Assembly: GCF_000186865.1 (NCBI RefSeq) | Contig: NW_008705565.1 | Coordinates: 1,697,686 to 1,761,685, forward strand | Length of the DNA: 64,000 nt | Origin: Aureococcus anophagefferens | Taxonomy: Eukaryota; Sar; Pelagophyceae; Pelagomonadales; Pelagomonadaceae | Direction: 5' to 3' | Shown here: piece by piece, positions 1 to 64,000 of the stretch | Numbering within the stretch: the stretch's first letter is position 1 | Layout of the letters: each line of letters begins with the position of its first letter | Program-made: the position numbers and the translations under genes | Notes under the pieces: model-generated | What the model was told of the DNA's origin: nothing | What the model saw: only the letters and a program-made list of their open reading frames with translations | Database searches by the model: none

Positions 1-1
1 C

Positions 2-1113
2 CAGGACTACCACTTCATGCTCCTGCCGTCCATGCTCCGCGCGCTGAGCCCCCACGCGAAGCTCGGCTTCTTCCTGCACGTGCCGTTCCCGTCGTCGGAG
101 CTGTACCGGACGCTGCCGTTCCGCGAGGAGGTGCTCCACGGGCTGCTCGCGGCGGATCTATTGGGGTTCCAGACCTACGACTACGCGCGCCACTTCCTGA
201 GCTCCTGCGAGATGGTGCTGGGCATCGAGACGTCGCCGGACCGCATCGAGCACGACGGCCACCAGACGCGCGTCTGCGTCTGCCCCGTGGGCATCGAGCC
301 GTCGTCCGTCGTCGCGCGGTCCACGGCGGCGCCGACGCTGGCCGCCATCCAGCGCCTCGAGAGCCAGCTCGCGGGGCGGACGCTGTTCCTGGGCGTCGAC
401 ACGCTGGACCCGACGAAGGGCCTCGTGCACAAGCTGCTGGCCTTCGAGGAGCTCTTCCAGCGCCACCCGGAGCTCGCGGACGAGCTCGTCTTCGTCCAGG
501 TCGTGCTGGGGCGCGGCGGCGCGGCGACGCAGGACGCGGAGCAGGGGCCGGCCTTTGGGAACGTCCACGCGAAGCCCTTTGGGATGGGCGAGCCCGGTAG
601 CCGGAAGCCGAGCGACGCGAAGGCGCGCGAGGACAAGGGCGGCCGCCAGCTCCAGCTCGCGGACAACTCCTTCTCCGCCAAGGCGCTCCAGTCGCGGGCT
701 TTGTTCAGCACGCTCGAGCGCCAGCTCCACGCCATGGTGTCGCGCATCAACTCGCAGTACGCGACGCTCGACTTCGAGGGGCCCGTGCAGTACTTCGCGG
801 CCGACGCGCGCGCGATGCCCGGCGAGGCGACGCTCGCGGCGCTCTTCTCCCTCGCCGACGTGCTCGTCATCACGCCCATCCGCGACGGCATGAACGTCGT
901 GCCCTTCGAGTACCTCGTCGCGCGCGAGGCCCACGAGAAGATCGGCGCGGTGCTCCTCTCGGAGTTCGCGGGGTGCGCGCGGTCGCTCGGCGGCGCGGTG
1001 CTCGTGAACCCCTGGGACACGGCGCGCCTGTCGACGCTGCTCTACCGCTTATTTTGCCGCGCGCGCAAGGGCAACGCGCGCGACGCCAAGGCGAGCCGGC
1101 GGAACCGCAAGGC

Positions 1114-1161
<48 letters not shown>

Positions 1162-3441
1162 GGACGGGCCCGACAGCGAGGCGTCCGACGACGACTCCTC
1201 CGCCGACGAGCTCGACGACACGACGGACGACGAGCGCGAGCCCGCGGCGGCGACGTCGCGCGGCGACGCGCCCATGCGGAGCCGGTCGCTCCGCGCGCGC
1301 GGCGTCGAGCGGAGACGCGCGCACGAGCACATGCTCCAGTACGTGTCGACGTTCACCGCGCGGTCCTGGGCGAAGCGGTTCCTCGATCAATTGACGGAGG
1401 CGTCCGAGACCAAGGCGAGCCGCACGCTGTGCCGCGAGCTCACGGTGCCCCAGCTGCTGCAGCCCTACGCGAAGACGTCGCGGCGCCTCGTGGTCTTCGA
1501 GCTCGAGGGCGTCCTGGCGAAGCCCACGGCGCTGTCGGAGCTCATCGACGTCGGCGAGCGGACCTTGGACCACATCGCCGCGCTCTGCCGCGACGACTGC
1601 AACCGTTTAGTCGTCGTGCTGAGCGCGCGGACGGCCGACGCGCTGAGCCGCATCTTCGCGCCCATCGCCGAGAAGCACGTGAACCTCGCCCTCGCCGCCG
1701 AGGAGGGCCTGAGCGTGCGCTGGCGCGGCGACGAGCCCTTCGAGATGCAGGTCAGCGACTTCGACCTCGACATGTCGTGGGCCGACGACGCGGCGCCGCT
1801 CATCGAGTACTACACGGAGCGGACGCCGGGCTCCGTCGTCGAGAAGAAGGAGAGCGGCCTCGCCTGGCACTACCGGGACTGCGACCTCAACCACGGCGCC
1901 TGGCAGGCGCGCCAGCTCCAGGTCGCGCTCGGCGAGCTCGCGAAGCACGTGCCCCTGTCGGTCTTCTCGGGCGACAAGTTCATCGAGGTGCGGCCCATGC
2001 GCCTGAGCGTGCCCAACGTCCTGGACCTCGCGCTCCGGCGCCTGCGGGACGAGGACTCGCGGGCGCCCGCGGCGTTCCCGTCGGAGCCCGCGTCGCCCGC
2101 GCCGCCGGACGACGACGCGGCGCCCGCCGCGGAGTCGCCGGAGTCGCCGGGCGCGGCGCACCGGTCGCTGCGCCTGGCCAACGACGACGACGACACGGCG
2201 CCGACGGCGCCGACGGCGGCGACGTCGCGGCCGCGGGCCTACGTGCGGCCCGTGGACTACGTCTTAGTGGTGGCGTCGGGCAACGGCCTCGTCGACGAGG
2301 AGATCTTCGAGTCCATGGCGCCGCCGCCCTTCGACCTCGACGAGTTCTGCGCGCGCGTCGCCAAGCTCAACGCCGGCGAGGATCTGGACGACGACGACGA
2401 GGAGGAGGAGGAGATCGCGGGGTCGCTGCCGCTGACGCTGCCGGCGCGGCGCGCGCGGAGCCGCGACTCGTCGCCGAGCCCGCGGGCGTCGCGCTCCGGG
2501 TCGTCGAGCCCGCGGGGCGGCGAGGCCCGGAGCCGGTCCGAGAGCCCCCGGCGCGCCGTCTCGGAGACGCTCGAGGGCCTCGCGTCGGCGCCGCGCGGCG
2601 TCTTCGACGGCAAGTCGCACGTGGACCTGCGGCCGTCGACGCCGCCGGCGGGCGCGCCGCCGGCGAGCCGGCCGTCGCCGCGGCGCGCGCGCGCGTCGAG
2701 CGACGGCCTCGAGGACGGCGCGGCGGCCGCGCGGCCCCCGCGGAGCTCGTCCGGCGGCAACCTGCACGCTTTGGACCGCGAGTCCGCGCAGGACGAGGCC
2801 GTGCTCGAGCAGTTCGCGCGCGTGCTGAAGGGCCGCGAGCTCCAGCCCCGCGCGCCGAAAGGGCGGCGGCCCGAGGGCGAGGCGCCGCCGGCGCTCCAGG
2901 ACACGATGCGCCGCGCGGATCTCGCCGCGAAGCAGAACTTCAACCCGCGGCGCGACTTCCCGCCGTCGGCCATGCTCTTCCAGGCCATGCGCCGGCGCTA
3001 CGGCCGCGACTGGAGCCGCGTGGACCTGCCGACGACGGCGTCGGCCTGCTGGGCCCTCGTCGGCGGGCGGACGCCGCGGCCGGGCGCGCAGCGCGCGGAG
3101 CGGTCGACGTTTTTGGCGGAGTTCGAGGACCTGCACGGCGGCGACGCGCCCGACGTGCTCACGGCGTTGAACGAGGCGAAGCCCGACGACCTGCGCCACG
3201 AGGGCGAGCCGCTCGAGGGGCGGCGGGCGCTGAGCGACTCCGTCGCGGGGCCGGACGGCGCGCGGCGCGCGGCCGACGACGGCGACGTCGTCCGCCGGAG
3301 CCAGCCCGCGACGCCCGCGCGGCGCAAGGCGCGGAGCAGCTCGGCGCCGCCGGGCATGGACGACGACGACGACGCCGCGCCCGCCGCGCCGCCGGAGCGG
3401 CCCGCGCGGACGCCGTCGCCGCCCGCGCCGGAGAAGAAGAT
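2..3441 (+). CDS. Trehalose-6-phosphate synthase / phosphatase-like protein, 5'-truncated by window edge
   Basis: The reading frame is open from base 2 (QDYHFMLLPSMLR), so the true start lies upstream of the window. The first ~350 residues form a GT20 trehalose-6-phosphate synthase domain: DPTKGL near residue 135, RDGMNVVPFEY near 295, then SEFAG and NPWD. A long (GAC)n run encodes a poly-Asp linker at about 1113-1158. A HAD-type trehalose-phosphatase-like domain follows (nt ~1480-2040), but its motif I reads FELEGVL where active enzymes have DxDGTL, so phosphatase activity is doubtful. After that comes ~450 residues of low-complexity Ser/Arg/Pro-rich sequence with a more ordered patch at nt ~2790-3200. 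No stop codon occurs before an intron (3442-3520, GT-AG, bounded by direct repeats GTCGAACGC). The same frame then continues into the next entry, so the two are probably one gene. The trehalose pathway role is from family knowledge. Confidence 0.85.
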
Positions 3442-3520
3442 GTCGAACGCAGTGTCCTGTGGTCGTGACGGTTTTTTTAGAGGTTTCACGACGAAACATC
3501 GTTATCGCCGTGCGTCGTAG
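3442..3520 (+). other. Short intron bounded by 9-bp direct repeats
   Basis: GT-AG intron of 79 nt. GTCGAACGC occurs at 3442-3450 and again at 3521-3529, immediately after the AG. Splicing at the first base of the left copy removes exactly one repeat and joins the flanking frames (KKM-SNAAM). Inside it is a GTCGTGA/TCACGAC inverted repeat around a T-run. The layout matches the larger introners but the body is unrelated. A donor at 3454 (67 nt intron) also keeps frame. Confidence 0.6.
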
Positions 3521-4928
3521 GTCGAACGCGGCCATGCTCACGCGCGCGCTCCACGCCAACGCGCTCGCCCTGTCGCGGGCGCTGCGCTTCCCCGCGCCGG
3601 AGAAGGCCGACAGCCTCGAGTCCGCCGCGGCGGCCGTGACGGCCGCGCACCGCGAGGAGCTGCGGAGCCCCGCGAACAAGCAGCCCCTCGCGTCGCCGAG
3701 CGCCGCCAAGGCGAAGCGCCCCGCGGCGGACCCGGCCTGGACCGGCGGGCCCCGGCCGCCCCCCGGGTCCTACCTCACGGACCCGGGCCCGCCGCGGTCG
3801 GGCGCGCCGCGCGCGTCGTTCGCGGCCATCCAGGCGTCCATGCTCGCGCCGCCGCCGCCGCCGCCGCCGCCGCCCGCCCAGTGGCACTCTACCGTCTGGG
3901 ACGCCCTCAACCAGAAGCTGTCCAAGGCCGACGACGACCCGCTCGCGCGCCGCGAGGTCGTGTCGTCGACGCGGCTGCGGGCCGCCGCGCGGTCCGCGAC
4001 GCCGCCGCCGCCGGGCGCGACGCCGCTCTACATCTCCTACGCGTCGCGCGGCGCCGCGACGGAGCAGCAGCGCCGCGAGTTCGACAAGGCCGCGCGCGGA
4101 GCAGGGCAGCAAAAGAGAGCGAAATTCCCAACTTCAAAGGCTCCGATCTCGGCCGTTTCCCACTCGTTTCGGCTGATTTTTGGACGAGCGATCATCTCTC
4201 GGAGCGCTCTCGAAGCGTAGATGCTTTTTCGGGAAACACTCACGTTGAAGCGACGTTGAATCTCTCTTTTCCTGCCCAGGCGCGTCGCGACGCGCGAGGC
4301 CGTCGAGAAGAACCTCCTCGGCTTCTCGCGCGCGACGGCGCGCGCGATCGACGCGATCCCGCGGCCGCGGCCGCGCGCGGCCGCGCCGGCCCTCGACCGC
4401 GTCGGCGAGGAGTCCGACGACGATTTGGTGCCGGACGTCAAGGTCGTCGAGCCGAGCGAGCATTCGGCGTCCCCCCTGCCCCCGCGCCTGCCCCCGCACC
4501 GCCTCGAGGCCGCGCGCCTCGAAACACGCATTTCGAGAGATTTCGGCGATGACGAAACATCTTCGCACCTCGTAGGCTCGCCGTCGTCCGCGTCCGCGGC
4601 GCCCGCGCTGCCGCCGCCGCCGCCGGACATGGAGTCCATCGCCGCGGCCGCGGCCGCGGCCGCGGACGACAGCCACCCGGGCCTCGACCTGCCCCTGCTC
4701 ACCTTCTCCTGCATCGTCGGCATCAAGCTGAGCCAGGCGACCTACTACCTCCGCAGCCACCACATGGTCGCGGATCTGCTGGCGCGCATGGCGGAGCAGT
4801 CCCGCGCGGACGTGGCCGCGCGCGCGGTCGCGGCCCAGATCCTCCTGGCCCAGGAGCAGGAACGGGACGCCGCGTCGCGGACGCCGTCCCGGGCGCCGAG
4901 CCCGCCGTTGGCGGGTGGGGGGGAGTAA
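3521..4928 (+). CDS. Probable 3' exons of the trehalose synthase-like gene (or a separate unknown protein)
   Basis: Exons 3521-4093 and 4280-4928 are joined across an introner (4094-4279). A further candidate 60-nt GC-AG intron at 4516-4575 has a length divisible by three and no stop, so it may or may not be spliced. The protein is Ala/Pro-rich with a poly-Pro run (nt ~3850-3880). An ordered patch contains WDALNQKLSKADDD, and a C-terminal segment (nt ~4675-4850) has a hydrophobic helix followed by an amphipathic helix. I recognise no family. There is no intergenic space or independent promoter before it and its frame follows directly from the upstream exon, so I favour one fused gene. If it is separate, the first good Met is at 3531. 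Confidence 0.55.
4094..4279 (+). mobile_element. Introner element, copy 1 (spliced, GC-AG)
   Basis: Element of 186 nt acting as an intron. The ends are inverted repeats: AGGGCAGCAAAAGAGAG at the left and CTCTCTTTTCCTGCCC at the right. The body contains TTCGGCTGATTTTTGGACGA, shared with the other three copies. Flanking repeats are degenerate (GCGCGGAG at 4094, GCGCGTCG at 4280). A GC donor at 4094 and AG at 4278-4279 keep the reading frame (KAA-RVATRE). Confidence 0.85.
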
Positions 4929-5444
4929 TCTCTTTTCAGCGGTCGAGCGACCCCGGCCAAAATCGACTCTCTCTCTCTCTCACGCAATCCTGGCCATCCC
5001 GGCATCGAGGTGATGGTCCCGCGTCTTTGATTGATTTCAGGCTGTCAGGGGGTTCGGGGGGTTCGTTCGTGTGGGCGTTCGATCGGTGGCACCCCTGGGT
5101 TCAAGCCCTGAAAAAAAAACGGGGCAATGTGGCCTAGAACTCCCGAAGAATCGACGATTTCGCCGGCGAAGAACTGCGCTTCGTCAGTTCGTCAGATGCG
5201 GCGAGCCCCGCGGTCCGTCGTGTTCCGGTGGCGTTCGTGGGGCTAGCGGGGGGCGCCCGGGCACCGGCGAGCCCATCGGCCCTCTCCGAGAACGTCGTTT
5301 ATCAATTCTTTCGTTCGATCGCGCGTCGACCCGACGACGCCCGCTCCCCGAACGCCCCTACCCCGCAGGTCGAGCGAAGTCGACAACCGCAAGGCCTTCA
5401 ACGCCAAAAAGCAAGCGACCGTCCCGACGGTCGCCCCCTTCGTC
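4929..5444. other. Intergenic, promoter side of subtilisin 1
   Basis: There is no convincing gene. The stretch contains a CT microsatellite at about 4967-4981 and an A9 run near 5110. The last ~60 nt before the subtilisin start are purine/A-rich, as expected of a 5' leader. Confidence 0.5.
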
Positions 5445-7333
5445 ATGAAGGTTTCACTCATCTCCCTCCTTCTCACAACCGTCTCCGCGGCCCGCCGCCG
5501 GCGTCTCGCGGAGCAGCTGGACCTGCCCAAGCTGGCCGAAGACGCGGACGAAGGCCTGCTCGGCTCCCGCGTGCTCTTCCAGCTCGAGTCGTCCGACGAC
5601 GCGGCGGGCGTGGCCGCGAAGGTCTCGTCCATCCTCGACTGCGGCTCGTCCCCCGAGCGCATCTTCCGGTCCGCCGGCAAGTTCGAGGCCGCCCACAAGC
5701 AGGCCGGCCTGGACCGCTGGTACCAGGTCGAGTGCGGCGGCTCGTCCGACGACAAGACCGCGGCCTCCAAGGAGATGTTCGCGCACCTCATGCAGTACCT
5801 CGACTCCGACGACCACGACGGCGTCTTCTTCATCGAGCCGGAGATGGACGAGTCGCTCCTTTGGACGCCCGACGACCCGAAGCTCAACACGCAGGACCAC
5901 TACGATGCCATCCGCCTCTTCGAGGCCTGGGACGTCACCAAGGGCTCCGCCGACGTCGTCGTCCAGGTCCTCGACACGGGCATCGACATGTCGCACCCCG
6001 ACCTCAAGATGAACATCTGGCGCAACGAGGGCGAGATCTGCGGCAACGGCGTCGACGACGACAACAACGGCTACGTCGACGACTGCCACGGCTACAACCA
6101 CGCCGACGACACGGGCACGGACCTCGTGAGCAGCAACTGGCACGGCAGCCACTGCGGCGGCACGATCGCGGCCGACTCGAACAACGGCGTCGGCGTCGCC
6201 GGCGTCGCCGGCGGCGACGGGTCCGAGAACTCGGGCGTCAAGCTCATGATCTCGGTCGGCTTCGGGGACACGGCGGTCAAGGGCTTCGGCGAGGCGCTCA
6301 CGTACGGCGCGGACATGGGCGCGCAGATTTCGTCGAACTCCTGGGGTGACACGCGGCGTCCGCGACGATTTTCGAGAGATTTTGACCGCGAAAACGATCA
6401 AATATTGTTACCGACGTGCTTGGTAGGCTACACGGGCCCGGGCTACATCGCGCAGTCCATCAAGGACGCCATCGACTACTACAACGCGAAGAACGGCATC
6501 GTCGTCTTCGCCGCGGGCAACCAGAACTCGGCCTCGGACTACTACCCGGCGTTCGCGATCCCGCGTCCGACGCCTTTTCGCGAGAGCGCGCGACGAGCGC
6601 GCGTCGACGTAGGTACTACGACGGCACCATCGCCGTCGCGGCGGTCACGGACGCGGGCGTCCGCGCGTCGTTCTCCAACTACGGCGACTGGATCGAGATC
6701 TCCGCGCCGGGCGTCAGCGTCTACTCGACGCAGCTCGGCACGGCCTACGGCTACGCATCGGGCACGTCCATGGCCTGCCCGCACGTCGCGGGCGTGCTCG
6801 CGCTCGGCCTCAGCGTCGCGCCGGACGCGACCAAGGACGAGCTCCTCGCGTGCATGTACGAGACGGCGAAGGACGTCGACGGCAGCAACGGCGCCTACGC
6901 GGGCAAGCTCGGCGCGGGCCTCGTCGACGCGGAGGCCTTCGTCGCGTGCGTCGGCGAGGGCGCCGACCCCCGGCCGACGCCGCGGCCGACGCCGCCGCCG
7001 TCCGTCGAGCCCGACGAGCCGCCGCCGAAGCCCGAGGACCTCAAGGTCAAGATGCACCGCAAGGCCGGCGACCAGGCCCTCGCGAGCTGGTCGCACGCGG
7101 CGACGGCGTCGGGCGACGGCCGCAAGTTCGTCGTCGAGTACCAGACGAACCACGACGAGACCTGGACCCGCGTGGACAAGGGCCGCTCCTACGTCAGCGA
7201 GGTCGACGGCCGCTTCTACCAGCCGATCCACGCGCCGTGCCTCACCAAGGGCCGCGTCCGCGTGACGGCCGTCGATCACGGCGACTCCGCCCCGGCCTAC
7301 TCCGACATCTTCAAGATGAAGTGCCGCGAGTAG
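5445..7333 (+). CDS. Secreted subtilisin-like serine protease 1 (peptidase S8)
   Basis: Exons 5445-6345, 6427-6550 and 6613-7333 give 581 residues. A signal peptide (MKVSLISLLLTTVSAA) is followed by a ~120-residue propeptide-like region. The catalytic domain has Asp in [13 protein letters not shown] (~176), His in [10 protein letters not shown] (~232), the oxyanion Asn in FAAGNQNS (~331) and Ser in SGTSMACPH (~391). A calcium-site-like stretch ([15 protein letters not shown]) lies between Asp and His. A short PT-rich linker leads to a ~100-residue C-terminal domain with a fibronectin III-like pattern, ending YSDIFKMKCRE. Both introns are GT-AG (81 and 62 nt). The second is missing from the paralogue downstream at 9100. 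It is probably secreted or lysosomal. Assignment to S8 is firm; the substrate is unknown. Confidence 0.93.
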
Positions 7334-7530
7334 CGCCCGCGTTCCCCCTCCCCCCCAAGATACGAACGCCTGCGGAAGTAAGACGCCCCCAAGCAACTCG
7401 AGAGGTCTGTCGTGCGGACTTGTGCCTAGAGCTATAGCGCCAGAGCGCCGGCCGGAGTCCGGCCGGAGCGCCCGCCTGGCCAAGTCGTGAGACCTCGCAC
7501 CGATCTCCGAGAGCGCGCGCGTCGTCGCGC
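7334..7530. other. Intergenic; contains a short GC palindrome
   Basis: This is spacer between subtilisin 1 and the orphan gene. It includes a GGCCGGA/TCCGGCC palindrome at about 7451-7465. I see no gene in it. Confidence 0.4.
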
Positions 7531-8400
7531 ATGCAGGCACCCCCGCCCACGCTTTGGCTGCGTCTCCGCCTCCGGTCCGCGAGTGACCAAGCCACGGGCT
7601 CAATGAGCGCCTCGCCAGTGCCCGACGCTCCCATGTCGACGCGACAATTGGTCGACCGGGTGATCGCTTCCCGGCAAAGCCGGTCTCGCGTCACCCCGGC
7701 GCAACACGCGCGGCTGCCGTTCAGAGTCAAGGGCACTCTAATGGCCGAGCAGCACGACGACGATCTAGAGCTACGCGTGATGAACATTCACGGAAATCTT
7801 CAGCCGGCCAAGTCGTTCCGCGAGTTCATGCGAATGGTCTTTGTCGAGCTCGTAGCTTTGAATGATGTGCTTTTCGCGGATCTTAAACTGAGGTACCCCG
7901 ACTACGACGAGTGGGACGAGGACCATAAGTCGGACGCCGAGTGGGAGCTGCTTCGGGGATCGCCGGTGCGTTTGGTGCTCGAGCCGCTCGGCGTCCCCTG
8001 GCCTTTGATGCGTTTGCTCGACGACACTGCCGCCGATTCGCACCTTCTCCGTAGCCTCGTCGCGCGCCAGCGCTTCGAGCGCATGTGGCTCCGCCTGGTC
8101 ATCTCGAAGACCGCGATCGCGCACCTCGCGTTTCTCTTCGACGACTTCTGCCCAAAGGAAGACCCGTTTCCGCGCCTGAAGGACCTCCAGACCGCGATGG
8201 GCAAGCTCGCTCATCTCTTCGGCGAATTGAATTGCAGCAACACCATTGATGAGTTCACTGTGGGTGTCTCGCCCTCGGGCGCACGCGGCACGCTGGCGAC
8301 CTGCCGCGACGGCGTCCGCTGGATCACCGGACGCGACCAGCGCGAGATCGACGAGTATCTCCCCTCGGACGGCGACTCGGACGGCGAGATGGACTATTAG
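7531..8400 (+). CDS. Orphan acidic protein of lower GC content
   Basis: An uninterrupted frame of 289 residues. In-frame Mets at 7531, 7603, 7633 and 7741 are all possible starts; I kept the longest. Codon use is visibly less GC-biased than in the neighbouring proteases. The protein is helical, with a conserved-looking middle (FREFMRMVFVELVALNDVLF, DYDEWDED) and an acidic tail (SDGDSDGEMDY). I recognise no domain. Its position inside the subtilisin tandem array and its deviant composition suggest an insertion or a member of a lineage-specific family. No function is proposed. Confidence 0.6.
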   Translation: MQAPPPTLWLRLRLRSASDQATGSMSASPVPDAPMSTRQLVDRVIASRQSRSRVTPAQHARLPFRVKGTLMAEQHDDDLELRVMNIHGNLQPAKSFREFMRMVFVELVALNDVLFADLKLRYPDYDEWDEDHKSDAEWELLRGSPVRLVLEPLGVPWPLMRLLDDTAADSHLLRSLVARQRFERMWLRLVISKTAIAHLAFLFDDFCPKEDPFPRLKDLQTAMGKLAHLFGELNCSNTIDEFTVGVSPSGARGTLATCRDGVRWITGRDQREIDEYLPSDGDSDGEMDY

Positions 8401-8499
8401 AGTTGGGGCCCGGGCAACGCGCGCACGGCTAAAGCCTGCTAGAACCTGCGAGCGCTAGCGTCACACGAGAGCCGGCTGGGCGCGCGGTGCCGGGCCCGA

Positions 8500-8595
8500 G
8501 GACCGCGCGTGCCCGCGCGTCTATTGACGACGGCGCGATCGCGTCCGAGCCCAAGGAGAGCGACATCAAGAAGATGAAGTGCTGGGACTGGTAAG
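8500..8595 (+). pseudogene. Relic of a third subtilisin C-terminal domain
   Basis: The frame ending at TAA 8593-8595 reads ...ESDIKKMKCWDW-stop. This closely matches the ends of the two intact proteases (YSDIFKMKCRE and [12 protein letters not shown]). Only the last ~25-30 residues are recognisable and there is no catalytic domain nearby. It is probably the remnant of a third tandem copy. Confidence 0.6.
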
Positions 8596-8639
8596 CCGCC
8601 CTCCCCGCGCAAGCAAGCAGCCGGAGTCGACCCGCCAGA

Positions 8640-8663
8640 CCCGTCCGTCTCCAGACGGACGGG
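8640..8663. repeat. Perfect 11-bp hairpin
   Basis: CCCGTCCGTCT and AGACGGACGGG are separated by 2 nt. The hairpin lies 45 nt after the stop of the subtilisin relic. Role unknown; it could be a 3'-UTR structure left over from that gene. Confidence 0.5.
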
Positions 8664-9099
8664 CAAGGCGGCACCCACGACCCACGCCCGGCCCCCGAAC
8701 CACGCCGAGGGGCCGCGACACTGTAAAGATAGCACAGACTAAGTGGTCGGGCGCAGGCCCCCGCCTTGCAAACGTCCAGACCGGTGCGCGCCACTGCATG
8801 TTGAGGTAGCTTGAACTCGATTTTCCGGGAACCGGTTCCTCATTCCTCAAAAGTCAAAGCAGAGCCTCCAAGTGAGTCGGACGCGCCGCGCGCGCGCGCG
8901 GCCCTCCGCGCTTCTCCGCGCTTCTCCGCCTCCCCCTGCCTTCCTCCCGCCCTTCTCCGGCCCGCTGTGCCACGACGCGGGCTCATTCGTCGAAATTTAG
9001 GCTCTACCCACAAGGCGATCTCGACGCCACCCAGCAAGCGTTCGCGCACCACCTCTCTCACCCGTACACACACACACTCAAGCAACACCTCTCAACAAG

Positions 9100-11824
9100 A
9101 TGGCCTCCAAACTTCAGTCCGCTCTCCTCGCGCTCGCCCTGCTCTCCGGCGACGCCAAGACCCTCAGCGGCAACCGCCGCCTCGCCGACCGCCTCGACGT
9201 CGCCAAGATCGCCGAGGACGCCGAGGAGGGCAAGCTCTCGAGCCGCGTGCTCTTCAAGATCGACGACGACCACCGCGACGACGCGGCGGCCGTCGCCGAC
9301 AAGGTCGCCACGATCCTCGAGTGCGACGCCGCCCCCACCCGCGTCTTCCGCGACGCGGGCAAGTTCGAGCGCGGCCACAAGGCCGCGGGCCTCGACCTGC
9401 ACTACCAAGTCGAGTGCGGCAAGGGCGCGGCCGCGTCCAAGGAGACCTTCGAGGCGCTCATGAAGTTCCTCGACAGCGACGACCAGCAGGGCGTCGCGCT
9501 CGTCGAGCCCGAGTACAACGAGGAGCTCCTCTGGACGCCCAACGACCCCTCGCTCTCAACTCAGGATCACTACCCGGCCATCATGCTGGAACAAGCGTGG
9601 GACTATTCCACGGGCTCGGCCGACGTCGTCGTCCAGGTCCTCGACACGGGCATCGACATGTCCCACCCGGACCTCCAGATGAACATCTGGAAGAACCCCG
9701 GCGAGATCTGCGGCAACGGCATCGACGACGACAACAACGGCTACGTCGACGACTGCCACGGCTACAACCACGCCGACGACACGGGCACGGACCTGCTCGG
9801 CAACCACTGGCACGGCTCCCACTGCGGCGGCACGATCGCCGCCGACTCGAACAACGGCGTCGGCGTCGCGGGCGTCGCGGGTGGCGACGGCTCCGCCAAC
9901 TCCGGCGCCAAGCTCATGATCTCGGTCGGCTTCGGCAAGACGGCCACCGGCGGCTTCGCCGAGGCCCTCCTCTACGGCGCGGACATGGGCGCGCAGATCT
10001 CGTCGAACTCGTGGGGTGCCACGCGGCGTCCGTGACGTTATTTTCGAGAGACTTTGACCGGGTGATCAATCACCGACGCATTCAATCCTAGGTTACACTT
10101 CCCCCGGCTACGTCGCTCAGTCGATTCTCGACGCCATCGACTACTACAACGCCGTGAACGGCATCGTCGTCTTCGCCGCGGGCAACAGCAACAGCGAAAG
10201 CGACTACTACCCCGGTTTCTACTCCGGCACGGTCGCCGTCTCCGCGGTCGAGGACAACGGCGTCCGCGCGTCGTTCTCCAACTACGGCGACTGGATCGAG
10301 ATCTCCGCGCCCGGCGTGAGCGTGTACTCAACGATGATGGGCACGTCCTACGGCTACGCGTCCGGCACGTCCATGGCCTGCCCCCACATCGCCGGCGTCC
10401 TCGCGCTCGGCAAGTCTTTCAGCCCCACCATCGCGAACGACGTGCTCCTCGACTGCCTCTACACGACGGCCATGGACATCGATCCCGACAACGGCGCCTA
10501 CGCGGGCAAGCTCGGCGCGGGCATGGTCGACGCCGCCCACTTCATGGAGTGCGTCCACGAGTCGGCGGACGAGCCGCCCGTGGAGACGCGCAAGCCGACG
10601 GCCAAGCCGACGCCGGGCAACGACAAGCCCTGCTGCGTCGACCGGTCGGGCGAGTGCGAGCACATGTGGTGGAACGGCCATCTCCAGACGCAGGACAAGT
10701 GCGAGGCCTTCCACGACGGGCTCTGCGAGTGGATCTGCGACGACGACGAGCCGCGCAAGCCGACGGCCAAGCCGACCCCCATCGACGACGAGCCGCGCAA
10801 GCCGACGGCCAAGCCGACCCCCATCGACGACGAGCCGCGCAAGCCGACGGCCAAGCCGACGCCGGGCAACGAGAAGCCCTGCTGCGTCGACCCCACGGGC
10901 GAGTGCCAGCACATGTGGTGGAACGGCCAGCTGCAGACGCAGGACAAGTGCGAGGCCTTCCACGACGGGCTCTGCGACTGGATCTGCGACGACGACGAGC
11001 CGCGCAAGCCGACGGCCAAGCCGACGCCCATCGACGACGAGCCGCGCAAGCCGACGGCCAAGCCGACCCCCATCGACGACGAGCCGCGCAAGCCGACGGC
11101 CAAGCCGACGCCGGGCAACGAGAAGCCCTGCTGCGTCGACCCCTCGGGCGAGTGCCAGCACCAGTGGTTCGACGGCTTCCTCCAGACGCAGGACCGCTGC
11201 GAGGCCTACCACGGCGGCGACCTGTGCACGTGGATCTGCGACGACGACGAGTGGCAGCACGACGACGACGACGACGACGACTCGGCGTACTCCTATTCGT
11301 ACTCGTACGATTTCGACGACGACTGGCTCGAGCCGACCGCGGCGCCGAGCCCGATGCCGACCAAGAAGACGCCCAAGCCCACGTCGCGCCCCACGGAGAA
11401 GCCCACGCCCAAGCCCACGTCGCGCCCCACGGAGAAGCCCACGCCCAAGCCCACGTCGCGCCCCACGCTGAAGCCGACGCCGAACCCGACGCCGAAGCCG
11501 ACGCTCAAGCCGTTCCCGCCCGTCAAGGACGTGAAGCTGACGATGCACCGCAAGGTCGGCAAGTTCGCCGTCGCGTCCTGGACCTACGAGGACGGCGACG
11601 CGTCGCAGTTCGTCGTCGAGTTCCAGACGCAGGCCGACGAGACGTGGAAGCGCGTCGACGAGGCGCGCGTCTACTTCGACGAGAAGGACGAGCGCTTCTA
11701 CCAGATCATCATGGCCCCGTGCAACACCAAGGCCAAGGTCCGCGTCAAGACGTCCTCCGACCCGGACGGCGCCACGCCGTGGGTCTACTCCAACGTCCGC
11801 AAGATGAAGTGCTGGAACCGCTAA
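9100..11824 (+). CDS. Secreted subtilisin-like serine protease 2 with Cys-rich tandem modules
   Basis: Exons 9100-10015 and 10092-11824 give 882 residues. After the signal peptide and propeptide comes an S8 catalytic domain very similar to the paralogue at 5445: Asp ~182 in [13 protein letters not shown], His ~238 in HGSHCGGT, Asn in FAAGNSNS, Ser ~397 in SGTSMACPH. Three near-identical Cys-rich modules follow (nt ~10617-10740, 10860-10998, 11107-11250), each with CCVD..GEC, a W-rich NGxLQTQD stretch and CxWICDDDE. They are separated by KPTAKPTP repeats. Then come a Tyr/Ser/Asp patch, [12 protein letters not shown] repeats and the fibronectin-like C-terminal domain ending KMKCWNR. The single 76-nt GT-AG intron occupies the same position as intron 1 of the paralogue. 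The modules may bind substrate or cell wall (inference). Confidence 0.93.
10617..11250 (+). repeat. Three tandem Cys-rich modules plus KPTAKPTP repeats
   Basis: Three copies of a ~43-codon Cys module alternate with short KPTAKPTP units inside the protease gene. DNA identity between copies is high, so the duplication or homogenisation looks recent. The third module has diverged ([15 protein letters not shown]). Confidence 0.85.
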
Positions 11825-11942
11825 GCGCGGCAGCAAGCACCAAGCAAGAGCGCCCGCCCGCCCGTCCGCCCCAGCGCGGCCCGAGGCCAGAGGCCCATTT
11901 TCGCGCGAACGCGCTCGTAAAATGGAGAACAGCACCCAAACC

Positions 11943-13335
11943 TCAGGACGCGAGGAACGCGCGCAGCACGTCGAAGGTGCGCGCGGGCTGCGTCGCCGGG
12001 CACATGTGGCCCGCGCCGTGGATCGTCTCGAAGGTCAGACCCTCGAACTTGACGGTGTAGCCCGCGAGCTGGCCGTCGAGGAGCCGCGGCGCCCACTCGT
12101 CGAGCACCTCGCGGCCGAGGGACCAGATCCACTTCTGGCTGCCCATCGTCGCGCAGATGGAGTCGTCGTCGCCGCTGTAGACGAGGACCTTGAGGTGCGG
12201 CGCGCGCGCGTAGATCTCGTCGTAGACGGGCATCATGGGCCGGGCCGCGTCCGTGAAGTTGTAGGCCGCGGACACCGCGTCCGAGCACTCGCCCCACGTC
12301 GCGTTCGAAGACACGTGGATGGCCGCGCGGACTTTCGGGTCGTTGAGGTAGGCCGCGCCGTAGTCCGAGGCGCAGGGCTCGTAGGCCTTGAGCGGCGCCG
12401 ACGACACCGCGGAGAGCAGCGCGTGGCGTTCCCGGCGGCCCGCGGCCCTCGCGCCGTCGAGGCACGTGGGAAAGTCGAGCGCGTAGGGATCCGCGGCCTC
12501 GACGAGCGTCGAGAACGTGTCTTCCAGCTCGACGCACGTCGCGTTCGGCTCGCAGTGCGGGTCCTCGGGCGGGCAGTCGACGTCGCCTGCGGAAACAGAG
12601 TCCGGAACGCGCGCGCGCGTCGAGACGCGGCGGCGCGCAGGCGTTTTCCAGGTAGCTCTCCCAGAGCGGCAGGGGCAGGAGCTGGTGCGCGGCCCAGGTG
12701 CCCCACTGGCCGTAGTCGCGGTAGGGCATCCACGTGAGCGGGTTGCCCACGGCGAAGCCCCCGAAGTTCGGCGTGCCGCGCTTCACGAGCTCCAAGGCCA
12801 GCGTCGGCAGGTAGTGGCCGCCGTAGGACTCGGACGTGAGGTAGAGCGTCCGGCCCGCAAAGTCCGGGAAGCGCTGGCGCCAGCGCGCGACGAAGTTCGC
12901 GTTGTCCCTCGCGACCATGCCGTCGTCGTAGTAGTCCATGGCGCCCGTCGAGAAGCCGACGCCCGCGGGCTGCTCGATGAAGAGCATGTTCGCGAGCTTG
13001 TTCCACGCGTAGTCGCGGCGGCCGAGCGTCCCGTCCGCGTGGGGCACGAAGGGGCCCATCTCGCTGATGAAGCCGCCGAGGCCGCTGCAGCCGGGCCCGC
13101 CGTTGGTCCAGAGCAGCACGGGTGCCGTCGACGGGTTGTACTCGGACTCGACGAACCAGAAAAAGAGCTGGCGCGAGCCGTCGCTGTCGTCCGTGACGTC
13201 GACGTAGCCGCTGTGCATCTTGAACGGGATGCCGCCCGTGACGCCGGGTAAGGTTGTGATTTCTTCCGCATTGGCGACGAGCAGCGCGGCGGCTGCGACG
13301 AGCGTCGAGAGCGCTGGCACGGAGAGCGAGACCAT
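11943..13335 (-). CDS. Serine carboxypeptidase (peptidase S10)
   Basis: Exon 1 runs 13335 to 12639 and exon 2 12586 to 11943, giving 446 residues. A signal peptide (LSTLVAAAALLVANA) leads into an S10 fold: NGGPGCSG oxyanion region, catalytic Ser in ESYGGHYLP (~170), Asp in YSGDDDSICATMG (~371), His in GAGHMCPA (~424). The length matches the family. The 52-nt intron uses a GC donor; no GT donor in the area keeps the frame. The gene converges with subtilisin 2, the stops being 118 nt apart. It is likely lysosomal or secreted and would trim C-terminal residues from peptides released by endoproteases such as its neighbours. Confidence 0.92.
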
Positions 13336-14079
13336 CGCAAGGAGAGCAGGGCAACAAGACGAGAGGAGTTCAGCGTCGGCCTGCCGAACACGCCGAGAAG
13401 CAGCGGCGCGCGCCGCGCCATGGCTGCAGCGTCCGTTCGACGAATCGGAGCTGTCTCAGCACGGCCGGCCTGCGTGGCCGCCACGCACGGTCCCACGCAG
13501 TGGCCGCTGCGCCGCTGCGCGCACGCGCGCGAGTCCGCGTAGCCTCGTCTCCCACCGTTGTGGCTGTTCGTCGTCAGCTGCATGTCGCGCACGCTCGTGT
13601 CGCGCACGCTCCTGACGCTGCGAATCGCGCCGGGGAGTTGAGTCGCGCTGGCCACCTCCCCGACGCAGCCGACGGCTGCGAGGTCGAAGGGCGCGTGCTC
13701 GAACGTCGACGATGACGAGGAAATGGTCCAGAACGGGCCCGGTATGGACGCGCGGCGACTGCATCGACGCTGCGGCTGCGTCAACGCTGATCCAAGAATG
13801 CAAGCAGAGTCACGTCGCCGCGTTAAATGGGGGTGGCGTCAAATATTTCTTTACACGTGCTCTAACTTAGTAAGTTACCCTCCAGTTTCGAGAGGCTCCC
13901 AGTCGCCGCGCTCGGCTACGATATCCGCGGCTTCGACTCCGCGACAACCAACACGTCGCCACCGTCGCCGCTGAGGGCGTGGCGCTCATGGACGAGGCAG
14001 TCATCGGCTTCACGCGCGCCTTCAAAGCCCTCTTCAACAAGCTCTTCAACGCGCCAGTTTGCCCTCAGTTTCAAGCACA
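13336..14079. other. Intergenic between divergent genes
   Basis: This ~740-nt promoter-side region has patches of lower GC (13800-13900). A short open stretch from 13988 (DEAVIGFTRAFKALFNKLFN) looks protein-like, but I could not connect it to the downstream gene. No gene is called. Confidence 0.4.
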
Positions 14080-15294
14080 ATGGGCGCCGCGTCGAGCAGC
14101 GAGCTCCAGGTCGCGAAGACCGCCGTGAGGAAGCTCACGGAGGAGCTGCGCACGTCGCAGCAGCTCGCCGCGGTCCACGAGCAAGCGTTGCAGGCCGCAC
14201 AGAGCAAGGCCGTCGTCGACGCCGCCACGACCTCCGCCGCGGCCGCCGAGGCCGCCGCCGCCCGAAAAAACGTCGCCGAGAAGAAGGACCTCGAAGCAAA
14301 GCTGCGGCAGACGCGCGAGGAGGCGGACGCGCAGCGGGCGCAGGTCCGCGCGGTCCGCGCGGAGCTCGAGTCCGTGCGCGACGAGCTCCGATCCGCCGCG
14401 GGCGACGCCAAAATCGCGGACCTCCGCGAGACGCCGCGGGGCGCGCGGGGCGACGAGGCCAAGGCCGCCGCCGCGCTGGTGCGCGACGCGTCGGCGGCGC
14501 TCCTCGACGGCGACGCGGCGGAGAAGGAGACGCACGCGGTCTTCGGCGAATTGCTCGCGTCGTTCGGCGGCAAGCGGCTCTACCGCGCGGACCCGCGGAC
14601 GCTCTGGACGGGCACGCGGCTCTGGGAGAAGCAGCGCGCGTTCCGCGAGGACCGCGCGGCGGAGATCGCCAAGGCGAAGTCGAGCTCGCCCGCGGGCTGG
14701 CCCGGCGCGATCTCCGTCGTCGAGACCGTCGGCGACGACGTCGCGGCCGTCGTCGACGGCCAGCACCGCCTCGGCGCGGCCTGGCTGTTGGCGGCGTCGG
14801 ACGCGGGCCTGCCGCCGCGCCTCGCGGAGATCGTGGTGGAGGTCTACGGCCCGCTCGCCGACGGCGACGTGCACGCGCTCTTCGCCGAGATCAACAAGGC
14901 GGAGCCCGTGGCCCTCGTGGACCTCGAGGCCGGCGGCGCGTCGGACGACGTCCGCGCGGCGCTCGATTCCGCCGCGGCGGCGCTCGCGGCCGAGTACCCG
15001 GACATGTTCAAGCCGTCGAAGAACTGCCGCGCGCCGCACGTCAACGTCGACAGCCTCCGCGACGAGCTCTTCCAGGCGGGCATCCTCGACGTCGTGTCCC
15101 ACGGCGACCTCCTGCCCTGGCTCAGGGAGCGCAACGCGGCGCTCGCGGCCTACGGCGACGACCAGTGGCTCGACCCGGCGTTCCGCTGCCGCGCGTCCGC
15201 GCCCGCGGCGCGGCGGAAGGCCCTCGACAAGGCCCGGGCCCACGGCCTCTTCCTGGGCATGACCTGGGACTGGCTCTACGCGTCGAAGTCGTAA
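14080..15294 (+). CDS. DGQHR / ParB-like domain protein with N-terminal coiled coil
   Basis: 404 residues from the ATG at 14080 (context AGCACAATGG). Residues ~1-130 are an Ala/Glu/Lys-rich coiled coil. A DGQHR-type signature, AAVVDGQHRLGAAWLL, lies near residue 225. About 40 residues later comes EINKAEPV, the second conserved patch of ParB/Srx-fold DGQHR proteins. The C-terminal part (FKPSKNCRAPHVNVD...) continues the domain. In bacteria, relatives occur in ParB and DndB-type systems; relatives also occur in large DNA viruses. A eukaryotic role is not established. Single exon. Foreign origin is possible, but codon use matches the host. Confidence 0.75.
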   Translation: MGAASSSELQVAKTAVRKLTEELRTSQQLAAVHEQALQAAQSKAVVDAATTSAAAAEAAAARKNVAEKKDLEAKLRQTREEADAQRAQVRAVRAELESVRDELRSAAGDAKIADLRETPRGARGDEAKAAAALVRDASAALLDGDAAEKETHAVFGELLASFGGKRLYRADPRTLWTGTRLWEKQRAFREDRAAEIAKAKSSSPAGWPGAISVVETVGDDVAAVVDGQHRLGAAWLLAASDAGLPPRLAEIVVEVYGPLADGDVHALFAEINKAEPVALVDLEAGGASDDVRAALDSAAAALAAEYPDMFKPSKNCRAPHVNVDSLRDELFQAGILDVVSHGDLLPWLRERNAALAAYGDDQWLDPAFRCRASAPAARRKALDKARAHGLFLGMTWDWLYASKS

Positions 15295-15351
15295 GTGTGT
15301 GTGTCGATAAAAAGGCAGTTAATCCGCCCCGCGAACGTGACGCGCGCCTTG

Positions 15352-16125
15352 TCATCGCCGGGCGTAGGTGTGGTTGTACTTGGCGCACCAGGTCGCGAAG
15401 ACGTCGGGCTCGAGGGCCGCGGCGGCCTGGGGGTTGCCCGAGTACGCGTCCCACTCGTCGTCTTTCCAGTCGTAGTAGAAGTAGTGGTGGTAGACGTCGT
15501 CGCAGGTCGCCTCGGAGGCGTTGCAGGCCTCGCAGCGCGCGTGGTAGGCGCAGGCGCCGCCGAAGTTCATCACCGCGAGGCGCCGCCGGCCCGGCGACAC
15601 CGGCGTGTAGTTGCCGGCGCACGCGGCCTCCAAGTTCGCGTAGATGTCCCAGACGCAGTACGCGCCCCAGCCCTGCTCGCAGGCCACGTTGCACCAGTCG
15701 TAGCAGGCCGTGCCGTTGACGCAGGTCGTGTAGGACGCCGTCGTCGCGTCGTCGTCCTCGGACGCCGCGCCGTCGACGGAGAACGTCTTGTCGCCCTTGT
15801 AGCAGAAGCCCCAGTCCTGGCTCTTGCACGTCGTCGCCGAGTAGACGACGTCGTCGTCGTACTCGGAGCAGGTCACGTTGTAGGGCGACGCGAGGAAGCG
15901 CTCGGCGCCGTCGTCTAAACTCTCTTCGACGTCCGCGACGGCGTAGTAGATGCCGACGACGACGCAGGGGAGGACGACGGCCACGGCGACGCAGGCGCAC
16001 TTGCGCCGCCGCTTCGTGCGCAGCAGGTGCGTCCAGGGCTGGGGCTGCTGCTTCACGACGGCGAACTGCTTCTCGCCGGGCCCGAGGAGCGGGTCGGCCT
16101 CGGCGGGCTGGTTCCTGCGAGCCAT
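15352..16125 (-). CDS. Cys-rich type II membrane protein, unknown function
   Basis: 257 residues from the ATG at 16125 (MARRNQPAEADPLL). A short cytoplasmic N-terminus with basic KRRRK precedes one transmembrane helix (~46-68, VAVAVVLPCVVVGIYYAVA). The ectodomain has about 15 Cys residues spaced as CxxxC pairs and several NxT/S sequons. The frame stays open upstream of 16125 into a repetitive element, so the Met nearest the hydrophobic helix was chosen. No family is recognised. Confidence 0.7.
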   Translation of the reverse strand: MARRNQPAEADPLLGPGEKQFAVVKQQPQPWTHLLRTKRRRKCACVAVAVVLPCVVVGIYYAVADVEESLDDGAERFLASPYNVTCSEYDDDVVYSATTCKSQDWGFCYKGDKTFSVDGAASEDDDATTASYTTCVNGTACYDWCNVACEQGWGAYCVWDIYANLEAACAGNYTPVSPGRRRLAVMNFGGACAYHARCEACNASEATCDDVYHHYFYYDWKDDEWDAYSGNPQAAAALEPDVFATWCAKYNHTYARR

Positions 16126-16184
16126 GACACAGCCCGGGCGGCACGTTTGGCCTGAGAGAATTAAACGTAAACCAAGATTCTCTG

Positions 16185-16612
16185 GAGGGGCCCCTAGGCA
16201 ACGCGCGGTCTGGGCGTCTTTCGCTAAGTCCCCGGGCAGTCTCCGCCAGGTCCTCCGGCGTCTCCGGCGCGTCTCGGAAGTCGCGTCTTGGCCGCGTCTG
16301 GGGCGTCTCGGCCGCGTCTGGCGGCGTCTGGCCGGCGTCTGGGCCGGCGTCCCGCGTCTGGGCTGCGTCTCTCGCGCGTCTCTCGCGTCCCGCGGGTCTG
16401 GCTTCGGTCCCGGGGTCGTCTTTCGTGGTCGTGGGTTCGGTCCTGGGGTGGTCTCTGGCGTCTTTTTTTTCGCGTCCCGGCCGCGTCCCGCGTCTCCGGC
16501 GCGTCTCGGCCGCGTCCCGGGGCGTCTTGGCCGCGTCCTGCCGCGTCCCGGAACTCGCGTCTCCCGCGTCTCGGCCGCGTCTGCAAGACGCAACGTTGCC
16601 TAGGGGCCCCTC
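16185..16612. mobile_element. MITE-like element with 19-bp terminal inverted repeats and GCGTC-rich core
   Basis: GAGGGGCCCCTAGGCAACG at 16185-16203 is repeated as its exact reverse complement at 16594-16612. Between them are ~390 nt of imperfect repeats on the theme (C)CGCGTCTCGG/CCGCGTCTGG. TCTCTGG occurs at both edges and may be a target duplication. No transposase is present, so this would be a non-autonomous element or a large stem-loop. Confidence 0.65.
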
Positions 16613-16978
16613 TCTGGTAGCCGCAAACCTCGAATTTTCTGTGGCTGAGAGCTCCAAACTCCAAACTTCTGTGGCTCAGAGTTCCCGACGAGAGAGCTCC
16701 AAACCCAAACCTTGTGGCGTATATGAGGCGTCGACAAGTCTCAAACGCAAACCAAGGATTTTCCAACCCTCCAAACCTCAAACCTCAAACGTGCCGCCCC
16801 GGCCGTCATGACGTCGCGATGCACGGAAATGGGGCAGCGTGTTTTATTGAAGTGTTGATCGACCCCAGGCCTACCCAGGCCAAAGTTGCCGTCGAGCCTC
16901 GCTCTCGCTCTCGGCGACGATCTCGTATAGGAGCTGCGCTTGCTTGACAACGCGGCCAACGAGACCGACAGCTCAACG
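16613..16978. other. Upstream region of ribosomal P2 gene
   Basis: AT-richer spacer with repeated CTCCAAAC and TCTGTGGCT words and a CGTATATGAGG stretch near 16714. No gene is seen; it likely holds the P2 promoter. Confidence 0.4.
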
Positions 16979-17266
16979 ATGAAGTACGTCGCGACCTACC
17001 TCATGCTCGTCCTCGGCGGGAACGAGTCCCCGTCGGCGGCCGACGTGACGACGGCGCTCGAGGCCGTCGGTGCGGCGCAGCGCCGCGAAAACGAGAGAGA
17101 GAGCGGGGGCGCGGCGCGCGCGCGCGGCGGCGGCCCGGGGGCCCACGCGGCGTCGCCCCGCAGGTGTCGAGGTCGACCAGGCGGACCTCGGGCGGCTCAT
17201 TTCGTCGATGGAGGGCAAGGACCTCGCGGAGGTGCTCGCGGCGGGCAAGGAGAAGCTCGCCAAGTT

Positions 17267-17309
<43 letters not shown>

Positions 17310-17432
17310 GGCGGCGGCGGCGACGCGCCCGCCGAGGAGGAGAAGAAGGAGGAGGAAGAGGAGGAGGAGATCGACATGGGCGGCGGCATGGACATGTTCG
17401 GCGCCGAGGAGGGCGGCGGCGACGACTACTAG
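16979..17432 (+). CDS. RPLP2: 60S acidic ribosomal protein P2
   Basis: Exons 16979-17069 and 17164-17432 give 119 residues. The start MKYVATYLMLVLGGNESPSAADV is diagnostic of P2. Exon 2 continues VEVDQADLGRLISSMEGKDLAEVLAAGKEKLA, then an uninterrupted poly-Gly hinge of about 18 residues and a Glu/Lys-rich acidic tail. The stalk protein binds elongation factors on the large subunit. The 94-nt intron is GT-AG. The usual C-terminal end (DDDMGFGLFD) is replaced by IDMGGGMDMFGAEEGGGDDY, a modified and extended version. Confidence 0.93.
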
Positions 17433-17730
17433 GCGCGCGTCTCCGGCCCCGATCGTAAAGCAACCTTCGCAAGATGATGTTTCTGCGGTGTGCGGGCGCG
17501 GCGCGGGCGGGCCGGCGGGGGCGTTGGCCGCGGGCGCGGCGGCGGCGGCGAGACGGGCGGCGAACCGCGAGCCGCGGCGGACCGCGCGGCTCGTCGGCAC
17601 GCCGCCGTCGTCGTCGTCGCGGGAGGCGCCGGGAGGAATGCCTCTCGCGCTTCGCCTCCTTCCGAGCGTGGGGAGGCGTGGTGAGGGCGTTCGGAGGGCA
17701 TGCTGAAGCCGAGGGTGCCAGCTTGTGAGC
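17433..17730. other. Intergenic GC-rich spacer
   Basis: Spacer between P2 and the pseudouridine synthase. It is very GC-rich, with nothing recognisable in it. Confidence 0.4.
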
Positions 17731-18789
17731 ATGGCCACCGCCTGCGGCCTCGGCCCGAGGTCACGCTGCAACGGCAAGGCCGTCGAGGAGCTTCTCTCCG
17801 GCAGGCTCAAGGTGGAGCCGGAGGACTTCGTCGTCGACGAGGTCTCTCTGGCCGGCGAGGTCGCCTCGGCGGCGGCGACGGCTCCTCGGGATGCGACGGC
17901 CCTCCTCGAGGCGCTCGCCGCGTACGAGGCGCGGCTCGTGAAGCGCAGCCGCGTGGACGAGACCGCGCCGTCCGGAGGCGCCGAGCCGGACGCGGCGCCC
18001 GCGGCGGACGCCGAGACGCCGGCGGACGACGCGGAGGAGGCGCGCGCGCCGGCGGGCGACGGCGACGGTGCGCCGGCTGCGGCGGCCGAGCCGGCGGCGC
18101 CCGCGGACGAGACGCCAATGGAGGACGGGCAAGTTGAGGAGGAGGCGCCAACGGAGGAAGTTGGGGAGGCGCCAACGGAGGAAGTTAAGGAGACGCCAAT
18201 GGAGGAAGTTGGGGAGGCGCCGGCCGCTCCGGAAGCGCGAACGTCCCCGCGACGGGCGCTCGAGGCCGCGGCGCTCGAGGCCGCGTTCCCCGCCGAAGCG
18301 CTCGCGGCGGCGGCGGCCTTCGAGGCGCGCGCGCTCGACGCGCTCGCCGGCGTCGCCCCAGTCGACGCCGTCGGCGGGGCCGTCGTCGCGCTCGCGGCCG
18401 TCGTCGACGACGAGGCCAAGCCCGCGCTCTACCGCTCGCTCGCGCGGCGGTTCCCCGCGACGGCGTTCCAGATCTCCAAGGACGCGCCCGAGGCGTCGTG
18501 CGCCGTCGACGCGCGCTTCGCGGCGCTCGGCGGCCTCCTGAGCCGCGGCGACCTCGTCGAGCTCGCGGCCTGGGCCAAGGCGCGCGACCAGACCCAACCC
18601 CCGGTCGCGGTCGCCGCGCCGCGGGACAGGGGCGCGCGGCGCGCGCTGCACACGGAGATCGGGAAGCAGGTCAAGGGCGCGGACACAAGCACGAGGGAGG
18701 GCCGGATCGTCGTGTGGTGGCGCGCCGAGAAGAAGGAGCGCGGGAAGGCCAAGAAGGCCGCGAAAAAGCGGAAGCGCGAGGTCGTCCTG

Positions 18790-18822
<33 letters not shown>

Positions 18823-20165
18823 CTCGTCGTGCGCTGCGTGCTCCGGAAGCGGAACGTCGAGAGCCTGTCGCTGATGAAGTCGCTCACGAAGCAGTTCCGC
18901 GCGCCCGTGGGCGCGGTCGCCGCCGCGGGCGTCAAGGACAAGCGCGCGCTGACCTGGCAGTTCGTCACCGTTAAGATCGGCCGGTCGCGGAACGCGATCG
19001 CGGCGCTGCGCTGGGCGCTCACGACCGAGACGCCCGCGAAGATCGGCGCCGACGCGGCGCTCTACCCCGTCGACGTCGTCGAGAAGATGCTCCAGCCCGG
19101 CGACCTGCGGGGCAACCGCTTCGCGGTCGTCGTCCGCGACGTCGCCGGCGACGCGGCGCCGCTCGTCGACGCGTTCCGCCGGAACCCCGTGTTCCTCAAC
19201 GCGTTCGGCACGCAGCGCGTCGGCAAGGAGGGCGGCGGCGACGTCCCTCCTCCGACGTGGCAAATCGGCCGGGCACTGCTCGCGCGGCGCCACGGCGAGG
19301 CGTTCCTGCTCGCGTGCGCGTCCTGCCCAGGGCAGCAAAAGAGAGCGAAATTCCCAACTTCAAAGGCTCCTTTCTCGGCCGTTTTCCACTCGTTTCGGCT
19401 GATTTTTGGACGAGCGGTCATCTCTCGGAACGGTCTCGAAGCATGGATGCTTTTTCCGGAACGCGCGCGCGCGGAACACTCACGTTGAAGCGAACTTGAA
19501 TCACCCTTTTCCTGCCCAGGTCGTGCCTCGGCGACTTCGCGACGAACGCGCCGCTCGCCGCGGTCCGCGCGGCCGTCGCGGCCGGCGCCTTCGACCGCGG
19601 CGCCGCGAAGAAGCTCACCGCCGCGCTCCCGAGAAACGCGCCCGCGCGCGACGCGGCCGTGGCCTACGCGCGGACGGCGTCGTGCGAGGCCGCGGCGGCC
19701 GCGCCGCCGCACCGTGCGCGGACGCTCTGGCTCCACGCGTACCAGTCCTACGTCTTCAACGTCGCCGCGGCCGCGCGGCTCGACGCCGGGCCGCTCGACG
19801 CGCCGCTCCCCGGCGACGAATTCGACGGCGGCGAGCTCGCGCTGCCCCTCGTCGGGTCGCGGACGGTCCTCGGCGCGGGCGCCGCGGCGCGCGCCGCGGC
19901 CGCGGTCCTCGCGCGCGACGGCGTCGCCGAGGACGACTTCAAGCGCGAGCGCCTCCGGGGCGGCGCGCGGCGCCTCGCCGTCCGCGCCGAGGGCCTCGAC
20001 GTCGCCCTCGATGAGGGCGCGAAGACGCTGACGGCGACCTTCCAGCTCCCGGCGGGCGCCTACGCGACGACGATGCTCGGCGAGCTCTTCGGCGCACTGG
20101 ACGTCGTCCACGAGAACCGGGGCAAGCACGAGGCGCCCGAGGTCGCCGTAAGTCGCGACGCGTAG
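17731..20165 (+). CDS. PUS7: TruD/PUS7-family tRNA pseudouridine synthase
   Basis: Exons 17731-19319 and 19520-20165 give 744 residues, split by an introner. The start ATG at 17731 precedes the family motif DFVVDEV (~33). The catalytic Asp lies in AGVKDKRALTWQ (~402), followed by NRFAVVVRDV and NAFGTQRVG. Exon 2 supplies the C-terminal TruD fold (LWLHAYQSYVFN). It isomerises uridine to pseudouridine in RNA. Between the first motif and the core lies an acidic insert with a 24-nt tandem repeat (18142-18213). Exon joining gives ACA-SCLGD with no extra residues. It converges with primase, the stops being 34 nt apart. Confidence 0.92.
18142..18213 (+). repeat. 24-bp tandem repeat, three units
   Basis: Units begin GAGGCGCCAACGGAGGAAGT and encode EAPTEEVG/K. 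They lie in the disordered insert of the pseudouridine synthase gene. Confidence 0.8.
19320..19519 (+). mobile_element. Introner element, copy 2 (spliced, GT-AG)
   Basis: 200 nt, very similar to copy 1 along its length. The ends are AGGGCAGCAAAAGAGAG and CTTTTCCTGCCCAG. The flanking repeat is GTCCTGCC at 19320 versus GTCGTGCC at 19520 (7 of 8). The donor GT is the first two bases of the left repeat and the acceptor AG is the element's end. Confidence 0.9.
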
Positions 20166-20199
20166 CGAACTCCGCGTAGCTTAGGGGGGGTCGGCGCGC

Positions 20200-21510
20200 C
20201 TAGAAGTCGCCGACCATGGCGGCCTGCTGCTCCTTCTCGTCGCGCTGGCCCTTGTGGAGGGACTTGAGGAGCGGGTCGATGAAGCTCTTCTCGAAGAAGC
20301 GGACGGCGTGCTTGAGGTCCGTCTTCTCGAGGTCGGGCACGTCCTCGGTCGACGCGTCGATCTGCTTCGCGAGGTCCTTGAGCGTGACGACGGCCGTCGG
20401 GTCGAAGGCCGCGCACTGCTTCGCGTCGAAGGGCACGCAGACGCGGCCCGTCTTCGGGTGCGCGGCGAAGGGCGACTTGAGGAGGTGGTTGCGGTGCTTG
20501 GACACGTTCTCGTCGAGGCGCGGGTAGCAGTGCGTGAAGACGACCTCGTACTTCCAGAGCTCGTCGACCTGCGCGCGCTTCTGCTTCTTCGCGGAGGACC
20601 CGCGGTCCGGCGACGCGCAGAGGCCCTTGAGCGCGTCCCACTTCTGCGCGGGCGTGCTGGCGTCGCCGGCGCGCGCCCAGTGCTTGGCGATCTGGTCCGC
20701 GATGTCCTCGGGGAGCGTCGCGAGGAGCTTGGACCAGTGCTCGGGGCTCGCGAGGAGCTTCTGGCCGTCCTCGGGGATGACGTGCTTGATGAAGAGCGGC
20801 TCGAGGAGCTTGTACGCGCGCTCGAGCGACGGGTGGAGCGGCGCCTGGAGGTCCGTCTTCTTCGCCGAGTTCTCGTTGCCGCCGACGACGGAGAAGTACT
20901 TGATGATGGCCAGCCGCGCCTCGTTCGTGAGCTTGCGCGACTCCGCGTCGCCGACCCAGCAGTGGACGCCGCGCCGGCCGCTGTAGACCCACATGATGTG
21001 CTCGAAGCCAAAGTCCTCGCGCAGCGACGACTCGCAGACGCGGCAGGCGCACGTCATGTACTGCCAGCACTTGCGGCAGACCGTCGCGCCCTGGCAGCAC
21101 GTCCGCACGTCGTCGTAGTCGCTGAGGTCGATGTCGAAGACGAGCTCGCGCTCCTCGGGCCGGAAGTTCTTGATGCTCAGGTGGTCCTTGGGCGACGCGT
21201 TGAAGACGGCGCCGATGTCGATCTTGTGCGGCTGGCGCTTCGTCATCAGCTCCTTCATCGCCTTGGCGTCGCCGAAGCACTGGTAGCGGATGTAGACGTC
21301 GTCCGCGAGCGTCAGCGACAGCTCGCGCTTCGCCAGCGTCGACCCCGTGCCCACGGGCGTCGACGCGTCGCCGTGGGGCTGGTACGCGAGCCACTTGCAC
21401 ATCTGCTCGTAGGGGAAGAGCCGCGCGTAGTACATGCGCAGCAGGTCCGCGTCGAACTTGGGACCCGCGTCCTGCTGCTCCTCGACCTCCTCCACGTCCA
21501 TGGCGGTCAT
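20200..21510 (-). CDS. PRIM1: DNA primase small (catalytic) subunit
   Basis: 436 residues from the ATG at 21510 (MTAMDVEEVEEQ); human PRIM1 is about 420. The catalytic acidic pair is in ELVFDIDLSDYDD (~123), and the zinc-binding Cys cluster CCQGATVCRKCWQYMTCAC follows. SGRRGVHCWVGD (~176) is the family signature, and YPRLDENVSKHRNHLLKSPF lies in the C-terminal third. It synthesises RNA primers in the polymerase alpha-primase complex. Single exon. The frame is open ~37 codons further upstream, but that part is basic and non-conserved. Confidence 0.95.
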   Translation of the reverse strand: MTAMDVEEVEEQQDAGPKFDADLLRMYYARLFPYEQMCKWLAYQPHGDASTPVGTGSTLAKRELSLTLADDVYIRYQCFGDAKAMKELMTKRQPHKIDIGAVFNASPKDHLSIKNFRPEERELVFDIDLSDYDDVRTCCQGATVCRKCWQYMTCACRVCESSLREDFGFEHIMWVYSGRRGVHCWVGDAESRKLTNEARLAIIKYFSVVGGNENSAKKTDLQAPLHPSLERAYKLLEPLFIKHVIPEDGQKLLASPEHWSKLLATLPEDIADQIAKHWARAGDASTPAQKWDALKGLCASPDRGSSAKKQKRAQVDELWKYEVVFTHCYPRLDENVSKHRNHLLKSPFAAHPKTGRVCVPFDAKQCAAFDPTAVVTLKDLAKQIDASTEDVPDLEKTDLKHAVRFFEKSFIDPLLKSLHKGQRDEKEQQAAMVGDF

Positions 21511-21832
21511 CTTCAAGACGAGTGCGCTCGCAAGTGCGCCGACGGTGCAAGGCGGCGAATGCAAGACGCGGCGAAGACGCGGCCGCGGGCGGAGCGCTCC
21601 CGGTGCTCTCAGATCGTTCAAAATCGATCGTCAACAGACCGTCAACATCGGGGAAAGTTGACGTTGAAGTTTCTTAGAGGCCCTCTCGACCTTCGTTTCT
21701 CTACGAGCGACGCCTCATCGCGCCTTCTTCGATGAATGCAGGGGACGGGCTTACGCTCTCGGGACGCCGACGCCTTTGAAAAGGCGACCCGGTCGCCGCC
21801 CCCTCCGACTCGCGCCTCACGCCGCGACACCG
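21511..21832. other. Intergenic between primase and GPN2
   Basis: This is the promoter side of primase and the 3' side of GPN2. Around 21630-21680 several GTCAAC/GTTGAC words and an ACGTTGAAG stretch resemble the 3' part of the introners. It is too short to call a relic. Confidence 0.35.
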
Positions 21833-22921
21833 TTACGAGTACCAGGAGAACGCCCCGTCCTCCTCCCCGCCGCCGCTCGCCGCCGGCGCGCGCGGCGCGT
21901 GCGTGCGGTACGTGCGGTCCCGCGGCGGCGCGGCGCGCGCCGCCTCGTCCGCGTCCGCGAACGCGCGGACGCGGTCGTCGAGCTTCGCGTCGTCGGACTC
22001 CGGGTCCCAGGGCATGGGCCGCCCGCCCTTGTGCAGCAGGAAGAGGTCCGTCGCGTCCTCGACGAGCGCCGCGGGCGCGTGGACGCCCGCCGGGTGGCCG
22101 TTCGCCTTGTCGAGCATGCGGACCAAGCGCGCGACGGAGTCGCCGTCGGACACGTCCAGCGGCTGGTAGCACACGAGCCCGAAGTCGTCGACGAGCTCGC
22201 AGATGCGGCCCGTGAGCTTCTGGAGCCGCTCGTTGTAGCGCGCGGCGTCGCCCGCGGCCGCGTCGCCCGCGACGGGCTCCGGCGCGCGCGGCCGCACGCC
22301 GCAGAACGGCACGATGCGGTGCAGCTCGCGCGCGTCCTTGAAGAACTCGAGGTTCATGGCGAGCTCGTAGCGGTCCGCGAGGTCCACCTTGCTCAGCACG
22401 TTGATGTGGGGGAGCTCGAGGCGCAGCATCGCCGTCAGCGACAGGAGGCACGCCGCGACGTAGTGGCTCGGCACGCCGCAGTGCGCGACGTCGACGAGGT
22501 GCGCGGCGACGAGCCGCGCGTCGAAGGTGCGCTTCAGGTCGTCGAGGATGCGCCGCAGGCTCCCGTCGTGCGTGAAGAGCTCCGTCTGGCCCGGCAGGTC
22601 GAAGATGACGTAGGGGAAGCACTCGTCGACCGCCAGCTTCTCGACCTCGTCGCGGAGCCAGGTGCTCTGCTCCAGCTCCTTCATGCAGAAGAGGAGCGCG
22701 CCGTTCGCGCCCAGGCCCTGCTCGGCCATGGCGCGGTCCACGCTGCAGAAGTCGCGCACGTCGATGGCGAAGGTCGTCAGGCCCTCGCCCTCGCAGGCCG
22801 GGTCCAGGTTCACGAGCGCCACCGGCCGCTTCGACAGCGCGTGATAGCGGCAGAGGCCCGCGCACATCGTGCTCTTGCCCGCGCCCGGCGGGCCCACGAC
22901 GACGCAGCCAAAGAGGCTCAT
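21833..22921 (-). CDS. GPN2: GPN-loop GTPase 2
   Basis: 362 residues. The P-loop GPPGAGKST is at ~10-18, the DLPGQ switch motif at ~109-113, and SKVDL (guanine specificity) near 185. HLVD, LELPHINVLSKVDL and the C-terminal PLDVSDGDSV..DKANG assign it to GPN2 rather than GPN1 or GPN3. These GTPases assist assembly and nuclear import of RNA polymerase II. The signature Gly-Pro-Asn loop reads LGANGAL (71-73), with Ala in place of Pro. A disordered 40-residue tail is extra relative to animals. It is head-to-head with the next gene, with only ~50 nt between starts. Confidence 0.92.
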   Translation of the reverse strand: MSLFGCVVVGPPGAGKSTMCAGLCRYHALSKRPVALVNLDPACEGEGLTTFAIDVRDFCSVDRAMAEQGLGANGALLFCMKELEQSTWLRDEVEKLAVDECFPYVIFDLPGQTELFTHDGSLRRILDDLKRTFDARLVAAHLVDVAHCGVPSHYVAACLLSLTAMLRLELPHINVLSKVDLADRYELAMNLEFFKDARELHRIVPFCGVRPRAPEPVAGDAAAGDAARYNERLQKLTGRICELVDDFGLVCYQPLDVSDGDSVARLVRMLDKANGHPAGVHAPAALVEDATDLFLLHKGGRPMPWDPESDDAKLDDRVRAFADADEAARAAPPRDRTYRTHAPRAPAASGGGEEDGAFSWYS

Positions 22922-22971
22922 GCTCGCGGCTAGACGCAGCCGGCGAGGCTCATACGCAGCCGGAGAGGGTG

Positions 22972-24030
22972 ATGATGCCGCCTTGTTTCCTCATTTTGCC
23001 GCAAGAGAGCATGGGTGGCCGGAATCCGCCCAGCGGCGGTGCGCCCGGCGACGACGGCCGACGTAGATACCCGCACGTGGAGCGGAGCCAGGACCCCGTG
23101 AAGCGGTCGCACAACGACTGGGTCGTCGCGTCGGCCCTGGAGCACGGCACGGACGTGCTCGTCCTCGACGGCCTGGACCTCAACACGACGTCGCTGCTCA
23201 TCCGCGCGGGCGTGCCCTACGACGCGATCCACGTGCCGAACCGGCCCGACTTCGACGCGCTCATGAAGCGGGAGCGCGCGACGTTCGGCGGCGGCGCGGC
23301 CGGCGCCGCGCCGGAGGTCGCCGTCGGCCACGTCTACCGCGCGACGGCCCAGGAGTTCGTCGACGCCTACGCGTCTCTCACCAAGCCCGCGCGGCCCGTC
23401 AAGACGGTCTGGCTCGACCTCAACGCTCGCTGGGGCCTCGCCGTCGAACGCACCGTGCGCCAGCTCTTCGCCTGCCGCATGCTCGGGACCGGCGACGCGG
23501 ACCTCTTCCTCACGCTGAGCCGCGGCTTCCACGCGCAGCAGCTCGACGCCGTCGCGGACCTCGTCGGCGAGCTGTTCTTCGAGACCTACGGCCGCCGCGG
23601 CACCCTCGAGCTCGTCGAAAACCACACGGGCAATTACGGCACGGGCATGATGATCCTGCACTGGCGCGTCCGCGCGCCCGCGCCGCTCTGGGACCTGCTC
23701 TTCGCGCCCGCGGACGGCGCCGCCCTCGCGGACCGCCTCGCGCGCGAAACCAAGGCCTTCCGCAAGCCCCAGAACATGCGGCGCGCGACGCGCGGCGACC
23801 GGGGCGTCAACGTCGTCTGCCTCGCGGGCGGCGGCGGCACCGGCGACGCCGACGACGACTACCTCGCCGCCGTGACGGCCTGCGCCTGCGCGGACCTCAC
23901 GGACGTCGCCGACGACGCGCCCGCGGCCGCGGTCCCGCTCACGACCATGGACGGCGTCGTCCTCGAGGGCGGCCTCGCGCCCCCCGAGGCGGGCGTCCCG
24001 GCCGCCCGCGCGTCCGCGTTCGACGACTAA
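22972..24030 (+). CDS. Unknown protein, possibly Rossmann/methyltransferase-like
   Basis: About 352 residues from the ATG at 22972; an in-frame ATG with a better context occurs at 23011 (MGGRN). The core has alternating strands and helices: VLVLDGLDLNTT, IHVPNRPDF, VKTVWLDLNARW, ADLFLTLSRGF, then LELVENHTGNYGTGMMILHW. This pattern resembles a Rossmann-type methyltransferase, but no canonical SAM motif is clear. The C-terminus is Ala/Asp-rich. It shares a ~50-nt promoter region with GPN2. Function unknown. Confidence 0.75.
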   Translation: MMPPCFLILPQESMGGRNPPSGGAPGDDGRRRYPHVERSQDPVKRSHNDWVVASALEHGTDVLVLDGLDLNTTSLLIRAGVPYDAIHVPNRPDFDALMKRERATFGGGAAGAAPEVAVGHVYRATAQEFVDAYASLTKPARPVKTVWLDLNARWGLAVERTVRQLFACRMLGTGDADLFLTLSRGFHAQQLDAVADLVGELFFETYGRRGTLELVENHTGNYGTGMMILHWRVRAPAPLWDLLFAPADGAALADRLARETKAFRKPQNMRRATRGDRGVNVVCLAGGGGTGDADDDYLAAVTACACADLTDVADDAPAAAVPLTTMDGVVLEGGLAPPEAGVPAARASAFDD

Positions 24031-24048
24031 GGCCGCTTTAAGTCCGCT

Positions 24049-25023
24049 TTAGCCGGCGACGGGGCGCACGGCCGCCTTCACGGGCCGCACCTCCTCCGCG
24101 CTCGCGACGGGCACGTCCGGGTCGAAGCCGCCCTCGTCGACGACCGTGACGGCCGCGAGGTCGACGGCCGTCGCGGACGCGACGACGAGCTCGCAGCCGC
24201 GCGCGCGCCGCGGCTGGGCCGCCGGCGGCTGCCGCCGGTGCCGCGCGAGCGCCGGCCGGCCGCACCAGTGGAAGCGGAGCCAGTGGAAGCAGCAGCACGA
24301 GATGAAGCAGAGCAGGATGACGAGCACCACCGACGCGCCGACGACGAAGACGCCCCAGAGGTTCGCGCAGGACGCGGTCTGCCCGAAGATCGGCGACCTC
24401 GACTCGCACGGCTCGCCGGGCGCGCAGGGCGCGCAGCACGTCGCGTAGGACGTGCACCCCAGGCGCTTCTCGCAGACGGCGCCCCGGGAGTAGCGGTAGC
24501 CCTCGAGGCAGGACGCGCGCTCCTCGAGCGCGCAGCACGACGGGTCCCGATCGCGGCCCTTTCGGGAGTGGAACTCGTAGCACACGTCGACGTCGCAGCC
24601 CGACGCGCACGCCGCGCCGAAGAAGCAGCGCGTGACGAGGCGGCCGCCGCCGGCGTCGCCGCCGGCGACGAACTCGAAGCCCGCGGCGCACGCGCCATCG
24701 CCCGGCGCCGCGGCGCAGCCCGCGTCGGCGGCGAACGCCGTCCCGTTCGCGACCTGGCACGCCCAGGCGTCGTGCGTCGACGAGCAGCCCAGGCTCGGCG
24801 CGTACGTCGCGTTCCCGGCCGCCGTCGCGTTCCCGGCCGCCGTCGCGTTCCCGGCCGGCGGCCGGCTCGGCGCCGCGGTGCCGTTCGGCGGTGCCGCGGC
24901 CGGCGCCCGGCTCGGCGCCGCGGTGCCGTTCGCCGTCGCGTTCCCGGCCACCGCTCGGTCCTCCGGCGCGGCAACGACCAGCAGGAGCGCGCGCAGCCAG
25001 CGTGGCATCGATGCTCCGCCCAT
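24049..25023 (-). CDS. Cys-rich type I membrane protein, unknown
   Basis: Starts at 25023 or 25008 both give a signal peptide (MPRWLRALLLVVAA). The N-terminal ectodomain carries tandem GNATAA and APSR-type repeats with many N-glycosylation sequons. About 20 Cys residues follow in a globular part. One transmembrane helix (LWGVFVVGASVVLVILLCFI) precedes a basic, Ala-rich cytoplasmic tail of ~70 residues. An 18-nt repeat encoding AGNATA occurs near 24809-24860. No family recognised; a cell-surface protein is inferred. Confidence 0.72.
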   Translation of the reverse strand: MGGASMPRWLRALLLVVAAPEDRAVAGNATANGTAAPSRAPAAAPPNGTAAPSRPPAGNATAAGNATAAGNATYAPSLGCSSTHDAWACQVANGTAFAADAGCAAAPGDGACAAGFEFVAGGDAGGGRLVTRCFFGAACASGCDVDVCYEFHSRKGRDRDPSCCALEERASCLEGYRYSRGAVCEKRLGCTSYATCCAPCAPGEPCESRSPIFGQTASCANLWGVFVVGASVVLVILLCFISCCCFHWLRFHWCGRPALARHRRQPPAAQPRRARGCELVVASATAVDLAAVTVVDEGGFDPDVPVASAEEVRPVKAAVRPVAG

Positions 25024-25244
25024 CGAGAGAAGGCAGCCCACGCGGCCCGGAGATCGCAAGTGAAAACTTTTGCCGTCAATGTAAAGGTCAACGAGGAAAA
25101 AAAGAAAACGGGATTCTTACGCGGCGCGCCGGGCGCGCGGTTGGGCGAGGCGGCGGTGCGCCGGCGCGGCCGCGGCGCGGCGCGGTCGGTGTGGGGGGGA
25201 GGGAAGCTGAGGGGCGCGCGCGCCGCGCGGGCTCGGCGCCGCGC

Positions 25245-27944
25245 CTAGAAGCCGTCGAGGAAGTGGGCGCCGTCCCAGTTCTCCGGCAGCGTGTCGTTGT
25301 TGGCGTCCATGAAGCCGAGGAGGTAGAGCGTCGGCCCGTCCTCGGGCTTGAGCCGCATGCCCGCGTCGAACGTGCGCCGCGCGGCGGGCCAGTCGCCCTC
25401 GACGAAGGCGGAGTAGGCCTTGAGCCACGTCTCGATGAAGTCGGCGTGGAGCCCCTCCTGGATCTCGGTGTACTCCGGGTGGGTCCAGTCCGTGAGGTCC
25501 TGCTTCTTGGTCTTGGGGTTGATCGTGCTCGTGGGCTTGCCGAAGCCGATCTTGTTGTACATGACGTCGTACGTCCAGACCGTGAAGGGGCAGGTGACGC
25601 CCTCGGCGCGGATGTAGGCGATGGGCCGCGTGTACTTCTTCAGGCCCGGGCTCGCCAGGTTGTGGAGCCAGTGGGACACGTTGAGCTTGGCGAGGAAGAT
25701 TTTGGACGACGCCTCGAGGCGGTCGCTCATCTCGACGTGCGGGCTGAGGTACGTCGCGTCGATCTTGAGCTCGGAGCCGATGGCGCCCTCGATGGCCCAG
25801 CCGACGTGCATGCCGAAGCCCATCTTGATGGAGAAGCCCGGCCCGAAGCGGCGGATGACGGCCTCGTACGTCGCGTAGCACGTGAGGCAGCCGTCGACGT
25901 TCTCGTTGAAGAGGTCGATCTGGCACTTGAGGAAGGCCGTGATCGCCGCGTCGGCCATCTGGCTCGGCGTGATCTGGCGCTTCTTCGCGCGCAGCGCCGA
26001 ATTCGTCGCGACGCAGCGGATCGTCTCGTTCGCCTTGACGCGCTGCGCCTCCGTCGCCGTGTCGCTGAAGTTCGTGAAGCCGTCCATCTCGCCGTCGCAG
26101 ACCTTCCAGGACAGCAGGAAGGCGTCGCCGACGTTCTTGTTCGCCATCCCAAAGTAGGTGTGCGTCGCCGTGTGCACCAGGTTCCCGAGCTTGTTCACGT
26201 AGACCATGACCTCCTCCTGGAGGCACTCCGTCGTGTCCGTGAACTGGCGGATGTCGCAGAACCCGTAGATGGCCGTGATCTTCTTGCCCGGGACCATGGC
26301 GTTGAGCTTGCCCGTGCCCGTCTTCATGTTCTTGCCGATGATCTCCGCGCCGGCCGCGCCGAAGCCGACCTGGAGGAGCTGGCCGACGCGCTCGAGCGTC
26401 TGCTCCAGCAGCACGGTCTCGTAGCCCTGGTCCTGGATCTTCTTGTCGTCATCGAGCATCGTCGCCGCGGAGATGGACGCGGAGTCGAGCGGGTTCTCCG
26501 CGAGGCGCTTCACGAGCGTCATCATGCGCTCGATGGGGCCGATGACGAAGATCTGCGCGTCGTGGTTGAAGGCCAGCGACCCGCCGACGATCATGATCAT
26601 GATGAAGAGCGTCTTCAGCAGGCTCATGCCGGAAAGTAAACGCATCTTCTCGCGGTTGCTGAAGACCGCGAACGATATGCACGTCGGCTGCTCGACGCGG
26701 ATGTCCCAGGCCTTGTGGTGCTCGCCCTCGCCGGGCATCTTGCCGCCCGCGGGCTCCCAGTTCTTGATGCCGCCGTAGAGGTCGTCCTCGCCGGACGCGC
26801 GGTAGCACCCGACCTGGGTGATCTGGAAGAACTCGCCGGTCGAGGATTCGCGGTAGTTGAGCTTCTTGATGACGGACTCGCCGCGCGTTTCCGCGCCGTC
26901 GAAGCCGTTCTTGCCGATGCCCTTGTCGGGCCGCTCCATGAAGGAGCCCCACTCGTTGGAGTCGGAGGAGACCATGTCGTGGATGGCGTCGTGGGTCCAC
27001 GTCGTGTTGCAGTTCGCCCACGAGTAGGGCCCGCCGTAGACGTCCGTCACCGACTGGGGCTCGCAGATCTCGAGGTAGAGCAAGGGGTAGCCGTCCTGGT
27101 AGGACTTGCGCGCGTAGAAGCGCACCTGCTGGCGGAAGTCGGCCTCGCTGACGAGGGGCGACCCGTCGACGCCCGTGCGGTTGAAGTTCTGCGGGTACTG
27201 GTGGAGGTGCTTGAGGAAGTGGTACTGGAAGTTGAAGTTGTTCGACAGGAGGGAGCCGGACTGGAGCCAGGGGAGGGCCATGATCATGACGAGCATCATG
27301 CAGATCAGCCGCTGCGTCGTGATCTCCGTGAGCTTCTTGCCGACGCTGCTCGGCTCGAGCGACGTGTCCTGCATGGCGTCGTCGGCGCCGTTGTGCATCT
27401 TGTAGAGCTTGACGACGCGGACCATGCGCACGAGGCGCACGATGCGGATCACCTTGGAGGCCTTGGTGCCCACGCGGCCCGCCTTGCCCGCCTTGGCCAT
27501 CTCCGCGGACGACCCGGAAGCGCCGCCCATCTCGCCCGTGAGGGGCTTCATGACCATGGGGATCTCCATGAGGATGGACAACGTCGACACGAGGTCGATC
27601 CAGAAGTAGAAGCCCCAGAGGTAATGGGGGTTGGCGAAGATGTTGCACACGATCTCGAACGAGAAGAAGAAGACGCAGATCCACGCGGCGACGACGAAGC
27701 CGTCGTCGGCCGTCACGTCCGTCAGCGTCAGCTTCATGTCGTCGCCGAAGAGGGCGTAGATCGTGAGCACCGTCATGAAGGCGCTGAAGTAGTTGCTGTC
27801 CATGAGCTTCTTCGCGATCGCGCGCACGTGGTCCATCGGCGTGCTCGGCTGCGCCGCGTGCAGGCCCGCGGGCGCGTGCTTGGCCTGGGCGCTCTGCTTC
27901 CGCGCCTTGTCCACGCCGTGGCTGTCCGCCACCTTGGACCCCAT
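25245..27944 (-). CDS. Voltage-sensor domain fused to class III adenylyl cyclase
   Basis: 899 residues from the ATG at 27944. Residues ~45-185 look like an S1-S4 voltage sensor; S4 has regularly spaced Arg/Lys (KVIRIVRLVRMVRVVKLYKM). A TM helix (~230), a ~190-residue extracytoplasmic loop with NxT sites and a second TM helix (TLFIMIMIVGGSLAF) follow. The cyclase domain starts near 555: metal Asp in GFCDIRQFT, second metal Asp and substrate Lys in NKNVGDAFLLSW, and Asp in LKIDATYL, predicting ATP as substrate. The transition-state Asn (VNxxxR) is Glu here (VEMSDR). A TPR-like tail (DWPAARRTFDAGMRLKPEDG) ends the protein. It would make cAMP in response to membrane potential (inference). Confidence 0.88.
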   Translation of the reverse strand: MGSKVADSHGVDKARKQSAQAKHAPAGLHAAQPSTPMDHVRAIAKKLMDSNYFSAFMTVLTIYALFGDDMKLTLTDVTADDGFVVAAWICVFFFSFEIVCNIFANPHYLWGFYFWIDLVSTLSILMEIPMVMKPLTGEMGGASGSSAEMAKAGKAGRVGTKASKVIRIVRLVRMVRVVKLYKMHNGADDAMQDTSLEPSSVGKKLTEITTQRLICMMLVMIMALPWLQSGSLLSNNFNFQYHFLKHLHQYPQNFNRTGVDGSPLVSEADFRQQVRFYARKSYQDGYPLLYLEICEPQSVTDVYGGPYSWANCNTTWTHDAIHDMVSSDSNEWGSFMERPDKGIGKNGFDGAETRGESVIKKLNYRESSTGEFFQITQVGCYRASGEDDLYGGIKNWEPAGGKMPGEGEHHKAWDIRVEQPTCISFAVFSNREKMRLLSGMSLLKTLFIMIMIVGGSLAFNHDAQIFVIGPIERMMTLVKRLAENPLDSASISAATMLDDDKKIQDQGYETVLLEQTLERVGQLLQVGFGAAGAEIIGKNMKTGTGKLNAMVPGKKITAIYGFCDIRQFTDTTECLQEEVMVYVNKLGNLVHTATHTYFGMANKNVGDAFLLSWKVCDGEMDGFTNFSDTATEAQRVKANETIRCVATNSALRAKKRQITPSQMADAAITAFLKCQIDLFNENVDGCLTCYATYEAVIRRFGPGFSIKMGFGMHVGWAIEGAIGSELKIDATYLSPHVEMSDRLEASSKIFLAKLNVSHWLHNLASPGLKKYTRPIAYIRAEGVTCPFTVWTYDVMYNKIGFGKPTSTINPKTKKQDLTDWTHPEYTEIQEGLHADFIETWLKAYSAFVEGDWPAARRTFDAGMRLKPEDGPTLYLLGFMDANNDTLPENWDGAHFLDGF

Positions 27945-28299
27945 GGTCGCCGTCGTCCGCCGGCGCGCCCGGGGGCGCGCGCGGCTCGAAGGGCCGGCGG
28001 CGCGCCGGGGCCTCCGGGGGCCGAAGGGCGGGCGCGGGGCGACGGACGCCGCGCCGGGCGGGTCAGGCCGCCCGGGAGAGCCGGGGGCGAGCGACCGACC
28101 CGGCGACCCGGCGACCCGGCGACCACAAGCTGTCTGTGGCGGAGACCAGACTACAGCGCGAAGCAGTTTTGTGGGGCAGGGCGACGTATCCGCGGGGGCA
28201 GCATCATCCCTGCACCATCGATCAGCCAGTCGAGCCGTCAGGAAAGAGGTGGCGAGGTGTTCAAAACGCCGGGAGCGAGGTCGCCGGGAGTAAACGACC
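27945..28299. promoter_or_regulatory. Divergent promoter region, cyclase / SNF2 gene
   Basis: A shared 355-nt upstream region between oppositely oriented starts. It contains a 9-nt tandem repeat (CGACCCGG units) near 28092-28125. No core element is certain. Confidence 0.4.
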
Positions 28300-31083
28300 A
28301 TGGCCTCCGACCCGCCCGTCCTCATCGAGGCCATGAGCAACAAGCAGCTCAAGGAGCTCATCTCGAAGGCGGGCCTGCCGACGGCCGACCTCTTCGAGAA
28401 GAAGGACCTCCGGGCGCGCGCCCACGAGGCCGCGGCGCGGCTGCACGAGGCGGAGAAGCTCAAGCGGGGGCAGGCGCCGGCGGCCGCGGCGGCGGACAGC
28501 GACTCGGACGACGCGCCCGCGGCGCCGAAGCGGCGCCGGAAGATCGAGATCAGCGACGACGAGGACGACGACGGCGACTACTCGCTCATTCCCCAGAAGA
28601 CGGGCGCGACGAAGAAGAGCGCCGTCGCGAACAAGGTGCCCCTGCCGACGCAGGCGGCCGCGACGAACCCCTTTAGCAGCTTCGCCTTCGGCGGCGGCGG
28701 CGGCGGCGGCTGGACGAGCCGGGTCAAGGACGACGAGACAAAGCGGGCGAACCAGGCCAAGTTCCAGGCGACGCAGAAGAAGAAGAAGGCGCCGGCGAAG
28801 AAGAAGAAGGCGCAGGGCTTCATCGCCGAGAGCGACGAGGAGCCGTCGCCCGCGCCGAAGCGGCGGAAGCGCGGCGCGTTCGCCGGCGAGAGCGACGACG
28901 AGGAGTCGGTGCAGTCCGACGAGTCGTCGAGCGACGAGGACGACGTCGTCGAGCTCGGCCACGACGAGGAGGACGCCTACGAGAAGCCCGACTCGCGCAC
29001 GGCGCGGCTCGCGGCGCTCGCGGAGCGCAAGCGCCGGGCCGGCGCGCCGGGCCGCAAGGCGCCCGCCGCGCGCGCGGCGCCGGCCGTCGTCGACCTCACG
29101 GCCGACGCGCCGCCCGCGCGCGTGTCGCCGGAGCTCGCGGAGAGCAAGATCATCGAGATCGACGACGACGACGGCTCGTCGTCGGGCGACGAGAGCGACG
29201 AGGAGGCCTACGGCAAGCGCGCGGACGCGCTGCTCCGGGCCTGCGGCACCTACTCGGAGAAGCTCCTGGCGGAGCTCAAGAAGCGGGGCCTCGGCGAGAA
29301 GTCGCGGGGCGGGGCCCTGTCGTCCGCGGCCATGTCGGCGACGGCGTCGGGCGACGGCTTCGTCGCCGCGGACGCGGCCGAGGTCGGCCTCGTCTGCTGC
29401 GACGCGCTCGAGCTCCAGCCGCACCAGGTCGTCGGCGTCAACTGGCTCCTGCTCCTCGAGCGCGTCGGCGCCAACGGCGTCCTCGCGGACGACATGGGCC
29501 TCGGCAAGACCGTGCAGACGATCGCGTACCTCCAGGTCGCGCGGAGCCGGACCGCGAGGAAGAGCCGCGACGTCGTCGTCGTGCCCGCGTCGACGCTCGG
29601 CAACTGGCAGCGCGAGTTCAAGCGCTTCGCGCCGGGCTGCGCCGTCACCGTCTACCACGGGTCGCAGGCCGAGCGCCGCCAGCTGCGGACCGACGGCGAC
29701 GTGCTCCGCGCGGACGTCGTGCTCACGACCTACACGTGGTGGGAGCGCGACGCCTGCGCCGACGACCGGTCCTGGTTCGCGTCCCGCGGGCCCTGGACCC
29801 ACCTCGTGCTCGACGAGGGCCACAACCTCAAGAACCCGGACGCGCAGCGGTCGAAGCGGCTCCGCGCGCTCAAGGCCGAGAGCCGCACGATCCTCAGCGG
29901 CACGCCCATCATGAACCGGCCTCTGGATCTGCTGTCGCTCCTGCTCTTCCTCATGCCCAAGCTCTTCGCGTCCTGCGGCGTCACGGGCGAGCTGCCCGAG
30001 GTCCTCGCGGCGCTCGAGCGCGACGGCGAGGCCGCGGGCGACGCGGGGGGGCTCAACCAGCTCCGCAAGCTGCTGGCGCCCTTCTGCCTGCGGCGCGTCA
30101 AGGCCGACGTCCTCGCGTCGCTGCCGACGAAGACCGCCGAGGTCGTCTCCGTGCCGCTCTCGGCGACGCAGCGCGGCGTCTACCTCCAGGTCGCGGGCCG
30201 CGGCGCGGCGCTCAAGAAGGGCCTCGGCGACGCGGCGGCGAAGCACCTCTTCACGGAGCTTCGCAAGGCCGCGAACCACCCGCTCCTCCTCCGCCTCGAC
30301 AAGTACGACGCGGCCGCGCTCGCGCGCATCGCGAAGACGCTCCACGGCAACGGCCACTTCGGCGGCGCGGCGACGCTGGCCATGGTCACGAAGGAGCTCG
30401 AGTCCTACGACGACTTCGCCCTCCACGAGCTCTGCGCCGAGTACGCGGATGCGTCGGGCGACGGCTTCAGCAGCCTCGGCGATCTCGCGCTCGGAACGAA
30501 CGCGCTCTTCGAGAGCGCCAAGTGCGAGCGGCTCCGCGAGCTGCTGCCGAAGCTGAAGAAGGAGGGCCACAAGGTGCTCCTCTTCTCCCAGTGGGTCCGG
30601 CTCCTCGACCTCCTGGGCCTCCTCTGCGACGATCTCGACCTGAACTGGAGCCGCCTCGACGGCAGCACGCCCATCACGGAGCGCCAGCAGCTCGTCGCCG
30701 ACTTCAACGACCCCGCGGGCGATCTCGACGTGTTCCTTCTATCCACGCGCGCCGGCGGCCTCGGCATCAACCTCACGGGCGCCGACACGGTCATCATCCA
30801 CGACGTCGACTTCAACCCGGAGATCGACCGCCAGGCCGAGGACCGCGCGCACCGCATCGGCCAGACGAAGCCCGTCACCGTCTACCGCCTCGTCGCCGAG
30901 GACACCGTCGACCGCGACATCATCGACCTCGCGAACCGCAAGCGCGCGGTCAACGAGCGCGTCATGCGCGACGGCGACGCCGCCGCGGACGAGGAGAGCA
31001 AGGAGGACGACAAGGAGGAGCGCTCCGCCGTCGCCGCGGCCCTCGCCAAGGCCCTGGCCCAGTACAACGCCTCCCTGAAGTAA
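28300..31083 (+). CDS. SNF2-family chromatin remodeller, Fun30/SMARCAD1-like
   Basis: 927 residues from the ATG at 28300 (GACCATGG). An N-terminal SAP-like helix pair (KQLKELISKAGLPTADLFEKKDL) is followed by a long acidic/basic disordered region to ~350. The ATPase has DDMGLGKTVQT (~397), DEGHNLKNP (~504) and SGTPIMNRPLDLL. The C-terminal lobe has STRAGGLGINLTGADTVI and DRQAEDRAHRIGQTKPV (~845), the form typical of the Fun30/SMARCAD1 branch. The protein would slide or exchange nucleosomes using ATP in the nucleus. The family branch is an inference from motifs; SNF2 identity is secure. The stop is 9 nt from the convergent ankyrin gene. Confidence 0.93.
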   Translation: MASDPPVLIEAMSNKQLKELISKAGLPTADLFEKKDLRARAHEAAARLHEAEKLKRGQAPAAAAADSDSDDAPAAPKRRRKIEISDDEDDDGDYSLIPQKTGATKKSAVANKVPLPTQAAATNPFSSFAFGGGGGGGWTSRVKDDETKRANQAKFQATQKKKKAPAKKKKAQGFIAESDEEPSPAPKRRKRGAFAGESDDEESVQSDESSSDEDDVVELGHDEEDAYEKPDSRTARLAALAERKRRAGAPGRKAPAARAAPAVVDLTADAPPARVSPELAESKIIEIDDDDGSSSGDESDEEAYGKRADALLRACGTYSEKLLAELKKRGLGEKSRGGALSSAAMSATASGDGFVAADAAEVGLVCCDALELQPHQVVGVNWLLLLERVGANGVLADDMGLGKTVQTIAYLQVARSRTARKSRDVVVVPASTLGNWQREFKRFAPGCAVTVYHGSQAERRQLRTDGDVLRADVVLTTYTWWERDACADDRSWFASRGPWTHLVLDEGHNLKNPDAQRSKRLRALKAESRTILSGTPIMNRPLDLLSLLLFLMPKLFASCGVTGELPEVLAALERDGEAAGDAGGLNQLRKLLAPFCLRRVKADVLASLPTKTAEVVSVPLSATQRGVYLQVAGRGAALKKGLGDAAAKHLFTELRKAANHPLLLRLDKYDAAALARIAKTLHGNGHFGGAATLAMVTKELESYDDFALHELCAEYADASGDGFSSLGDLALGTNALFESAKCERLRELLPKLKKEGHKVLLFSQWVRLLDLLGLLCDDLDLNWSRLDGSTPITERQQLVADFNDPAGDLDVFLLSTRAGGLGINLTGADTVIIHDVDFNPEIDRQAEDRAHRIGQTKPVTVYRLVAEDTVDRDIIDLANRKRAVNERVMRDGDAAADEESKEDDKEERSAVAAALAKALAQYNASLK

Positions 31084-31092
31084 ATACTTTAG

Positions 31093-31806
31093 TTAGTGGC
31101 CGCCGGGCGGAGACCAGAACGAGAGGACGACGCTCAGGGCGTCGTGCGGGAGCGCGAGGCGGGAGAGGATGCTCATAAGCGGGCGGCGGTGCTGCTCAAC
31201 AACCGCGTCCCAGCTGCCGGCGTCGATGATGCTCACCATGTAGTCGTGGAGGGCGCTGTTCTCTGGGTTAATCTGCTTCGAGAGCAAGACCGTGAGGGGC
31301 GCGCCGGCGCGAAGAAGCGTCAATACGAGTGTGCGATGGCCTCTGCGGAGGGCAGCGCGAAGAGGGGTGGTGCCCGATCGAGTTTTTGCGTTCGTGTTCG
31401 CGCCGGCGGCGATGAGGAGCTTGGCCGTACGCGTGTGTCCTCGCTGACAGGCCACGTGCAGCGGGATATTACCATGTATATCTTGACAATCGATGTTCGC
31501 TCCCGCCGCCAGAAGCAAACGCTCGCAGGCCACGCCGCCAAGATACGCGGCTGAGTGGAGAGGACTACCGCCGCGTTTTGTCTCGGGTATATGTACATCA
31601 GCTCCCGCAGCGAGAAGTATTTCGCAAAGTCTGTGAAATCCACGAGTCGCAGCCGCAAACAGCAAAGTACATTGTCCACCCCTTTCACGTGTTGTAAAGG
31701 TATCAACCATCGCATTCACATGAAGACCGCTCCGCAAAACTTCGCGCAGCGCGGCTTCATCATGGCTTTTTATTGCCTTCCGAGCGCGCTGCGCAAGAAC
31801 ATCCAT
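31093..31806 (-). CDS. Ankyrin-repeat protein with C-terminal FW motif
   Basis: 237 residues. At least four ankyrin repeats are visible (GGQCTLLFAAATRGF, GGSPLHSAAYLGG, GNIPLHVACQRGH, SGTTPLRAALRRGH). The C-terminus (LALPHDALSVVLSFWSPPGG) resembles the end of another ankyrin protein in this window (IEIPEDVFIHVFTFWRG). That end looks like a short F-box/PRANC-type helix. Codon use is less GC-biased than in neighbours. Ankyrin repeats bind proteins; the partner is unknown. Confidence 0.85.
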   Translation of the reverse strand: MDVLAQRARKAIKSHDEAALREVLRSGLHVNAMVDTFTTRERGGQCTLLFAAATRGFHRLCEILLAAGADVHIPETKRGGSPLHSAAYLGGVACERLLLAAGANIDCQDIHGNIPLHVACQRGHTRTAKLLIAAGANTNAKTRSGTTPLRAALRRGHRTLVLTLLRAGAPLTVLLSKQINPENSALHDYMVSIIDAGSWDAVVEQHRRPLMSILSRLALPHDALSVVLSFWSPPGGH

Positions 31807-31999
31807 GGCGTAACCGCCTCGTAAATCAGGCCAGGCCCGCCCCGACGACGACGAGTCGCTGAGAGGCGAGACGGGACTCTCTACTGTCGCCGCTCTCAGC
31901 GCATCAACTTCTCCTCACCAAGTCGTTGACGCTGGTAGTTGCCGCTGCAGCGCTGCCCAGAGCGCACGATGGTGGCTCCTAGCCCCACGTAAAAAGACC
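31807..31999. promoter_or_regulatory. Divergent promoter region, ankyrin / channel genes
   Basis: 193 nt between two divergent starts. It is AT-richer than flanking coding DNA. No defined element is recognised. Confidence 0.35.
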
Positions 32000-34462
32000 A
32001 TGCTCGACGCCGATGCGGCGCTGCAGTGCCTCGACGCCGCGGCGACGAGCTTCGCGGCGAACCTGCAGCTGCTCAAGAACATCGACGCGTCGCTGTCGCC
32101 CCAGCAGCGGAGCGCCGTCGCCGCCGCCGTGCTGCGCGCGAGCCAGGCCGCGAGCGGCGCCGGCGCCGGCGTCGCGGGCGACGCCGCCGCGTCGCCGGCG
32201 GCGCGCGGCGGGCGGCCGCGGCTGCCGTCGATCGGCTCCGGCGTCGAGGCCGCGGCCGCGGCGCCCGGCGGCCGCGTCGTCGAGGTCGCCGCGGCGCCCG
32301 AGGACCGCATGGCGCGCTGGAAGCACCAGGCGTCGGAGCACGTCAAGGCCGTCGACATCGACGCGCCGGCGCCGGCCGACGGCCACCGGCGGCGGCGGCC
32401 GAGCCACGCGCGGCACCTCGAGGCGTCGCTGCGGCGCCGCGCGGCCGAGGGCGCGCACGCGCTGTCCGTTTCCACGCACCGCGTCCTGGACGGGCTCCAC
32501 CGCCAGGCCGAGCGGTGGCACGTCATCACGCAGGCCGCCGACGCGGAACTGCAGCCCGGCGCGTACCACGCGAGGCGCGCCGCGCGCGCGGCCGACGGCG
32601 ACTGGCTCGAGCGGCTCTGCTGCCCGCGGCGCGGCGCGGGCGCCGCGAAGCCACCCGAGGGCCGGCACGCCAAGGTCGCCGTCGCCGGCGAGGGCGACGC
32701 GTCCGCGGCGATCCTGCGGCTCTCCGCGACCGTCGAGGACGACGCGGAGACCGCGGTGTTCATCATGCACCCGCTCGGCCCGCGGCACCGGCTCTGGCAG
32801 GCCTGCGTCGGCGCTGTCGTCATGTGGTGCATGTTCGAGAACCCCGTCGTCTTCTGCTTCGGCGTGGAGCGGACGCTCCTGTTCTCGCTGCTGGCCGTGG
32901 CCACGGACCTGTTCTTCGTCGCGGACATCGTCGCGGGCTTCTGCACGGGCTTCGCGCGGGGCAGCGAGCTCGTCATGGAGCCGCGGCTCGTCGCGCTCCA
33001 CTACCTGCGGACCTGGTTTTGCGTCGACGTGCTCGCGAGCCTGCCCTTCGACACGCTCGCGTTCGCGCGGCCCGCGACGGCGCGGCAGCTCTCGCGCGAC
33101 TTCAAGGTGCTGCGGCTGCTCAAGCTCTTCAAGATCTTCCGCATGCTCAAGATTTTGAGGGTCGAGGGCCTGCTCCACGACCTGTGCGACCAGGGCTGGC
33201 TCACGCCGGCCGTCGCGCGGCTGTGCAGCGTCGTCTTCGCGTGGCTCTACGTGACGCACTTCATCGCGTGCATGTTCTGGGGCGTCGCGCGGCTGACGGA
33301 GGCGGACTGGTCGTCGCAGGTCGCCAAGTGGCGGCGCTTCGCGCCGCCCCAGGTGCTCCGGGGCGGGTCCCTCGCGCGGCGGCTGCTCTTCGCGTACCAC
33401 TGGGCGATCCTCGACCGCCACGGCGCGTTCCTCTTCCACCCCGTCGCGCGGCCGTCGCCGGTCCAGTCCATCTTCCTCATCTTCAACCGCGTCGTGAGCA
33501 TCGCCTTCGTCGCGGTCATCATCGGCCAGGCGAAGAGCGTCATGGAGGAGCTGAGCTCCGAGGACCCGGACAAGAAGGCGCAGATGAAGATCCTCGAGCG
33601 CTACCTCGACCGCCACGGCGTGCCCAGCGACACGCGGCTCGCGGCGCGGAGCCACTTCGTCTTCCTCCACAACCGGCTGCTGACGTCCAAGTTCCGCGCG
33701 TTGTTCGCGGATCTGCCCTTGGAGCTCCGGAGCCGGCTCGAGGCGTCCGCGCGCGTGCCCGCGCTCAACCGCTGCGCCATGTTCGGCCCGGCGCGGCGCA
33801 CGGGCGCGCAGGTCGCCGTGGCGCGGGCCATGGTCAACGCCGTCTACGGGCCCATGGAGCCCGTCTTCGCGCAGGGCGACGCCGTCGACGGCGTCCGCGT
33901 CGTCGCGCACGGCCGCCTCTTCACCTTCATGCGCTGCGTGCCCTGGCCGAAGCTGTTGTTCTTCCATGCGTCCTACGCGACGGTCGGCGAGGACTGCGCG
34001 CTCGCCTTCGCGGCGCGCGTCTGGCTCTACGGCTGCAGCGCGCAGTCGCACACGGAGGCCTACGTCGTCCCCGTCGCGGACCTCGTCCACCTGCTCGAGG
34101 ACTACCGGGACCTCCGGCCGGGCGTCCACGCGGCGGCGGCGGAGAGCTACCGCCGCCTGGCGCACCGCGTCGCGGGGCGGATCCTCGTGCCCAAGCTCCG
34201 CGCCTTGCTCTTCCAGCGGCGCGGCCGGCCGCGCGCGCTGCCGCGATCGGGCGGCGCCGCGGCGACGTCCTTCCGCGGCGTGCTCGCGACGACGGTCGGC
34301 GCGACCGTCGCCGCGGGCAAGACCATCAAGCGGACGCTCTCGCTCCACGGGATCCACGTGCACCGCGCGCCCCCGCGGCACCGCGCGTCCTCCTACGACG
34401 CGGCGGCGCCGTCGTCGCCGTCGTCGCCGTCGTCGCTCGACGACGAGCCGCCGCCGTCCTAA
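32000..34462 (+). CDS. EAG/CNG-type six-TM channel lacking a K+ filter
   Basis: 820 residues from the ATG at 32000. An Ala-rich N-terminus (~250) precedes S1-S6: S1 MWCMFENPVVFCFGV, S2-S3 LFFVADIVAGF and CVDVLASLPFDTLAF, S4 FKVLRLLKLFKIFRMLKIL (~370). The order and the S3 sequence LASLPFD are typical of EAG/HCN/CNG channels. The pore loop (AYHWAILDRHGAFLFHP, ~465) has no GYG or GFG selectivity filter. After S6 there is a C-linker-like region and a ~130-residue domain where a cyclic-nucleotide fold is expected, though its phosphate cassette is not obvious. A Ser/Pro tail ends it. It may be non-selective or non-conducting (inference). Confidence 0.85.
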   Translation: MLDADAALQCLDAAATSFAANLQLLKNIDASLSPQQRSAVAAAVLRASQAASGAGAGVAGDAAASPAARGGRPRLPSIGSGVEAAAAAPGGRVVEVAAAPEDRMARWKHQASEHVKAVDIDAPAPADGHRRRRPSHARHLEASLRRRAAEGAHALSVSTHRVLDGLHRQAERWHVITQAADAELQPGAYHARRAARAADGDWLERLCCPRRGAGAAKPPEGRHAKVAVAGEGDASAAILRLSATVEDDAETAVFIMHPLGPRHRLWQACVGAVVMWCMFENPVVFCFGVERTLLFSLLAVATDLFFVADIVAGFCTGFARGSELVMEPRLVALHYLRTWFCVDVLASLPFDTLAFARPATARQLSRDFKVLRLLKLFKIFRMLKILRVEGLLHDLCDQGWLTPAVARLCSVVFAWLYVTHFIACMFWGVARLTEADWSSQVAKWRRFAPPQVLRGGSLARRLLFAYHWAILDRHGAFLFHPVARPSPVQSIFLIFNRVVSIAFVAVIIGQAKSVMEELSSEDPDKKAQMKILERYLDRHGVPSDTRLAARSHFVFLHNRLLTSKFRALFADLPLELRSRLEASARVPALNRCAMFGPARRTGAQVAVARAMVNAVYGPMEPVFAQGDAVDGVRVVAHGRLFTFMRCVPWPKLLFFHASYATVGEDCALAFAARVWLYGCSAQSHTEAYVVPVADLVHLLEDYRDLRPGVHAAAAESYRRLAHRVAGRILVPKLRALLFQRRGRPRALPRSGGAAATSFRGVLATTVGATVAAGKTIKRTLSLHGIHVHRAPPRHRASSYDAAAPSSPSSPSSLDDEPPPS

Positions 34463-34472
34463 ATTCAAAATA

Positions 34473-35345
34473 TTAGTCCCGGCGGCCGAGGAGCGCGGCC
34501 GCGCGGGGCATGAGCGCGTCCTTGACGAGCACGCAGATCGTGAGCCGCGGCGTCACCGTGGCGCAGCGCGCGACCGCGCCGTCGAAGAGCGCCGCGGGCC
34601 CCTCGCGCCTCACGATCTGCGCCGCGCAGTCGACGGCGCCGGCGTACTGGAACGTCTTCGGGTCCGCGCGCGCGACCTGGAGCCGCGTTTTCACCAAATC
34701 CGCGGGGTTCGTCGCCGCGCCCGCGACGACGCCGGCGACGACGCCGCAGGGCCACGCGGGCAGGCCCCGGGCGTCGGCGGCCTCCTTGGCGGCCTCGTAG
34801 ATCGCAAAATAGAGGCCGTTGAAGGGCGCCCAGGTCCACTGGTGGATCCAATACGCCGGATAAAAACCGCGCGGCCCCTCGCGCCGGAAGACCGCGGACA
34901 CGGCGGCGGCGCTCGACGACCCGAGGGCCTCCCGCGACCCCGCGGCCATCTGGCCCTCGACCTGCATGCGCTCCTTGATCGTGTCCATGGGCACCCAGAG
35001 CAGGCTGCCGCAGAGCTGCGCGAAGAAGCCCGCGAGGAAATTCGACGCGCCGGACGGGCAGCTCGTCGCCGCGAGCGCGCTCCGCGCGGCGTCGTTGCCG
35101 ACGAAGAAGAGGCCCTGCGCCGGCGCGGCGGTGGCCACCACAATTCCGACGCCGCGGTAGAGCGCGCCGACGCCCTCGGCGCGCAGGATGCGCGACGCCG
35201 CGTCGCCGATGGAGCCGTACTGCGCCAGCGAGCTGCTGCCCGCCGACGCGCCCTGCACCTGCAGGCGCGTCTTGATCGTGCCGATGGGGTGAGTCACGAT
35301 GTCAGCCACGATGCCGGCGACGGAGCCGGCGAGAAGGCTGTCCAT
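34473..35345 (-). CDS. Mitochondrial carrier family (SLC25) protein
   Basis: 290 residues from the ATG at 35345 (MDSLLAGSVAGIVADIVTHP). Three ~95-residue repeats carry carrier signatures: HPIGTIKTRLQ, VPMDTIKERMQ and NPADLVKTRLQ. In the first, the usual Asp/Glu after Px is Gly. Six TM helices are expected. It is an inner mitochondrial membrane metabolite carrier; the substrate cannot be read from the sequence, although the set of motifs is reminiscent of S-adenosylmethionine or iron carriers. It lies 10 nt from the convergent channel gene, and 53 nt separate it from the divergent sulfotransferase. Confidence 0.93.
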   Translation of the reverse strand: MDSLLAGSVAGIVADIVTHPIGTIKTRLQVQGASAGSSSLAQYGSIGDAASRILRAEGVGALYRGVGIVVATAAPAQGLFFVGNDAARSALAATSCPSGASNFLAGFFAQLCGSLLWVPMDTIKERMQVEGQMAAGSREALGSSSAAAVSAVFRREGPRGFYPAYWIHQWTWAPFNGLYFAIYEAAKEAADARGLPAWPCGVVAGVVAGAATNPADLVKTRLQVARADPKTFQYAGAVDCAAQIVRREGPAALFDGAVARCATVTPRLTICVLVKDALMPRAAALLGRRD

Positions 35346-35398
35346 CCTCGTGAGTAGTGGCGGAACCTGGCGATTTGTTGCAGGCAAACTTTAACACG

Positions 35399-36703
35399 AT
35401 GAGGCTGCCCCCGGCAATACTTGGCAATATGTGGCGCTCCATCGCATACGCCGTCGCGCTGCGCGCCGCGACGGCTGCGCTCGCAGACGTCGGCGGCGGC
35501 GGAGAACCGACGGCGGCCGGAGCGACGACGGCCGCCGGCGCGGCGGCCGGCGGCACGACGGCGACGGCGGGCGGCGTGATGGACCCCGCCGTCGGCGGCC
35601 GGGGCGCGGAAGAGTGCTGGGACAGGGACGTGTTCTGCGACTTTTGCGACGGCTGCGACTGCTGCGAGCTCGGGCGTCAAGGGCTCCAAAAGAACGCCGC
35701 GCAGACGCGGTCGGTGTTCCGGGAGTTCTACACGACGCCGGCGTACGCGTCGTTCCTCGCGTGCGCGGAGCTCTCGCCGGAGGCGCTGCAGCGCGCGCTC
35801 GACGCGCACGCGACGAACCTGACCGCGGCGGCGGCGCGGGGCGGCCCCCGCGCGCTGCCGCAGGAGCTCGTCTTCATCGTCGGCTTCGGCGGCTCGGGCA
35901 CGACGCTGTTGGCTCGGCTCCTGAGCGCGCACCCGGACGTCTACGTGGGCATGGAGCACAAGCTCGCGAACGTCTTCCTGCGCGCGCGCGAGCGCTACGC
36001 CATGGAGGAGCTGACCATGAGCCTGACGGGCGGCGCGGCGCTCGCGGCCGACGCGGCCCTCGCGGGGCTGCTGGCCCAGCTGCTGGCCGACTCGTGGGCG
36101 ACCGAGGCGTCCGGAAAGCGCGTGCGGGGTCTGAAGCTCTTCGACGCCGCGTCCGTCGGGCGCCTCGCGCGCGCGTTCCCCGAGGCCCGCTTCCTCCACA
36201 TCGTCCGCGACGGCCGCGCCGCGGCCGCGTCCGTGGCGCGGAAATCCTCGTCGTGGGCGAACCTGGTCAACGGGAGCGCGCTGGGCGCGGTCCCGCTCGA
36301 GGCCGCGCTGCGATCCTGGGCGTCGCTCGAGCGCGCGCTCGAGTACGAAGCGCCGCTGCTCGGGGACCGCTACGCGAAGATCGCCTTCGAGGACCTCGTC
36401 CGGTCGCCCGACGTGACGTTGCTCCGCGTCTGCCGGCTCCTGGGCGTGCCCTTCCAGGAGGAGATCCTCCGGCCGGCCGCCGCGCCGCGCCGCGAGCCGC
36501 TCGTCGAGAACGCGCGGCGCTTCGAAGACGGCGTCCTCCCGGCGACGTGGCTGGACCAGTGCGAGCACGGCGTCTGGGCGCCGCGGGCCATCGACCGGGA
36601 GGCCGCGCACGCGTGGCGGCGAACCTGGTCGCCGGAGGACGACGCGCGGGTCCAGCCCCTCGTCTGGGACGTCCTCCGGGAGGCCGGGTACGTCACGGCG
36701 TAA
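35399..36703 (+). CDS. Secretory-pathway sulfotransferase
   Basis: 434 residues from the ATG at 35399, which begins a signal or anchor sequence (MWRSIAYAVALRAATAALA). A Gly/Ala/Thr-rich linker and a Cys cluster (CDFCDGCDCCE) precede the catalytic domain. The 5'-phosphosulfate loop is GFGGSGTTLLARLLSAHPDV (~164). The 3'-phosphate region is FLHIVRDGRAAAASVARKSS (~266). KIAFEDLV is the usual third motif. It would transfer sulfate from PAPS to a glycan or protein in the Golgi; the acceptor is unknown. Confidence 0.9.
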   Translation: MRLPPAILGNMWRSIAYAVALRAATAALADVGGGGEPTAAGATTAAGAAAGGTTATAGGVMDPAVGGRGAEECWDRDVFCDFCDGCDCCELGRQGLQKNAAQTRSVFREFYTTPAYASFLACAELSPEALQRALDAHATNLTAAAARGGPRALPQELVFIVGFGGSGTTLLARLLSAHPDVYVGMEHKLANVFLRARERYAMEELTMSLTGGAALAADAALAGLLAQLLADSWATEASGKRVRGLKLFDAASVGRLARAFPEARFLHIVRDGRAAAASVARKSSSWANLVNGSALGAVPLEAALRSWASLERALEYEAPLLGDRYAKIAFEDLVRSPDVTLLRVCRLLGVPFQEEILRPAAAPRREPLVENARRFEDGVLPATWLDQCEHGVWAPRAIDREAAHAWRRTWSPEDDARVQPLVWDVLREAGYVTA

Positions 36704-38773
36704 GGGGTGTGTGCAGCATCGAGATGCGGGGGCTCCCTGGCGTCGACGACGCCACAGGCCTAATCTAGAGCGCATTAGAAGCAGCCCAAGAGCCAGCCCG
36801 TGCCGCAGCTCGCGCCGTCGTCGCTGCCCCCCGGGCGGCCCGACCATGGCGGGCCCGCTGCTCGTCTGGGAGTCCGGCGCGACGTTGTCCGTGCACGGCT
36901 TAACGGTGGCGCATTCCGGCTCCCGTCCCATCCAGTGTCGGTTGGCGGCGGCGACTTCAGGTCGTGCGCGAGCACGCTGGTTCGGCGCCCCCGGGCATCT
37001 CTGGGTTCGGACCCTCGAGGCCGCCGACTTCCGCGTTCGAGGGGGGCGCACGACCGTGCCGCGCTCCATGGAGGCGCGCTGGCTCGAGACTCTCCGCGGC
37101 GCCCGAATTGCTCGCCGCCGCGCGGCGGGCTTTCAGGGCAACCGCGTGCACGTCCGAGACCCACGGCGCCAGCCTCTGCGGCGTGGGCTACGCCGAGCCC
37201 AAGCAGACCTTCCCCGGCGACATCATCTGCCGTACCTACGCCTTCGCCGAAGAGCTGGCGCGCGCTGTCCAGTCCCGCGCGCCTCGCGCGGGCCTCGACT
37301 TAAAACACCGACGCATGTGCCATCTACGGACGCACTCGTCGGTGGGGGAGAGCCGAGGGAGACGCCGCCCCCCCGGGCCGACGGCAGGCCTTTTAGACAA
37401 CGCCCTGGCCCCGCTTGACCTCCCCCTCCGCTCAGTCGAATCAACTGTGCTTAAACAGTTCATGAGTCCAAGAGGTATGCACAGACAACCTTAACCACTG
37501 TCATGCTGATCTGAGATGAGTGGTCTGTAAATGGGGTGAGGTAGTGGTGGTGGTGGTGGGGGTGGTACCCCTGGGGCCGCTGGAGACCACTCGAATCCAC
37601 CGGAATTATGCTTGTTTTGGCTCTATCGACCAGTTTTGATCTCGAGCTTGAGCAAACTGGTGGTTTTGACGCTCGATCATAAATTTCGACCGTGTGGAGG
37701 TCATGGCCGAGCAGCCCTCCAGCTGCCGATCGGCCAGAACGGGTGGTTCACAGGCTTCGTTGACCCCATGTTGCAGCTGTTTTGACCACTCATTTTGAGC
37801 AAGTCGCGACTCAGGGGTAGTTGGTTAGTGGTGCTTGGTGTCGTGGGGTGGTTCGCTGCCGGCCTCTTGCATGAGTCAACTTATAGACCATTGATCGATT
37901 GGACTCTCTGAGTAGTCATGAACAGTGATTATGGTGGGCGCCAAAACACCCCCTGGCGACCCTCCCGCTGGACCCCAGCGCATCAGGGGTCCGTCCAACA
38001 TGTCCTCTGGAGGACCAAAGCTGAAAAGCAGCCATCCATGCCGAAACTCGGCTGTGGACGGGCTGCCAAGCACGACGCGCGCCGCGGCTCAAACCTGGTC
38101 AACGACCCGAGAAACGCGCATTGGGGACACCCGCGACCGCTTCGAGACCCTCGCAGACACCCCTCGAGTGCCTCAGCCGCGTAGATCGTCCTCTGGGCCC
38201 GGCGCTGACCGCCACGACCACTCGGAGCGCTCGACGCGCACCGCCGGGGCTGCCACGCGCGCGCGCGTGATGATGGAGATAAAAACACGGCCGCGCGCGG
38301 GGAATCCCATCGCGACACTATACCTTCGCGATTCCCCGCGCGCGGCCGAGTTTTTTTGGCACCAGGACCGACATATCGCCCCTCGACGCGTCGAAATGGC
38401 CCGGATCCAGAGGCCCCGTTCGCCCCGAAATCGTGCTCGTCTCTCGAGATCGAGAGCGGCGCGTCGAAGATCGCCCGCCGGCGCGGCGCGGGCTCGAAGG
38501 CTGCCGGGGCGCCCGGCGGACCGAGCCGCCGAACGCGGCCGTCAAAGTCGGGCGCTGCCCATCGGATCGGCTTCCCAGTGCACTGGAGCCCCTAGAGAAC
38601 TTTAGGCCTGTGCGCCTCGGTCGACGACGCCTCGGACGGCGTCTTCAACGTCTGGTCGAGGTTTGCAATGCCGAGCGTCGACAACTATTTTTCCTCGGGC
38701 TGTGGTGATCCCATACGGCGCCCCGCGACATCCGCGCGCGGCGTACACGAACCAGGAGGCGGGCGATTGACAC
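36704..38773. other. Gene-poor stretch of ~2 kb
   Basis: No convincing full gene. From 37110 to 37290 one plus-strand frame reads like protein (GVGYAEPKQTFPGDIICRTY) but has no partner exons, so it may be a gene relic. From 37500 to 37950 the DNA is unusually AT-rich, with a GTG microsatellite at about 37543-37566. A long hairpin lies at 38281-38357. A short exon-like piece at ~38608-38660 (SVDDASDGVFNVWS) might belong to the SNARE gene downstream. Confidence 0.45.
38281..38357. repeat. Long GC hairpin flanked by A- and T-runs
   Basis: CGGCCGCGCGCGGGGAATC (38288-38306) is complementary to 38330-38348. An additional CGCGA/TCGCG pairing sits inside a small loop, and AAAAAC at the left faces GTTTTTTT at the right. 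It forms a ~25-bp stem in DNA or RNA. Confidence 0.8.
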
Positions 38774-39333
38774 ATGCCCACGATGTCGCGCGTCGAGGAA
38801 CAACAGGTCGTCGGCGGCGTCCCCGCCGCCCCGCATTTCTGCCCCAACTCAGTTCTGTTTCGTAGGCGCGCATGAAAGCACAGGACGACCAGCTGGCCCG
38901 GCTCGGCGAGGGCGTGGACCGGATTCGGGGCCTCGGACAGAACATGCAGGAGGAGACCAAGACGCAGCTGGTGCGTGACCCGCCGCGGCCGCGCGCGCGC
39001 CGGACCCCGTCTCGCCGCGCCGCCGCCGCGCGGCGAGCCGAAAGGCCGCCCCTCCCCCCGGCGCGCGCGCTCTCCGGGGCGCGCCGCGCGCCCCGCACGC
39101 GCCGCCCCCACCGCCCCCGCCGCTCCCCAAGCGCGCGCGGCGCTCACCGCGCGGCGTCGTAGGGTCTCCTCGACCAGCTCGAGAGCGACGTCGACAAGAC
39201 GACGCTCGGCATCCGCGAGGAGACGAAGCACGCCGAGCAGATCACCGTCAGCGGGCAGACCTTCTACATGTACGTGTGCATAGCGATCCTCGTGCTCGTC
39301 ATGGTCCTCGAGCTGATCATCGGCCTCCAATGA
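38774..39333 (+). CDS. Short Qc-type SNARE, tail-anchored
   Basis: Three small exons (38774-38806, 38866-38970, 39163-39333) give 102 residues. Introns of 59 and 192 nt are both GT-AG. The heptad SNARE motif runs RMKAQDDQLARLGEGVDRIR..GQNMQEETKTQ, with a central Gln, then LLDQLESDVDKT. It is followed by a C-terminal hydrophobic anchor (MYVCIAILVLVMVLELII). This matches syntaxin-6/8-type Qc SNAREs of endosome/Golgi fusion. No N-terminal domain is visible and an upstream exon may be missing. The gene is easy to miss because each exon is short. Its stop is 42 nt from the convergent ankyrin gene. Confidence 0.75.
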
Positions 39334-39375
39334 TCGGCGCCCCCCGCCTTCCCCCGTAAACATACGCTCCACACC

Positions 39376-40089
39376 CTAGCCCAGCGCGTCGATGGCCGCG
39401 CCGATGCGCCGCGCGACGCCGCCGAAGTCGTTCGCCCGGGCGAGGTCGACGGCCGACTGGCCGGCGTCGTCATGGGCTGCGGCTGCGGCGCGCGACGGCG
39501 ACGCCGCGACGATCGCGGCCGCGCATTCCTCATGTCCGCTATTCATCGCCGCGTGGAGCGCCGTGCGGCCTTTGGCCAGGGGCGCGGCGCCGCTGGCTCC
39601 CGCCCGGAGGAGCAGCTCGACGACGTCCGCGCCGCCGCCCGTCGACGCGACCTCGAACAGCACCGCGTCGGCCGTCGACTGGGAGACGTAGCACGTCCGG
39701 AGCAGCGTACCGAGGAGCTCGACGTCGCCCCAGGCCGCGGCGGCGGCGACGCGTCGCCGCACGCTCTCGCCGTCGCCCTGGTTCACGCGCTCGTCCGCGT
39801 CGTCGATGACTCGCAGCTGGCGCTCCATGATCTCCGCATGCCGCGCGGAGCCCGGTTCGACGTCGAACTGGACGGGCGCGCGAGCAGTGTTTTTCCCCGT
39901 CTCCATGTTAATACGAAACTCGAGGCCGCCGTCGGCAACATGTTCCTTCTGCAGCGGCATGTGGATCAAACAGGCTTTGAAGTAGAATTGCTCGGGGCCA
40001 AGCGGGCCGCCGTAGTAGCGTTTAATGGTGAACGAGTCTTCCTCCGCCATGGCCGCAACAATCAAGACTGCTAGCCAGCCGTGTCGCAT
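39376..40089 (-). CDS. Ankyrin-repeat protein with possible signal peptide
   Basis: 237 residues from the ATG at 40089 (MRHGWLAVLIVAAMAEED), a plausible signal sequence; an upstream Met at 40116 is also in frame. An N-terminal ~100-residue domain (FTIKRYYGGPLGPEQFYF) is unfamiliar. The C-terminal half has ankyrin repeats (ADVVELLLRAGASGAAPLA, GRTALHAAMNSGHEECAAAI, DDAGQSAVDLARAND). The role is probably protein binding. Confidence 0.78.
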   Translation of the reverse strand: MRHGWLAVLIVAAMAEEDSFTIKRYYGGPLGPEQFYFKACLIHMPLQKEHVADGGLEFRINMETGKNTARAPVQFDVEPGSARHAEIMERQLRVIDDADERVNQGDGESVRRRVAAAAAWGDVELLGTLLRTCYVSQSTADAVLFEVASTGGGADVVELLLRAGASGAAPLAKGRTALHAAMNSGHEECAAAIVAASPSRAAAAAHDDAGQSAVDLARANDFGGVARRIGAAIDALG

Positions 40090-40160
40090 TACGCGATCAT
40101 GCTGCCCCCGGTTCAACGAGAGCTAAAACTTAGGCGAGAACGCAAAGCGCGCGCCTAAAC

Positions 40161-41021
40161 ATGGCCTCCATGCTCTTCGATCGCATCGAAGCGCCGGTCG
40201 ATGGCGACGAACCGATCTCGACGCCGGCGCCGCGGCTCGCCGCGCGGGTGACGCGGAGCGGCGGGTCCGCGCGGGGCCGGGAGCTGCGGTGGCAACGCGA
40301 CGCCGCCCTGCGCGACGTCGAAACGGCGCGCGCCGGCGCCGCGCGGCTCGAGCGGGAGAACGCGGAGCTGCGGCGAGCGAGCGACGCGCTGCGGGCCGAG
40401 GTCGCCGCCGCGAAGGACGCCGCGCGCGACGCCGGCGACCTGCGGCGCGAGGCCGCGAAGTTCCAGGCCGACGCCGCGCGCTCGGCCGCGGCCGCCGACC
40501 ACCTGCGGAGCGGCCGCGACGAGGCCGCGCGCCTGCGGGACGAGCGCGCCGCGGACCTCGAGCGCCAGTTGGAGGACGAGCGGCGCCACTGCGCGGCGCT
40601 CCGGGAGGAGCTGGCGGCCGCGCGGGCGCTGCCGCCGCCGCGCGACGACCGGAGCGAGGCCCTCGCGCGCGAGGTCGACGCGCTCCGGGCCCGCGCGGAG
40701 GACGCCGAGGCGCGGGCCGGCGCGGCGACGATCCACGCGGCGGAGAGCGCCCTCGAGGCCGTCGGCGCCGTCGCCTGCTCCGAGTCGCTCTCGCGGCAGC
40801 TCGCGCAACTTCGCGCCGAGTCCGCCGCGCCGGCCGCGGACGCGGACCGCGCGGTCGCCGCGGAGCGCGAGCGGGGCGCCGCCCAGCTCCGCGCCCGCGA
40901 CGAGGCGCTCCGCCGGGCCCACGCGGACCTCGCCGCGCTCCGGCGGCGCCACGCGGAGCTCTTCGAGCTCGTCGAGCAGCGCGAGCGCGCGGGGTGGCGG
41001 GGCCGGGGCGGAGCGTCGTAA
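40161..41021 (+). CDS. Coiled-coil protein, unknown
   Basis: 286 residues. After ~40 non-helical residues the protein is almost continuous Ala/Arg/Glu/Leu coiled coil with clear heptads (ARLERENAELRRASDALRAE, LAALRRRHAELFELVEQRE). It has a Gly/Arg tail. It is divergent from the ankyrin gene with 71 nt between starts. Probably structural or cytoskeletal; no family signature seen. Confidence 0.72.
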   Translation: MASMLFDRIEAPVDGDEPISTPAPRLAARVTRSGGSARGRELRWQRDAALRDVETARAGAARLERENAELRRASDALRAEVAAAKDAARDAGDLRREAAKFQADAARSAAAADHLRSGRDEAARLRDERAADLERQLEDERRHCAALREELAAARALPPPRDDRSEALAREVDALRARAEDAEARAGAATIHAAESALEAVGAVACSESLSRQLAQLRAESAAPAADADRAVAAERERGAAQLRARDEALRRAHADLAALRRRHAELFELVEQRERAGWRGRGGAS

Positions 41022-41179
41022 AGACGGTGCGTACCCTGTCCACGGGAGAGTATCTACGCTCTGAGAGGCCGTGGCGGCTCCTAGCACGGTGCGTACCCGG
41101 GGGGGCTCCTAAGGACAGTATCTAAGCTTAGAGGGGCGGCGCGCGCCTCCTCGGCGCGCGCGTTGGCTCCGCGGGGGGC
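41022..41179. repeat. Imperfect ~65-bp direct repeat in a convergent gap
   Basis: Two diverged copies start ACGGTGCGTACCC (about 41025 and 41085) and end AGTATCTA(C/A)GCT...AGAGG. They fill most of the gap between two convergent stops. Role unknown. Confidence 0.65.
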
Positions 41180-42233
41180 TCACTTGCCGCTCGCGCGGCG
41201 GCTCGCGGCGTTGCGGCCGGCGCCGCCGCGGCTCCGGCGGCCGCCGCCGCCGCCGCCGCCCGGCGACGTGGGCACGGCGCCGGGCTTCTGCTGCGCGACG
41301 GGCTTCTCGCCCGGCCGGAGCGGCGGCGGCTTCGTCACCTTCTGGTTCGGGCCGCGGACCGCGGCGCCGTGGTGCGCCCACCACATGAGCGCGAAGGCCG
41401 ACGGGTTGCGCGCCTTGGCCATGTGGGCCGTCGCGAGCGCGCGGCGCGAGATCTCCGGCGGCGCGCCGCGTAACTCGCGCGCGCACGACTCGTCGAGGCG
41501 GTGCTCGCTGATGAAGGCCTCGAGGCGCTTCGTGAGCTGCGCGTCGCCCTCGTCCTTCTTCGCCGGCGCGGGCCGCGGCGCGGGCGCGGGCGGCGCCGTC
41601 TGGGGCGCCGCGGGCGCGGCCGCGGCCGCGGCGAAGGACGGCGGCGGGCCCGCGGCGGCGGGCGCGTCGCCGGCCCAGCGCCGCGGTGGCGCGGCGGCGG
41701 GCGCGGGCGCGCGGCCGCCGCGGCCGGGCGACCCGGGCGACCCGCCGGCGCCGCCGCGGCGCCGGGGAGAGCTCGGCGGCGTCCGGGGCCGCGGCGCGGG
41801 CGCGGGCGGCCGCGNNNNNNNNNNNNNNNNNNNNNNNNNNNNNNNNNNNNNNNNNNNNNNNNNNNNNNNNNNNNNNNNNNNNNNNNNNNNNNNNNNNNNN
41901 NNNNNNNNNNNNNNNNNNNNNNNNNNNNNNNNNNNNNNNNNNNNNNNNNNNNNNNNNNNNNNNNNNNNNNNNNNNNNNNNNNNNNNNNNNNNNNNNNNNN
42001 NNNNNNNCGAGCGCGAGGTCGTCGTCGAAGCCGCCCCCGAGGCCCCCCGGCGGCGCGCCGAGGCCCCCCGGCGGCGCGCCGAGGCCGAGGCTCCGGAGGC
42101 CGCCCGGCGGCGCGCCGAGGCCGCCCGGCGGCGCGCCGAGGCCGAGGCTCCGCTGGGGCGGCGGCGCCGGCGCCGCGAGGCCCGGCGCGGGCGACGGCGG
42201 CAGCGCCGCGGGGTCGAAGCCCGGCGGCGACGC

Positions 42234-42265
<32 letters not shown>

Positions 42266-43208
42266 CGTACGCGGGCTCCGGCGGCGGCGCGGGCTCGGCC
42301 GGCGGCGCCGGCGGCGGCGCGCGCGCGCGCGCGCCGTCGCGCCAGGGCCGCGGCGGCGGCCGCGCGTGGGGCGCGGACTCGTCCTGCCAGCCCGGGAGCA
42401 CCGCGGCCGCGGCGTCGTCGAGGACGCGGAGGGCCGCGTCGCCCGTCGCCGCGTCGATGGCCACGCGCCAGCGCGGCCGGCCGCCGCCGGCGGCGGCGCC
42501 CGCGGCGTCGACGTCGAGGACGAGCTCGACGCGCGCGCCCAGGGGCGGCAGGGACCGCGGCGCGAGCCACGCCTCGTGGCAGTAGACGTGGCGGTCCAAG
42601 TCGCCGAGCGCGATCCACGCGTCGCGGCCGCCGATGGACCGGTTCCGCGACGGCGCGACGGCCGTGAGGACGCCGGCGACCGTGGACCCGCGGCGCCGCT
42701 CCGCGCCGGCGAGGAACGCGCGCTGCTCGCCGGCGAACTGAGCGTCCTCGCGGAGCCACGCGCCGTCGCGCGCGACCCAGAGCGCGCCGTCGCGGTGGTG
42801 CGGCGTGCTGTGGAGCGCCGCGCGGAAGACGACGCGCTCGTGGAGCCGCGGCAGCGTCGGGCTCAGCTGCGAGCTCAGGTAGCACTCGAGCTCGCCCTCG
42901 GCGCCGTCGACGGCGATCCACACCCCTCTCCCCGTCGTCGCGCGCTTGCTCACGGCGCCCGCGACGAGCTGGCCGTCCTCGACCTTGCGCCCGCTCCCCG
43001 GGGCGCCGCCCCGGCCGCTGGACGCGTAGCGCGTCTCGAGCCACTCCTTGGGCGTCTGGCCCTCGACGTCGTCGGCGGGGCCGCCGGGCCGGTCCGGGCG
43101 GGCCGGCGGCGCGGGCCGCGGCGCGGGCGGCGGCGCGTTCTTCGCCGGCGGCGGCGCCACCTTCTTCCCGGCGGGCGCCTTCTTCGCCACCGTCGTCCAC
43201 TCGGCCAT
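41180..43208 (-). CDS. Pro/Gly-rich protein interrupted by assembly gap
   Basis: Starts at the ATG at 43208 (MAEWTTVAKKAP). An N-terminal Pro-rich part leads to two related ~50-residue segments (RGVWIAVDGAEGELECYLSS and DAWIALGDLDRHVYCHEAWL), which look like duplicated OB/cold-shock-like folds (inference). Then come Pro-rich and (LGAPPGG)n repeats running into 193 N. Beyond the gap the minus strand resumes Ala/Pro-rich and ends with an ordered helical domain (RLEAFISEHRLDESCARELRG, MAKARNPSAFALMWWAHH) and a Gly/Arg tail ending RRASGK. The C-terminal frame differs from the N-terminal one, which an unsized gap can explain. Probably RNA-related. Confidence 0.65.
41815..42007. other. Assembly gap (193 N)
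   Basis: A run of N lies inside a repetitive GGCGCGCCGAGGCCCCCCGG-type region. The true length is unknown. Confidence 0.99.
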
Positions 43209-43504
43209 CACGTCACGCGCGAGCGAGCACGCAACGCTTTCACGCGGCTCGACCGTCCCGGCCGTGTCGGCGAGGACTCGAAGCCTCGAAGCGAGGTGTT
43301 GAGGTCAACAAGGTCAACATGCAGAGTTGCCCGCCTCCGGATCCCGGCCCACTTGCGGCCGCCTCGCGATCGAGACGTCGATCGAACTTCGATCGAGGGA
43401 TCGATCGAGCTGTGCTTGCCGTGATGATGCACCTAGGGGTGGGGCCCGCCCCCAGCTTACCCGCCCTCGTTCGAGTTCGGCGGGAAAGGAAGACGGGGGC
43501 GCCC
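43209..43504. other. Intergenic, rich in CGATCGA palindromes
   Basis: Spacer between two minus-strand genes. 43365-43412 is dense in GATCGA/CGATCG words, and GGTCAACA repeats occur near 43300. No gene. Confidence 0.4.
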
Positions 43505-46396
43505 TCAGAGCTCGGACTTCTTGGCCTTCTTGTTCTTCTTGCCCGCGGCGCCGAGGTCGTAGACGACCCAGCGGCGGAGGTACTCCTCGTCGCTCTGGCG
43601 CGCGACGCCGTCGCAGCCCGCGTCGGCGCAGCCGCAGTAGAAGTCGCCGGAGTCGGCGCAGGGCCTCCCGCAGCCCGGCGAGTCCGGCGGGAGCGTCGCG
43701 CCCGTGGGCTTGTCGTCGAAGACGAAGGAGTGGCCGTCGTCGCCGACCTTGGCGAGCGCGACGTAGCGCTTCTTCTCGGCCATGGCGAGGTTCACGGCCG
43801 CGGAGATGGACGCGCCCGTGTCGCCGCCGCCGTAGACCTTGTCCGCGGGGAGCTGCGACTCGAGGCGGTAGCAGCCGACGTGCGCGAGGGACGTGGGCTT
43901 GGCGCCGTCGCGCGGCGGCGGCGGCCCCGCGGGCTGCGACTTGTCGCCGGCCATGCGCTTGTGGTACTCCTCGTTGTACTTCTGCTCCTCGGCGGACATG
44001 GCGCCCGTGTTGAAGTCCTCGAGCTGGCGGAAGGGCTTCCGCTTGTCGATGAGCCACTTGATCGCCGGCGGGTACTGGCCCGGGCAGTACCAGGAGCCCG
44101 GCGCGTCGCAGAGGAGGTTCGTCGCGTTCTTGACCCAGTTCTTGGACTTCTGGGACACCTTCTTGATCTTGAAGATGCGGACCTTGCCGTACTTGGTCGT
44201 GTACGCGGGCTCCCAGCGGCTCGTGTTGAGGTACGTGCCCTGGCCGCCGCGGCCGTCGCCGCCGTAGGTCGTCAGCTTGTAGAGCAGCGACTTGGCCATG
44301 GACGGCGTCGGCCGGCCGCCCTGGTAGAAGCCGAAGTGCTGGCACGTCGGGTCGTTCGGGCAGAAGTCGTGGTAGATCGAGTTGCCGATGCGCGCCATGT
44401 GGGGCGACTTGGCCAAATCGTCGCCGCCGCCGCCGGCCCAGACGAGGACGTAGTCGGCGAGGTGCTTGGCGATCTTGTGGGCCTCGGCCTCGGGCGCCGT
44501 GAGGATGCGGCCGAGCGTCGCGATGTGCTCGTGGTTCCACGTGTTGCCGTCCGCGAGCGTCGTCCGCTCGCCGATGCCCGTGATCTGGTAGCCGTAGTCC
44601 CACCAGGCCAGGATGCGCGCGTCCTTGGGCGTGTTGTCCCGGAGCCACCAGTAGGCCTCGCGGTAGTCGTCGACGATGATCTCCTCGCCGGACCGGAGCC
44701 GCGCCTTGAACATGATCGACGGCTGGCTCAGGCCCTCGCTGAGCTCCTCGCAGTAGGCCTGGAACTCGCGGGCCATGGGCAGCGCGTAGGTCTTGGCGGC
44801 GTAGGCCAGCGCGGCCGCGCGGATCAGGCAGATCGCCGGGTGGCGGTACGCGGTTCGCGCCGCGCCCGCGGCCCGCCGCGCGGCCGCGGCCATGCGCGCC
44901 GTCGGCTTCCGCGCCGCGCGCTTCGCCTTCTTGTCCTTGGGGTCCGCGGGCTCCGCCGGGGCCGCCGGGGCCTCCGCCGCGCCGAAGCACCGCTCGACGA
45001 CCGCGTCGAGTGCGAAGACGAACCCGTGGTCCGCGGCCGCGCCCAGCGCGACGCCGCCCAGGGCCGCGGCGACGGGGCCCAGGAGGATGATGAGCCGCGC
45101 CATCTTGTTGGCGAAGAAGTAGGCCGCGGCGGCGTACACCCAGAGGAAGACGCCCGCGTCCGAGAAGCGGAGGAACGAGAGCCCGAGGCCGAAGGGCGCG
45201 AGCCTGTAGACGTGGTGCAGGTACTGCTCGTAGGCCTGCGTCGACGCCGGCTGGTGCTCGGCCACGGAGTCGACGAGCGGGTTGCCCGTGCGCGTGTGCT
45301 TGACGAAGAGGCCGCGGACGCGCGACGACAGGGGCCCGAAGTAGCCCCGCGGGTACAGCACCGCGCCCGCGGCGCCCAGGAGCAGGGCGAGGACGATGCC
45401 CGCCTTGATCAGGGCCAACAGGAAGCCGCCGGGCCCCAGGCCCCGGGCCCGGCGCTCGCCGTCGGCCCAGCCGTAGAACTGGAGCCCGACGAAGACGAGC
45501 AAAGGCGGCAGGAGCTCGAGGTCCCGCATGGGCCGCCAGCCGACGACGGGCACCTGGACCGCGCCTGCCGTGCCGATGAAGAAGAAGAGGCTGTAGGCCA
45601 CGCGCAGCTTCGCCGTGTAGCGCCCGCACGCGACGAGCACGAACGCGTGGAGCCCGACGATGTTCGCGACGAACGTGAAGCCGCCCCACGCGGCGACCAT
45701 GTAGACGTAGGCGAGCCCCGCCAGCGCGCCAAAGGCCCAGGTCGCCGCCGTCGCGTCGCCGGCCGCCCGCGCGGCCGCGCTTCCGCGCCCCCGGGGCCCG
45801 CGGAGCGCGCGGCACCAGAGGTAGAACGTGCCGCACATCGCCGTGAGCGCGATGGACTCGTTGTCGTAGCCGCCGCCGACGGACCGCATGAGGTGCGCGG
45901 GCACGATGGCCATGATGAGGCCGGCGAAGCCCGACGCCGCGTACGAGTTCGTGCACTCGAGCGTGAGCAGCGCCAGAAACGTCGTCGCCGACCCGCCGAA
46001 CCACGCGGGCACGAGGCAGCAGACGTCGTTGAGCGAGATGGGCGCCCGCCGCACGTGCTTCCACCACGTGAGCAGGCCCGCGGCCCGCGCCCGGCCGAGC
46101 AGGCGCCAGAGCCCGACGGCCGTCATCTGCATGCCCGGGTAGATCGTCGTGCCCACGGGCCGGCCGAGCGGGTACCACGACAGGCGGTCGAACCAGTGGA
46201 AGAACTCGTAGAGCCCGTGGTCCGCGAGGTACGTCGTCGCGCGCATGTTGAACCAGGGGTCGAACTCGTGGATCACGTAGCCGTAGGCGTGGATCGCCTT
46301 GAGGCGGATGGCGTAGGCGAGGCTCACGGCATAGGCGACCGTCGCGACCCACGCCGCCCACTTGGCGAAGGACAGCAGCTTCAGCGGCAGCGACAT
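43505..46396 (-). CDS. STT3: Oligosaccharyltransferase catalytic subunit STT3
   Basis: 963 residues from the ATG at 46396. The N-terminal half has ~11-13 TM helices with the first catalytic motif HEFDPWFNMR (~45) and SVAEHQP (~377, the SVSE loop). The luminal half carries the hallmark WWDYGYQI (~598) and DGNTWNHEHIA. It transfers lipid-linked glycans to Asn in nascent proteins in the ER. An Ala/Lys-rich loop (~505-545) and a Cys-rich C-terminal stretch (CGRPCADSGDFYCGCADAGC) are extra compared with yeast or human (~705-780 residues). The protein ends KKSEL, resembling an ER-retrieval signal. Single exon. Confidence 0.95.
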   Translation of the reverse strand: MSLPLKLLSFAKWAAWVATVAYAVSLAYAIRLKAIHAYGYVIHEFDPWFNMRATTYLADHGLYEFFHWFDRLSWYPLGRPVGTTIYPGMQMTAVGLWRLLGRARAAGLLTWWKHVRRAPISLNDVCCLVPAWFGGSATTFLALLTLECTNSYAASGFAGLIMAIVPAHLMRSVGGGYDNESIALTAMCGTFYLWCRALRGPRGRGSAAARAAGDATAATWAFGALAGLAYVYMVAAWGGFTFVANIVGLHAFVLVACGRYTAKLRVAYSLFFFIGTAGAVQVPVVGWRPMRDLELLPPLLVFVGLQFYGWADGERRARGLGPGGFLLALIKAGIVLALLLGAAGAVLYPRGYFGPLSSRVRGLFVKHTRTGNPLVDSVAEHQPASTQAYEQYLHHVYRLAPFGLGLSFLRFSDAGVFLWVYAAAAYFFANKMARLIILLGPVAAALGGVALGAAADHGFVFALDAVVERCFGAAEAPAAPAEPADPKDKKAKRAARKPTARMAAAARRAAGAARTAYRHPAICLIRAAALAYAAKTYALPMAREFQAYCEELSEGLSQPSIMFKARLRSGEEIIVDDYREAYWWLRDNTPKDARILAWWDYGYQITGIGERTTLADGNTWNHEHIATLGRILTAPEAEAHKIAKHLADYVLVWAGGGGDDLAKSPHMARIGNSIYHDFCPNDPTCQHFGFYQGGRPTPSMAKSLLYKLTTYGGDGRGGQGTYLNTSRWEPAYTTKYGKVRIFKIKKVSQKSKNWVKNATNLLCDAPGSWYCPGQYPPAIKWLIDKRKPFRQLEDFNTGAMSAEEQKYNEEYHKRMAGDKSQPAGPPPPRDGAKPTSLAHVGCYRLESQLPADKVYGGGDTGASISAAVNLAMAEKKRYVALAKVGDDGHSFVFDDKPTGATLPPDSPGCGRPCADSGDFYCGCADAGCDGVARQSDEEYLRRWVVYDLGAAGKKNKKAKKSEL

Positions 46397-46534
46397 CGTC
46401 GCCGGCGGCGCGCGGATGGGCGCGACGCTCGCGCGGCTCGTCGCAGCCGACAGCGACGGACGCGTGGATGGTGTGGCTCGATGTCGAGGCCGATGAGGTA
46501 GATTTTCGGCGATCTTGCACACGACATCGACGCG

Positions 46535-47455
46535 ATGGTTCGCTTTGTTGCATCTCCTCTGCTGCTCCTGCCAATCGTCTCCGCGCTCAAAACATTGCCA
46601 CGTATCGCGACGCCATCGTCGAGATCGCTCGCGGCCGCCGCCACGGCGACGAAATCGCTGACGCCGCTCGCCGCCGCCGCCGGTACGTCGCTGGTCACCG
46701 ATCGGCGCCGAGCCGGCGACGCGGAGGCGGACGCCGCCGAGGAACGGCTGTGCCAGGAAGCGCTGGTGCGCGCGCGCGTGGCCAAGCGCTGCGTCGTGCC
46801 CGCCTACGCCGCCTCCGCGGCGCTCGCTCTCGTCGCGCCGGCGGCGCCGCTGCCGCAGCAGGCGCTCGCGGTCGGGTCCGCGCTGAGCGTCGTCCCCGCC
46901 ATCTCGGCGGCCTACGACTGCGTCGGCGAGGGCGACGCCACCGTGCCGCTGCGCGTCGCCGTCGCCGCCGCGTGCCTGCTGTCCGCGGCCTGGCTCGAGG
47001 CCGCGCCGCTGCTCAGCGGCGGCGCCGCGGCGTACGCGCCCTGGGCGCGCGCGGCGGGCGTCGGCGCCTTTGCGTACGGCGCGCTGGCCGTGCTGCCGCT
47101 CCGGCGGCCCGCGCCCGGCGGCTGGGAGCTGCGGCCGCGCGTCGACGCCCAGTGGGCGGCGCTCGCCGTCGGCCTCGCGGCCTGCGGCGCGCTCGCGGTC
47201 CTCGCGCCGCTGCCCCTGGCGGCGGCGCCCGCGGGCGTCACGGCGGCCTTCGCGCGCGCGCACGGGGTCTGGGTCCTGGCCGCGGCCTTCGCCGCGGCCC
47301 AGGTCGCGCGCGGGCCGACGCGGCGGCTCCGCAACGGCCTCTACGCCGCCGCGGCGGCGCAGCTGGTCTTCGCGCTCGCGCGGCTCGCCTTCGAGCGCGG
47401 GCCGCTCCAGGTCGCGGCCCTCGCGGTCTACGCGCTCCTCTGCATCAAGGCATGA
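46535..47455 (+). CDS. Multi-TM membrane protein, possibly plastid-targeted
   Basis: 306 residues from the ATG at 46535, divergent from STT3 with 138 nt between starts. An N-terminal signal-like segment (MVRFVASPLLLLPIVSALK) is followed by a Ser/Thr/Arg-rich stretch that could be a transit peptide. Six to eight Ala/Leu-rich TM helices then fill the rest. No family motif recognised. Its stop lies 9 nt from the convergent TMEM69-like gene. Confidence 0.7.
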   Translation: MVRFVASPLLLLPIVSALKTLPRIATPSSRSLAAAATATKSLTPLAAAAGTSLVTDRRRAGDAEADAAEERLCQEALVRARVAKRCVVPAYAASAALALVAPAAPLPQQALAVGSALSVVPAISAAYDCVGEGDATVPLRVAVAAACLLSAAWLEAAPLLSGGAAAYAPWARAAGVGAFAYGALAVLPLRRPAPGGWELRPRVDAQWAALAVGLAACGALAVLAPLPLAAAPAGVTAAFARAHGVWVLAAAFAAAQVARGPTRRLRNGLYAAAAAQLVFALARLAFERGPLQVAALAVYALLCIKA

Positions 47456-47464
47456 TCGTAAAAC

Positions 47465-47959
47465 TCACGGCGCCTTAAATCGCGCGTGGCTGCTCTGGAG
47501 CGACGCGACGGCGACGACGGTGAGCGGCACGCGCAGGCTCAGGTAGCTGCGCGGCACGAGCGCCGCGCGCCAGCACTGGAGATCCACGGCCATGGCCGCG
47601 GCGAGCCCGGCGCTCAGCGCGTCGAGCGACAGCGGCGCGGGCGTCGACGCGCAGGGCCACGCGAGGAGCGACGGCGTGACGCCCCAGACGAGGCGGAACG
47701 CGTTGGCGCGCGGCGACGCCGGCGGCGACCCGCCGAGCGCGAAGCCCCAGTGCGGCGCGCCGAGGAACGAGAGGATCATGCAGCCGTACGTGACCTGCAG
47801 CTCCGTCGCGTTGAGCGACGGCCGGCCCAGGAGTTGGCGCAGCGGGCCCAGTCGGTCGTCGACGTCGAGTTGCGCCGCGCCCGGCTTCGAGAGCGCGCAA
47901 AACGGGATGAGGCCGCCGGCGCCGAGCGCGGCGACGAGCGGCGACGGGAAGAGGCTCAT
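47465..47959 (-). CDS. TMEM69 / DUF3429-like membrane protein
   Basis: 164 residues from the ATG at 47959. The motif order fits DUF3429: GAGGLIPFCAL near the start, YGCMILSFLGAPHWGFAL in the middle, then WGVTPSLLAWP. Four TM helices are expected. Bacterial and mitochondrial relatives have unknown function. The assignment rests on these three motifs. Confidence 0.8.
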   Translation of the reverse strand: MSLFPSPLVAALGAGGLIPFCALSKPGAAQLDVDDRLGPLRQLLGRPSLNATELQVTYGCMILSFLGAPHWGFALGGSPPASPRANAFRLVWGVTPSLLAWPCASTPAPLSLDALSAGLAAAMAVDLQCWRAALVPRSYLSLRVPLTVVAVASLQSSHARFKAP

Positions 47960-48075
47960 TGTGCAGCGCTGCAACGTCGCACGTGCTGCCACCAGCAGAC
48001 CTGCCGAGCACCAGCACCGGGGCCGGAGAGCGGCAGCGTCTCGGCAGCATCGATGCAAGGTTGGCTCGCCCCCAG

Positions 48076-48197
48076 GGCTGCGTGTAATCATGGTGTTTTG
48101 GACCGCCTTCCTGCTGGCGCAAGCCACGACCCGCCCCCTGGGGCTGCGCGTAATCATGGTGTGTTGGACCGCCTTCCTGCTGGCGCAAGCCACGACC
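48076..48197 (+). repeat. 66-bp tandem duplication of a signal-peptide segment
   Basis: 48076-48131 and 48142-48197 are nearly identical (two differences in 56 nt) and are in frame 22 codons apart. Each encodes MV(F/C)WTAFLLAQATT with its own ATG. Confidence 0.9.
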
Positions 48198-49267
48198 GCC
48201 GAGACGCTCGGCGACATCGTGTACGGCAAGGTGCGCGCCGCGCCGGTGAAGTCGGGCGAGCTGCTCGGACCCTCGGGCCGAGCTATCTGCTCGAAGCGGC
48301 GGCGCCTCGAGGAGCCAGCGCGCAACACCTCCTGCGGCGCCGCGCCGCGCCCGAAGGTCGCCATCTGCGTCGCCGGCAACGCGCGGACCTTCGCGAACCC
48401 GGCGGTCCACGAGACGCTCAAGCGGAACCTCGCGGAGGCCTTTGGCGGCGACGCGTCGTTCTTCCTGCGGTTGAAGGCCCAGGACCGCGGCTGGAAGGTG
48501 CGTTGCCCCGGTGCGATTCTTCGAGGAAAGTCCAGTTGCACAGGGCGGCTCGGCCCGGGAGAACGCGGGCGACACGAGCCGCGTGCCGACGGACGACGTC
48601 GGCACGCTCGCGACGGCGGCGCGGAATCTGTGCGGGCCGCGGTCGGACGTCGCCGTCGCGGAGGTCGTCGTGGGCGAGGAGCGCCACGACGCGCCCGCGT
48701 GCCAGGTCAAGGCGGTCGAGATCCTCGCGGCGACGGGCGACGAGGCCTGGCGCGACGTCGAGTACCTGCAGAGCGGCGAGGCCGGCGCCCCGTCGACCAC
48801 GCCTCGCGGACCCGCCGCGCGCAGGCATCGCGCAGATCCACGACGCGGCCTGGTGCGGCGAGAAGATGCGCGACCACGAACGCAGCCGCGGCGTCGCGTT
48901 CGACACGGTCTTCAAGGTGCGGCCGGACCTCTCCTTCGTCGACCCCATGCCCCCCTTCTGCAAGTGGAACCGGGGCGTCGCCTGCCTCGCGCGGGACTGG
49001 CTCTTCATGCTCCCGGGCGACACGGGGCCCGACGCGCTGCGGGCGGGCTTCGCCGCGTTCACCGTCTGCGACCACATGATGTGGCCCCGCATCCTCGAGG
49101 CGTGGAACAACCAGGGCATCGGCAAGGCGCTGCGCGGGGACCAGAAGAGCGCGCGGCCGCCGGCGACGTCGCACCCGGACGCGTGGGCCGCGAGGGTGCG
49201 CGTCGTGCGGCCGCCCGGCGTCATGGGCAACACGGACAGCGCCCTCGACCCGGCTAAGTGCATCTAG
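48090..49267 (+). CDS. Secretory glycosyltransferase-like protein
   Basis: Exons 48090-48497, 48544-48775 and 48825-49267 give 360 residues. Introns of 46 nt (GT-AG) and 49 nt (GC-AG) are among the shortest here. The signal peptide is tandemly duplicated, and translation could start at 48090 or 48156. The body has VAICVAGNARTF, FKVRPDLSFVDPMPPF, DWLFMLPGDTGPDAL and a Cys pair. This looks like algal and plant proteins of a DUF7796-like glycosyltransferase-like family (inference). It is probably Golgi or secreted. The gene is convergent with the next, 24 nt apart. Confidence 0.78.
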
Positions 49268-49295
49268 ATGGTCCCAGCGCCCTCGACCCGGCTAA
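49237..49295. repeat. 21-bp direct repeat spanning two convergent stop codons
   Basis: A 21-nt word beginning CAGCGCCCTCGACC occurs at 49237-49257 and again at 49275-49295. The first copy lies in the last codons of the upstream gene. The second overlaps the stop of the minus-strand gene at 49292-49294. Confidence 0.85.
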
Positions 49296-51841
49296 CCCTG
49301 CTTGACGCGGAGCGCGCGGCCCCGGGAGAAGGTCTTGCCGGAGGGCGCGGCGGGCTGCGCCGCGGGCTCGGGCTCCGCGGCGCGCGGGCTCGCGGGCTTG
49401 AGCGCGCGGCCGCGGGCGAAGGTCCGGCCGCCGCCGGCGGGCTCGGGCTCCGCGGCGCGCGGGCTCGCGGGCTTGAGCGCGCGGCCGCGGGCGAAGGTCC
49501 GGCCGCCGCCGGCGGGCTCGGGCTCGGCGACGGGCGCGAGCGCGGCGGGCTCGAACGACGGCTCGCCGAGCACGCCCCGGGACGCGTCGGGCGTCGGCGA
49601 CGGCTGCGGCAACGGCTGCGGCGACGCGCGCTCCGCGCCGCCGCCGTCGACGGACCGGGTCGAGCTCGCCTGCTTCTTGAGCCGCTTCCGGCGGACGCGG
49701 GCCCGGAGCCGGAGCATGCGCGCCGCGAACGCGAACATGGACTTGGACGCCCTGGCGCGGATCTCGGCGGCGAGGAGCCGCTTCTTGGTCTCGAACTCGA
49801 CCTCGTCGTCCGTGAGGGCGACCGCGAGCACGGCGCCGCCGTCGACCTGGCTCGCGAGCGCCCGCTTCTGCTCGTCGTACGACTTTACGTCCGCGTCGAA
49901 GGCCGCCGTCCACGTCGCGACGGCCTCCTGCGCGTCGCTCCGTCGCGCCGTCGCGAAGCCGTGCGCCTCCGACGTTTCGAGGTCGAAGCCCACGACCCCC
50001 GTCGTCGCCGCCCGCGCCGCGCGCCGCGCGTAGGCCCGGGCCTCGGCCTCGAGCTCCGCGACGAGCGCGTCGCCCGCGTCCGTCCACGCCTTGCACGCGA
50101 CGCGCGCCTGGGACCGCTTCCGGTCGATCTCCGCGTCCCACTCCGCCTGGAGCGACGTCGCCAGCCGCTTGGAGAAGTGGTGCTCGGCCTTGGCGGCGAC
50201 CCAGGCCTGGGCCTTGGCCCGCTGCGCGTCGCACTCCCTCGTGTAGGCCTGCCAGACGTCCGCCAGCTTCGGGTCGGATTGGGCCTTCGCTTCCGCCGCG
50301 GCGATCCGATGCTCCGTCATGTAGTGGCGCTTGAGGAAGTTGTCCACGGAGAGCCCGCGGATGTTCCAGGATTTCGTCGGGGCCCGGCAGTTCGGCGGGT
50401 CCTCGGCCTCGTACTCGCGCGCGTCCGTCGAGTCCGACGCGGCGCCCCAGAGGGCCCCGTCGGCGACGACGGCCTCGAGGTCGTCGCAGCCCCAGTTCGC
50501 CAGGAACTCCTTGAAGGACGGCGTGCCCGGCTTCGCGGAGCCCGACCGGTACGCGGCGACGGTGCAGTGGTGCGACCCGCCGCCGCAGCGGAACGCGCCG
50601 GGCTCCCCCGGGACGAGGTACCAGGCGAAGTTCTGCGCGCAGCGGCTCACGTGCATGGCCGCGATGGCCGGGTGGAGCGGCGGCTTCGGGATGGCGCCCC
50701 CGGGCGGCGGCGCGACGGCCGCGGCGACGGTCCCGGCCGCGGCCTCGAGTGGAGGCGGCGGCGCGAGCTCGAGCCTCGGCGGGCAGGGCGGCGCCCGGGG
50801 CACGACGGGCCCGACGCCGAAGGCGTGGGACGCGCCGTCGCAGCGCCAGCGCGTCTTCGCGCAGTTCGCGCCCGCCTGCCACGGCGAGATGCCGCAGTAG
50901 CGCGCGCCGGCGACGTGCTTCCAGGAGCAGCAGAACGCGCGGCCCTCCCGGAAGCCGTGGTCGATCCACGCGCGCAGGCCCAGGGCCCGGGGCTCGCCGC
51001 GGCGGTCCGGCGCGACGAGGTCCAGGTCCCGCTCCACGGCCGTCGCGTCGGCCGTGGGGGCGACGCGCGCGTGCGTCCGCCGCCAGCCGCGCAGCGTGAG
51101 CGGCGCGCGGGGCCAGTGGCTCACGGGCGGGATCACGGGGCCCGTCCAGGACTGGGTCCCGGACACGGCGCCGCGCCACTCGCCCGCCGTCGCGACGTGC
51201 GTCTCCGATCCCTCCTTTTTTGGGAGCGTCGCGCCGTCGGGCACGCCCGCGTCGGCCCAGGGCGACTCGTGCGTGCTCTGCCCGCCGAGGACGACGAGCC
51301 GCGCCTCGAGCGCGAACATGAGCTCCTCGAGGCGCAGGCGCCGCGGGTGGCGGCCCAGGCGCCGGACGATGGCGCCCGCGAGCTTGGGGCCGAAGTCGAG
51401 GCCGAGCGCCCGGCGGAGCACGCCGCCCAGCGCGGCCGCGTCGACGCCCGGCGCGCCGGCGCCGTCCGCGGCGCGGAACTCGCGCAGCAGCGCGTGGCGC
51501 CGCGCGTGGGCCCGCGTCGCGACGACGGCGACGAGCAGGTTCGGCGACCGCGCGGCCTCGCAGAGCTCCGGCAGCCCCACGGCCTCGGCCTCGAGCGCGG
51601 CGACGGCCTCGGCGCCCTCGGCGCCGGCCTCGGCGAAGACCGACGCGAGCGTCTCCGGCTTCTGAGGGCCGTAGCGCTCGAGGAGCGCCAGCACGAAGAA
51701 GACGTCCTCGTCGGGCGCGCCCTCGAACCAGCGCCGCAGGCACCGCGACGCGCCGCTGGGCACCGTGGAGCGCTTCGGCTCGGGCGGCCGCGTGCGCTCC
51801 AGGTAGCCGCGCAGGGCGTCGTCGCCGTCGAGGAAGACCAT
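49292..51841 (-). CDS. Large orphan protein with Cys/His clusters and C-terminal repeats
   Basis: 849 residues, single exon from the ATG at 51841. Residues ~1-200 are helical and may be an ARM-like or EF-like region. Two Cys/His/Trp-rich segments (FCCSWKHVAGARYCGISPW ~330; HVSRCAQNFAWYLVPGE, FRCGGGSHHC ~430) could be zinc-binding modules of one duplicated type. A long charged helical region (~500-720) precedes a tail with two copies of EPEPAGGGRTFARGRALKPA and a degenerate third (SGKTFSRGRALR). No known family recognised. Confidence 0.7.
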   Translation of the reverse strand: MVFLDGDDALRGYLERTRPPEPKRSTVPSGASRCLRRWFEGAPDEDVFFVLALLERYGPQKPETLASVFAEAGAEGAEAVAALEAEAVGLPELCEAARSPNLLVAVVATRAHARRHALLREFRAADGAGAPGVDAAALGGVLRRALGLDFGPKLAGAIVRRLGRHPRRLRLEELMFALEARLVVLGGQSTHESPWADAGVPDGATLPKKEGSETHVATAGEWRGAVSGTQSWTGPVIPPVSHWPRAPLTLRGWRRTHARVAPTADATAVERDLDLVAPDRRGEPRALGLRAWIDHGFREGRAFCCSWKHVAGARYCGISPWQAGANCAKTRWRCDGASHAFGVGPVVPRAPPCPPRLELAPPPPLEAAAGTVAAAVAPPPGGAIPKPPLHPAIAAMHVSRCAQNFAWYLVPGEPGAFRCGGGSHHCTVAAYRSGSAKPGTPSFKEFLANWGCDDLEAVVADGALWGAASDSTDAREYEAEDPPNCRAPTKSWNIRGLSVDNFLKRHYMTEHRIAAAEAKAQSDPKLADVWQAYTRECDAQRAKAQAWVAAKAEHHFSKRLATSLQAEWDAEIDRKRSQARVACKAWTDAGDALVAELEAEARAYARRAARAATTGVVGFDLETSEAHGFATARRSDAQEAVATWTAAFDADVKSYDEQKRALASQVDGGAVLAVALTDDEVEFETKKRLLAAEIRARASKSMFAFAARMLRLRARVRRKRLKKQASSTRSVDGGGAERASPQPLPQPSPTPDASRGVLGEPSFEPAALAPVAEPEPAGGGRTFARGRALKPASPRAAEPEPAGGGRTFARGRALKPASPRAAEPEPAAQPAAPSGKTFSRGRALRVKQG

Positions 51842-52160
51842 CGAAGGGCAGCTGCGGCTGTTTCACCTCGGTCTCTAGCAAGCTTCAGAACCTCTGCGTA
51901 GCGCTGGGGCAGCCATCGTTGCGCACAACGACGGCATCATGAAGAGGAACGGCAAACAGCATCGCGGATCAATCGCGGCGGGAGCGTAGAGCTACAGCTC
52001 ATCGAGTCCTGTCGTCGCCAAGCGGAGTCTACTTCTATCGAGGCCACCGTCGCCGCCGCTGCAGCGCGTGCGTCGCTGTCGTCGGAACCGCAGCGAGTGC
52101 CGCGGACCCTACCAGGCGCCGTCGGAATCGCAGCAGCTCGGCAGCTCGCGGTCGACGGCC
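51842..52160. promoter_or_regulatory. Divergent promoter region, orphan / cold-shock genes
   Basis: 319 nt between divergent starts. It contains GTCGGAAC/CGCAGC-type repeats near 52080-52135. No defined element is recognised. Confidence 0.35.
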
Positions 52161-53177
52161 ATGGGCGGCATGCGCCCCGGCGAGGCGCCGTACCACGCGC
52201 CTTATTATGTGCCGTACCCGCCGCCGCCCGGCGCCTACGCGGCGCCAGCGCACGGGCCGGGCATGCCCTACTACGTGGCGAACCCCTATGCGCAACCCAT
52301 GATGCCGGCGCCGGTCGTCTACGCGGGCGCCGGCGGGTACGCGCCGCACCCCATCGCGCTGCAGCCCGTCCGCGACTGCGGCGGCGACCCGGCCTACCCC
52401 TACAAGCGCGCGCGGCGCGCGCGGCGCCGCCGGCCGGCGCGGAACCGCGCCGGCGACCACCCGGCCGTCTACCGGCCGCCGGACGGCGCGGCGGACGGAT
52501 CCGATCCGGAACCGGCGGACGCGCTCGCCGCGCTGTCGCTCGCGCCCTTCGTCGGCGGCGGCGCCCCCGCGCCGGCGGCGGGCGACGCGGTGCACCATCT
52601 CGACGCCGCCGGCGCCGCGGCGCGCGCGGCGGACGACCGGTCCCGGTCGCCGCCGCCGCCGCCGCCGCCGCCGCTCAAAGCGCGAGAGCGCACGGCGTCG
52701 GCCGTGTCCGCGGCGTCGAGCGAGCCGGCTCTCGAGCGGACGGCGGCCGCCGCGACGGCGACCATGTCCGACTACGAGCGCGAGTGGATCGCGGCCGCGC
52801 GCGGCGCGGGCGACGCGATCGCCGGCGAGGACCCGGACGCGCTCCGCGACTCGCTCCGCAAGGCCACCGAGGCGCGGCACACGGGCGTCGTGCGCTGGTA
52901 CACGGAGAAGAAGCACTACGGCTTCATCGAGTCCAAGGGCGCCTCGGCGACGGACCTCTTCGTCCACTCGTCGGAGCTCGAGGAGCCGCTCCGCGCGGGC
53001 GACACGGTCTCCTTCGTCATCGGCGAGCGCCGGGGCCGCTCCGCGGCGACCAAGGTCGAGGTCGTCGAGCGCGCGCCCCTCCCGCCGCCGGCGCAATCGG
53101 CCCTCGACCCCTACCAGGCCGCGTACCTCCCGCCGCCGCCCGCGTACCCGCCGCCGCCCGTCGTCTGGGCGAATTGA
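52161..53177 (+). CDS. Cold-shock domain RNA/DNA-binding protein
   Basis: 338 residues from the ATG at 52161 (GGCCATGG). The N-terminal part is Pro/Tyr/Ala-rich low complexity (APYHAPYYVPYPPPP), then comes a basic RRARRRR patch and an acidic/Ser region. Near the C-terminus (~240-303) is a full cold-shock domain: TGVVRWYTEKKHYGFIES (RNP1), DLFVHSSEL (RNP2), GDTVSFVIGERRGR. It has a Tyr/Pro tail. It binds single-stranded RNA or DNA and could act in mRNA storage or translation; the Pro/Tyr-rich flanks could favour condensates (inference). Confidence 0.9.
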   Translation: MGGMRPGEAPYHAPYYVPYPPPPGAYAAPAHGPGMPYYVANPYAQPMMPAPVVYAGAGGYAPHPIALQPVRDCGGDPAYPYKRARRARRRRPARNRAGDHPAVYRPPDGAADGSDPEPADALAALSLAPFVGGGAPAPAAGDAVHHLDAAGAAARAADDRSRSPPPPPPPPLKARERTASAVSAASSEPALERTAAAATATMSDYEREWIAAARGAGDAIAGEDPDALRDSLRKATEARHTGVVRWYTEKKHYGFIESKGASATDLFVHSSELEEPLRAGDTVSFVIGERRGRSAATKVEVVERAPLPPPAQSALDPYQAAYLPPPPAYPPPPVVWAN

Positions 53178-53224
53178 GGCGCGCGCGCGAGCGCGGGGTC
53201 TTGCGAAGTCTTAGAAGTTCGCTT

Positions 53225-53992
53225 CTAGACGTCGAGTTCGCGGGCGCCGCGCCAGAACGTGAAGACGTGGATGAAGACGTCCTCGGGGATTTCGATGAAG
53301 ACCTTCTCGTGCACGGCGACGCTCGACGGCGCGGTCGCGCGGCCCCCCGCGCGGAGCTCCGGAAGCGCCCGGCGGAGCGCGAGGAGCTCGGCGCGAGGGG
53401 CGGCGACGTACGGCGCCCAACCGCCCGCGGCATGGACGGCGCCGAGCAGGTTGGCCGCTACCTCACCGCCGACGTATTTGCGGGCCCGTGTCTCGGGGGT
53501 GTCCCCTTGTTGATTGACTACGTCCACCTCTGCGCCACGGCTCAGGAGCAGGCGTGTCATACGAGTGTGTCCGCGCTCGGCGGCACGGTGAAGGGCGGTG
53601 AATGAACCATTGGACTGAGCATTGACACGCGCGCCTCGGTCGAGTAGGAGCCGCGCAACGGCATAATTATTATTGAACGAGGCCGTTGCCAACGGCGATA
53701 CTCGAGAATGAAACCCTCCGAGGTCCACGTCCGCTCCGCGAGCGAGCATCTCTCGAGTTAGAATCGTGTTTCCATACTGCGCCGCAAGCCTGAGGAGCGT
53801 GTGACCGTTCTGTCCTGTCACGACGGCGTTACCAATTGATTTGAAGCGCGCGTTCGCCGCGCCCGGGTTGTTGAAAAAGTACGAGCGCGAAAAGTCCAAC
53901 CAAAATCGTGTTCGTCTCCCGCGACTAGAAGCATCCTCGACATCCTCCTCGAGTACTGGATCATCGTCCGAGTCGGTGTCCGAGTAGTTCAT
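53225..53992 (-). CDS. Ankyrin-repeat protein with C-terminal FW motif
   Basis: 255 residues from the ATG at 53992. An acidic N-terminus (SDTDSDDDP) precedes three to four ankyrin repeats (GHTLLRLAAQYGN, VSPLATASFNNNYAVARLLL, SFTALHRAAERGHTRMTRLL, GDTPETRARKY). The C-terminus IEIPEDVFIHVFTFWRG matches the shape of the ankyrin protein ending at 31093. The N-terminal two thirds have markedly lower GC than flanking genes. Protein-binding role inferred. Confidence 0.85.
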   Translation of the reverse strand: MNYSDTDSDDDPVLEEDVEDASSRGRRTRFWLDFSRSYFFNNPGAANARFKSIGNAVVTGQNGHTLLRLAAQYGNTILTREMLARGADVDLGGFHSRVSPLATASFNNNYAVARLLLDRGARVNAQSNGSFTALHRAAERGHTRMTRLLLSRGAEVDVVNQQGDTPETRARKYVGGEVAANLLGAVHAAGGWAPYVAAPRAELLALRRALPELRAGGRATAPSSVAVHEKVFIEIPEDVFIHVFTFWRGARELDV

Positions 53993-54190
53993 TTGTCAAA
54001 AGGAGAGCTGCTCGGCCAGGTCGGGGAAAGATGTTAATCAAACCAAGTGGCGGTAGGCGCGTCGGTGTGGGTCATCGAATGCGCGAGAGCGGCTAAATCA
54101 AAGCGCTGTTGCGGGTAACGACAGGCGCGCCGACAAAGGGAAGCAGGCTAAAAATCAGTGGCAAAAATTTTAATAATCGCTCGTCGCAAA
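53993..54190. promoter_or_regulatory. Divergent promoter region, ankyrin / exchanger genes
   Basis: 198 nt, AT-richer than average (AAAAATTTTAATAA near 54163). No clear element is recognised. Confidence 0.35.
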
Positions 54191-55909
54191 ATGGAGCGCC
54201 TCGCCGTCCTATGCGCCTGTGCGGTCGCCCTCGCGGCCGCCACCGTCGACGACTCGCGCCGCCTCGCCCTCGCGGCCGCCACCGGCGACGACTCGCGCCG
54301 CCTCGAGAGCGGCGGCACGCCCATCTACGACATGGCGCACCACACCTGGGGCTACGACGGCGTGAACATGCGGCGCGACTCGACCTTCCTCTCGTTTTTC
54401 GTCTTCCTCCTCATCGTGGCCCTCGTCGCCGGGTCGGGCGTTTCGCGGCGCTTCGCGTGGCTCCCCGAGGCCTGCGTCGTGTTGCTCGTCGGCGTCGTCG
54501 CGGGCCTGGTCTGCAAGGAGATCTACGACGCGCGGACGACGAAGCGCCAGCACACGTTCTTCACGAAGCCGCTCCTCGGCTTCGACAACTCGCTCTTCTT
54601 CCTCGCGCTGCTGCCGCCCATCATCTTCCACTCGGGCTACGAGCTGCGGCCGCGGTGGCTCGCGGCGAACTTCGGGACCATCGCGTCGCTGGCCGCGCTC
54701 GGCACGCTCGCGAGCTCCGTCGTCGTCGCCGTCGCGGTCCTCGCGTGGAGCTCCGCGGGCGGCCGCGGCGTGAGCTTCGCGGAGTGCCTGTCCTTCGGCG
54801 CGCTCGTGTCGGCGACGGACCCCGTGAGCGTGCTCGCGGTCTTCGCCGCGCGGCGCGTCGACAGGAAGCTCTTCTACCTCGTCTTCGGCGAGTCGGTGCT
54901 GAACGACGCCGTGGGCATCGTGCTCTTCAAGACGTTCTCGAAGCACGTGGGCAGCGCGAAGAGCTCGGGCGGGTCCGCGGCGCTCATCGCGTGCCTCGAC
55001 TTCTTCGTCATCTTCGGGGGGTCCATGGTCCTCGGCGCGGCGCTCGCGGCGCTCTGCGCGGGGCTCCTGCGGCTCCTGCGCCTGCCCCGGGGCGGCCGCG
55101 ACGCCGATGCGACGCACGCGGCGGCGAAGCTCCAGGTCGCCGTGCTCGCCATCTTCGTCTTCGCGCCGGCGTTCGTCGCGGAGCTCGTCGAGATGTCGGG
55201 CATCGTGACGACGCTCTTCGCGGCCATGGGCGCGCGCCACTGGTGCCGGCCGAACCTGGTCGACGACGCGCGCGCGTCCGCGGACGCGGTCTTCGCGACG
55301 CTCGCGCACCTCGCGGACGCGGCCGTCTTCCTCTACCTCGGCCTGAGCCTGCCGTTCGCGAACTGGGCGCGCGACTCGTCCGCCTCGCTTGTCGCCGTCG
55401 CGCTGGTCGCGTGCCTCGTCGGCCGCGCGTCCCACGTCTACCCCATCGCCCACGCGTTCAACCGCAAGGCGGCGCCGGGCGACGTCGTGCCGCCCAACTT
55501 CCAGCACATGCTCTGGTTCTCGGGGCTCCGCGGCGCGGTCGCGTTCTCCTGCGCGCACGCGTTCCCGAACGACAACGGCCACCGGGACCTCTTCGCGACG
55601 ACGACGTCGGCGCTCATCGTCGTGACCACGCTCGTCGGCGGCGCGACGACGGACGCGGCGCTCCGCGCGCTCGCGATCCCGACGGGCTGCGGCGACGGCG
55701 CGGACCCGCCGCGGCCGGCCCACTTTGGCTGCCTCGCGGCCGTCGACGCGGTCCTCTACCCGTGCCTCGTCGCGCCGGACGTCGACCCCGTGACGCCGCG
55801 CGGCGAGGCGGAGGCGCGCAGCGCGGGGGCGCAGCTCGAGCTCGCGCCCATGGCGCCCGACGACGCGGCGACGTGGAACCCCACGGTGGCGGCGGCCGGC
55901 GTGGCCTAG
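54191..55909 (+). CDS. Na+/H+ exchanger, CPA1/NHE family
   Basis: 572 residues from the ATG at 54191. A signal peptide with a 13-residue tandem duplication (ALAAATVDDSRRL / ALAAATGDDSRRL) precedes about 12 TM helices. Family hallmarks: FFLALLPPIIFHSGYEL, FGALVSATDPVSVLAVF, the ion-binding ND pair in FGESVLNDAVGIVLF (~232-246), and WFSGLRGAVAFSCA (~445). It exchanges Na+ or K+ for protons; with a signal peptide and short tail it most resembles endosomal/Golgi NHE members (inference). The short C-terminus lacks a long regulatory tail. Confidence 0.93.
   Translation: MERLAVLCACAVALAAATVDDSRRLALAAATGDDSRRLESGGTPIYDMAHHTWGYDGVNMRRDSTFLSFFVFLLIVALVAGSGVSRRFAWLPEACVVLLVGVVAGLVCKEIYDARTTKRQHTFFTKPLLGFDNSLFFLALLPPIIFHSGYELRPRWLAANFGTIASLAALGTLASSVVVAVAVLAWSSAGGRGVSFAECLSFGALVSATDPVSVLAVFAARRVDRKLFYLVFGESVLNDAVGIVLFKTFSKHVGSAKSSGGSAALIACLDFFVIFGGSMVLGAALAALCAGLLRLLRLPRGGRDADATHAAAKLQVAVLAIFVFAPAFVAELVEMSGIVTTLFAAMGARHWCRPNLVDDARASADAVFATLAHLADAAVFLYLGLSLPFANWARDSSASLVAVALVACLVGRASHVYPIAHAFNRKAAPGDVVPPNFQHMLWFSGLRGAVAFSCAHAFPNDNGHRDLFATTTSALIVVTTLVGGATTDAALRALAIPTGCGDGADPPRPAHFGCLAAVDAVLYPCLVAPDVDPVTPRGEAEARSAGAQLELAPMAPDDAATWNPTVAAAGVA
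54230..54307 (+). repeat. 39-bp tandem duplication in signal-peptide region
   Basis: Two 39-nt copies (54230-54268 and 54269-54307) differ at only a few bases. They encode LAAATxDDSRRLx at the start of the exchanger. Confidence 0.9.
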
Positions 55910-55950
55910 GAGCGGCGGCGGGGACGGGCGGGTAAAATAGGCGCGCTCCT

Positions 55951-56957
55951 CTAACCAGAACTTACGCCGCCCCCCTCGAGAAGATGCAGCACCTCGACGC
56001 GCTTCCGCTTCCACTTGAGGTCCTCGTGGCCGACGTCGTACGCGGGCTCGAACGCCGCGCCCGGCAGTTTCGCGGAGAGCGCCGCCACGAACGCGTCGCG
56101 GCCCTCGCGGTCCGGCGACCCGCCGACGACGACGTCCATGCCGCGCGCCCGCGCCTCGACGACGCGGTCCGCGACGGCGAGGGCGAGAGGCGCGTCGTAG
56201 AGCACGTCCGCGGCCACGAGCCTGGCAGGAAAAGAGAGCGAAATTCCCAACTTTGGAGACTGATATCTCGGCCATTTTCCACTCGTTTCGGCTAATTTTT
56301 GGATGAGCGATCATCTCTCGGAGCGTTCTCGACGCGTGGATGCATTTTCCGGAACGGTCGCGCGCGGAAAACTCATGTTGAAGCGAACTTGAATCACTCT
56401 TTTCCTGCCCTGGCCACGAGCAGGTCGAAGCCCGCGGGCAGCGGCTCCGGTCCGCGGGCGTCGAAGGCCGCGACGTCGACGGCGAGCCGCTGCTCCGCGG
56501 CCGCGCGGCGCGTGAGGTCGAGGGCCCTCGGCGACACGTCGGTGGCGAGGACGCGGCGCGCGCCGCTCGCGGCGGCGACCAGCGCGGCGAAGCCGTTGCC
56601 GCAGCCGAGCTCGAGCACGTCTCGGCCGGCCGCGACGGCGCGGAGCCGCGCCGCGGCGGCGAGCGCGCCGGGCCAGAGCTTGGCGCCGTAGGGATTCTCC
56701 GCCGCCGTCGACGCGCGCCACCACCCCTGGTCCGCCACTTCGAGCACCCAGATGGAGCAATTGCCGTCCAGCGTCGTCGTCGCGCGCCGCAGCGCGAGCG
56801 GCGCTTCGGCGCTTTTTGTTGTGGGTGGTATTTTGGTGCGCTTGCGCGGCGCGCGCGCGAGAGGTGCTGCGAACGGCACCAAGAGCAGCAGCATGCATAT
56901 ATATATAGGCGCGGCCCAAATGTGCTGGACCATGCCGTCTCTCCTCCGACTTTCCAA
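55951..56957 (-). CDS. Class I SAM methyltransferase (METTL21-like), interrupted by introner
   Basis: Exon 1 runs 56957 to 56422 and exon 2 56221 to 55951, giving 268 residues; Mets at 56933 and 56894 are also in frame. A hydrophobic N-terminus (ICMLLLLVPFAAPLA) suggests targeting to the ER or plastid. The SAM-binding loop is VLELGCGNGFAAL, followed by VLATDVSPRALDL. Motif IV is FDLLVAADVLYD, complete only after intron removal, and fits lysine-methyltransferase relatives such as METTL21/eEF2KMT. Trp residues (IWVLEVADQGWW) precede the core. Substrate unknown. It converges with the exchanger gene 41 nt away. Confidence 0.82.
56222..56421 (-). mobile_element. Introner element, copy 3, antisense to host gene (GC-AG)
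   Basis: 200 nt. The shared core (TTCGGCTAATTTTTGGATGA) reads on the plus strand while the host gene is on the minus strand. Perfect direct repeats GGCCACGAGC on the plus strand (56212-56221 and 56412-56421) flank it. On the gene strand a GC donor at the first repeat and CCTGCCAG at the far end give exact repair of FDLLVAADV. Confidence 0.88.
56892..56906. repeat. AT dinucleotide run
   Basis: CATATATATATA lies near the 5' end of the methyltransferase. It could be a TATA-type promoter piece or simply encode IYI if the longer start is used. Confidence 0.4.
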
Positions 56958-57073
56958 GGGCGTGTCTCAGCATCAGGTTGATGGCAACGAAACATCGTAG
57001 GGCGCCGTCGACGTCGAGTCCTCCGCCGCGCCGGGGGGCTAGATCAGGCGCAATTAGGAAACAGACAAGCGAA

Positions 57074-59113
57074 CTAGACGACGTCGGCGCCGGCCCGGGC
57101 CTCCGGCGCGGGCGCGGGCCGCGGCGGCCGCGGCTCGCCGCGGAGCACGTGCTTCTCGAGGTTCACGAGGGGCTGCTCGACGAAGAGGTGGACGACGAGG
57201 GAGCAGAGCAGCACGATGGCCGAGACGCCGAGGAAGGCCACGTACCAGCCCACCTCCGTGAAGACGACGCGCGCGTCCGTCGACGACTTGTACAAGACGT
57301 CGAGCACCGCCGGGTGGATGAGGTAGGCCGCGAACGTGAGCTTGGCCAGGGGCGCGAAGACCGGGAGCGAGAGGATGCCGCCGACGAAGGCGCCGCGGCC
57401 GAAGAAGCAGGGCAGGGCGAGGAGGGAGAGCGCGCAGGCCCACGCGGGCTTCGCGAGCGCGAGGTAGAGGTGGTTCTTCCACTTGGCGGGACCCGAGGGC
57501 GCGTCCTGGTAGAAGGGGTAGGAGCCGAAGACGAGCGCCGCCGCGACGGCGAGGCCCGCGGCCAGGGACCCGTAGGCGACGCGCGCCGACGGCGGCTCGC
57601 GGGCCTTGTCCTTGGCGGCGTCCGCGTAGTAGAACGCCGTCGCGACGCCGACGAGGTACGGCGGGATCCGCGTCCAGGGCCGCACGTAGTAGTCCGGGAA
57701 GTAGTCGCCGCCGTCGAAGGTCGCGAAGGACAGGTCGAAGGCGTAGGCCGCCCACCAGGCGTAGGCGACGGAGGCCAGCGCCAGCGCGCCGAGGACCGCG
57801 TAGGCCGCCGCCGCCGATTTGAGTTTCAACGAGACGAAGCCGGGCAGGAGGAGGAAGAACTGCATGTCGTTCGGTAGGTACCAGGCGACGCCGTAGCAGG
57901 CATCCTCGGTGCCGTGGAAGGGCACGAGGTTGTTCACGTAGAGCATGTTCGTCCAGAAGGTTTTCGCGCAGTCGCGGTACTCGCCGCGCTGCTGCGCCCA
58001 GACCGGGCCCGAGCCGTAGACGCGGAGCACCTTCCACCAGAGCAGCACGATGAAGGCGTAGGACGGCGTGAGCCGCAGGTAGCGCTGCAGGTAGGCCCTG
58101 GGGATCCAGGTGCACGTCGTCGCGCGCGCGGCGACCTTCGACGCGACGAACGCGCCGAGGAAGCCGCTGAGCCAGAAGAACGTGTCGACGGAAAACTCGG
58201 CCGCGTTCAGCACCTGGCCCCGCACCGTCGCCATGTACCCTTTTCCGTCGTGGGGGACGACGGCCTCGTACATGTTCGTGTAGCCCGGCGCCTGCGTCGG
58301 CCAGAGGATCGAGTGGCCGTAGACGACGTAGAGCATGGACAGGCACCGGACGCCGTCGAGGCACGCCAAGGGGCCGCCGCGGCCCGCGAGCCACTCGCCC
58401 CAGGTGCGCCGGAGCGAGAAGCAGGCCAGCCAGGCCGGGGTCGCGCGCGCCGGCGCGTCGCCGCCGTTGAGCGCCGCGTAGCCGTCGCCGGGCGCCGGCG
58501 CGGCCGCGACCACGTCCGCGGCCGTCGCCGTCAAAGCGAGCGCGACGAGCAGGCACGCGGCGACGATCACGGCGACGCCCGCGCCGTCCAACTCAAAGGA
58601 AAAGTCGTCGTCGAGCACGGACCACGCCGTGAGCGTGCCGACGAGCGGCACGGCGGCCAAGGCCGCCCGGACGTCGCCCGCGGAGCACGCGGCGGGCAGG
58701 CAGGCGCCGAGCATGGGGTGGCCGCCGCCGGCGGTGACGACGAAGTAGCGGAAGCCGGCGATGGTGCCGCAGGCCGCCGGGTCGCCGAGGTCGTCGACGT
58801 GGCCCTGCATCTCGAAGAGCAGCGTCTGGATGTTTTTCACCGGGTCGAGCGCGAACTCGACGTAGAGCGCGATGAACGTGAGGAAGTCGGCGGACGCGTA
58901 GCGCGCGAGCTGGTTCGCCGTGCTCTCGAAGTTCTCCGCGTAGTCCTCGAGCGCCGCGGCGCAGGACGGCCGCACGGCCGCGAGCGTGGCGTTGAGGGCC
59001 GTGGTGCAGGAGACGCCGAGGGCCGACTGGCAGGTGGGCTGCGTGGGCTGCTCGTCGTCGACGGCGGCGGCGCGAGCGAGGAGCGCGAGGAGGAGCAGCG
59101 GGAGGTGTTTCAT
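57074..59113 (-). CDS. NRF-6-type membrane acyltransferase (acyltransferase 3 family)
   Basis: 679 residues from the ATG at 59113, chosen because it starts a clear signal peptide (MKHLPLLLLALLARAAA). Residues ~25-170 are a luminal NRF-like domain with paired Cys (CQSALGVSC, CGTIAGFRYF, GACLPAACSAGDV). One TM helix is followed by an acyltransferase-3 domain of ~10 TM helices: CLDGVRCLSMLYVVYGHS (the usual DGxRxxA..V..H), DTFFWLSGFLGAF, WYLPNDMQFFLLLP, and AYLIHPAVL near the end. It likely transfers acyl groups to lipids or glycans; substrate unknown. Same family as C. elegans nose resistant to fluoxetine proteins. Confidence 0.92.
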   Translation of the reverse strand: MKHLPLLLLALLARAAAVDDEQPTQPTCQSALGVSCTTALNATLAAVRPSCAAALEDYAENFESTANQLARYASADFLTFIALYVEFALDPVKNIQTLLFEMQGHVDDLGDPAACGTIAGFRYFVVTAGGGHPMLGACLPAACSAGDVRAALAAVPLVGTLTAWSVLDDDFSFELDGAGVAVIVAACLLVALALTATAADVVAAAPAPGDGYAALNGGDAPARATPAWLACFSLRRTWGEWLAGRGGPLACLDGVRCLSMLYVVYGHSILWPTQAPGYTNMYEAVVPHDGKGYMATVRGQVLNAAEFSVDTFFWLSGFLGAFVASKVAARATTCTWIPRAYLQRYLRLTPSYAFIVLLWWKVLRVYGSGPVWAQQRGEYRDCAKTFWTNMLYVNNLVPFHGTEDACYGVAWYLPNDMQFFLLLPGFVSLKLKSAAAAYAVLGALALASVAYAWWAAYAFDLSFATFDGGDYFPDYYVRPWTRIPPYLVGVATAFYYADAAKDKAREPPSARVAYGSLAAGLAVAAALVFGSYPFYQDAPSGPAKWKNHLYLALAKPAWACALSLLALPCFFGRGAFVGGILSLPVFAPLAKLTFAAYLIHPAVLDVLYKSSTDARVVFTEVGWYVAFLGVSAIVLLCSLVVHLFVEQPLVNLEKHVLRGEPRPPRPAPAPEARAGADVV

Positions 59114-59605
59114 GGTCGTGCTTTGTGCTGCGTGCTTGGTCACCTTGCGTTGGGCCGTCACAAGAAAGCTCTTCTAGCGGTTGTCCTGGGTTTTGGAGGC
59201 GGGCTGCCACCTATGGGCCACCAATCAGATTTGAGATAGTATTGGAGTAAGGTATGCACTACCCCTGCTCCTCCGACCCGTATTGGATACAAGAAGACAC
59301 GTGCGCGGGCTCGATCCGCTCACACGATTCTTCAAAGCAAAGCCACCCGCATTGCTTCGGCGTCCGTCGCACCGCGCGCGCGCGTCCCCACCCAATCTCC
59401 CACACCCGCAACCCTCCCCCCGCCCCTCCCCATGCAACCCTCGACCCGCCCACCAAATTTCCCCGCCGCTCGTCGCGTCCTCGACGCGCGCGGCGCATCG
59501 GATCTTTTCCCTTGAATATGCGCGCCTTCGATCGTTGCAACACTCACCCGCGCAATTCCCGCCGCAGACGCGCAATTCCCGCCGCAGACACTCACACTCA
59601 TCACC
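59114..59605. promoter_or_regulatory. Divergent promoter region, acyltransferase / antenna genes
   Basis: 492 nt. It includes a C-rich tract (59390-59440) and a 20-bp tandem repeat CGCGCAATTCCCGCCGCAGA at 59549-59588, which ends 17 nt before the antenna start codon. Confidence 0.5.
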
Positions 59606-60238
59606 ATGAAGCTCGCCCTCGCCCTCGCTCTCGTCGCCCCCGCCGCCGCCTTCCAGGCGCCGGCCACCCAGAAGGCGTCCGTCGTCGTCAAGGACTCCAT
59701 CGGCGTCGACCCCGGCCCGATCGAGCCCTCCGGCCTCTTCTGGGAGGACAAGGAGTCTCTCGCGCGCCGCCGCGCCGTCGAGATCAAGCACGGCCGCATC
59801 GCCATGACCGCGTTCATCGGCATGATGGTCCAGGAGCTCGGCATCACGTTCCCGGGCTCGATCAACCTCGACGGCTCGGTCCAGTTCTCGGACATCCTCA
59901 AGGACGGCATGGGCTTCGCCGCCCTCGGCAACATCCCGACCTTCGGCCTCGTGCAGATCGCCCTCTTCGGCGGCATCGCCGAGACGGTCGCCATGCCCGC
60001 GTCCCAGTACACGGGCGGCCCCCAGAACCTCCCCGGCGGCTACGACGGCTCCGCGGGCACGATCCCCGGCGGCTACCCCTTCACGGAGCAGATCACGGAC
60101 CCGGCCGCGCGCACGCGCGCGCTCACCTGCGAGCTCCAGAACGGCCGCGCCGCCATGATGGGCGTCACGGGCGCGATGATGCACTCCCAGCTCGACTCGT
60201 GCGACCACCACTTCTTCTACCCCATCACGCACAACTAG
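59606..60238 (+). CDS. Fucoxanthin chlorophyll a/c-type light-harvesting protein
   Basis: 210 residues from the ATG at 59606. A bipartite targeting sequence: signal peptide MKLALALALVAPAAA then FQAP, matching the heterokont ASAFAP-type plastid motif. Helix A has EIKHGRIAM and helix C has ELQNGRAAMMG, the chlorophyll-binding ExxxxR patterns. A middle helix (TFGLVQIALFGGIAETVA) lies between them. The length is normal for FCP antenna proteins. It sits in the thylakoid membrane and feeds photosystems. Codon use is strongly biased, as expected of high expression. Confidence 0.95.
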   Translation: MKLALALALVAPAAAFQAPATQKASVVVKDSIGVDPGPIEPSGLFWEDKESLARRRAVEIKHGRIAMTAFIGMMVQELGITFPGSINLDGSVQFSDILKDGMGFAALGNIPTFGLVQIALFGGIAETVAMPASQYTGGPQNLPGGYDGSAGTIPGGYPFTEQITDPAARTRALTCELQNGRAAMMGVTGAMMHSQLDSCDHHFFYPITHN

Positions 60239-60706
60239 GCGCGCACGCGCCCAAGCAAGCTCCACGGCGGAGGCGCCCCCTCGTCCTCGGACGTGGCCGG
60301 AAATAGCCCAGGCTAGTTGCGCGCCGCTAAATACCCTTCGTGCCAGCCTGGGCCTGAGCTCGCGCCGCGGCAGCCGCGAGCTCGCCTCGTCGGACACAGG
60401 ACGCCTCGCCGGGGGCGGCGCGACGAGCATCCGTGGAGCCGCCGCCGCGTCGCCGCGACGAGGCGCGAGAGGAGCCGCGGCGCGCGGCGCCGCGGCGCGC
60501 GGAGCTGCGGGGTGCGCGCGCCGCGGACCCCAGGCGGGGACCCCCCGGCTGATGAAGGTAAGATCATCCTAATCGAGGGAGCGGTAACGCAGGGCATAGA
60601 GCAAGCCGTCGGGCCCGGTCGGCAGCCCCGTTTCGCGCGAGGAGCCGGTCGGCACGGGGGGCGCGCTGGGCGCGCGCCGTCGAGCCACACACCGGCGTCG
60701 ACCGCG
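60239..60706. other. Intergenic GC-rich spacer
   Basis: 468 nt between the antenna and coiled-coil genes. GC-rich, partly repetitive (GCGGCGCGCGG at ~60480). The downstream frame stays open through it but is not protein-like. Confidence 0.4.
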
Positions 60707-62409
60707 ATGGACGCCGGCGGCCGGGACAGCGTGTTGACGCTGCCGCCCGAGGTCCTCAAACTCACGCACCAGCTCGAGCAGGAGAAGCTCGAGAGCCTGA
60801 CGCGGCGCTACGACGTGCTGCGCAAGGAGAACGAGCTCCTCAAGACGCGCCTCGAGAAGAGCGCGACGGCCGCGTGGAACCACCGCGGAAGAAACACAGC
60901 TCGCGAAACCCCGCTCCTTTCTTAGGCGAGAAGGACACGCACGAGTTCGTCGCGTACTTCCAGAAGGAGCTCGAGGGCAAGGACGTGCGCATCCACAGTT
61001 TGAACGAGCTCATGGCCCACCAGGACGCGGAGCGCCAGGCGGAGCACGACGCGCTCGTCCGGCGCCAGAGCGAGCAGGTCGCGGACCTCGAGACGAAGCT
61101 CCAGACGGCCGACACGACGTCGACGGCGAAGATCCAGATGCTCGAGGACGAGCTCGCCAAGGTCGACACGTTCCGCGAGATGAAGCTCGCCATGGACGCC
61201 AAGATCGAGGAGCAGGAGAAGGCGCTGAAGCTCGCCGAGGAGCGGCACCTCGCCGAGGCGACGGCGAACGAGCGCAAGTTCCTCGCGGAGAAGAGCAAGA
61301 TGCAGAAGGACCTGGAGAAGCGGACGTCCGACATCCGGCGCGCGGCGAAGCAGGAGATGCAGAACGGCCTCGACGCCGACACGCTCAAGGTCATCGGCGA
61401 GAACCGGCGCATGGCCGAGGAGCTGCGGTTCCAGCAGCAGATGACCGCGGAGCTCCAGAGCGAGAAGAACGCCGTCGACGAGGCCGTGCGCGTGCTCCGG
61501 CGCGACATGGAGCTCGCGCGCGAGAAGGAGGGCGAGTACGCGAAGCAGTCCCACGTGAAAAACCGCGAGGCGAAGAAGCGCGAGGAGAAGATCGCGGCGC
61601 TCGAGGAGCTCCTCCGCGACGCGGGCAAGAAGTTCCAGGGCGAGAAGGCCCACTTAAGACGCTCGCTCCAGGCGTCCCTCGAGGAGCAGACCCTCGACGC
61701 CGCGGGCCTCCGGCAGATGCTCCGCCTGAAGAACCGCGAGCTCTCGAAGCTCCGGCGCCTCGCGGAGATGGTCCTCGACTGTGTGGAAACCAACCACTGG
61801 TTGGGTGGTCCTGACCAAACTTGAGAATTCTCTAGCTCGGTCACATCCAAGTCGATTCGGCTGATTTTTGGACGGATCGATCGCTCTCGTCGAGTTCTCG
61901 AAGCCAAGCCGAAGCGATTGCGTCGAAACTGTCGCGTAAGCGCACATTGAAGTCGGGTTGAAGATTTGGTTTCCACACAGGTCCTCGAGCAGCGCACGGA
62001 GGTCGAGCAGTTCTTCCTGGAGGCGCTCGAGGACGTCAAGGCGAACATCGTCAAGCAGCGCCAGGAGCGCTACCGCGCGGACATGGCCGAGTACCGCACG
62101 CAGATGCGCACCGCGACGCTCGGCGACGGCACGGCCAAGTTCCCGAAGATCCGCGCGCTCCAGGCGGGCAAGGACGTCGACGGCATGGGCCCGCCGGCGC
62201 CGGGCACCATGCCCCACAACTTGTCGGCGAAGGTCCAGCTCAAGGACCTCACCCTGGAGGACCGGGAGCACGTCCTCCGGCTCCTCTTCGCGAAGATCAA
62301 CGCGGTCCACGGCAACGTCTCGAGCCTCCCGCCCCACGACCTGGAGAACAACGAGCGCACCTTCCTGACCAACTCCGCGCCCACGGGCGGCGGCGACGGG
62401 GGGATGTAA
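60707..62409 (+). CDS. BBOF1/CCDC176-like ciliary coiled-coil protein
   Basis: Exons 60707-60860, 60926-61770 and 61981-62409 give 475 residues. Intron 1 (65 nt) uses a GC donor; intron 2 is a 210-nt introner. The protein is nearly all coiled coil. The start (LTHQLEQEKLESLTRRYDVL) and the EKDTHEFVAYFQKELEGKD segment, plus VLEQRTEVEQFFLEALEDVK after the introner, fit the DUF4515 basal-body-orientation-factor family. That family is linked to motile cilia, so a flagellate stage is suggested (inference). The C-terminus is a Gly-rich tail ending GGGDGGM. Confidence 0.8.
61771..61980 (+). mobile_element. Introner element, copy 4, different terminal repeats (GT-AG)
   Basis: 210 nt. Terminal inverted repeats are TGTGGAAACCAA and TTGGTTTCCACA, unlike copies 1-3. 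The core still has ATTCGGCTGATTTTTGGACG and TCTCGAAGCC. The direct repeat GTCCTCGA at 61771 and 61981 is perfect. The donor GT is at the start of the first repeat. Confidence 0.9.
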
Positions 62410-62636
62410 GCGTGGTTCGCGGAGGAAGGGGCCGATGCAGACGTCGAGGCTACGTCGATGCAGGCCTCGATGCCCGCCGCCCGCCGCGGTCGCGGCGGCG
62501 GAGCTGGCGTCGGAGCCGAGCACTCGGGAGTGGTGGTCGCCCTTGAAGCATCCGCCTCCCGTCGACGCTAAAACAAGCCGGCCGGGCGACGCGCTCTCTG
62601 CCACCGTCCGAGCGCGGGTGCCGCGCGGGGACGGGG

Positions 62637-63506
62637 ATGGCGGACGTCGACATGATGGACATTACGTCGGAAAGCGGACACGCGGGCGGCGCCCCGCGGG
62701 CCCCGGAGCCGTTTTTCAACAACGGGCTGCACAAAGACCACTTTCGGGAAAGCCCGATGGCGATGGACGACGCGCCGCCGTGCCCCTGCGACACGAGCCA
62801 CGTCGAGGAAGGCTGCTACTGCCCTAGTGACGTTTTCAAGGGTGCGGCCCACCTCGCGCCCGCGGCGCTCGAGAGGCGACCGGGGTCGCCGGCGATGCCG
62901 CCGCGCGCAAACTTGGAGCCGTGGGTGGCGCCCCCCGCGGCGCCCGCGGCGCCCGAAGTGCCCTGGGCGGCCCGCACGGCGCCCCCGGCGCCCCCGGCGC
63001 CCCCGTGCCCGTGCGCCACGTCGCACGTGGAGCCGGATTGTTTTTGCCCCGAGGGCGGCGCGTCGGATCCGTTCGCCGAGGCCGACGCGGCCGCCGGCGA
63101 CGCCGACGCGATGGCCTGCGACTCGCGCTGCGACGCCTGCCCCTGGTGCGGCGACGTGTGCGACGACCCGGACTGCGCCGAGTGCGCCGTCTGGCGGCGG
63201 CGGCCCCGGCCCCGCGCGCGGAGCCAGGCCGTCTACACGCTGTGCGAGATCCGGAGGCACTGCACGGCCGAGTCCTGCTGGCTCGTCGCCGGCCGCGACG
63301 TCTTCGACGCGACGCCCTTCCTCTCGCGCCACCCGGCGGGGACCAAGTCGATCGTGCGCGTCTCCGGCGGCCGCGACTGCACCGAGGACCTCGGCTTCCA
63401 CTCGGGCAAGGCGCAGAAGCTGTGGCAGCAGCACAAGATCGGCCGCCTCGTCGCCTGCCCCTGCGAGAAGAGCAAGGACGACCCGCGCGGCTGCGCCCTG
63501 AGCTGA
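62637..63506 (+). CDS. Cytochrome b5-like heme-binding protein with Cys motifs
   Basis: 289 residues from the ATG at 62637. The N-terminal half contains two copies of a CPC(D/A)TSHVExxC(Y/F)CP motif, a third degenerate one at the C-terminus (CPCEKSKDDPRGC) and a CDACPWCGDVCDDPDC cluster. Residues ~200-275 are a cytochrome b5 fold: YTLCEIRRHCTAESCWLVAG, RDVFDATPFLSRHPAG with the first heme His, and DLGFHSGKAQKLW with the second. The heme ligands are present, so heme binding is likely. The Cys motifs might bind metal (inference). No membrane anchor. Confidence 0.85.
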   Translation: MADVDMMDITSESGHAGGAPRAPEPFFNNGLHKDHFRESPMAMDDAPPCPCDTSHVEEGCYCPSDVFKGAAHLAPAALERRPGSPAMPPRANLEPWVAPPAAPAAPEVPWAARTAPPAPPAPPCPCATSHVEPDCFCPEGGASDPFAEADAAAGDADAMACDSRCDACPWCGDVCDDPDCAECAVWRRRPRPRARSQAVYTLCEIRRHCTAESCWLVAGRDVFDATPFLSRHPAGTKSIVRVSGGRDCTEDLGFHSGKAQKLWQQHKIGRLVACPCEKSKDDPRGCALS

Positions 63507-63649
63507 GGACGCCGCGCGCGAGCGCGCCCCGATAATCGGAATCGTCAAACACCCGGATTTCCGCCGGTGGCGCGAGCGACATGTGGGAACACAGCAGGTC
63601 TGATTACTCGAGCCGCGGGGGTGCCCCCCGCGGGAAGCGGACCGGTCGA
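63507..63649. other. Convergent intergenic spacer
   Basis: 143 nt between two stops. Nothing recognisable. Confidence 0.4.
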
Positions 63650-64000
63650 TCACGCGACGAGCGCCGCGCAGAGTTTGGGGAGGAGGAGGCAGGCGAAGCC
63701 GACGCTCGCGGACTCGAGGGCGTGGCGCGTGTAGGCGAGGCGGGAGAAGGAGGCCCGCCAGCCGCCCGTCCAGGCGAGGGCCGCCGTCGCGGCCGCGAAG
63801 GTCGCGAACGACGCGGCGCCGGCCGGCGACGAGCCGTCGAGCGACGCGCCGTAGGCGCCCCCGGCGACCGCCGGCGCGCAGGCGGCGGCCAGTCCCCCGC
63901 AGCAGAGGGGCAGGGCCGCGCCGAGGGCCACGCAGGCCGCGAGCTGCGCGCACTGCGCGCCGGGATTCGCGGCGGGCTCGAACATGCGGAGCTCCTCGGT
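63650..64000 (-). CDS. Small multi-TM protein, 5' end beyond window
   Basis: The frame is open to the right edge. A Met at 63985 is a possible start, but upstream residues (TEELR) continue. It encodes ~111 residues with three or four Ala-rich hydrophobic helices and ends SVGFACLLLPKLCAALVA. A small conserved-looking stretch, WRASFSRLAYTRHALESAS, lies between the last helices. No family recognised. Confidence 0.55.
   Translation of the reverse strand, partial: TEELRMFEPAANPGAQCAQLAACVALGAALPLCCGGLAAACAPAVAGGAYGASLDGSSPAGAASFATFAAATAALAWTGGWRASFSRLAYTRHALESASVGFACLLLPKLCAALVA

What the first reader, a model, noticed from the sequence alone, without database searches (positions are those of the whole stretch)
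4094..61980. Introner family: four introns built from one inverted-repeat element
Introns at 4094-4279, 19320-19519, 56222-56421 and 61771-61980 share a core (TTCGGCTGATTTTTGGACG, ATCTCTCGG, TCTCGAAGC) although their host genes are unrelated. Each has terminal inverted repeats and 8-10 bp flanking direct repeats, two perfect and two degenerate. The donor dinucleotide is the first two bases of the left repeat and the acceptor AG is the element's end, so splicing restores the pre-insertion codons. DNA-transposon-like introners have been described in Micromonas and Aureococcus; here the mechanism can be read directly, copy by copy.
Basis: partly seen in the sequence, partly recalled or inferred. 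Interest (0 to 1): 0.9.

Follow-up and report, generated by a model that had tools for sequence, protein, structure and literature searches.

The report
Transposon-made introns in brown-tide alga
Four introns in this stretch of an alga's genome are copies of short jumping DNA elements that become removable introns when they land in genes, a process already described in this species; the detail worth following is that the two ends of each copy change together, letter by letter.

Summary
All four segments look like introns made by short inverted-repeat elements flanked by target duplications. The genome is Aureococcus anophagefferens, a species in which such introners are already published (PMC7789003, passages), so the headline is known. 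Two corrections: there are two element families, not one (A: 4094, 19320, 56222; B: 61771), with related interiors but different ends; and the 56222 copy is an intron on the minus strand.

The exact 19-base core occurs 2,184 times genome-wide, reversed control 0. Of 95 sampled copies with clear ends, 94 have GY at the start of the target copy and AG at the element end; donors are 53 GC and 41 GT. Donors show no U1-like excess at +3 to +6.

Possibly new: mirrored arm positions covary (r2 0.40-0.58) while neighbours on one arm mostly do not. Genome-wide, 221 A copies have mismatched ends at position 9, against 683 expected if ends were independent. Two tests give no overall support for RNA-level selection, one subgroup apart, so I favour matching at transposition. 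No autonomous partner was found; that search was weak. No RNA data were available.

The parts
4094..4279 (+). Introner, family A, core in gene direction. Target copy 4094-4101, element 4102-4279, second target copy 4280-4287 (6/8 match). GC donor, CAG acceptor, phase 2. Ends mixed at arm position 9 (C left, G right).
19320..19519 (+). Introner, family A, core in gene direction, inside a TruD/PUS7-like gene. Target copy 19320-19327, element 19328-19519, second copy 19520-19527 (7/8). GT donor, CAG acceptor, phase 2. Ends mixed at arm position 9.
56222..56421 (-). Introner, family A, CTGGCAGG subfamily, core against gene direction, inside a methyltransferase-domain gene. Repeats GGCCACGAGC at 56212-56221 and 56412-56421 (10/10). 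GC donor and CAG acceptor on the minus strand, phase 2.
61771..61980 (+). Introner, family B, core in gene direction, inside a coiled-coil protein gene without a Pfam match. Target copy 61771-61778, element 61779-61980, second copy 61981-61988 (8/8). GT donor, CAG acceptor, phase 0.

Best explanation
These are introners: short (about 190-205 bp) non-autonomous cut-and-paste DNA elements of Aureococcus anophagefferens, in two related families, A and B. Inferred: a transposase acting in trans inserts the element and duplicates 8 bp of target. Read from the sequence: where the target copy begins with GT or GC on the coding strand and the element ends in CAG on that strand, removing the left target copy plus the element restores the original codons. 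B mostly has an acceptor-like end on both sides and can serve either strand; A has one acceptor end and its core lies in either direction relative to the gene. Shown: within a copy the two arms match site by site at variable positions, while most neighbouring sites on one arm and the interior are nearly unlinked to them. Inferred: this matching arises when elements move or are copied (a need for matched ends, or one arm copied from the other through fold-back DNA) rather than from selection on splicing.
For: 2,184 exact cores, reversed control 0. TSD 8/8 in 78 of 111 copies and 6/8 or better in 102. GY...AG at the predicted place in 94 of 95 copies with clear ends; all 94 would be disruptive if retained. 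RPC1 and a kinesin align without a gap through the spliced junction. Arms match far beyond shuffles: A 634 of 689 cells against mean 590.7, maximum 612; B 420 of 462 against 361.7, maximum 383 (5,000 shuffles each). Mirrored r2: A 0.57-0.58, other A pairs 0.00-0.01; B 0.40-0.58, most other pairs 0.13 or less. Callers blind to complementarity agree for A and, after tightening, for B. Genome-wide A position 9: C/C 561, G/G 584, mixed 221 against 683 expected.
Against: No RNA-seq, no empty-site comparison and no autonomous element. Open spliced frames alone are weak evidence in 71% GC sequence. The TruD match spans the 19320 junction but has gaps near it; 4094 and 61771 have no homolog here to check the junction. 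One of 95 copies (L036) offers no GY...AG. Seven-position U1 similarity of donors is slightly above background (2.15 against 1.88, P 0.009), though not at +3 to +6. One subgroup (B sense) has few rare donor-arm variants (1 of 325), which would fit RNA-level constraint.
Confidence: 0.88

Rival explanations
1. The arms covary because the intron RNA must fold: the arm stem brings the bare GY donor next to the CAG acceptor and supplies information that U1 pairing lacks, as the secondary structure of euglenid nonconventional introns is thought to do.
For: Donors at +3 to +6 are no more U1-like than random exonic GY. The stem is in the minimum-energy fold of 81 of 92 introns, though arms alone would cause that. 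B-sense donor arms have few rare variants, 1 of 325 against 96 of 4,013 in the interior.
Against: G.U is not favoured over A.C on the coding strand: 39 against 47, or 33 against 32 without A position 15. Donor arms overall are not poorer in rare variants than interiors: A 13 of 649 against 126 of 7,583, B 15 of 529 against 163 of 6,754 (sums); the B-antisense arm is richer (14 of 204).
Confidence: 0.15
2. Arm matching is only descent: each subfamily has its own arms and copies inherit them.
For: Matched arm haplotypes recur in several copies; L6 and L7 in B change together.
Against: In A, sites two bases apart on one arm are unlinked (r2 0.01) while sites about 175 bp apart at mirrored places are linked (0.57-0.58). 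Arm sites have low mean r2 with interior sites, 0.02-0.13. On a weakly supported interior tree, position 9 changes at least 12 times among matched copies.
Confidence: 0.1
3. The introns spread as RNA, by reverse splicing and reverse transcription, as proposed for fungal introners.
For: They are near-identical introns in thousands of places.
Against: Direct repeats differ from locus to locus and arms are inverted; the first eight intron bases are target sequence, not part of the repeat; cores lie in both directions relative to genes.
Confidence: 0.02
4. The segments are inserted repeats that are not spliced, in broken genes or non-coding DNA.
For: No transcript evidence was available.
Against: 94 of 95 copies have GY...AG at the exact element boundary and all 94 would disrupt the frame; hosts include RPC1, a kinesin and TruD/PUS7.
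Confidence: 0.03

Closest known systems
Introner elements of Aureococcus anophagefferens (Huff, Zilberman and Roy 2016, doi 10.1038/nature20110; not held, content recalled; cited in PMC7789003, passages)
   Same: Species, length class, direct repeats, terminal inverted repeats, one splice site carried and the other taken from the duplicated target.
   Different: I could not compare sequences with the published families. The site-by-site covariation of the arms is not in the passages I saw; whether it is in that paper is unknown.
Aureococcus sp. introner of Gozashti et al. 2022, Fig. 2F (PMC9860276, passages, sections 8 and 12)
   Same: Same genus, 8-bp target duplication.
   Different: That family carries both splice sites and adds 12 bp to the transcript; the copies here take the donor from the target and add nothing.
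Introners of Amoebophrya (PMC7789003, passages)
   Same: Direct and inverted repeats, possible stem joining the exon borders.
   Different: Mostly non-canonical splice motifs, repeats of 3-5 nt and no family-specific inverted repeats reported.
Euglenid nonconventional introns (PMC6221363 and PMC4770533, search listing only)
   Same: No U1-complementary donor, secondary structure bringing ends together.
   Different: Those lack conserved borders; these have GY...AG, and RNA-level selection on the stem is not supported overall.

Membership tests
Introner (MITE-like, Aureococcus kind) | Near-identical introns in many unrelated genes | tested here: met
   2,184 exact cores; unrelated hosts
Introner (MITE-like, Aureococcus kind) | Target site duplication | tested here: met
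   8/8 in 78 of 111, 7/8 in 15, 6/8 in 9
Introner (MITE-like, Aureococcus kind) | Terminal inverted repeats | tested here: met
   reversed control 0 of 17
Introner (MITE-like, Aureococcus kind) | One splice site carried, the other co-opted from the target; codons restored | tested here: met
   94 of 95 copies; junctions of RPC1 and kinesin
Introner (MITE-like, Aureococcus kind) | Splicing shown in RNA | not testable with these tools
   no RNA data held
Introner (MITE-like, Aureococcus kind) | Insertion between nucleosomes | not tested
   no nucleosome data used
hAT superfamily MITE | 8-bp target duplication | tested here: met
   that this is typical of hAT is recalled
hAT superfamily MITE | CAGGG-like terminus (recalled consensus) | tested here: inconclusive
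   family A one end CAGGG; family B CTGTG
hAT superfamily MITE | Autonomous hAT transposase in the genome | tested here: inconclusive
   PF05699: no match, but no control genome matched either
Euglenid-type nonconventional intron | Non-canonical borders | tested here: not met
   GY...AG in 94 of 95

The most novel reading that the evidence does not exclude
Introner arms are corrected against each other base pair by base pair: at some step the element exists as fold-back (hairpin or cruciform) DNA, and either mismatched stems are repaired from the other arm or only self-complementary copies move. The arms then behave like an RNA helix in a covariation matrix although no clear RNA-level constraint is seen, and ends and interiors reassort among thousands of copies. 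The same element set may explain the published 'enigma' of GC-AG introns in this alga, because each donor is simply the GY that the target held.
Probability: 0.35. Interest if true: 0.65.

Novelty: already known. Interest (0 to 1): 0.4.

Why it matters
Introners are among the most direct evidence for how introns arise in bulk. This window agrees with the published mechanism in the same alga and adds two measurable points. First, donors carry no U1-like excess at +3 to +6 and GC donors outnumber GT, 53 to 41, in exons where GC outnumbers GT 3.61 to 1. That offers a simple reason for the 39.6% GC-AG introns reported for this species and called an enigma (PMC3033335, passages). Second, the arms of each element covary site by site, which constrains how the element moves and can be tested on the whole genome.

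Tried and rejected
Autonomous partner: hAT (PF05699) and KDZ (PF18758) gave no match, but the control genomes gave none either, so absence is not shown. U1 (RF00003) likewise is uninformative; PMC3033335 reports a U1 with consensus 5' end in this species. A scan of 262 kb for ends without a core gave nine weak matches: one belongs to a short hybrid element, one to a B copy split by a nested insertion (L035), and none marks a long element with these ends. The de novo scan found no further introner family, but it sees only 50-420 bp elements with an 8/8 repeat, strong arms and GC under 62%.

The first protein search used a poorly chosen frame and found nothing. The RPC1 fragment search only reaches proteins of similar length and did not identify the species; the primase search did.

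RNA-hairpin selection was tested in two ways and not supported overall, with one subgroup pointing the other way. A first complementarity-blind caller mis-registered some B right ends and gave mirrored r2 of 0.14-0.24; with tighter one-sided anchors it was 0.31-0.58.

Sampling: the first finder skipped some copies with an inexact core, among them the window's own 56222 copy; it found 107 copies. The corrected finder found 111; 16 were dropped (10 of unclear family, others with a repeat under 6/8 or the miscalled row L081), leaving 95 (A 53, B 42). rest on the first sample. Of the 100 exact-core places listed for contig C1, the 8 beyond 2.65 Mb were not fetched. L002-L008 came from a best-hit search with the 56222 copy and over-represent its subfamily.

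Full report
WHAT IS THERE. The four segments exist at the stated coordinates. Each is flanked by a direct repeat: 61771 8/8, 56222 10/10, 19320 7/8, 4094 6/8. Removing 4094-4279, 19320-19519 and 61771-61980 on the plus strand, and 56222-56421 on the minus strand, joins open frames in phases 2, 2, 0 and 2. On the minus strand the 56222 intron starts GCTCGTGGCC and ends CCTGCCAG. The hosts are a TruD/PUS7-like enzyme (19320) and a methyltransferase-domain protein (56222); the 4094 and 61771 proteins have no Pfam match, and the 61771 protein also has no match among solved structures.

NOT CHANCE. The exact core is present 1,076 + 1,108 times in the 49.05-Mb assembly and the reversed pattern 0 times. 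A scan of 262 kb (the window plus 20 stretches chosen around cores) for arms, an 8/8 repeat and splice signals gave 17 hits, against 0 in reversed sequence; 16 overlap a core and one is a 113-bp hybrid with an A-like and a B-like end.

WHICH ORGANISM. The window's DNA primase small subunit and the neighbouring GTP-binding protein match one A. anophagefferens record, JL722_2487. The neighbour is identical over 208/208 and 37/37 residues. The primase alignment is 351/428 with 46 gap positions; outside a few blocks it is nearly identical, and the odd blocks look like gene-model errors in that record, which fuses the two genes. The species belongs to the Pelagophyceae.

TWO FAMILIES. The corrected finder gives 111 copies in the window and fetched loci (core with at most 4 mismatches): 57 A, 44 B, 10 unclear. 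The consensus of A (192 bp) and B (203 bp), from the first sample, shares blocks around AACTTCA, CTCGG, the core, CTCTCG, TCTCGAAGC and CACRTTGAAG...GTTGAA, with diverged stretches between and different ends. In A the second base never matches between arms (0 of 53; 19 expected of 51): one end carries the CAG acceptor and the other does not. The A core lies with the gene in 27 and against it in 25 introns. B matches at that base in 31 of 42.

HOW IT BECOMES AN INTRON. Of 95 copies with clear ends, 94 offer GY at the first base of the target copy and AG at the element end; all 94 would shift the frame or add a stop if retained. Donors are 53 GC and 41 GT. In the first sample of 92 introns (51 GC, 41 GT) the flanking exons have GC:GT 3.61, so GT is over-represented about threefold. 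At +3 to +6 those donors are no more U1-like than exonic GY (1.13 against 1.08, P 0.33); over seven positions they are slightly more so (2.15 against 1.88, P 0.009). Conserved proteins support junctions: RPC1 aligns without any gap from 19 to 155, across the junction before ECVCAPYNADFDGDEMN, and a kinesin without a gap at DSL|GGN. The TruD match spans the 19320 junction but with gaps near it, and methyltransferase models span the 56222 junction. An open frame alone would be weak evidence here. PMC3033335 (passages) reports 39.6% GC-AG introns in this species, calls their origin an enigma, finds the highest information deficit of its 61 species, and a U1 with consensus 5' end. Target-derived donors would be a natural reason.

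ARMS COVARY. Within a copy the arms match more than shuffled pairs: A 634 of 689 cells against a mean of 590.7 (maximum 612), B 420 of 462 against 361.7 (maximum 383), 5,000 shuffles each. The coupling is site by site. In A, L9-R9 is 0.58 and L11-R11 0.57, while L9-L11, L9-R11, L11-R9 and R9-R11 are 0.00-0.01. In B, mirrored sites are 0.40-0.58 and other pairs at most 0.13, except among sites 6 and 7, which change together (0.48-1.00). Arm sites have mean r2 of 0.02-0.13 with interior sites, and interior linkage falls from 0.16 within 20 bp to 0.03-0.08 beyond 80 bp. Callers that treat each end alone give A 0.49 and 0.51 against 0.00-0.02; for B a first version gave only 0.14-0.24 because ends were mis-registered, a tighter one 0.31-0.58 against at most 0.24 apart from sites 6 and 7. 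Genome-wide, A position 9 is C/C in 561 places (control 13), G/G in 584 (0) and mixed in 221 (3); 683 mixed are expected if ends were independent. Both window copies 4094 and 19320 are mixed. In B, CCG/CCG occurs 100 times and CCG/TGG 33 times; TGG/TGG was not counted.

WHY THEY COVARY. RNA pairing would tolerate G.U over A.C on the coding strand; observed 39 against 47, or 33 against 32 without A position 15. Rare variants are not scarcer on the donor arm than in the interior overall (A 13/649 against 126/7,583; B 15/529 against 163/6,754, sums), but the groups differ: B sense 1/325, B antisense 14/204. So the data lean towards matching at the time of transposition or copying. Descent alone does not fit unlinked neighbours on one arm. 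Whether ends must match to be moved, or one arm is copied from the other, cannot be told here.

COMPARISON WITH WHAT IS KNOWN. PMC7789003 (passages) states that introners of A. anophagefferens display direct repeats and TIRs of constant length with canonical splicing motifs, citing Huff 2016. PMC9860276 (passages; sections 8 and 12) describes MITE-like algal introners and several ways of recruiting splice sites. PMC9481584 (passages) mentions an intron-length peak of about 210 bp in Pelagomonas like the introners of A. anophagefferens. Huff 2016 is not held and its content is recalled. Two searches for arm covariation or compensatory change in such elements returned one paper each, neither on introners (listings only). 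I cannot say that the covariation is unpublished.

VERDICT. The introners are real, ordinary for this species and already known. The site-by-site covariation of the arms is the part worth following up.

Noticed in passing
L023:6042-6154: A 113-bp element with an A-like end (CTGGGCAGGAAAC) and a B-like end (CTGTGCCGGAAAC), an 8/8 repeat and splice signals: a hybrid of the two families.
   Followed up: partly
L035:5073-5947: An 875-bp insert with 18-bp perfect inverted ends (GGGTCAACTTCCCAATAA) and a possible CACA duplication sits inside a B introner, splitting its core from its right end. Two stop-free frames overlapping it have no Pfam match.
   Followed up: partly
window 56222-56421; L002-L006: The CTGGCAGG subfamily lacks one G at the acceptor end and shows about 9-11 matching flank bases instead of 8: a longer duplication, or one extra base carried by the element.
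   Followed up: partly
window 20200-22921: The public record JL722_2487 fuses a GTP-binding protein and the DNA primase small subunit and drops coding blocks, probably an automated gene-model error.
   Followed up: no
window 5594-11824: Repeated gene segments about 3.6-3.7 kb apart (73-87% alike), with a partial subtilase match at the start of the 10334-11824 frame and a 249-bp unit present three times at 10583-11329.
   Followed up: no
L039 (C1:936880-937620): A run of N lies inside one B introner copy.
   Followed up: no
P0067: A record named Bacillus cereus is 69% identical to this alga's RNA polymerase III RPC1 stretch; it looks like a contaminated record.
   Followed up: no
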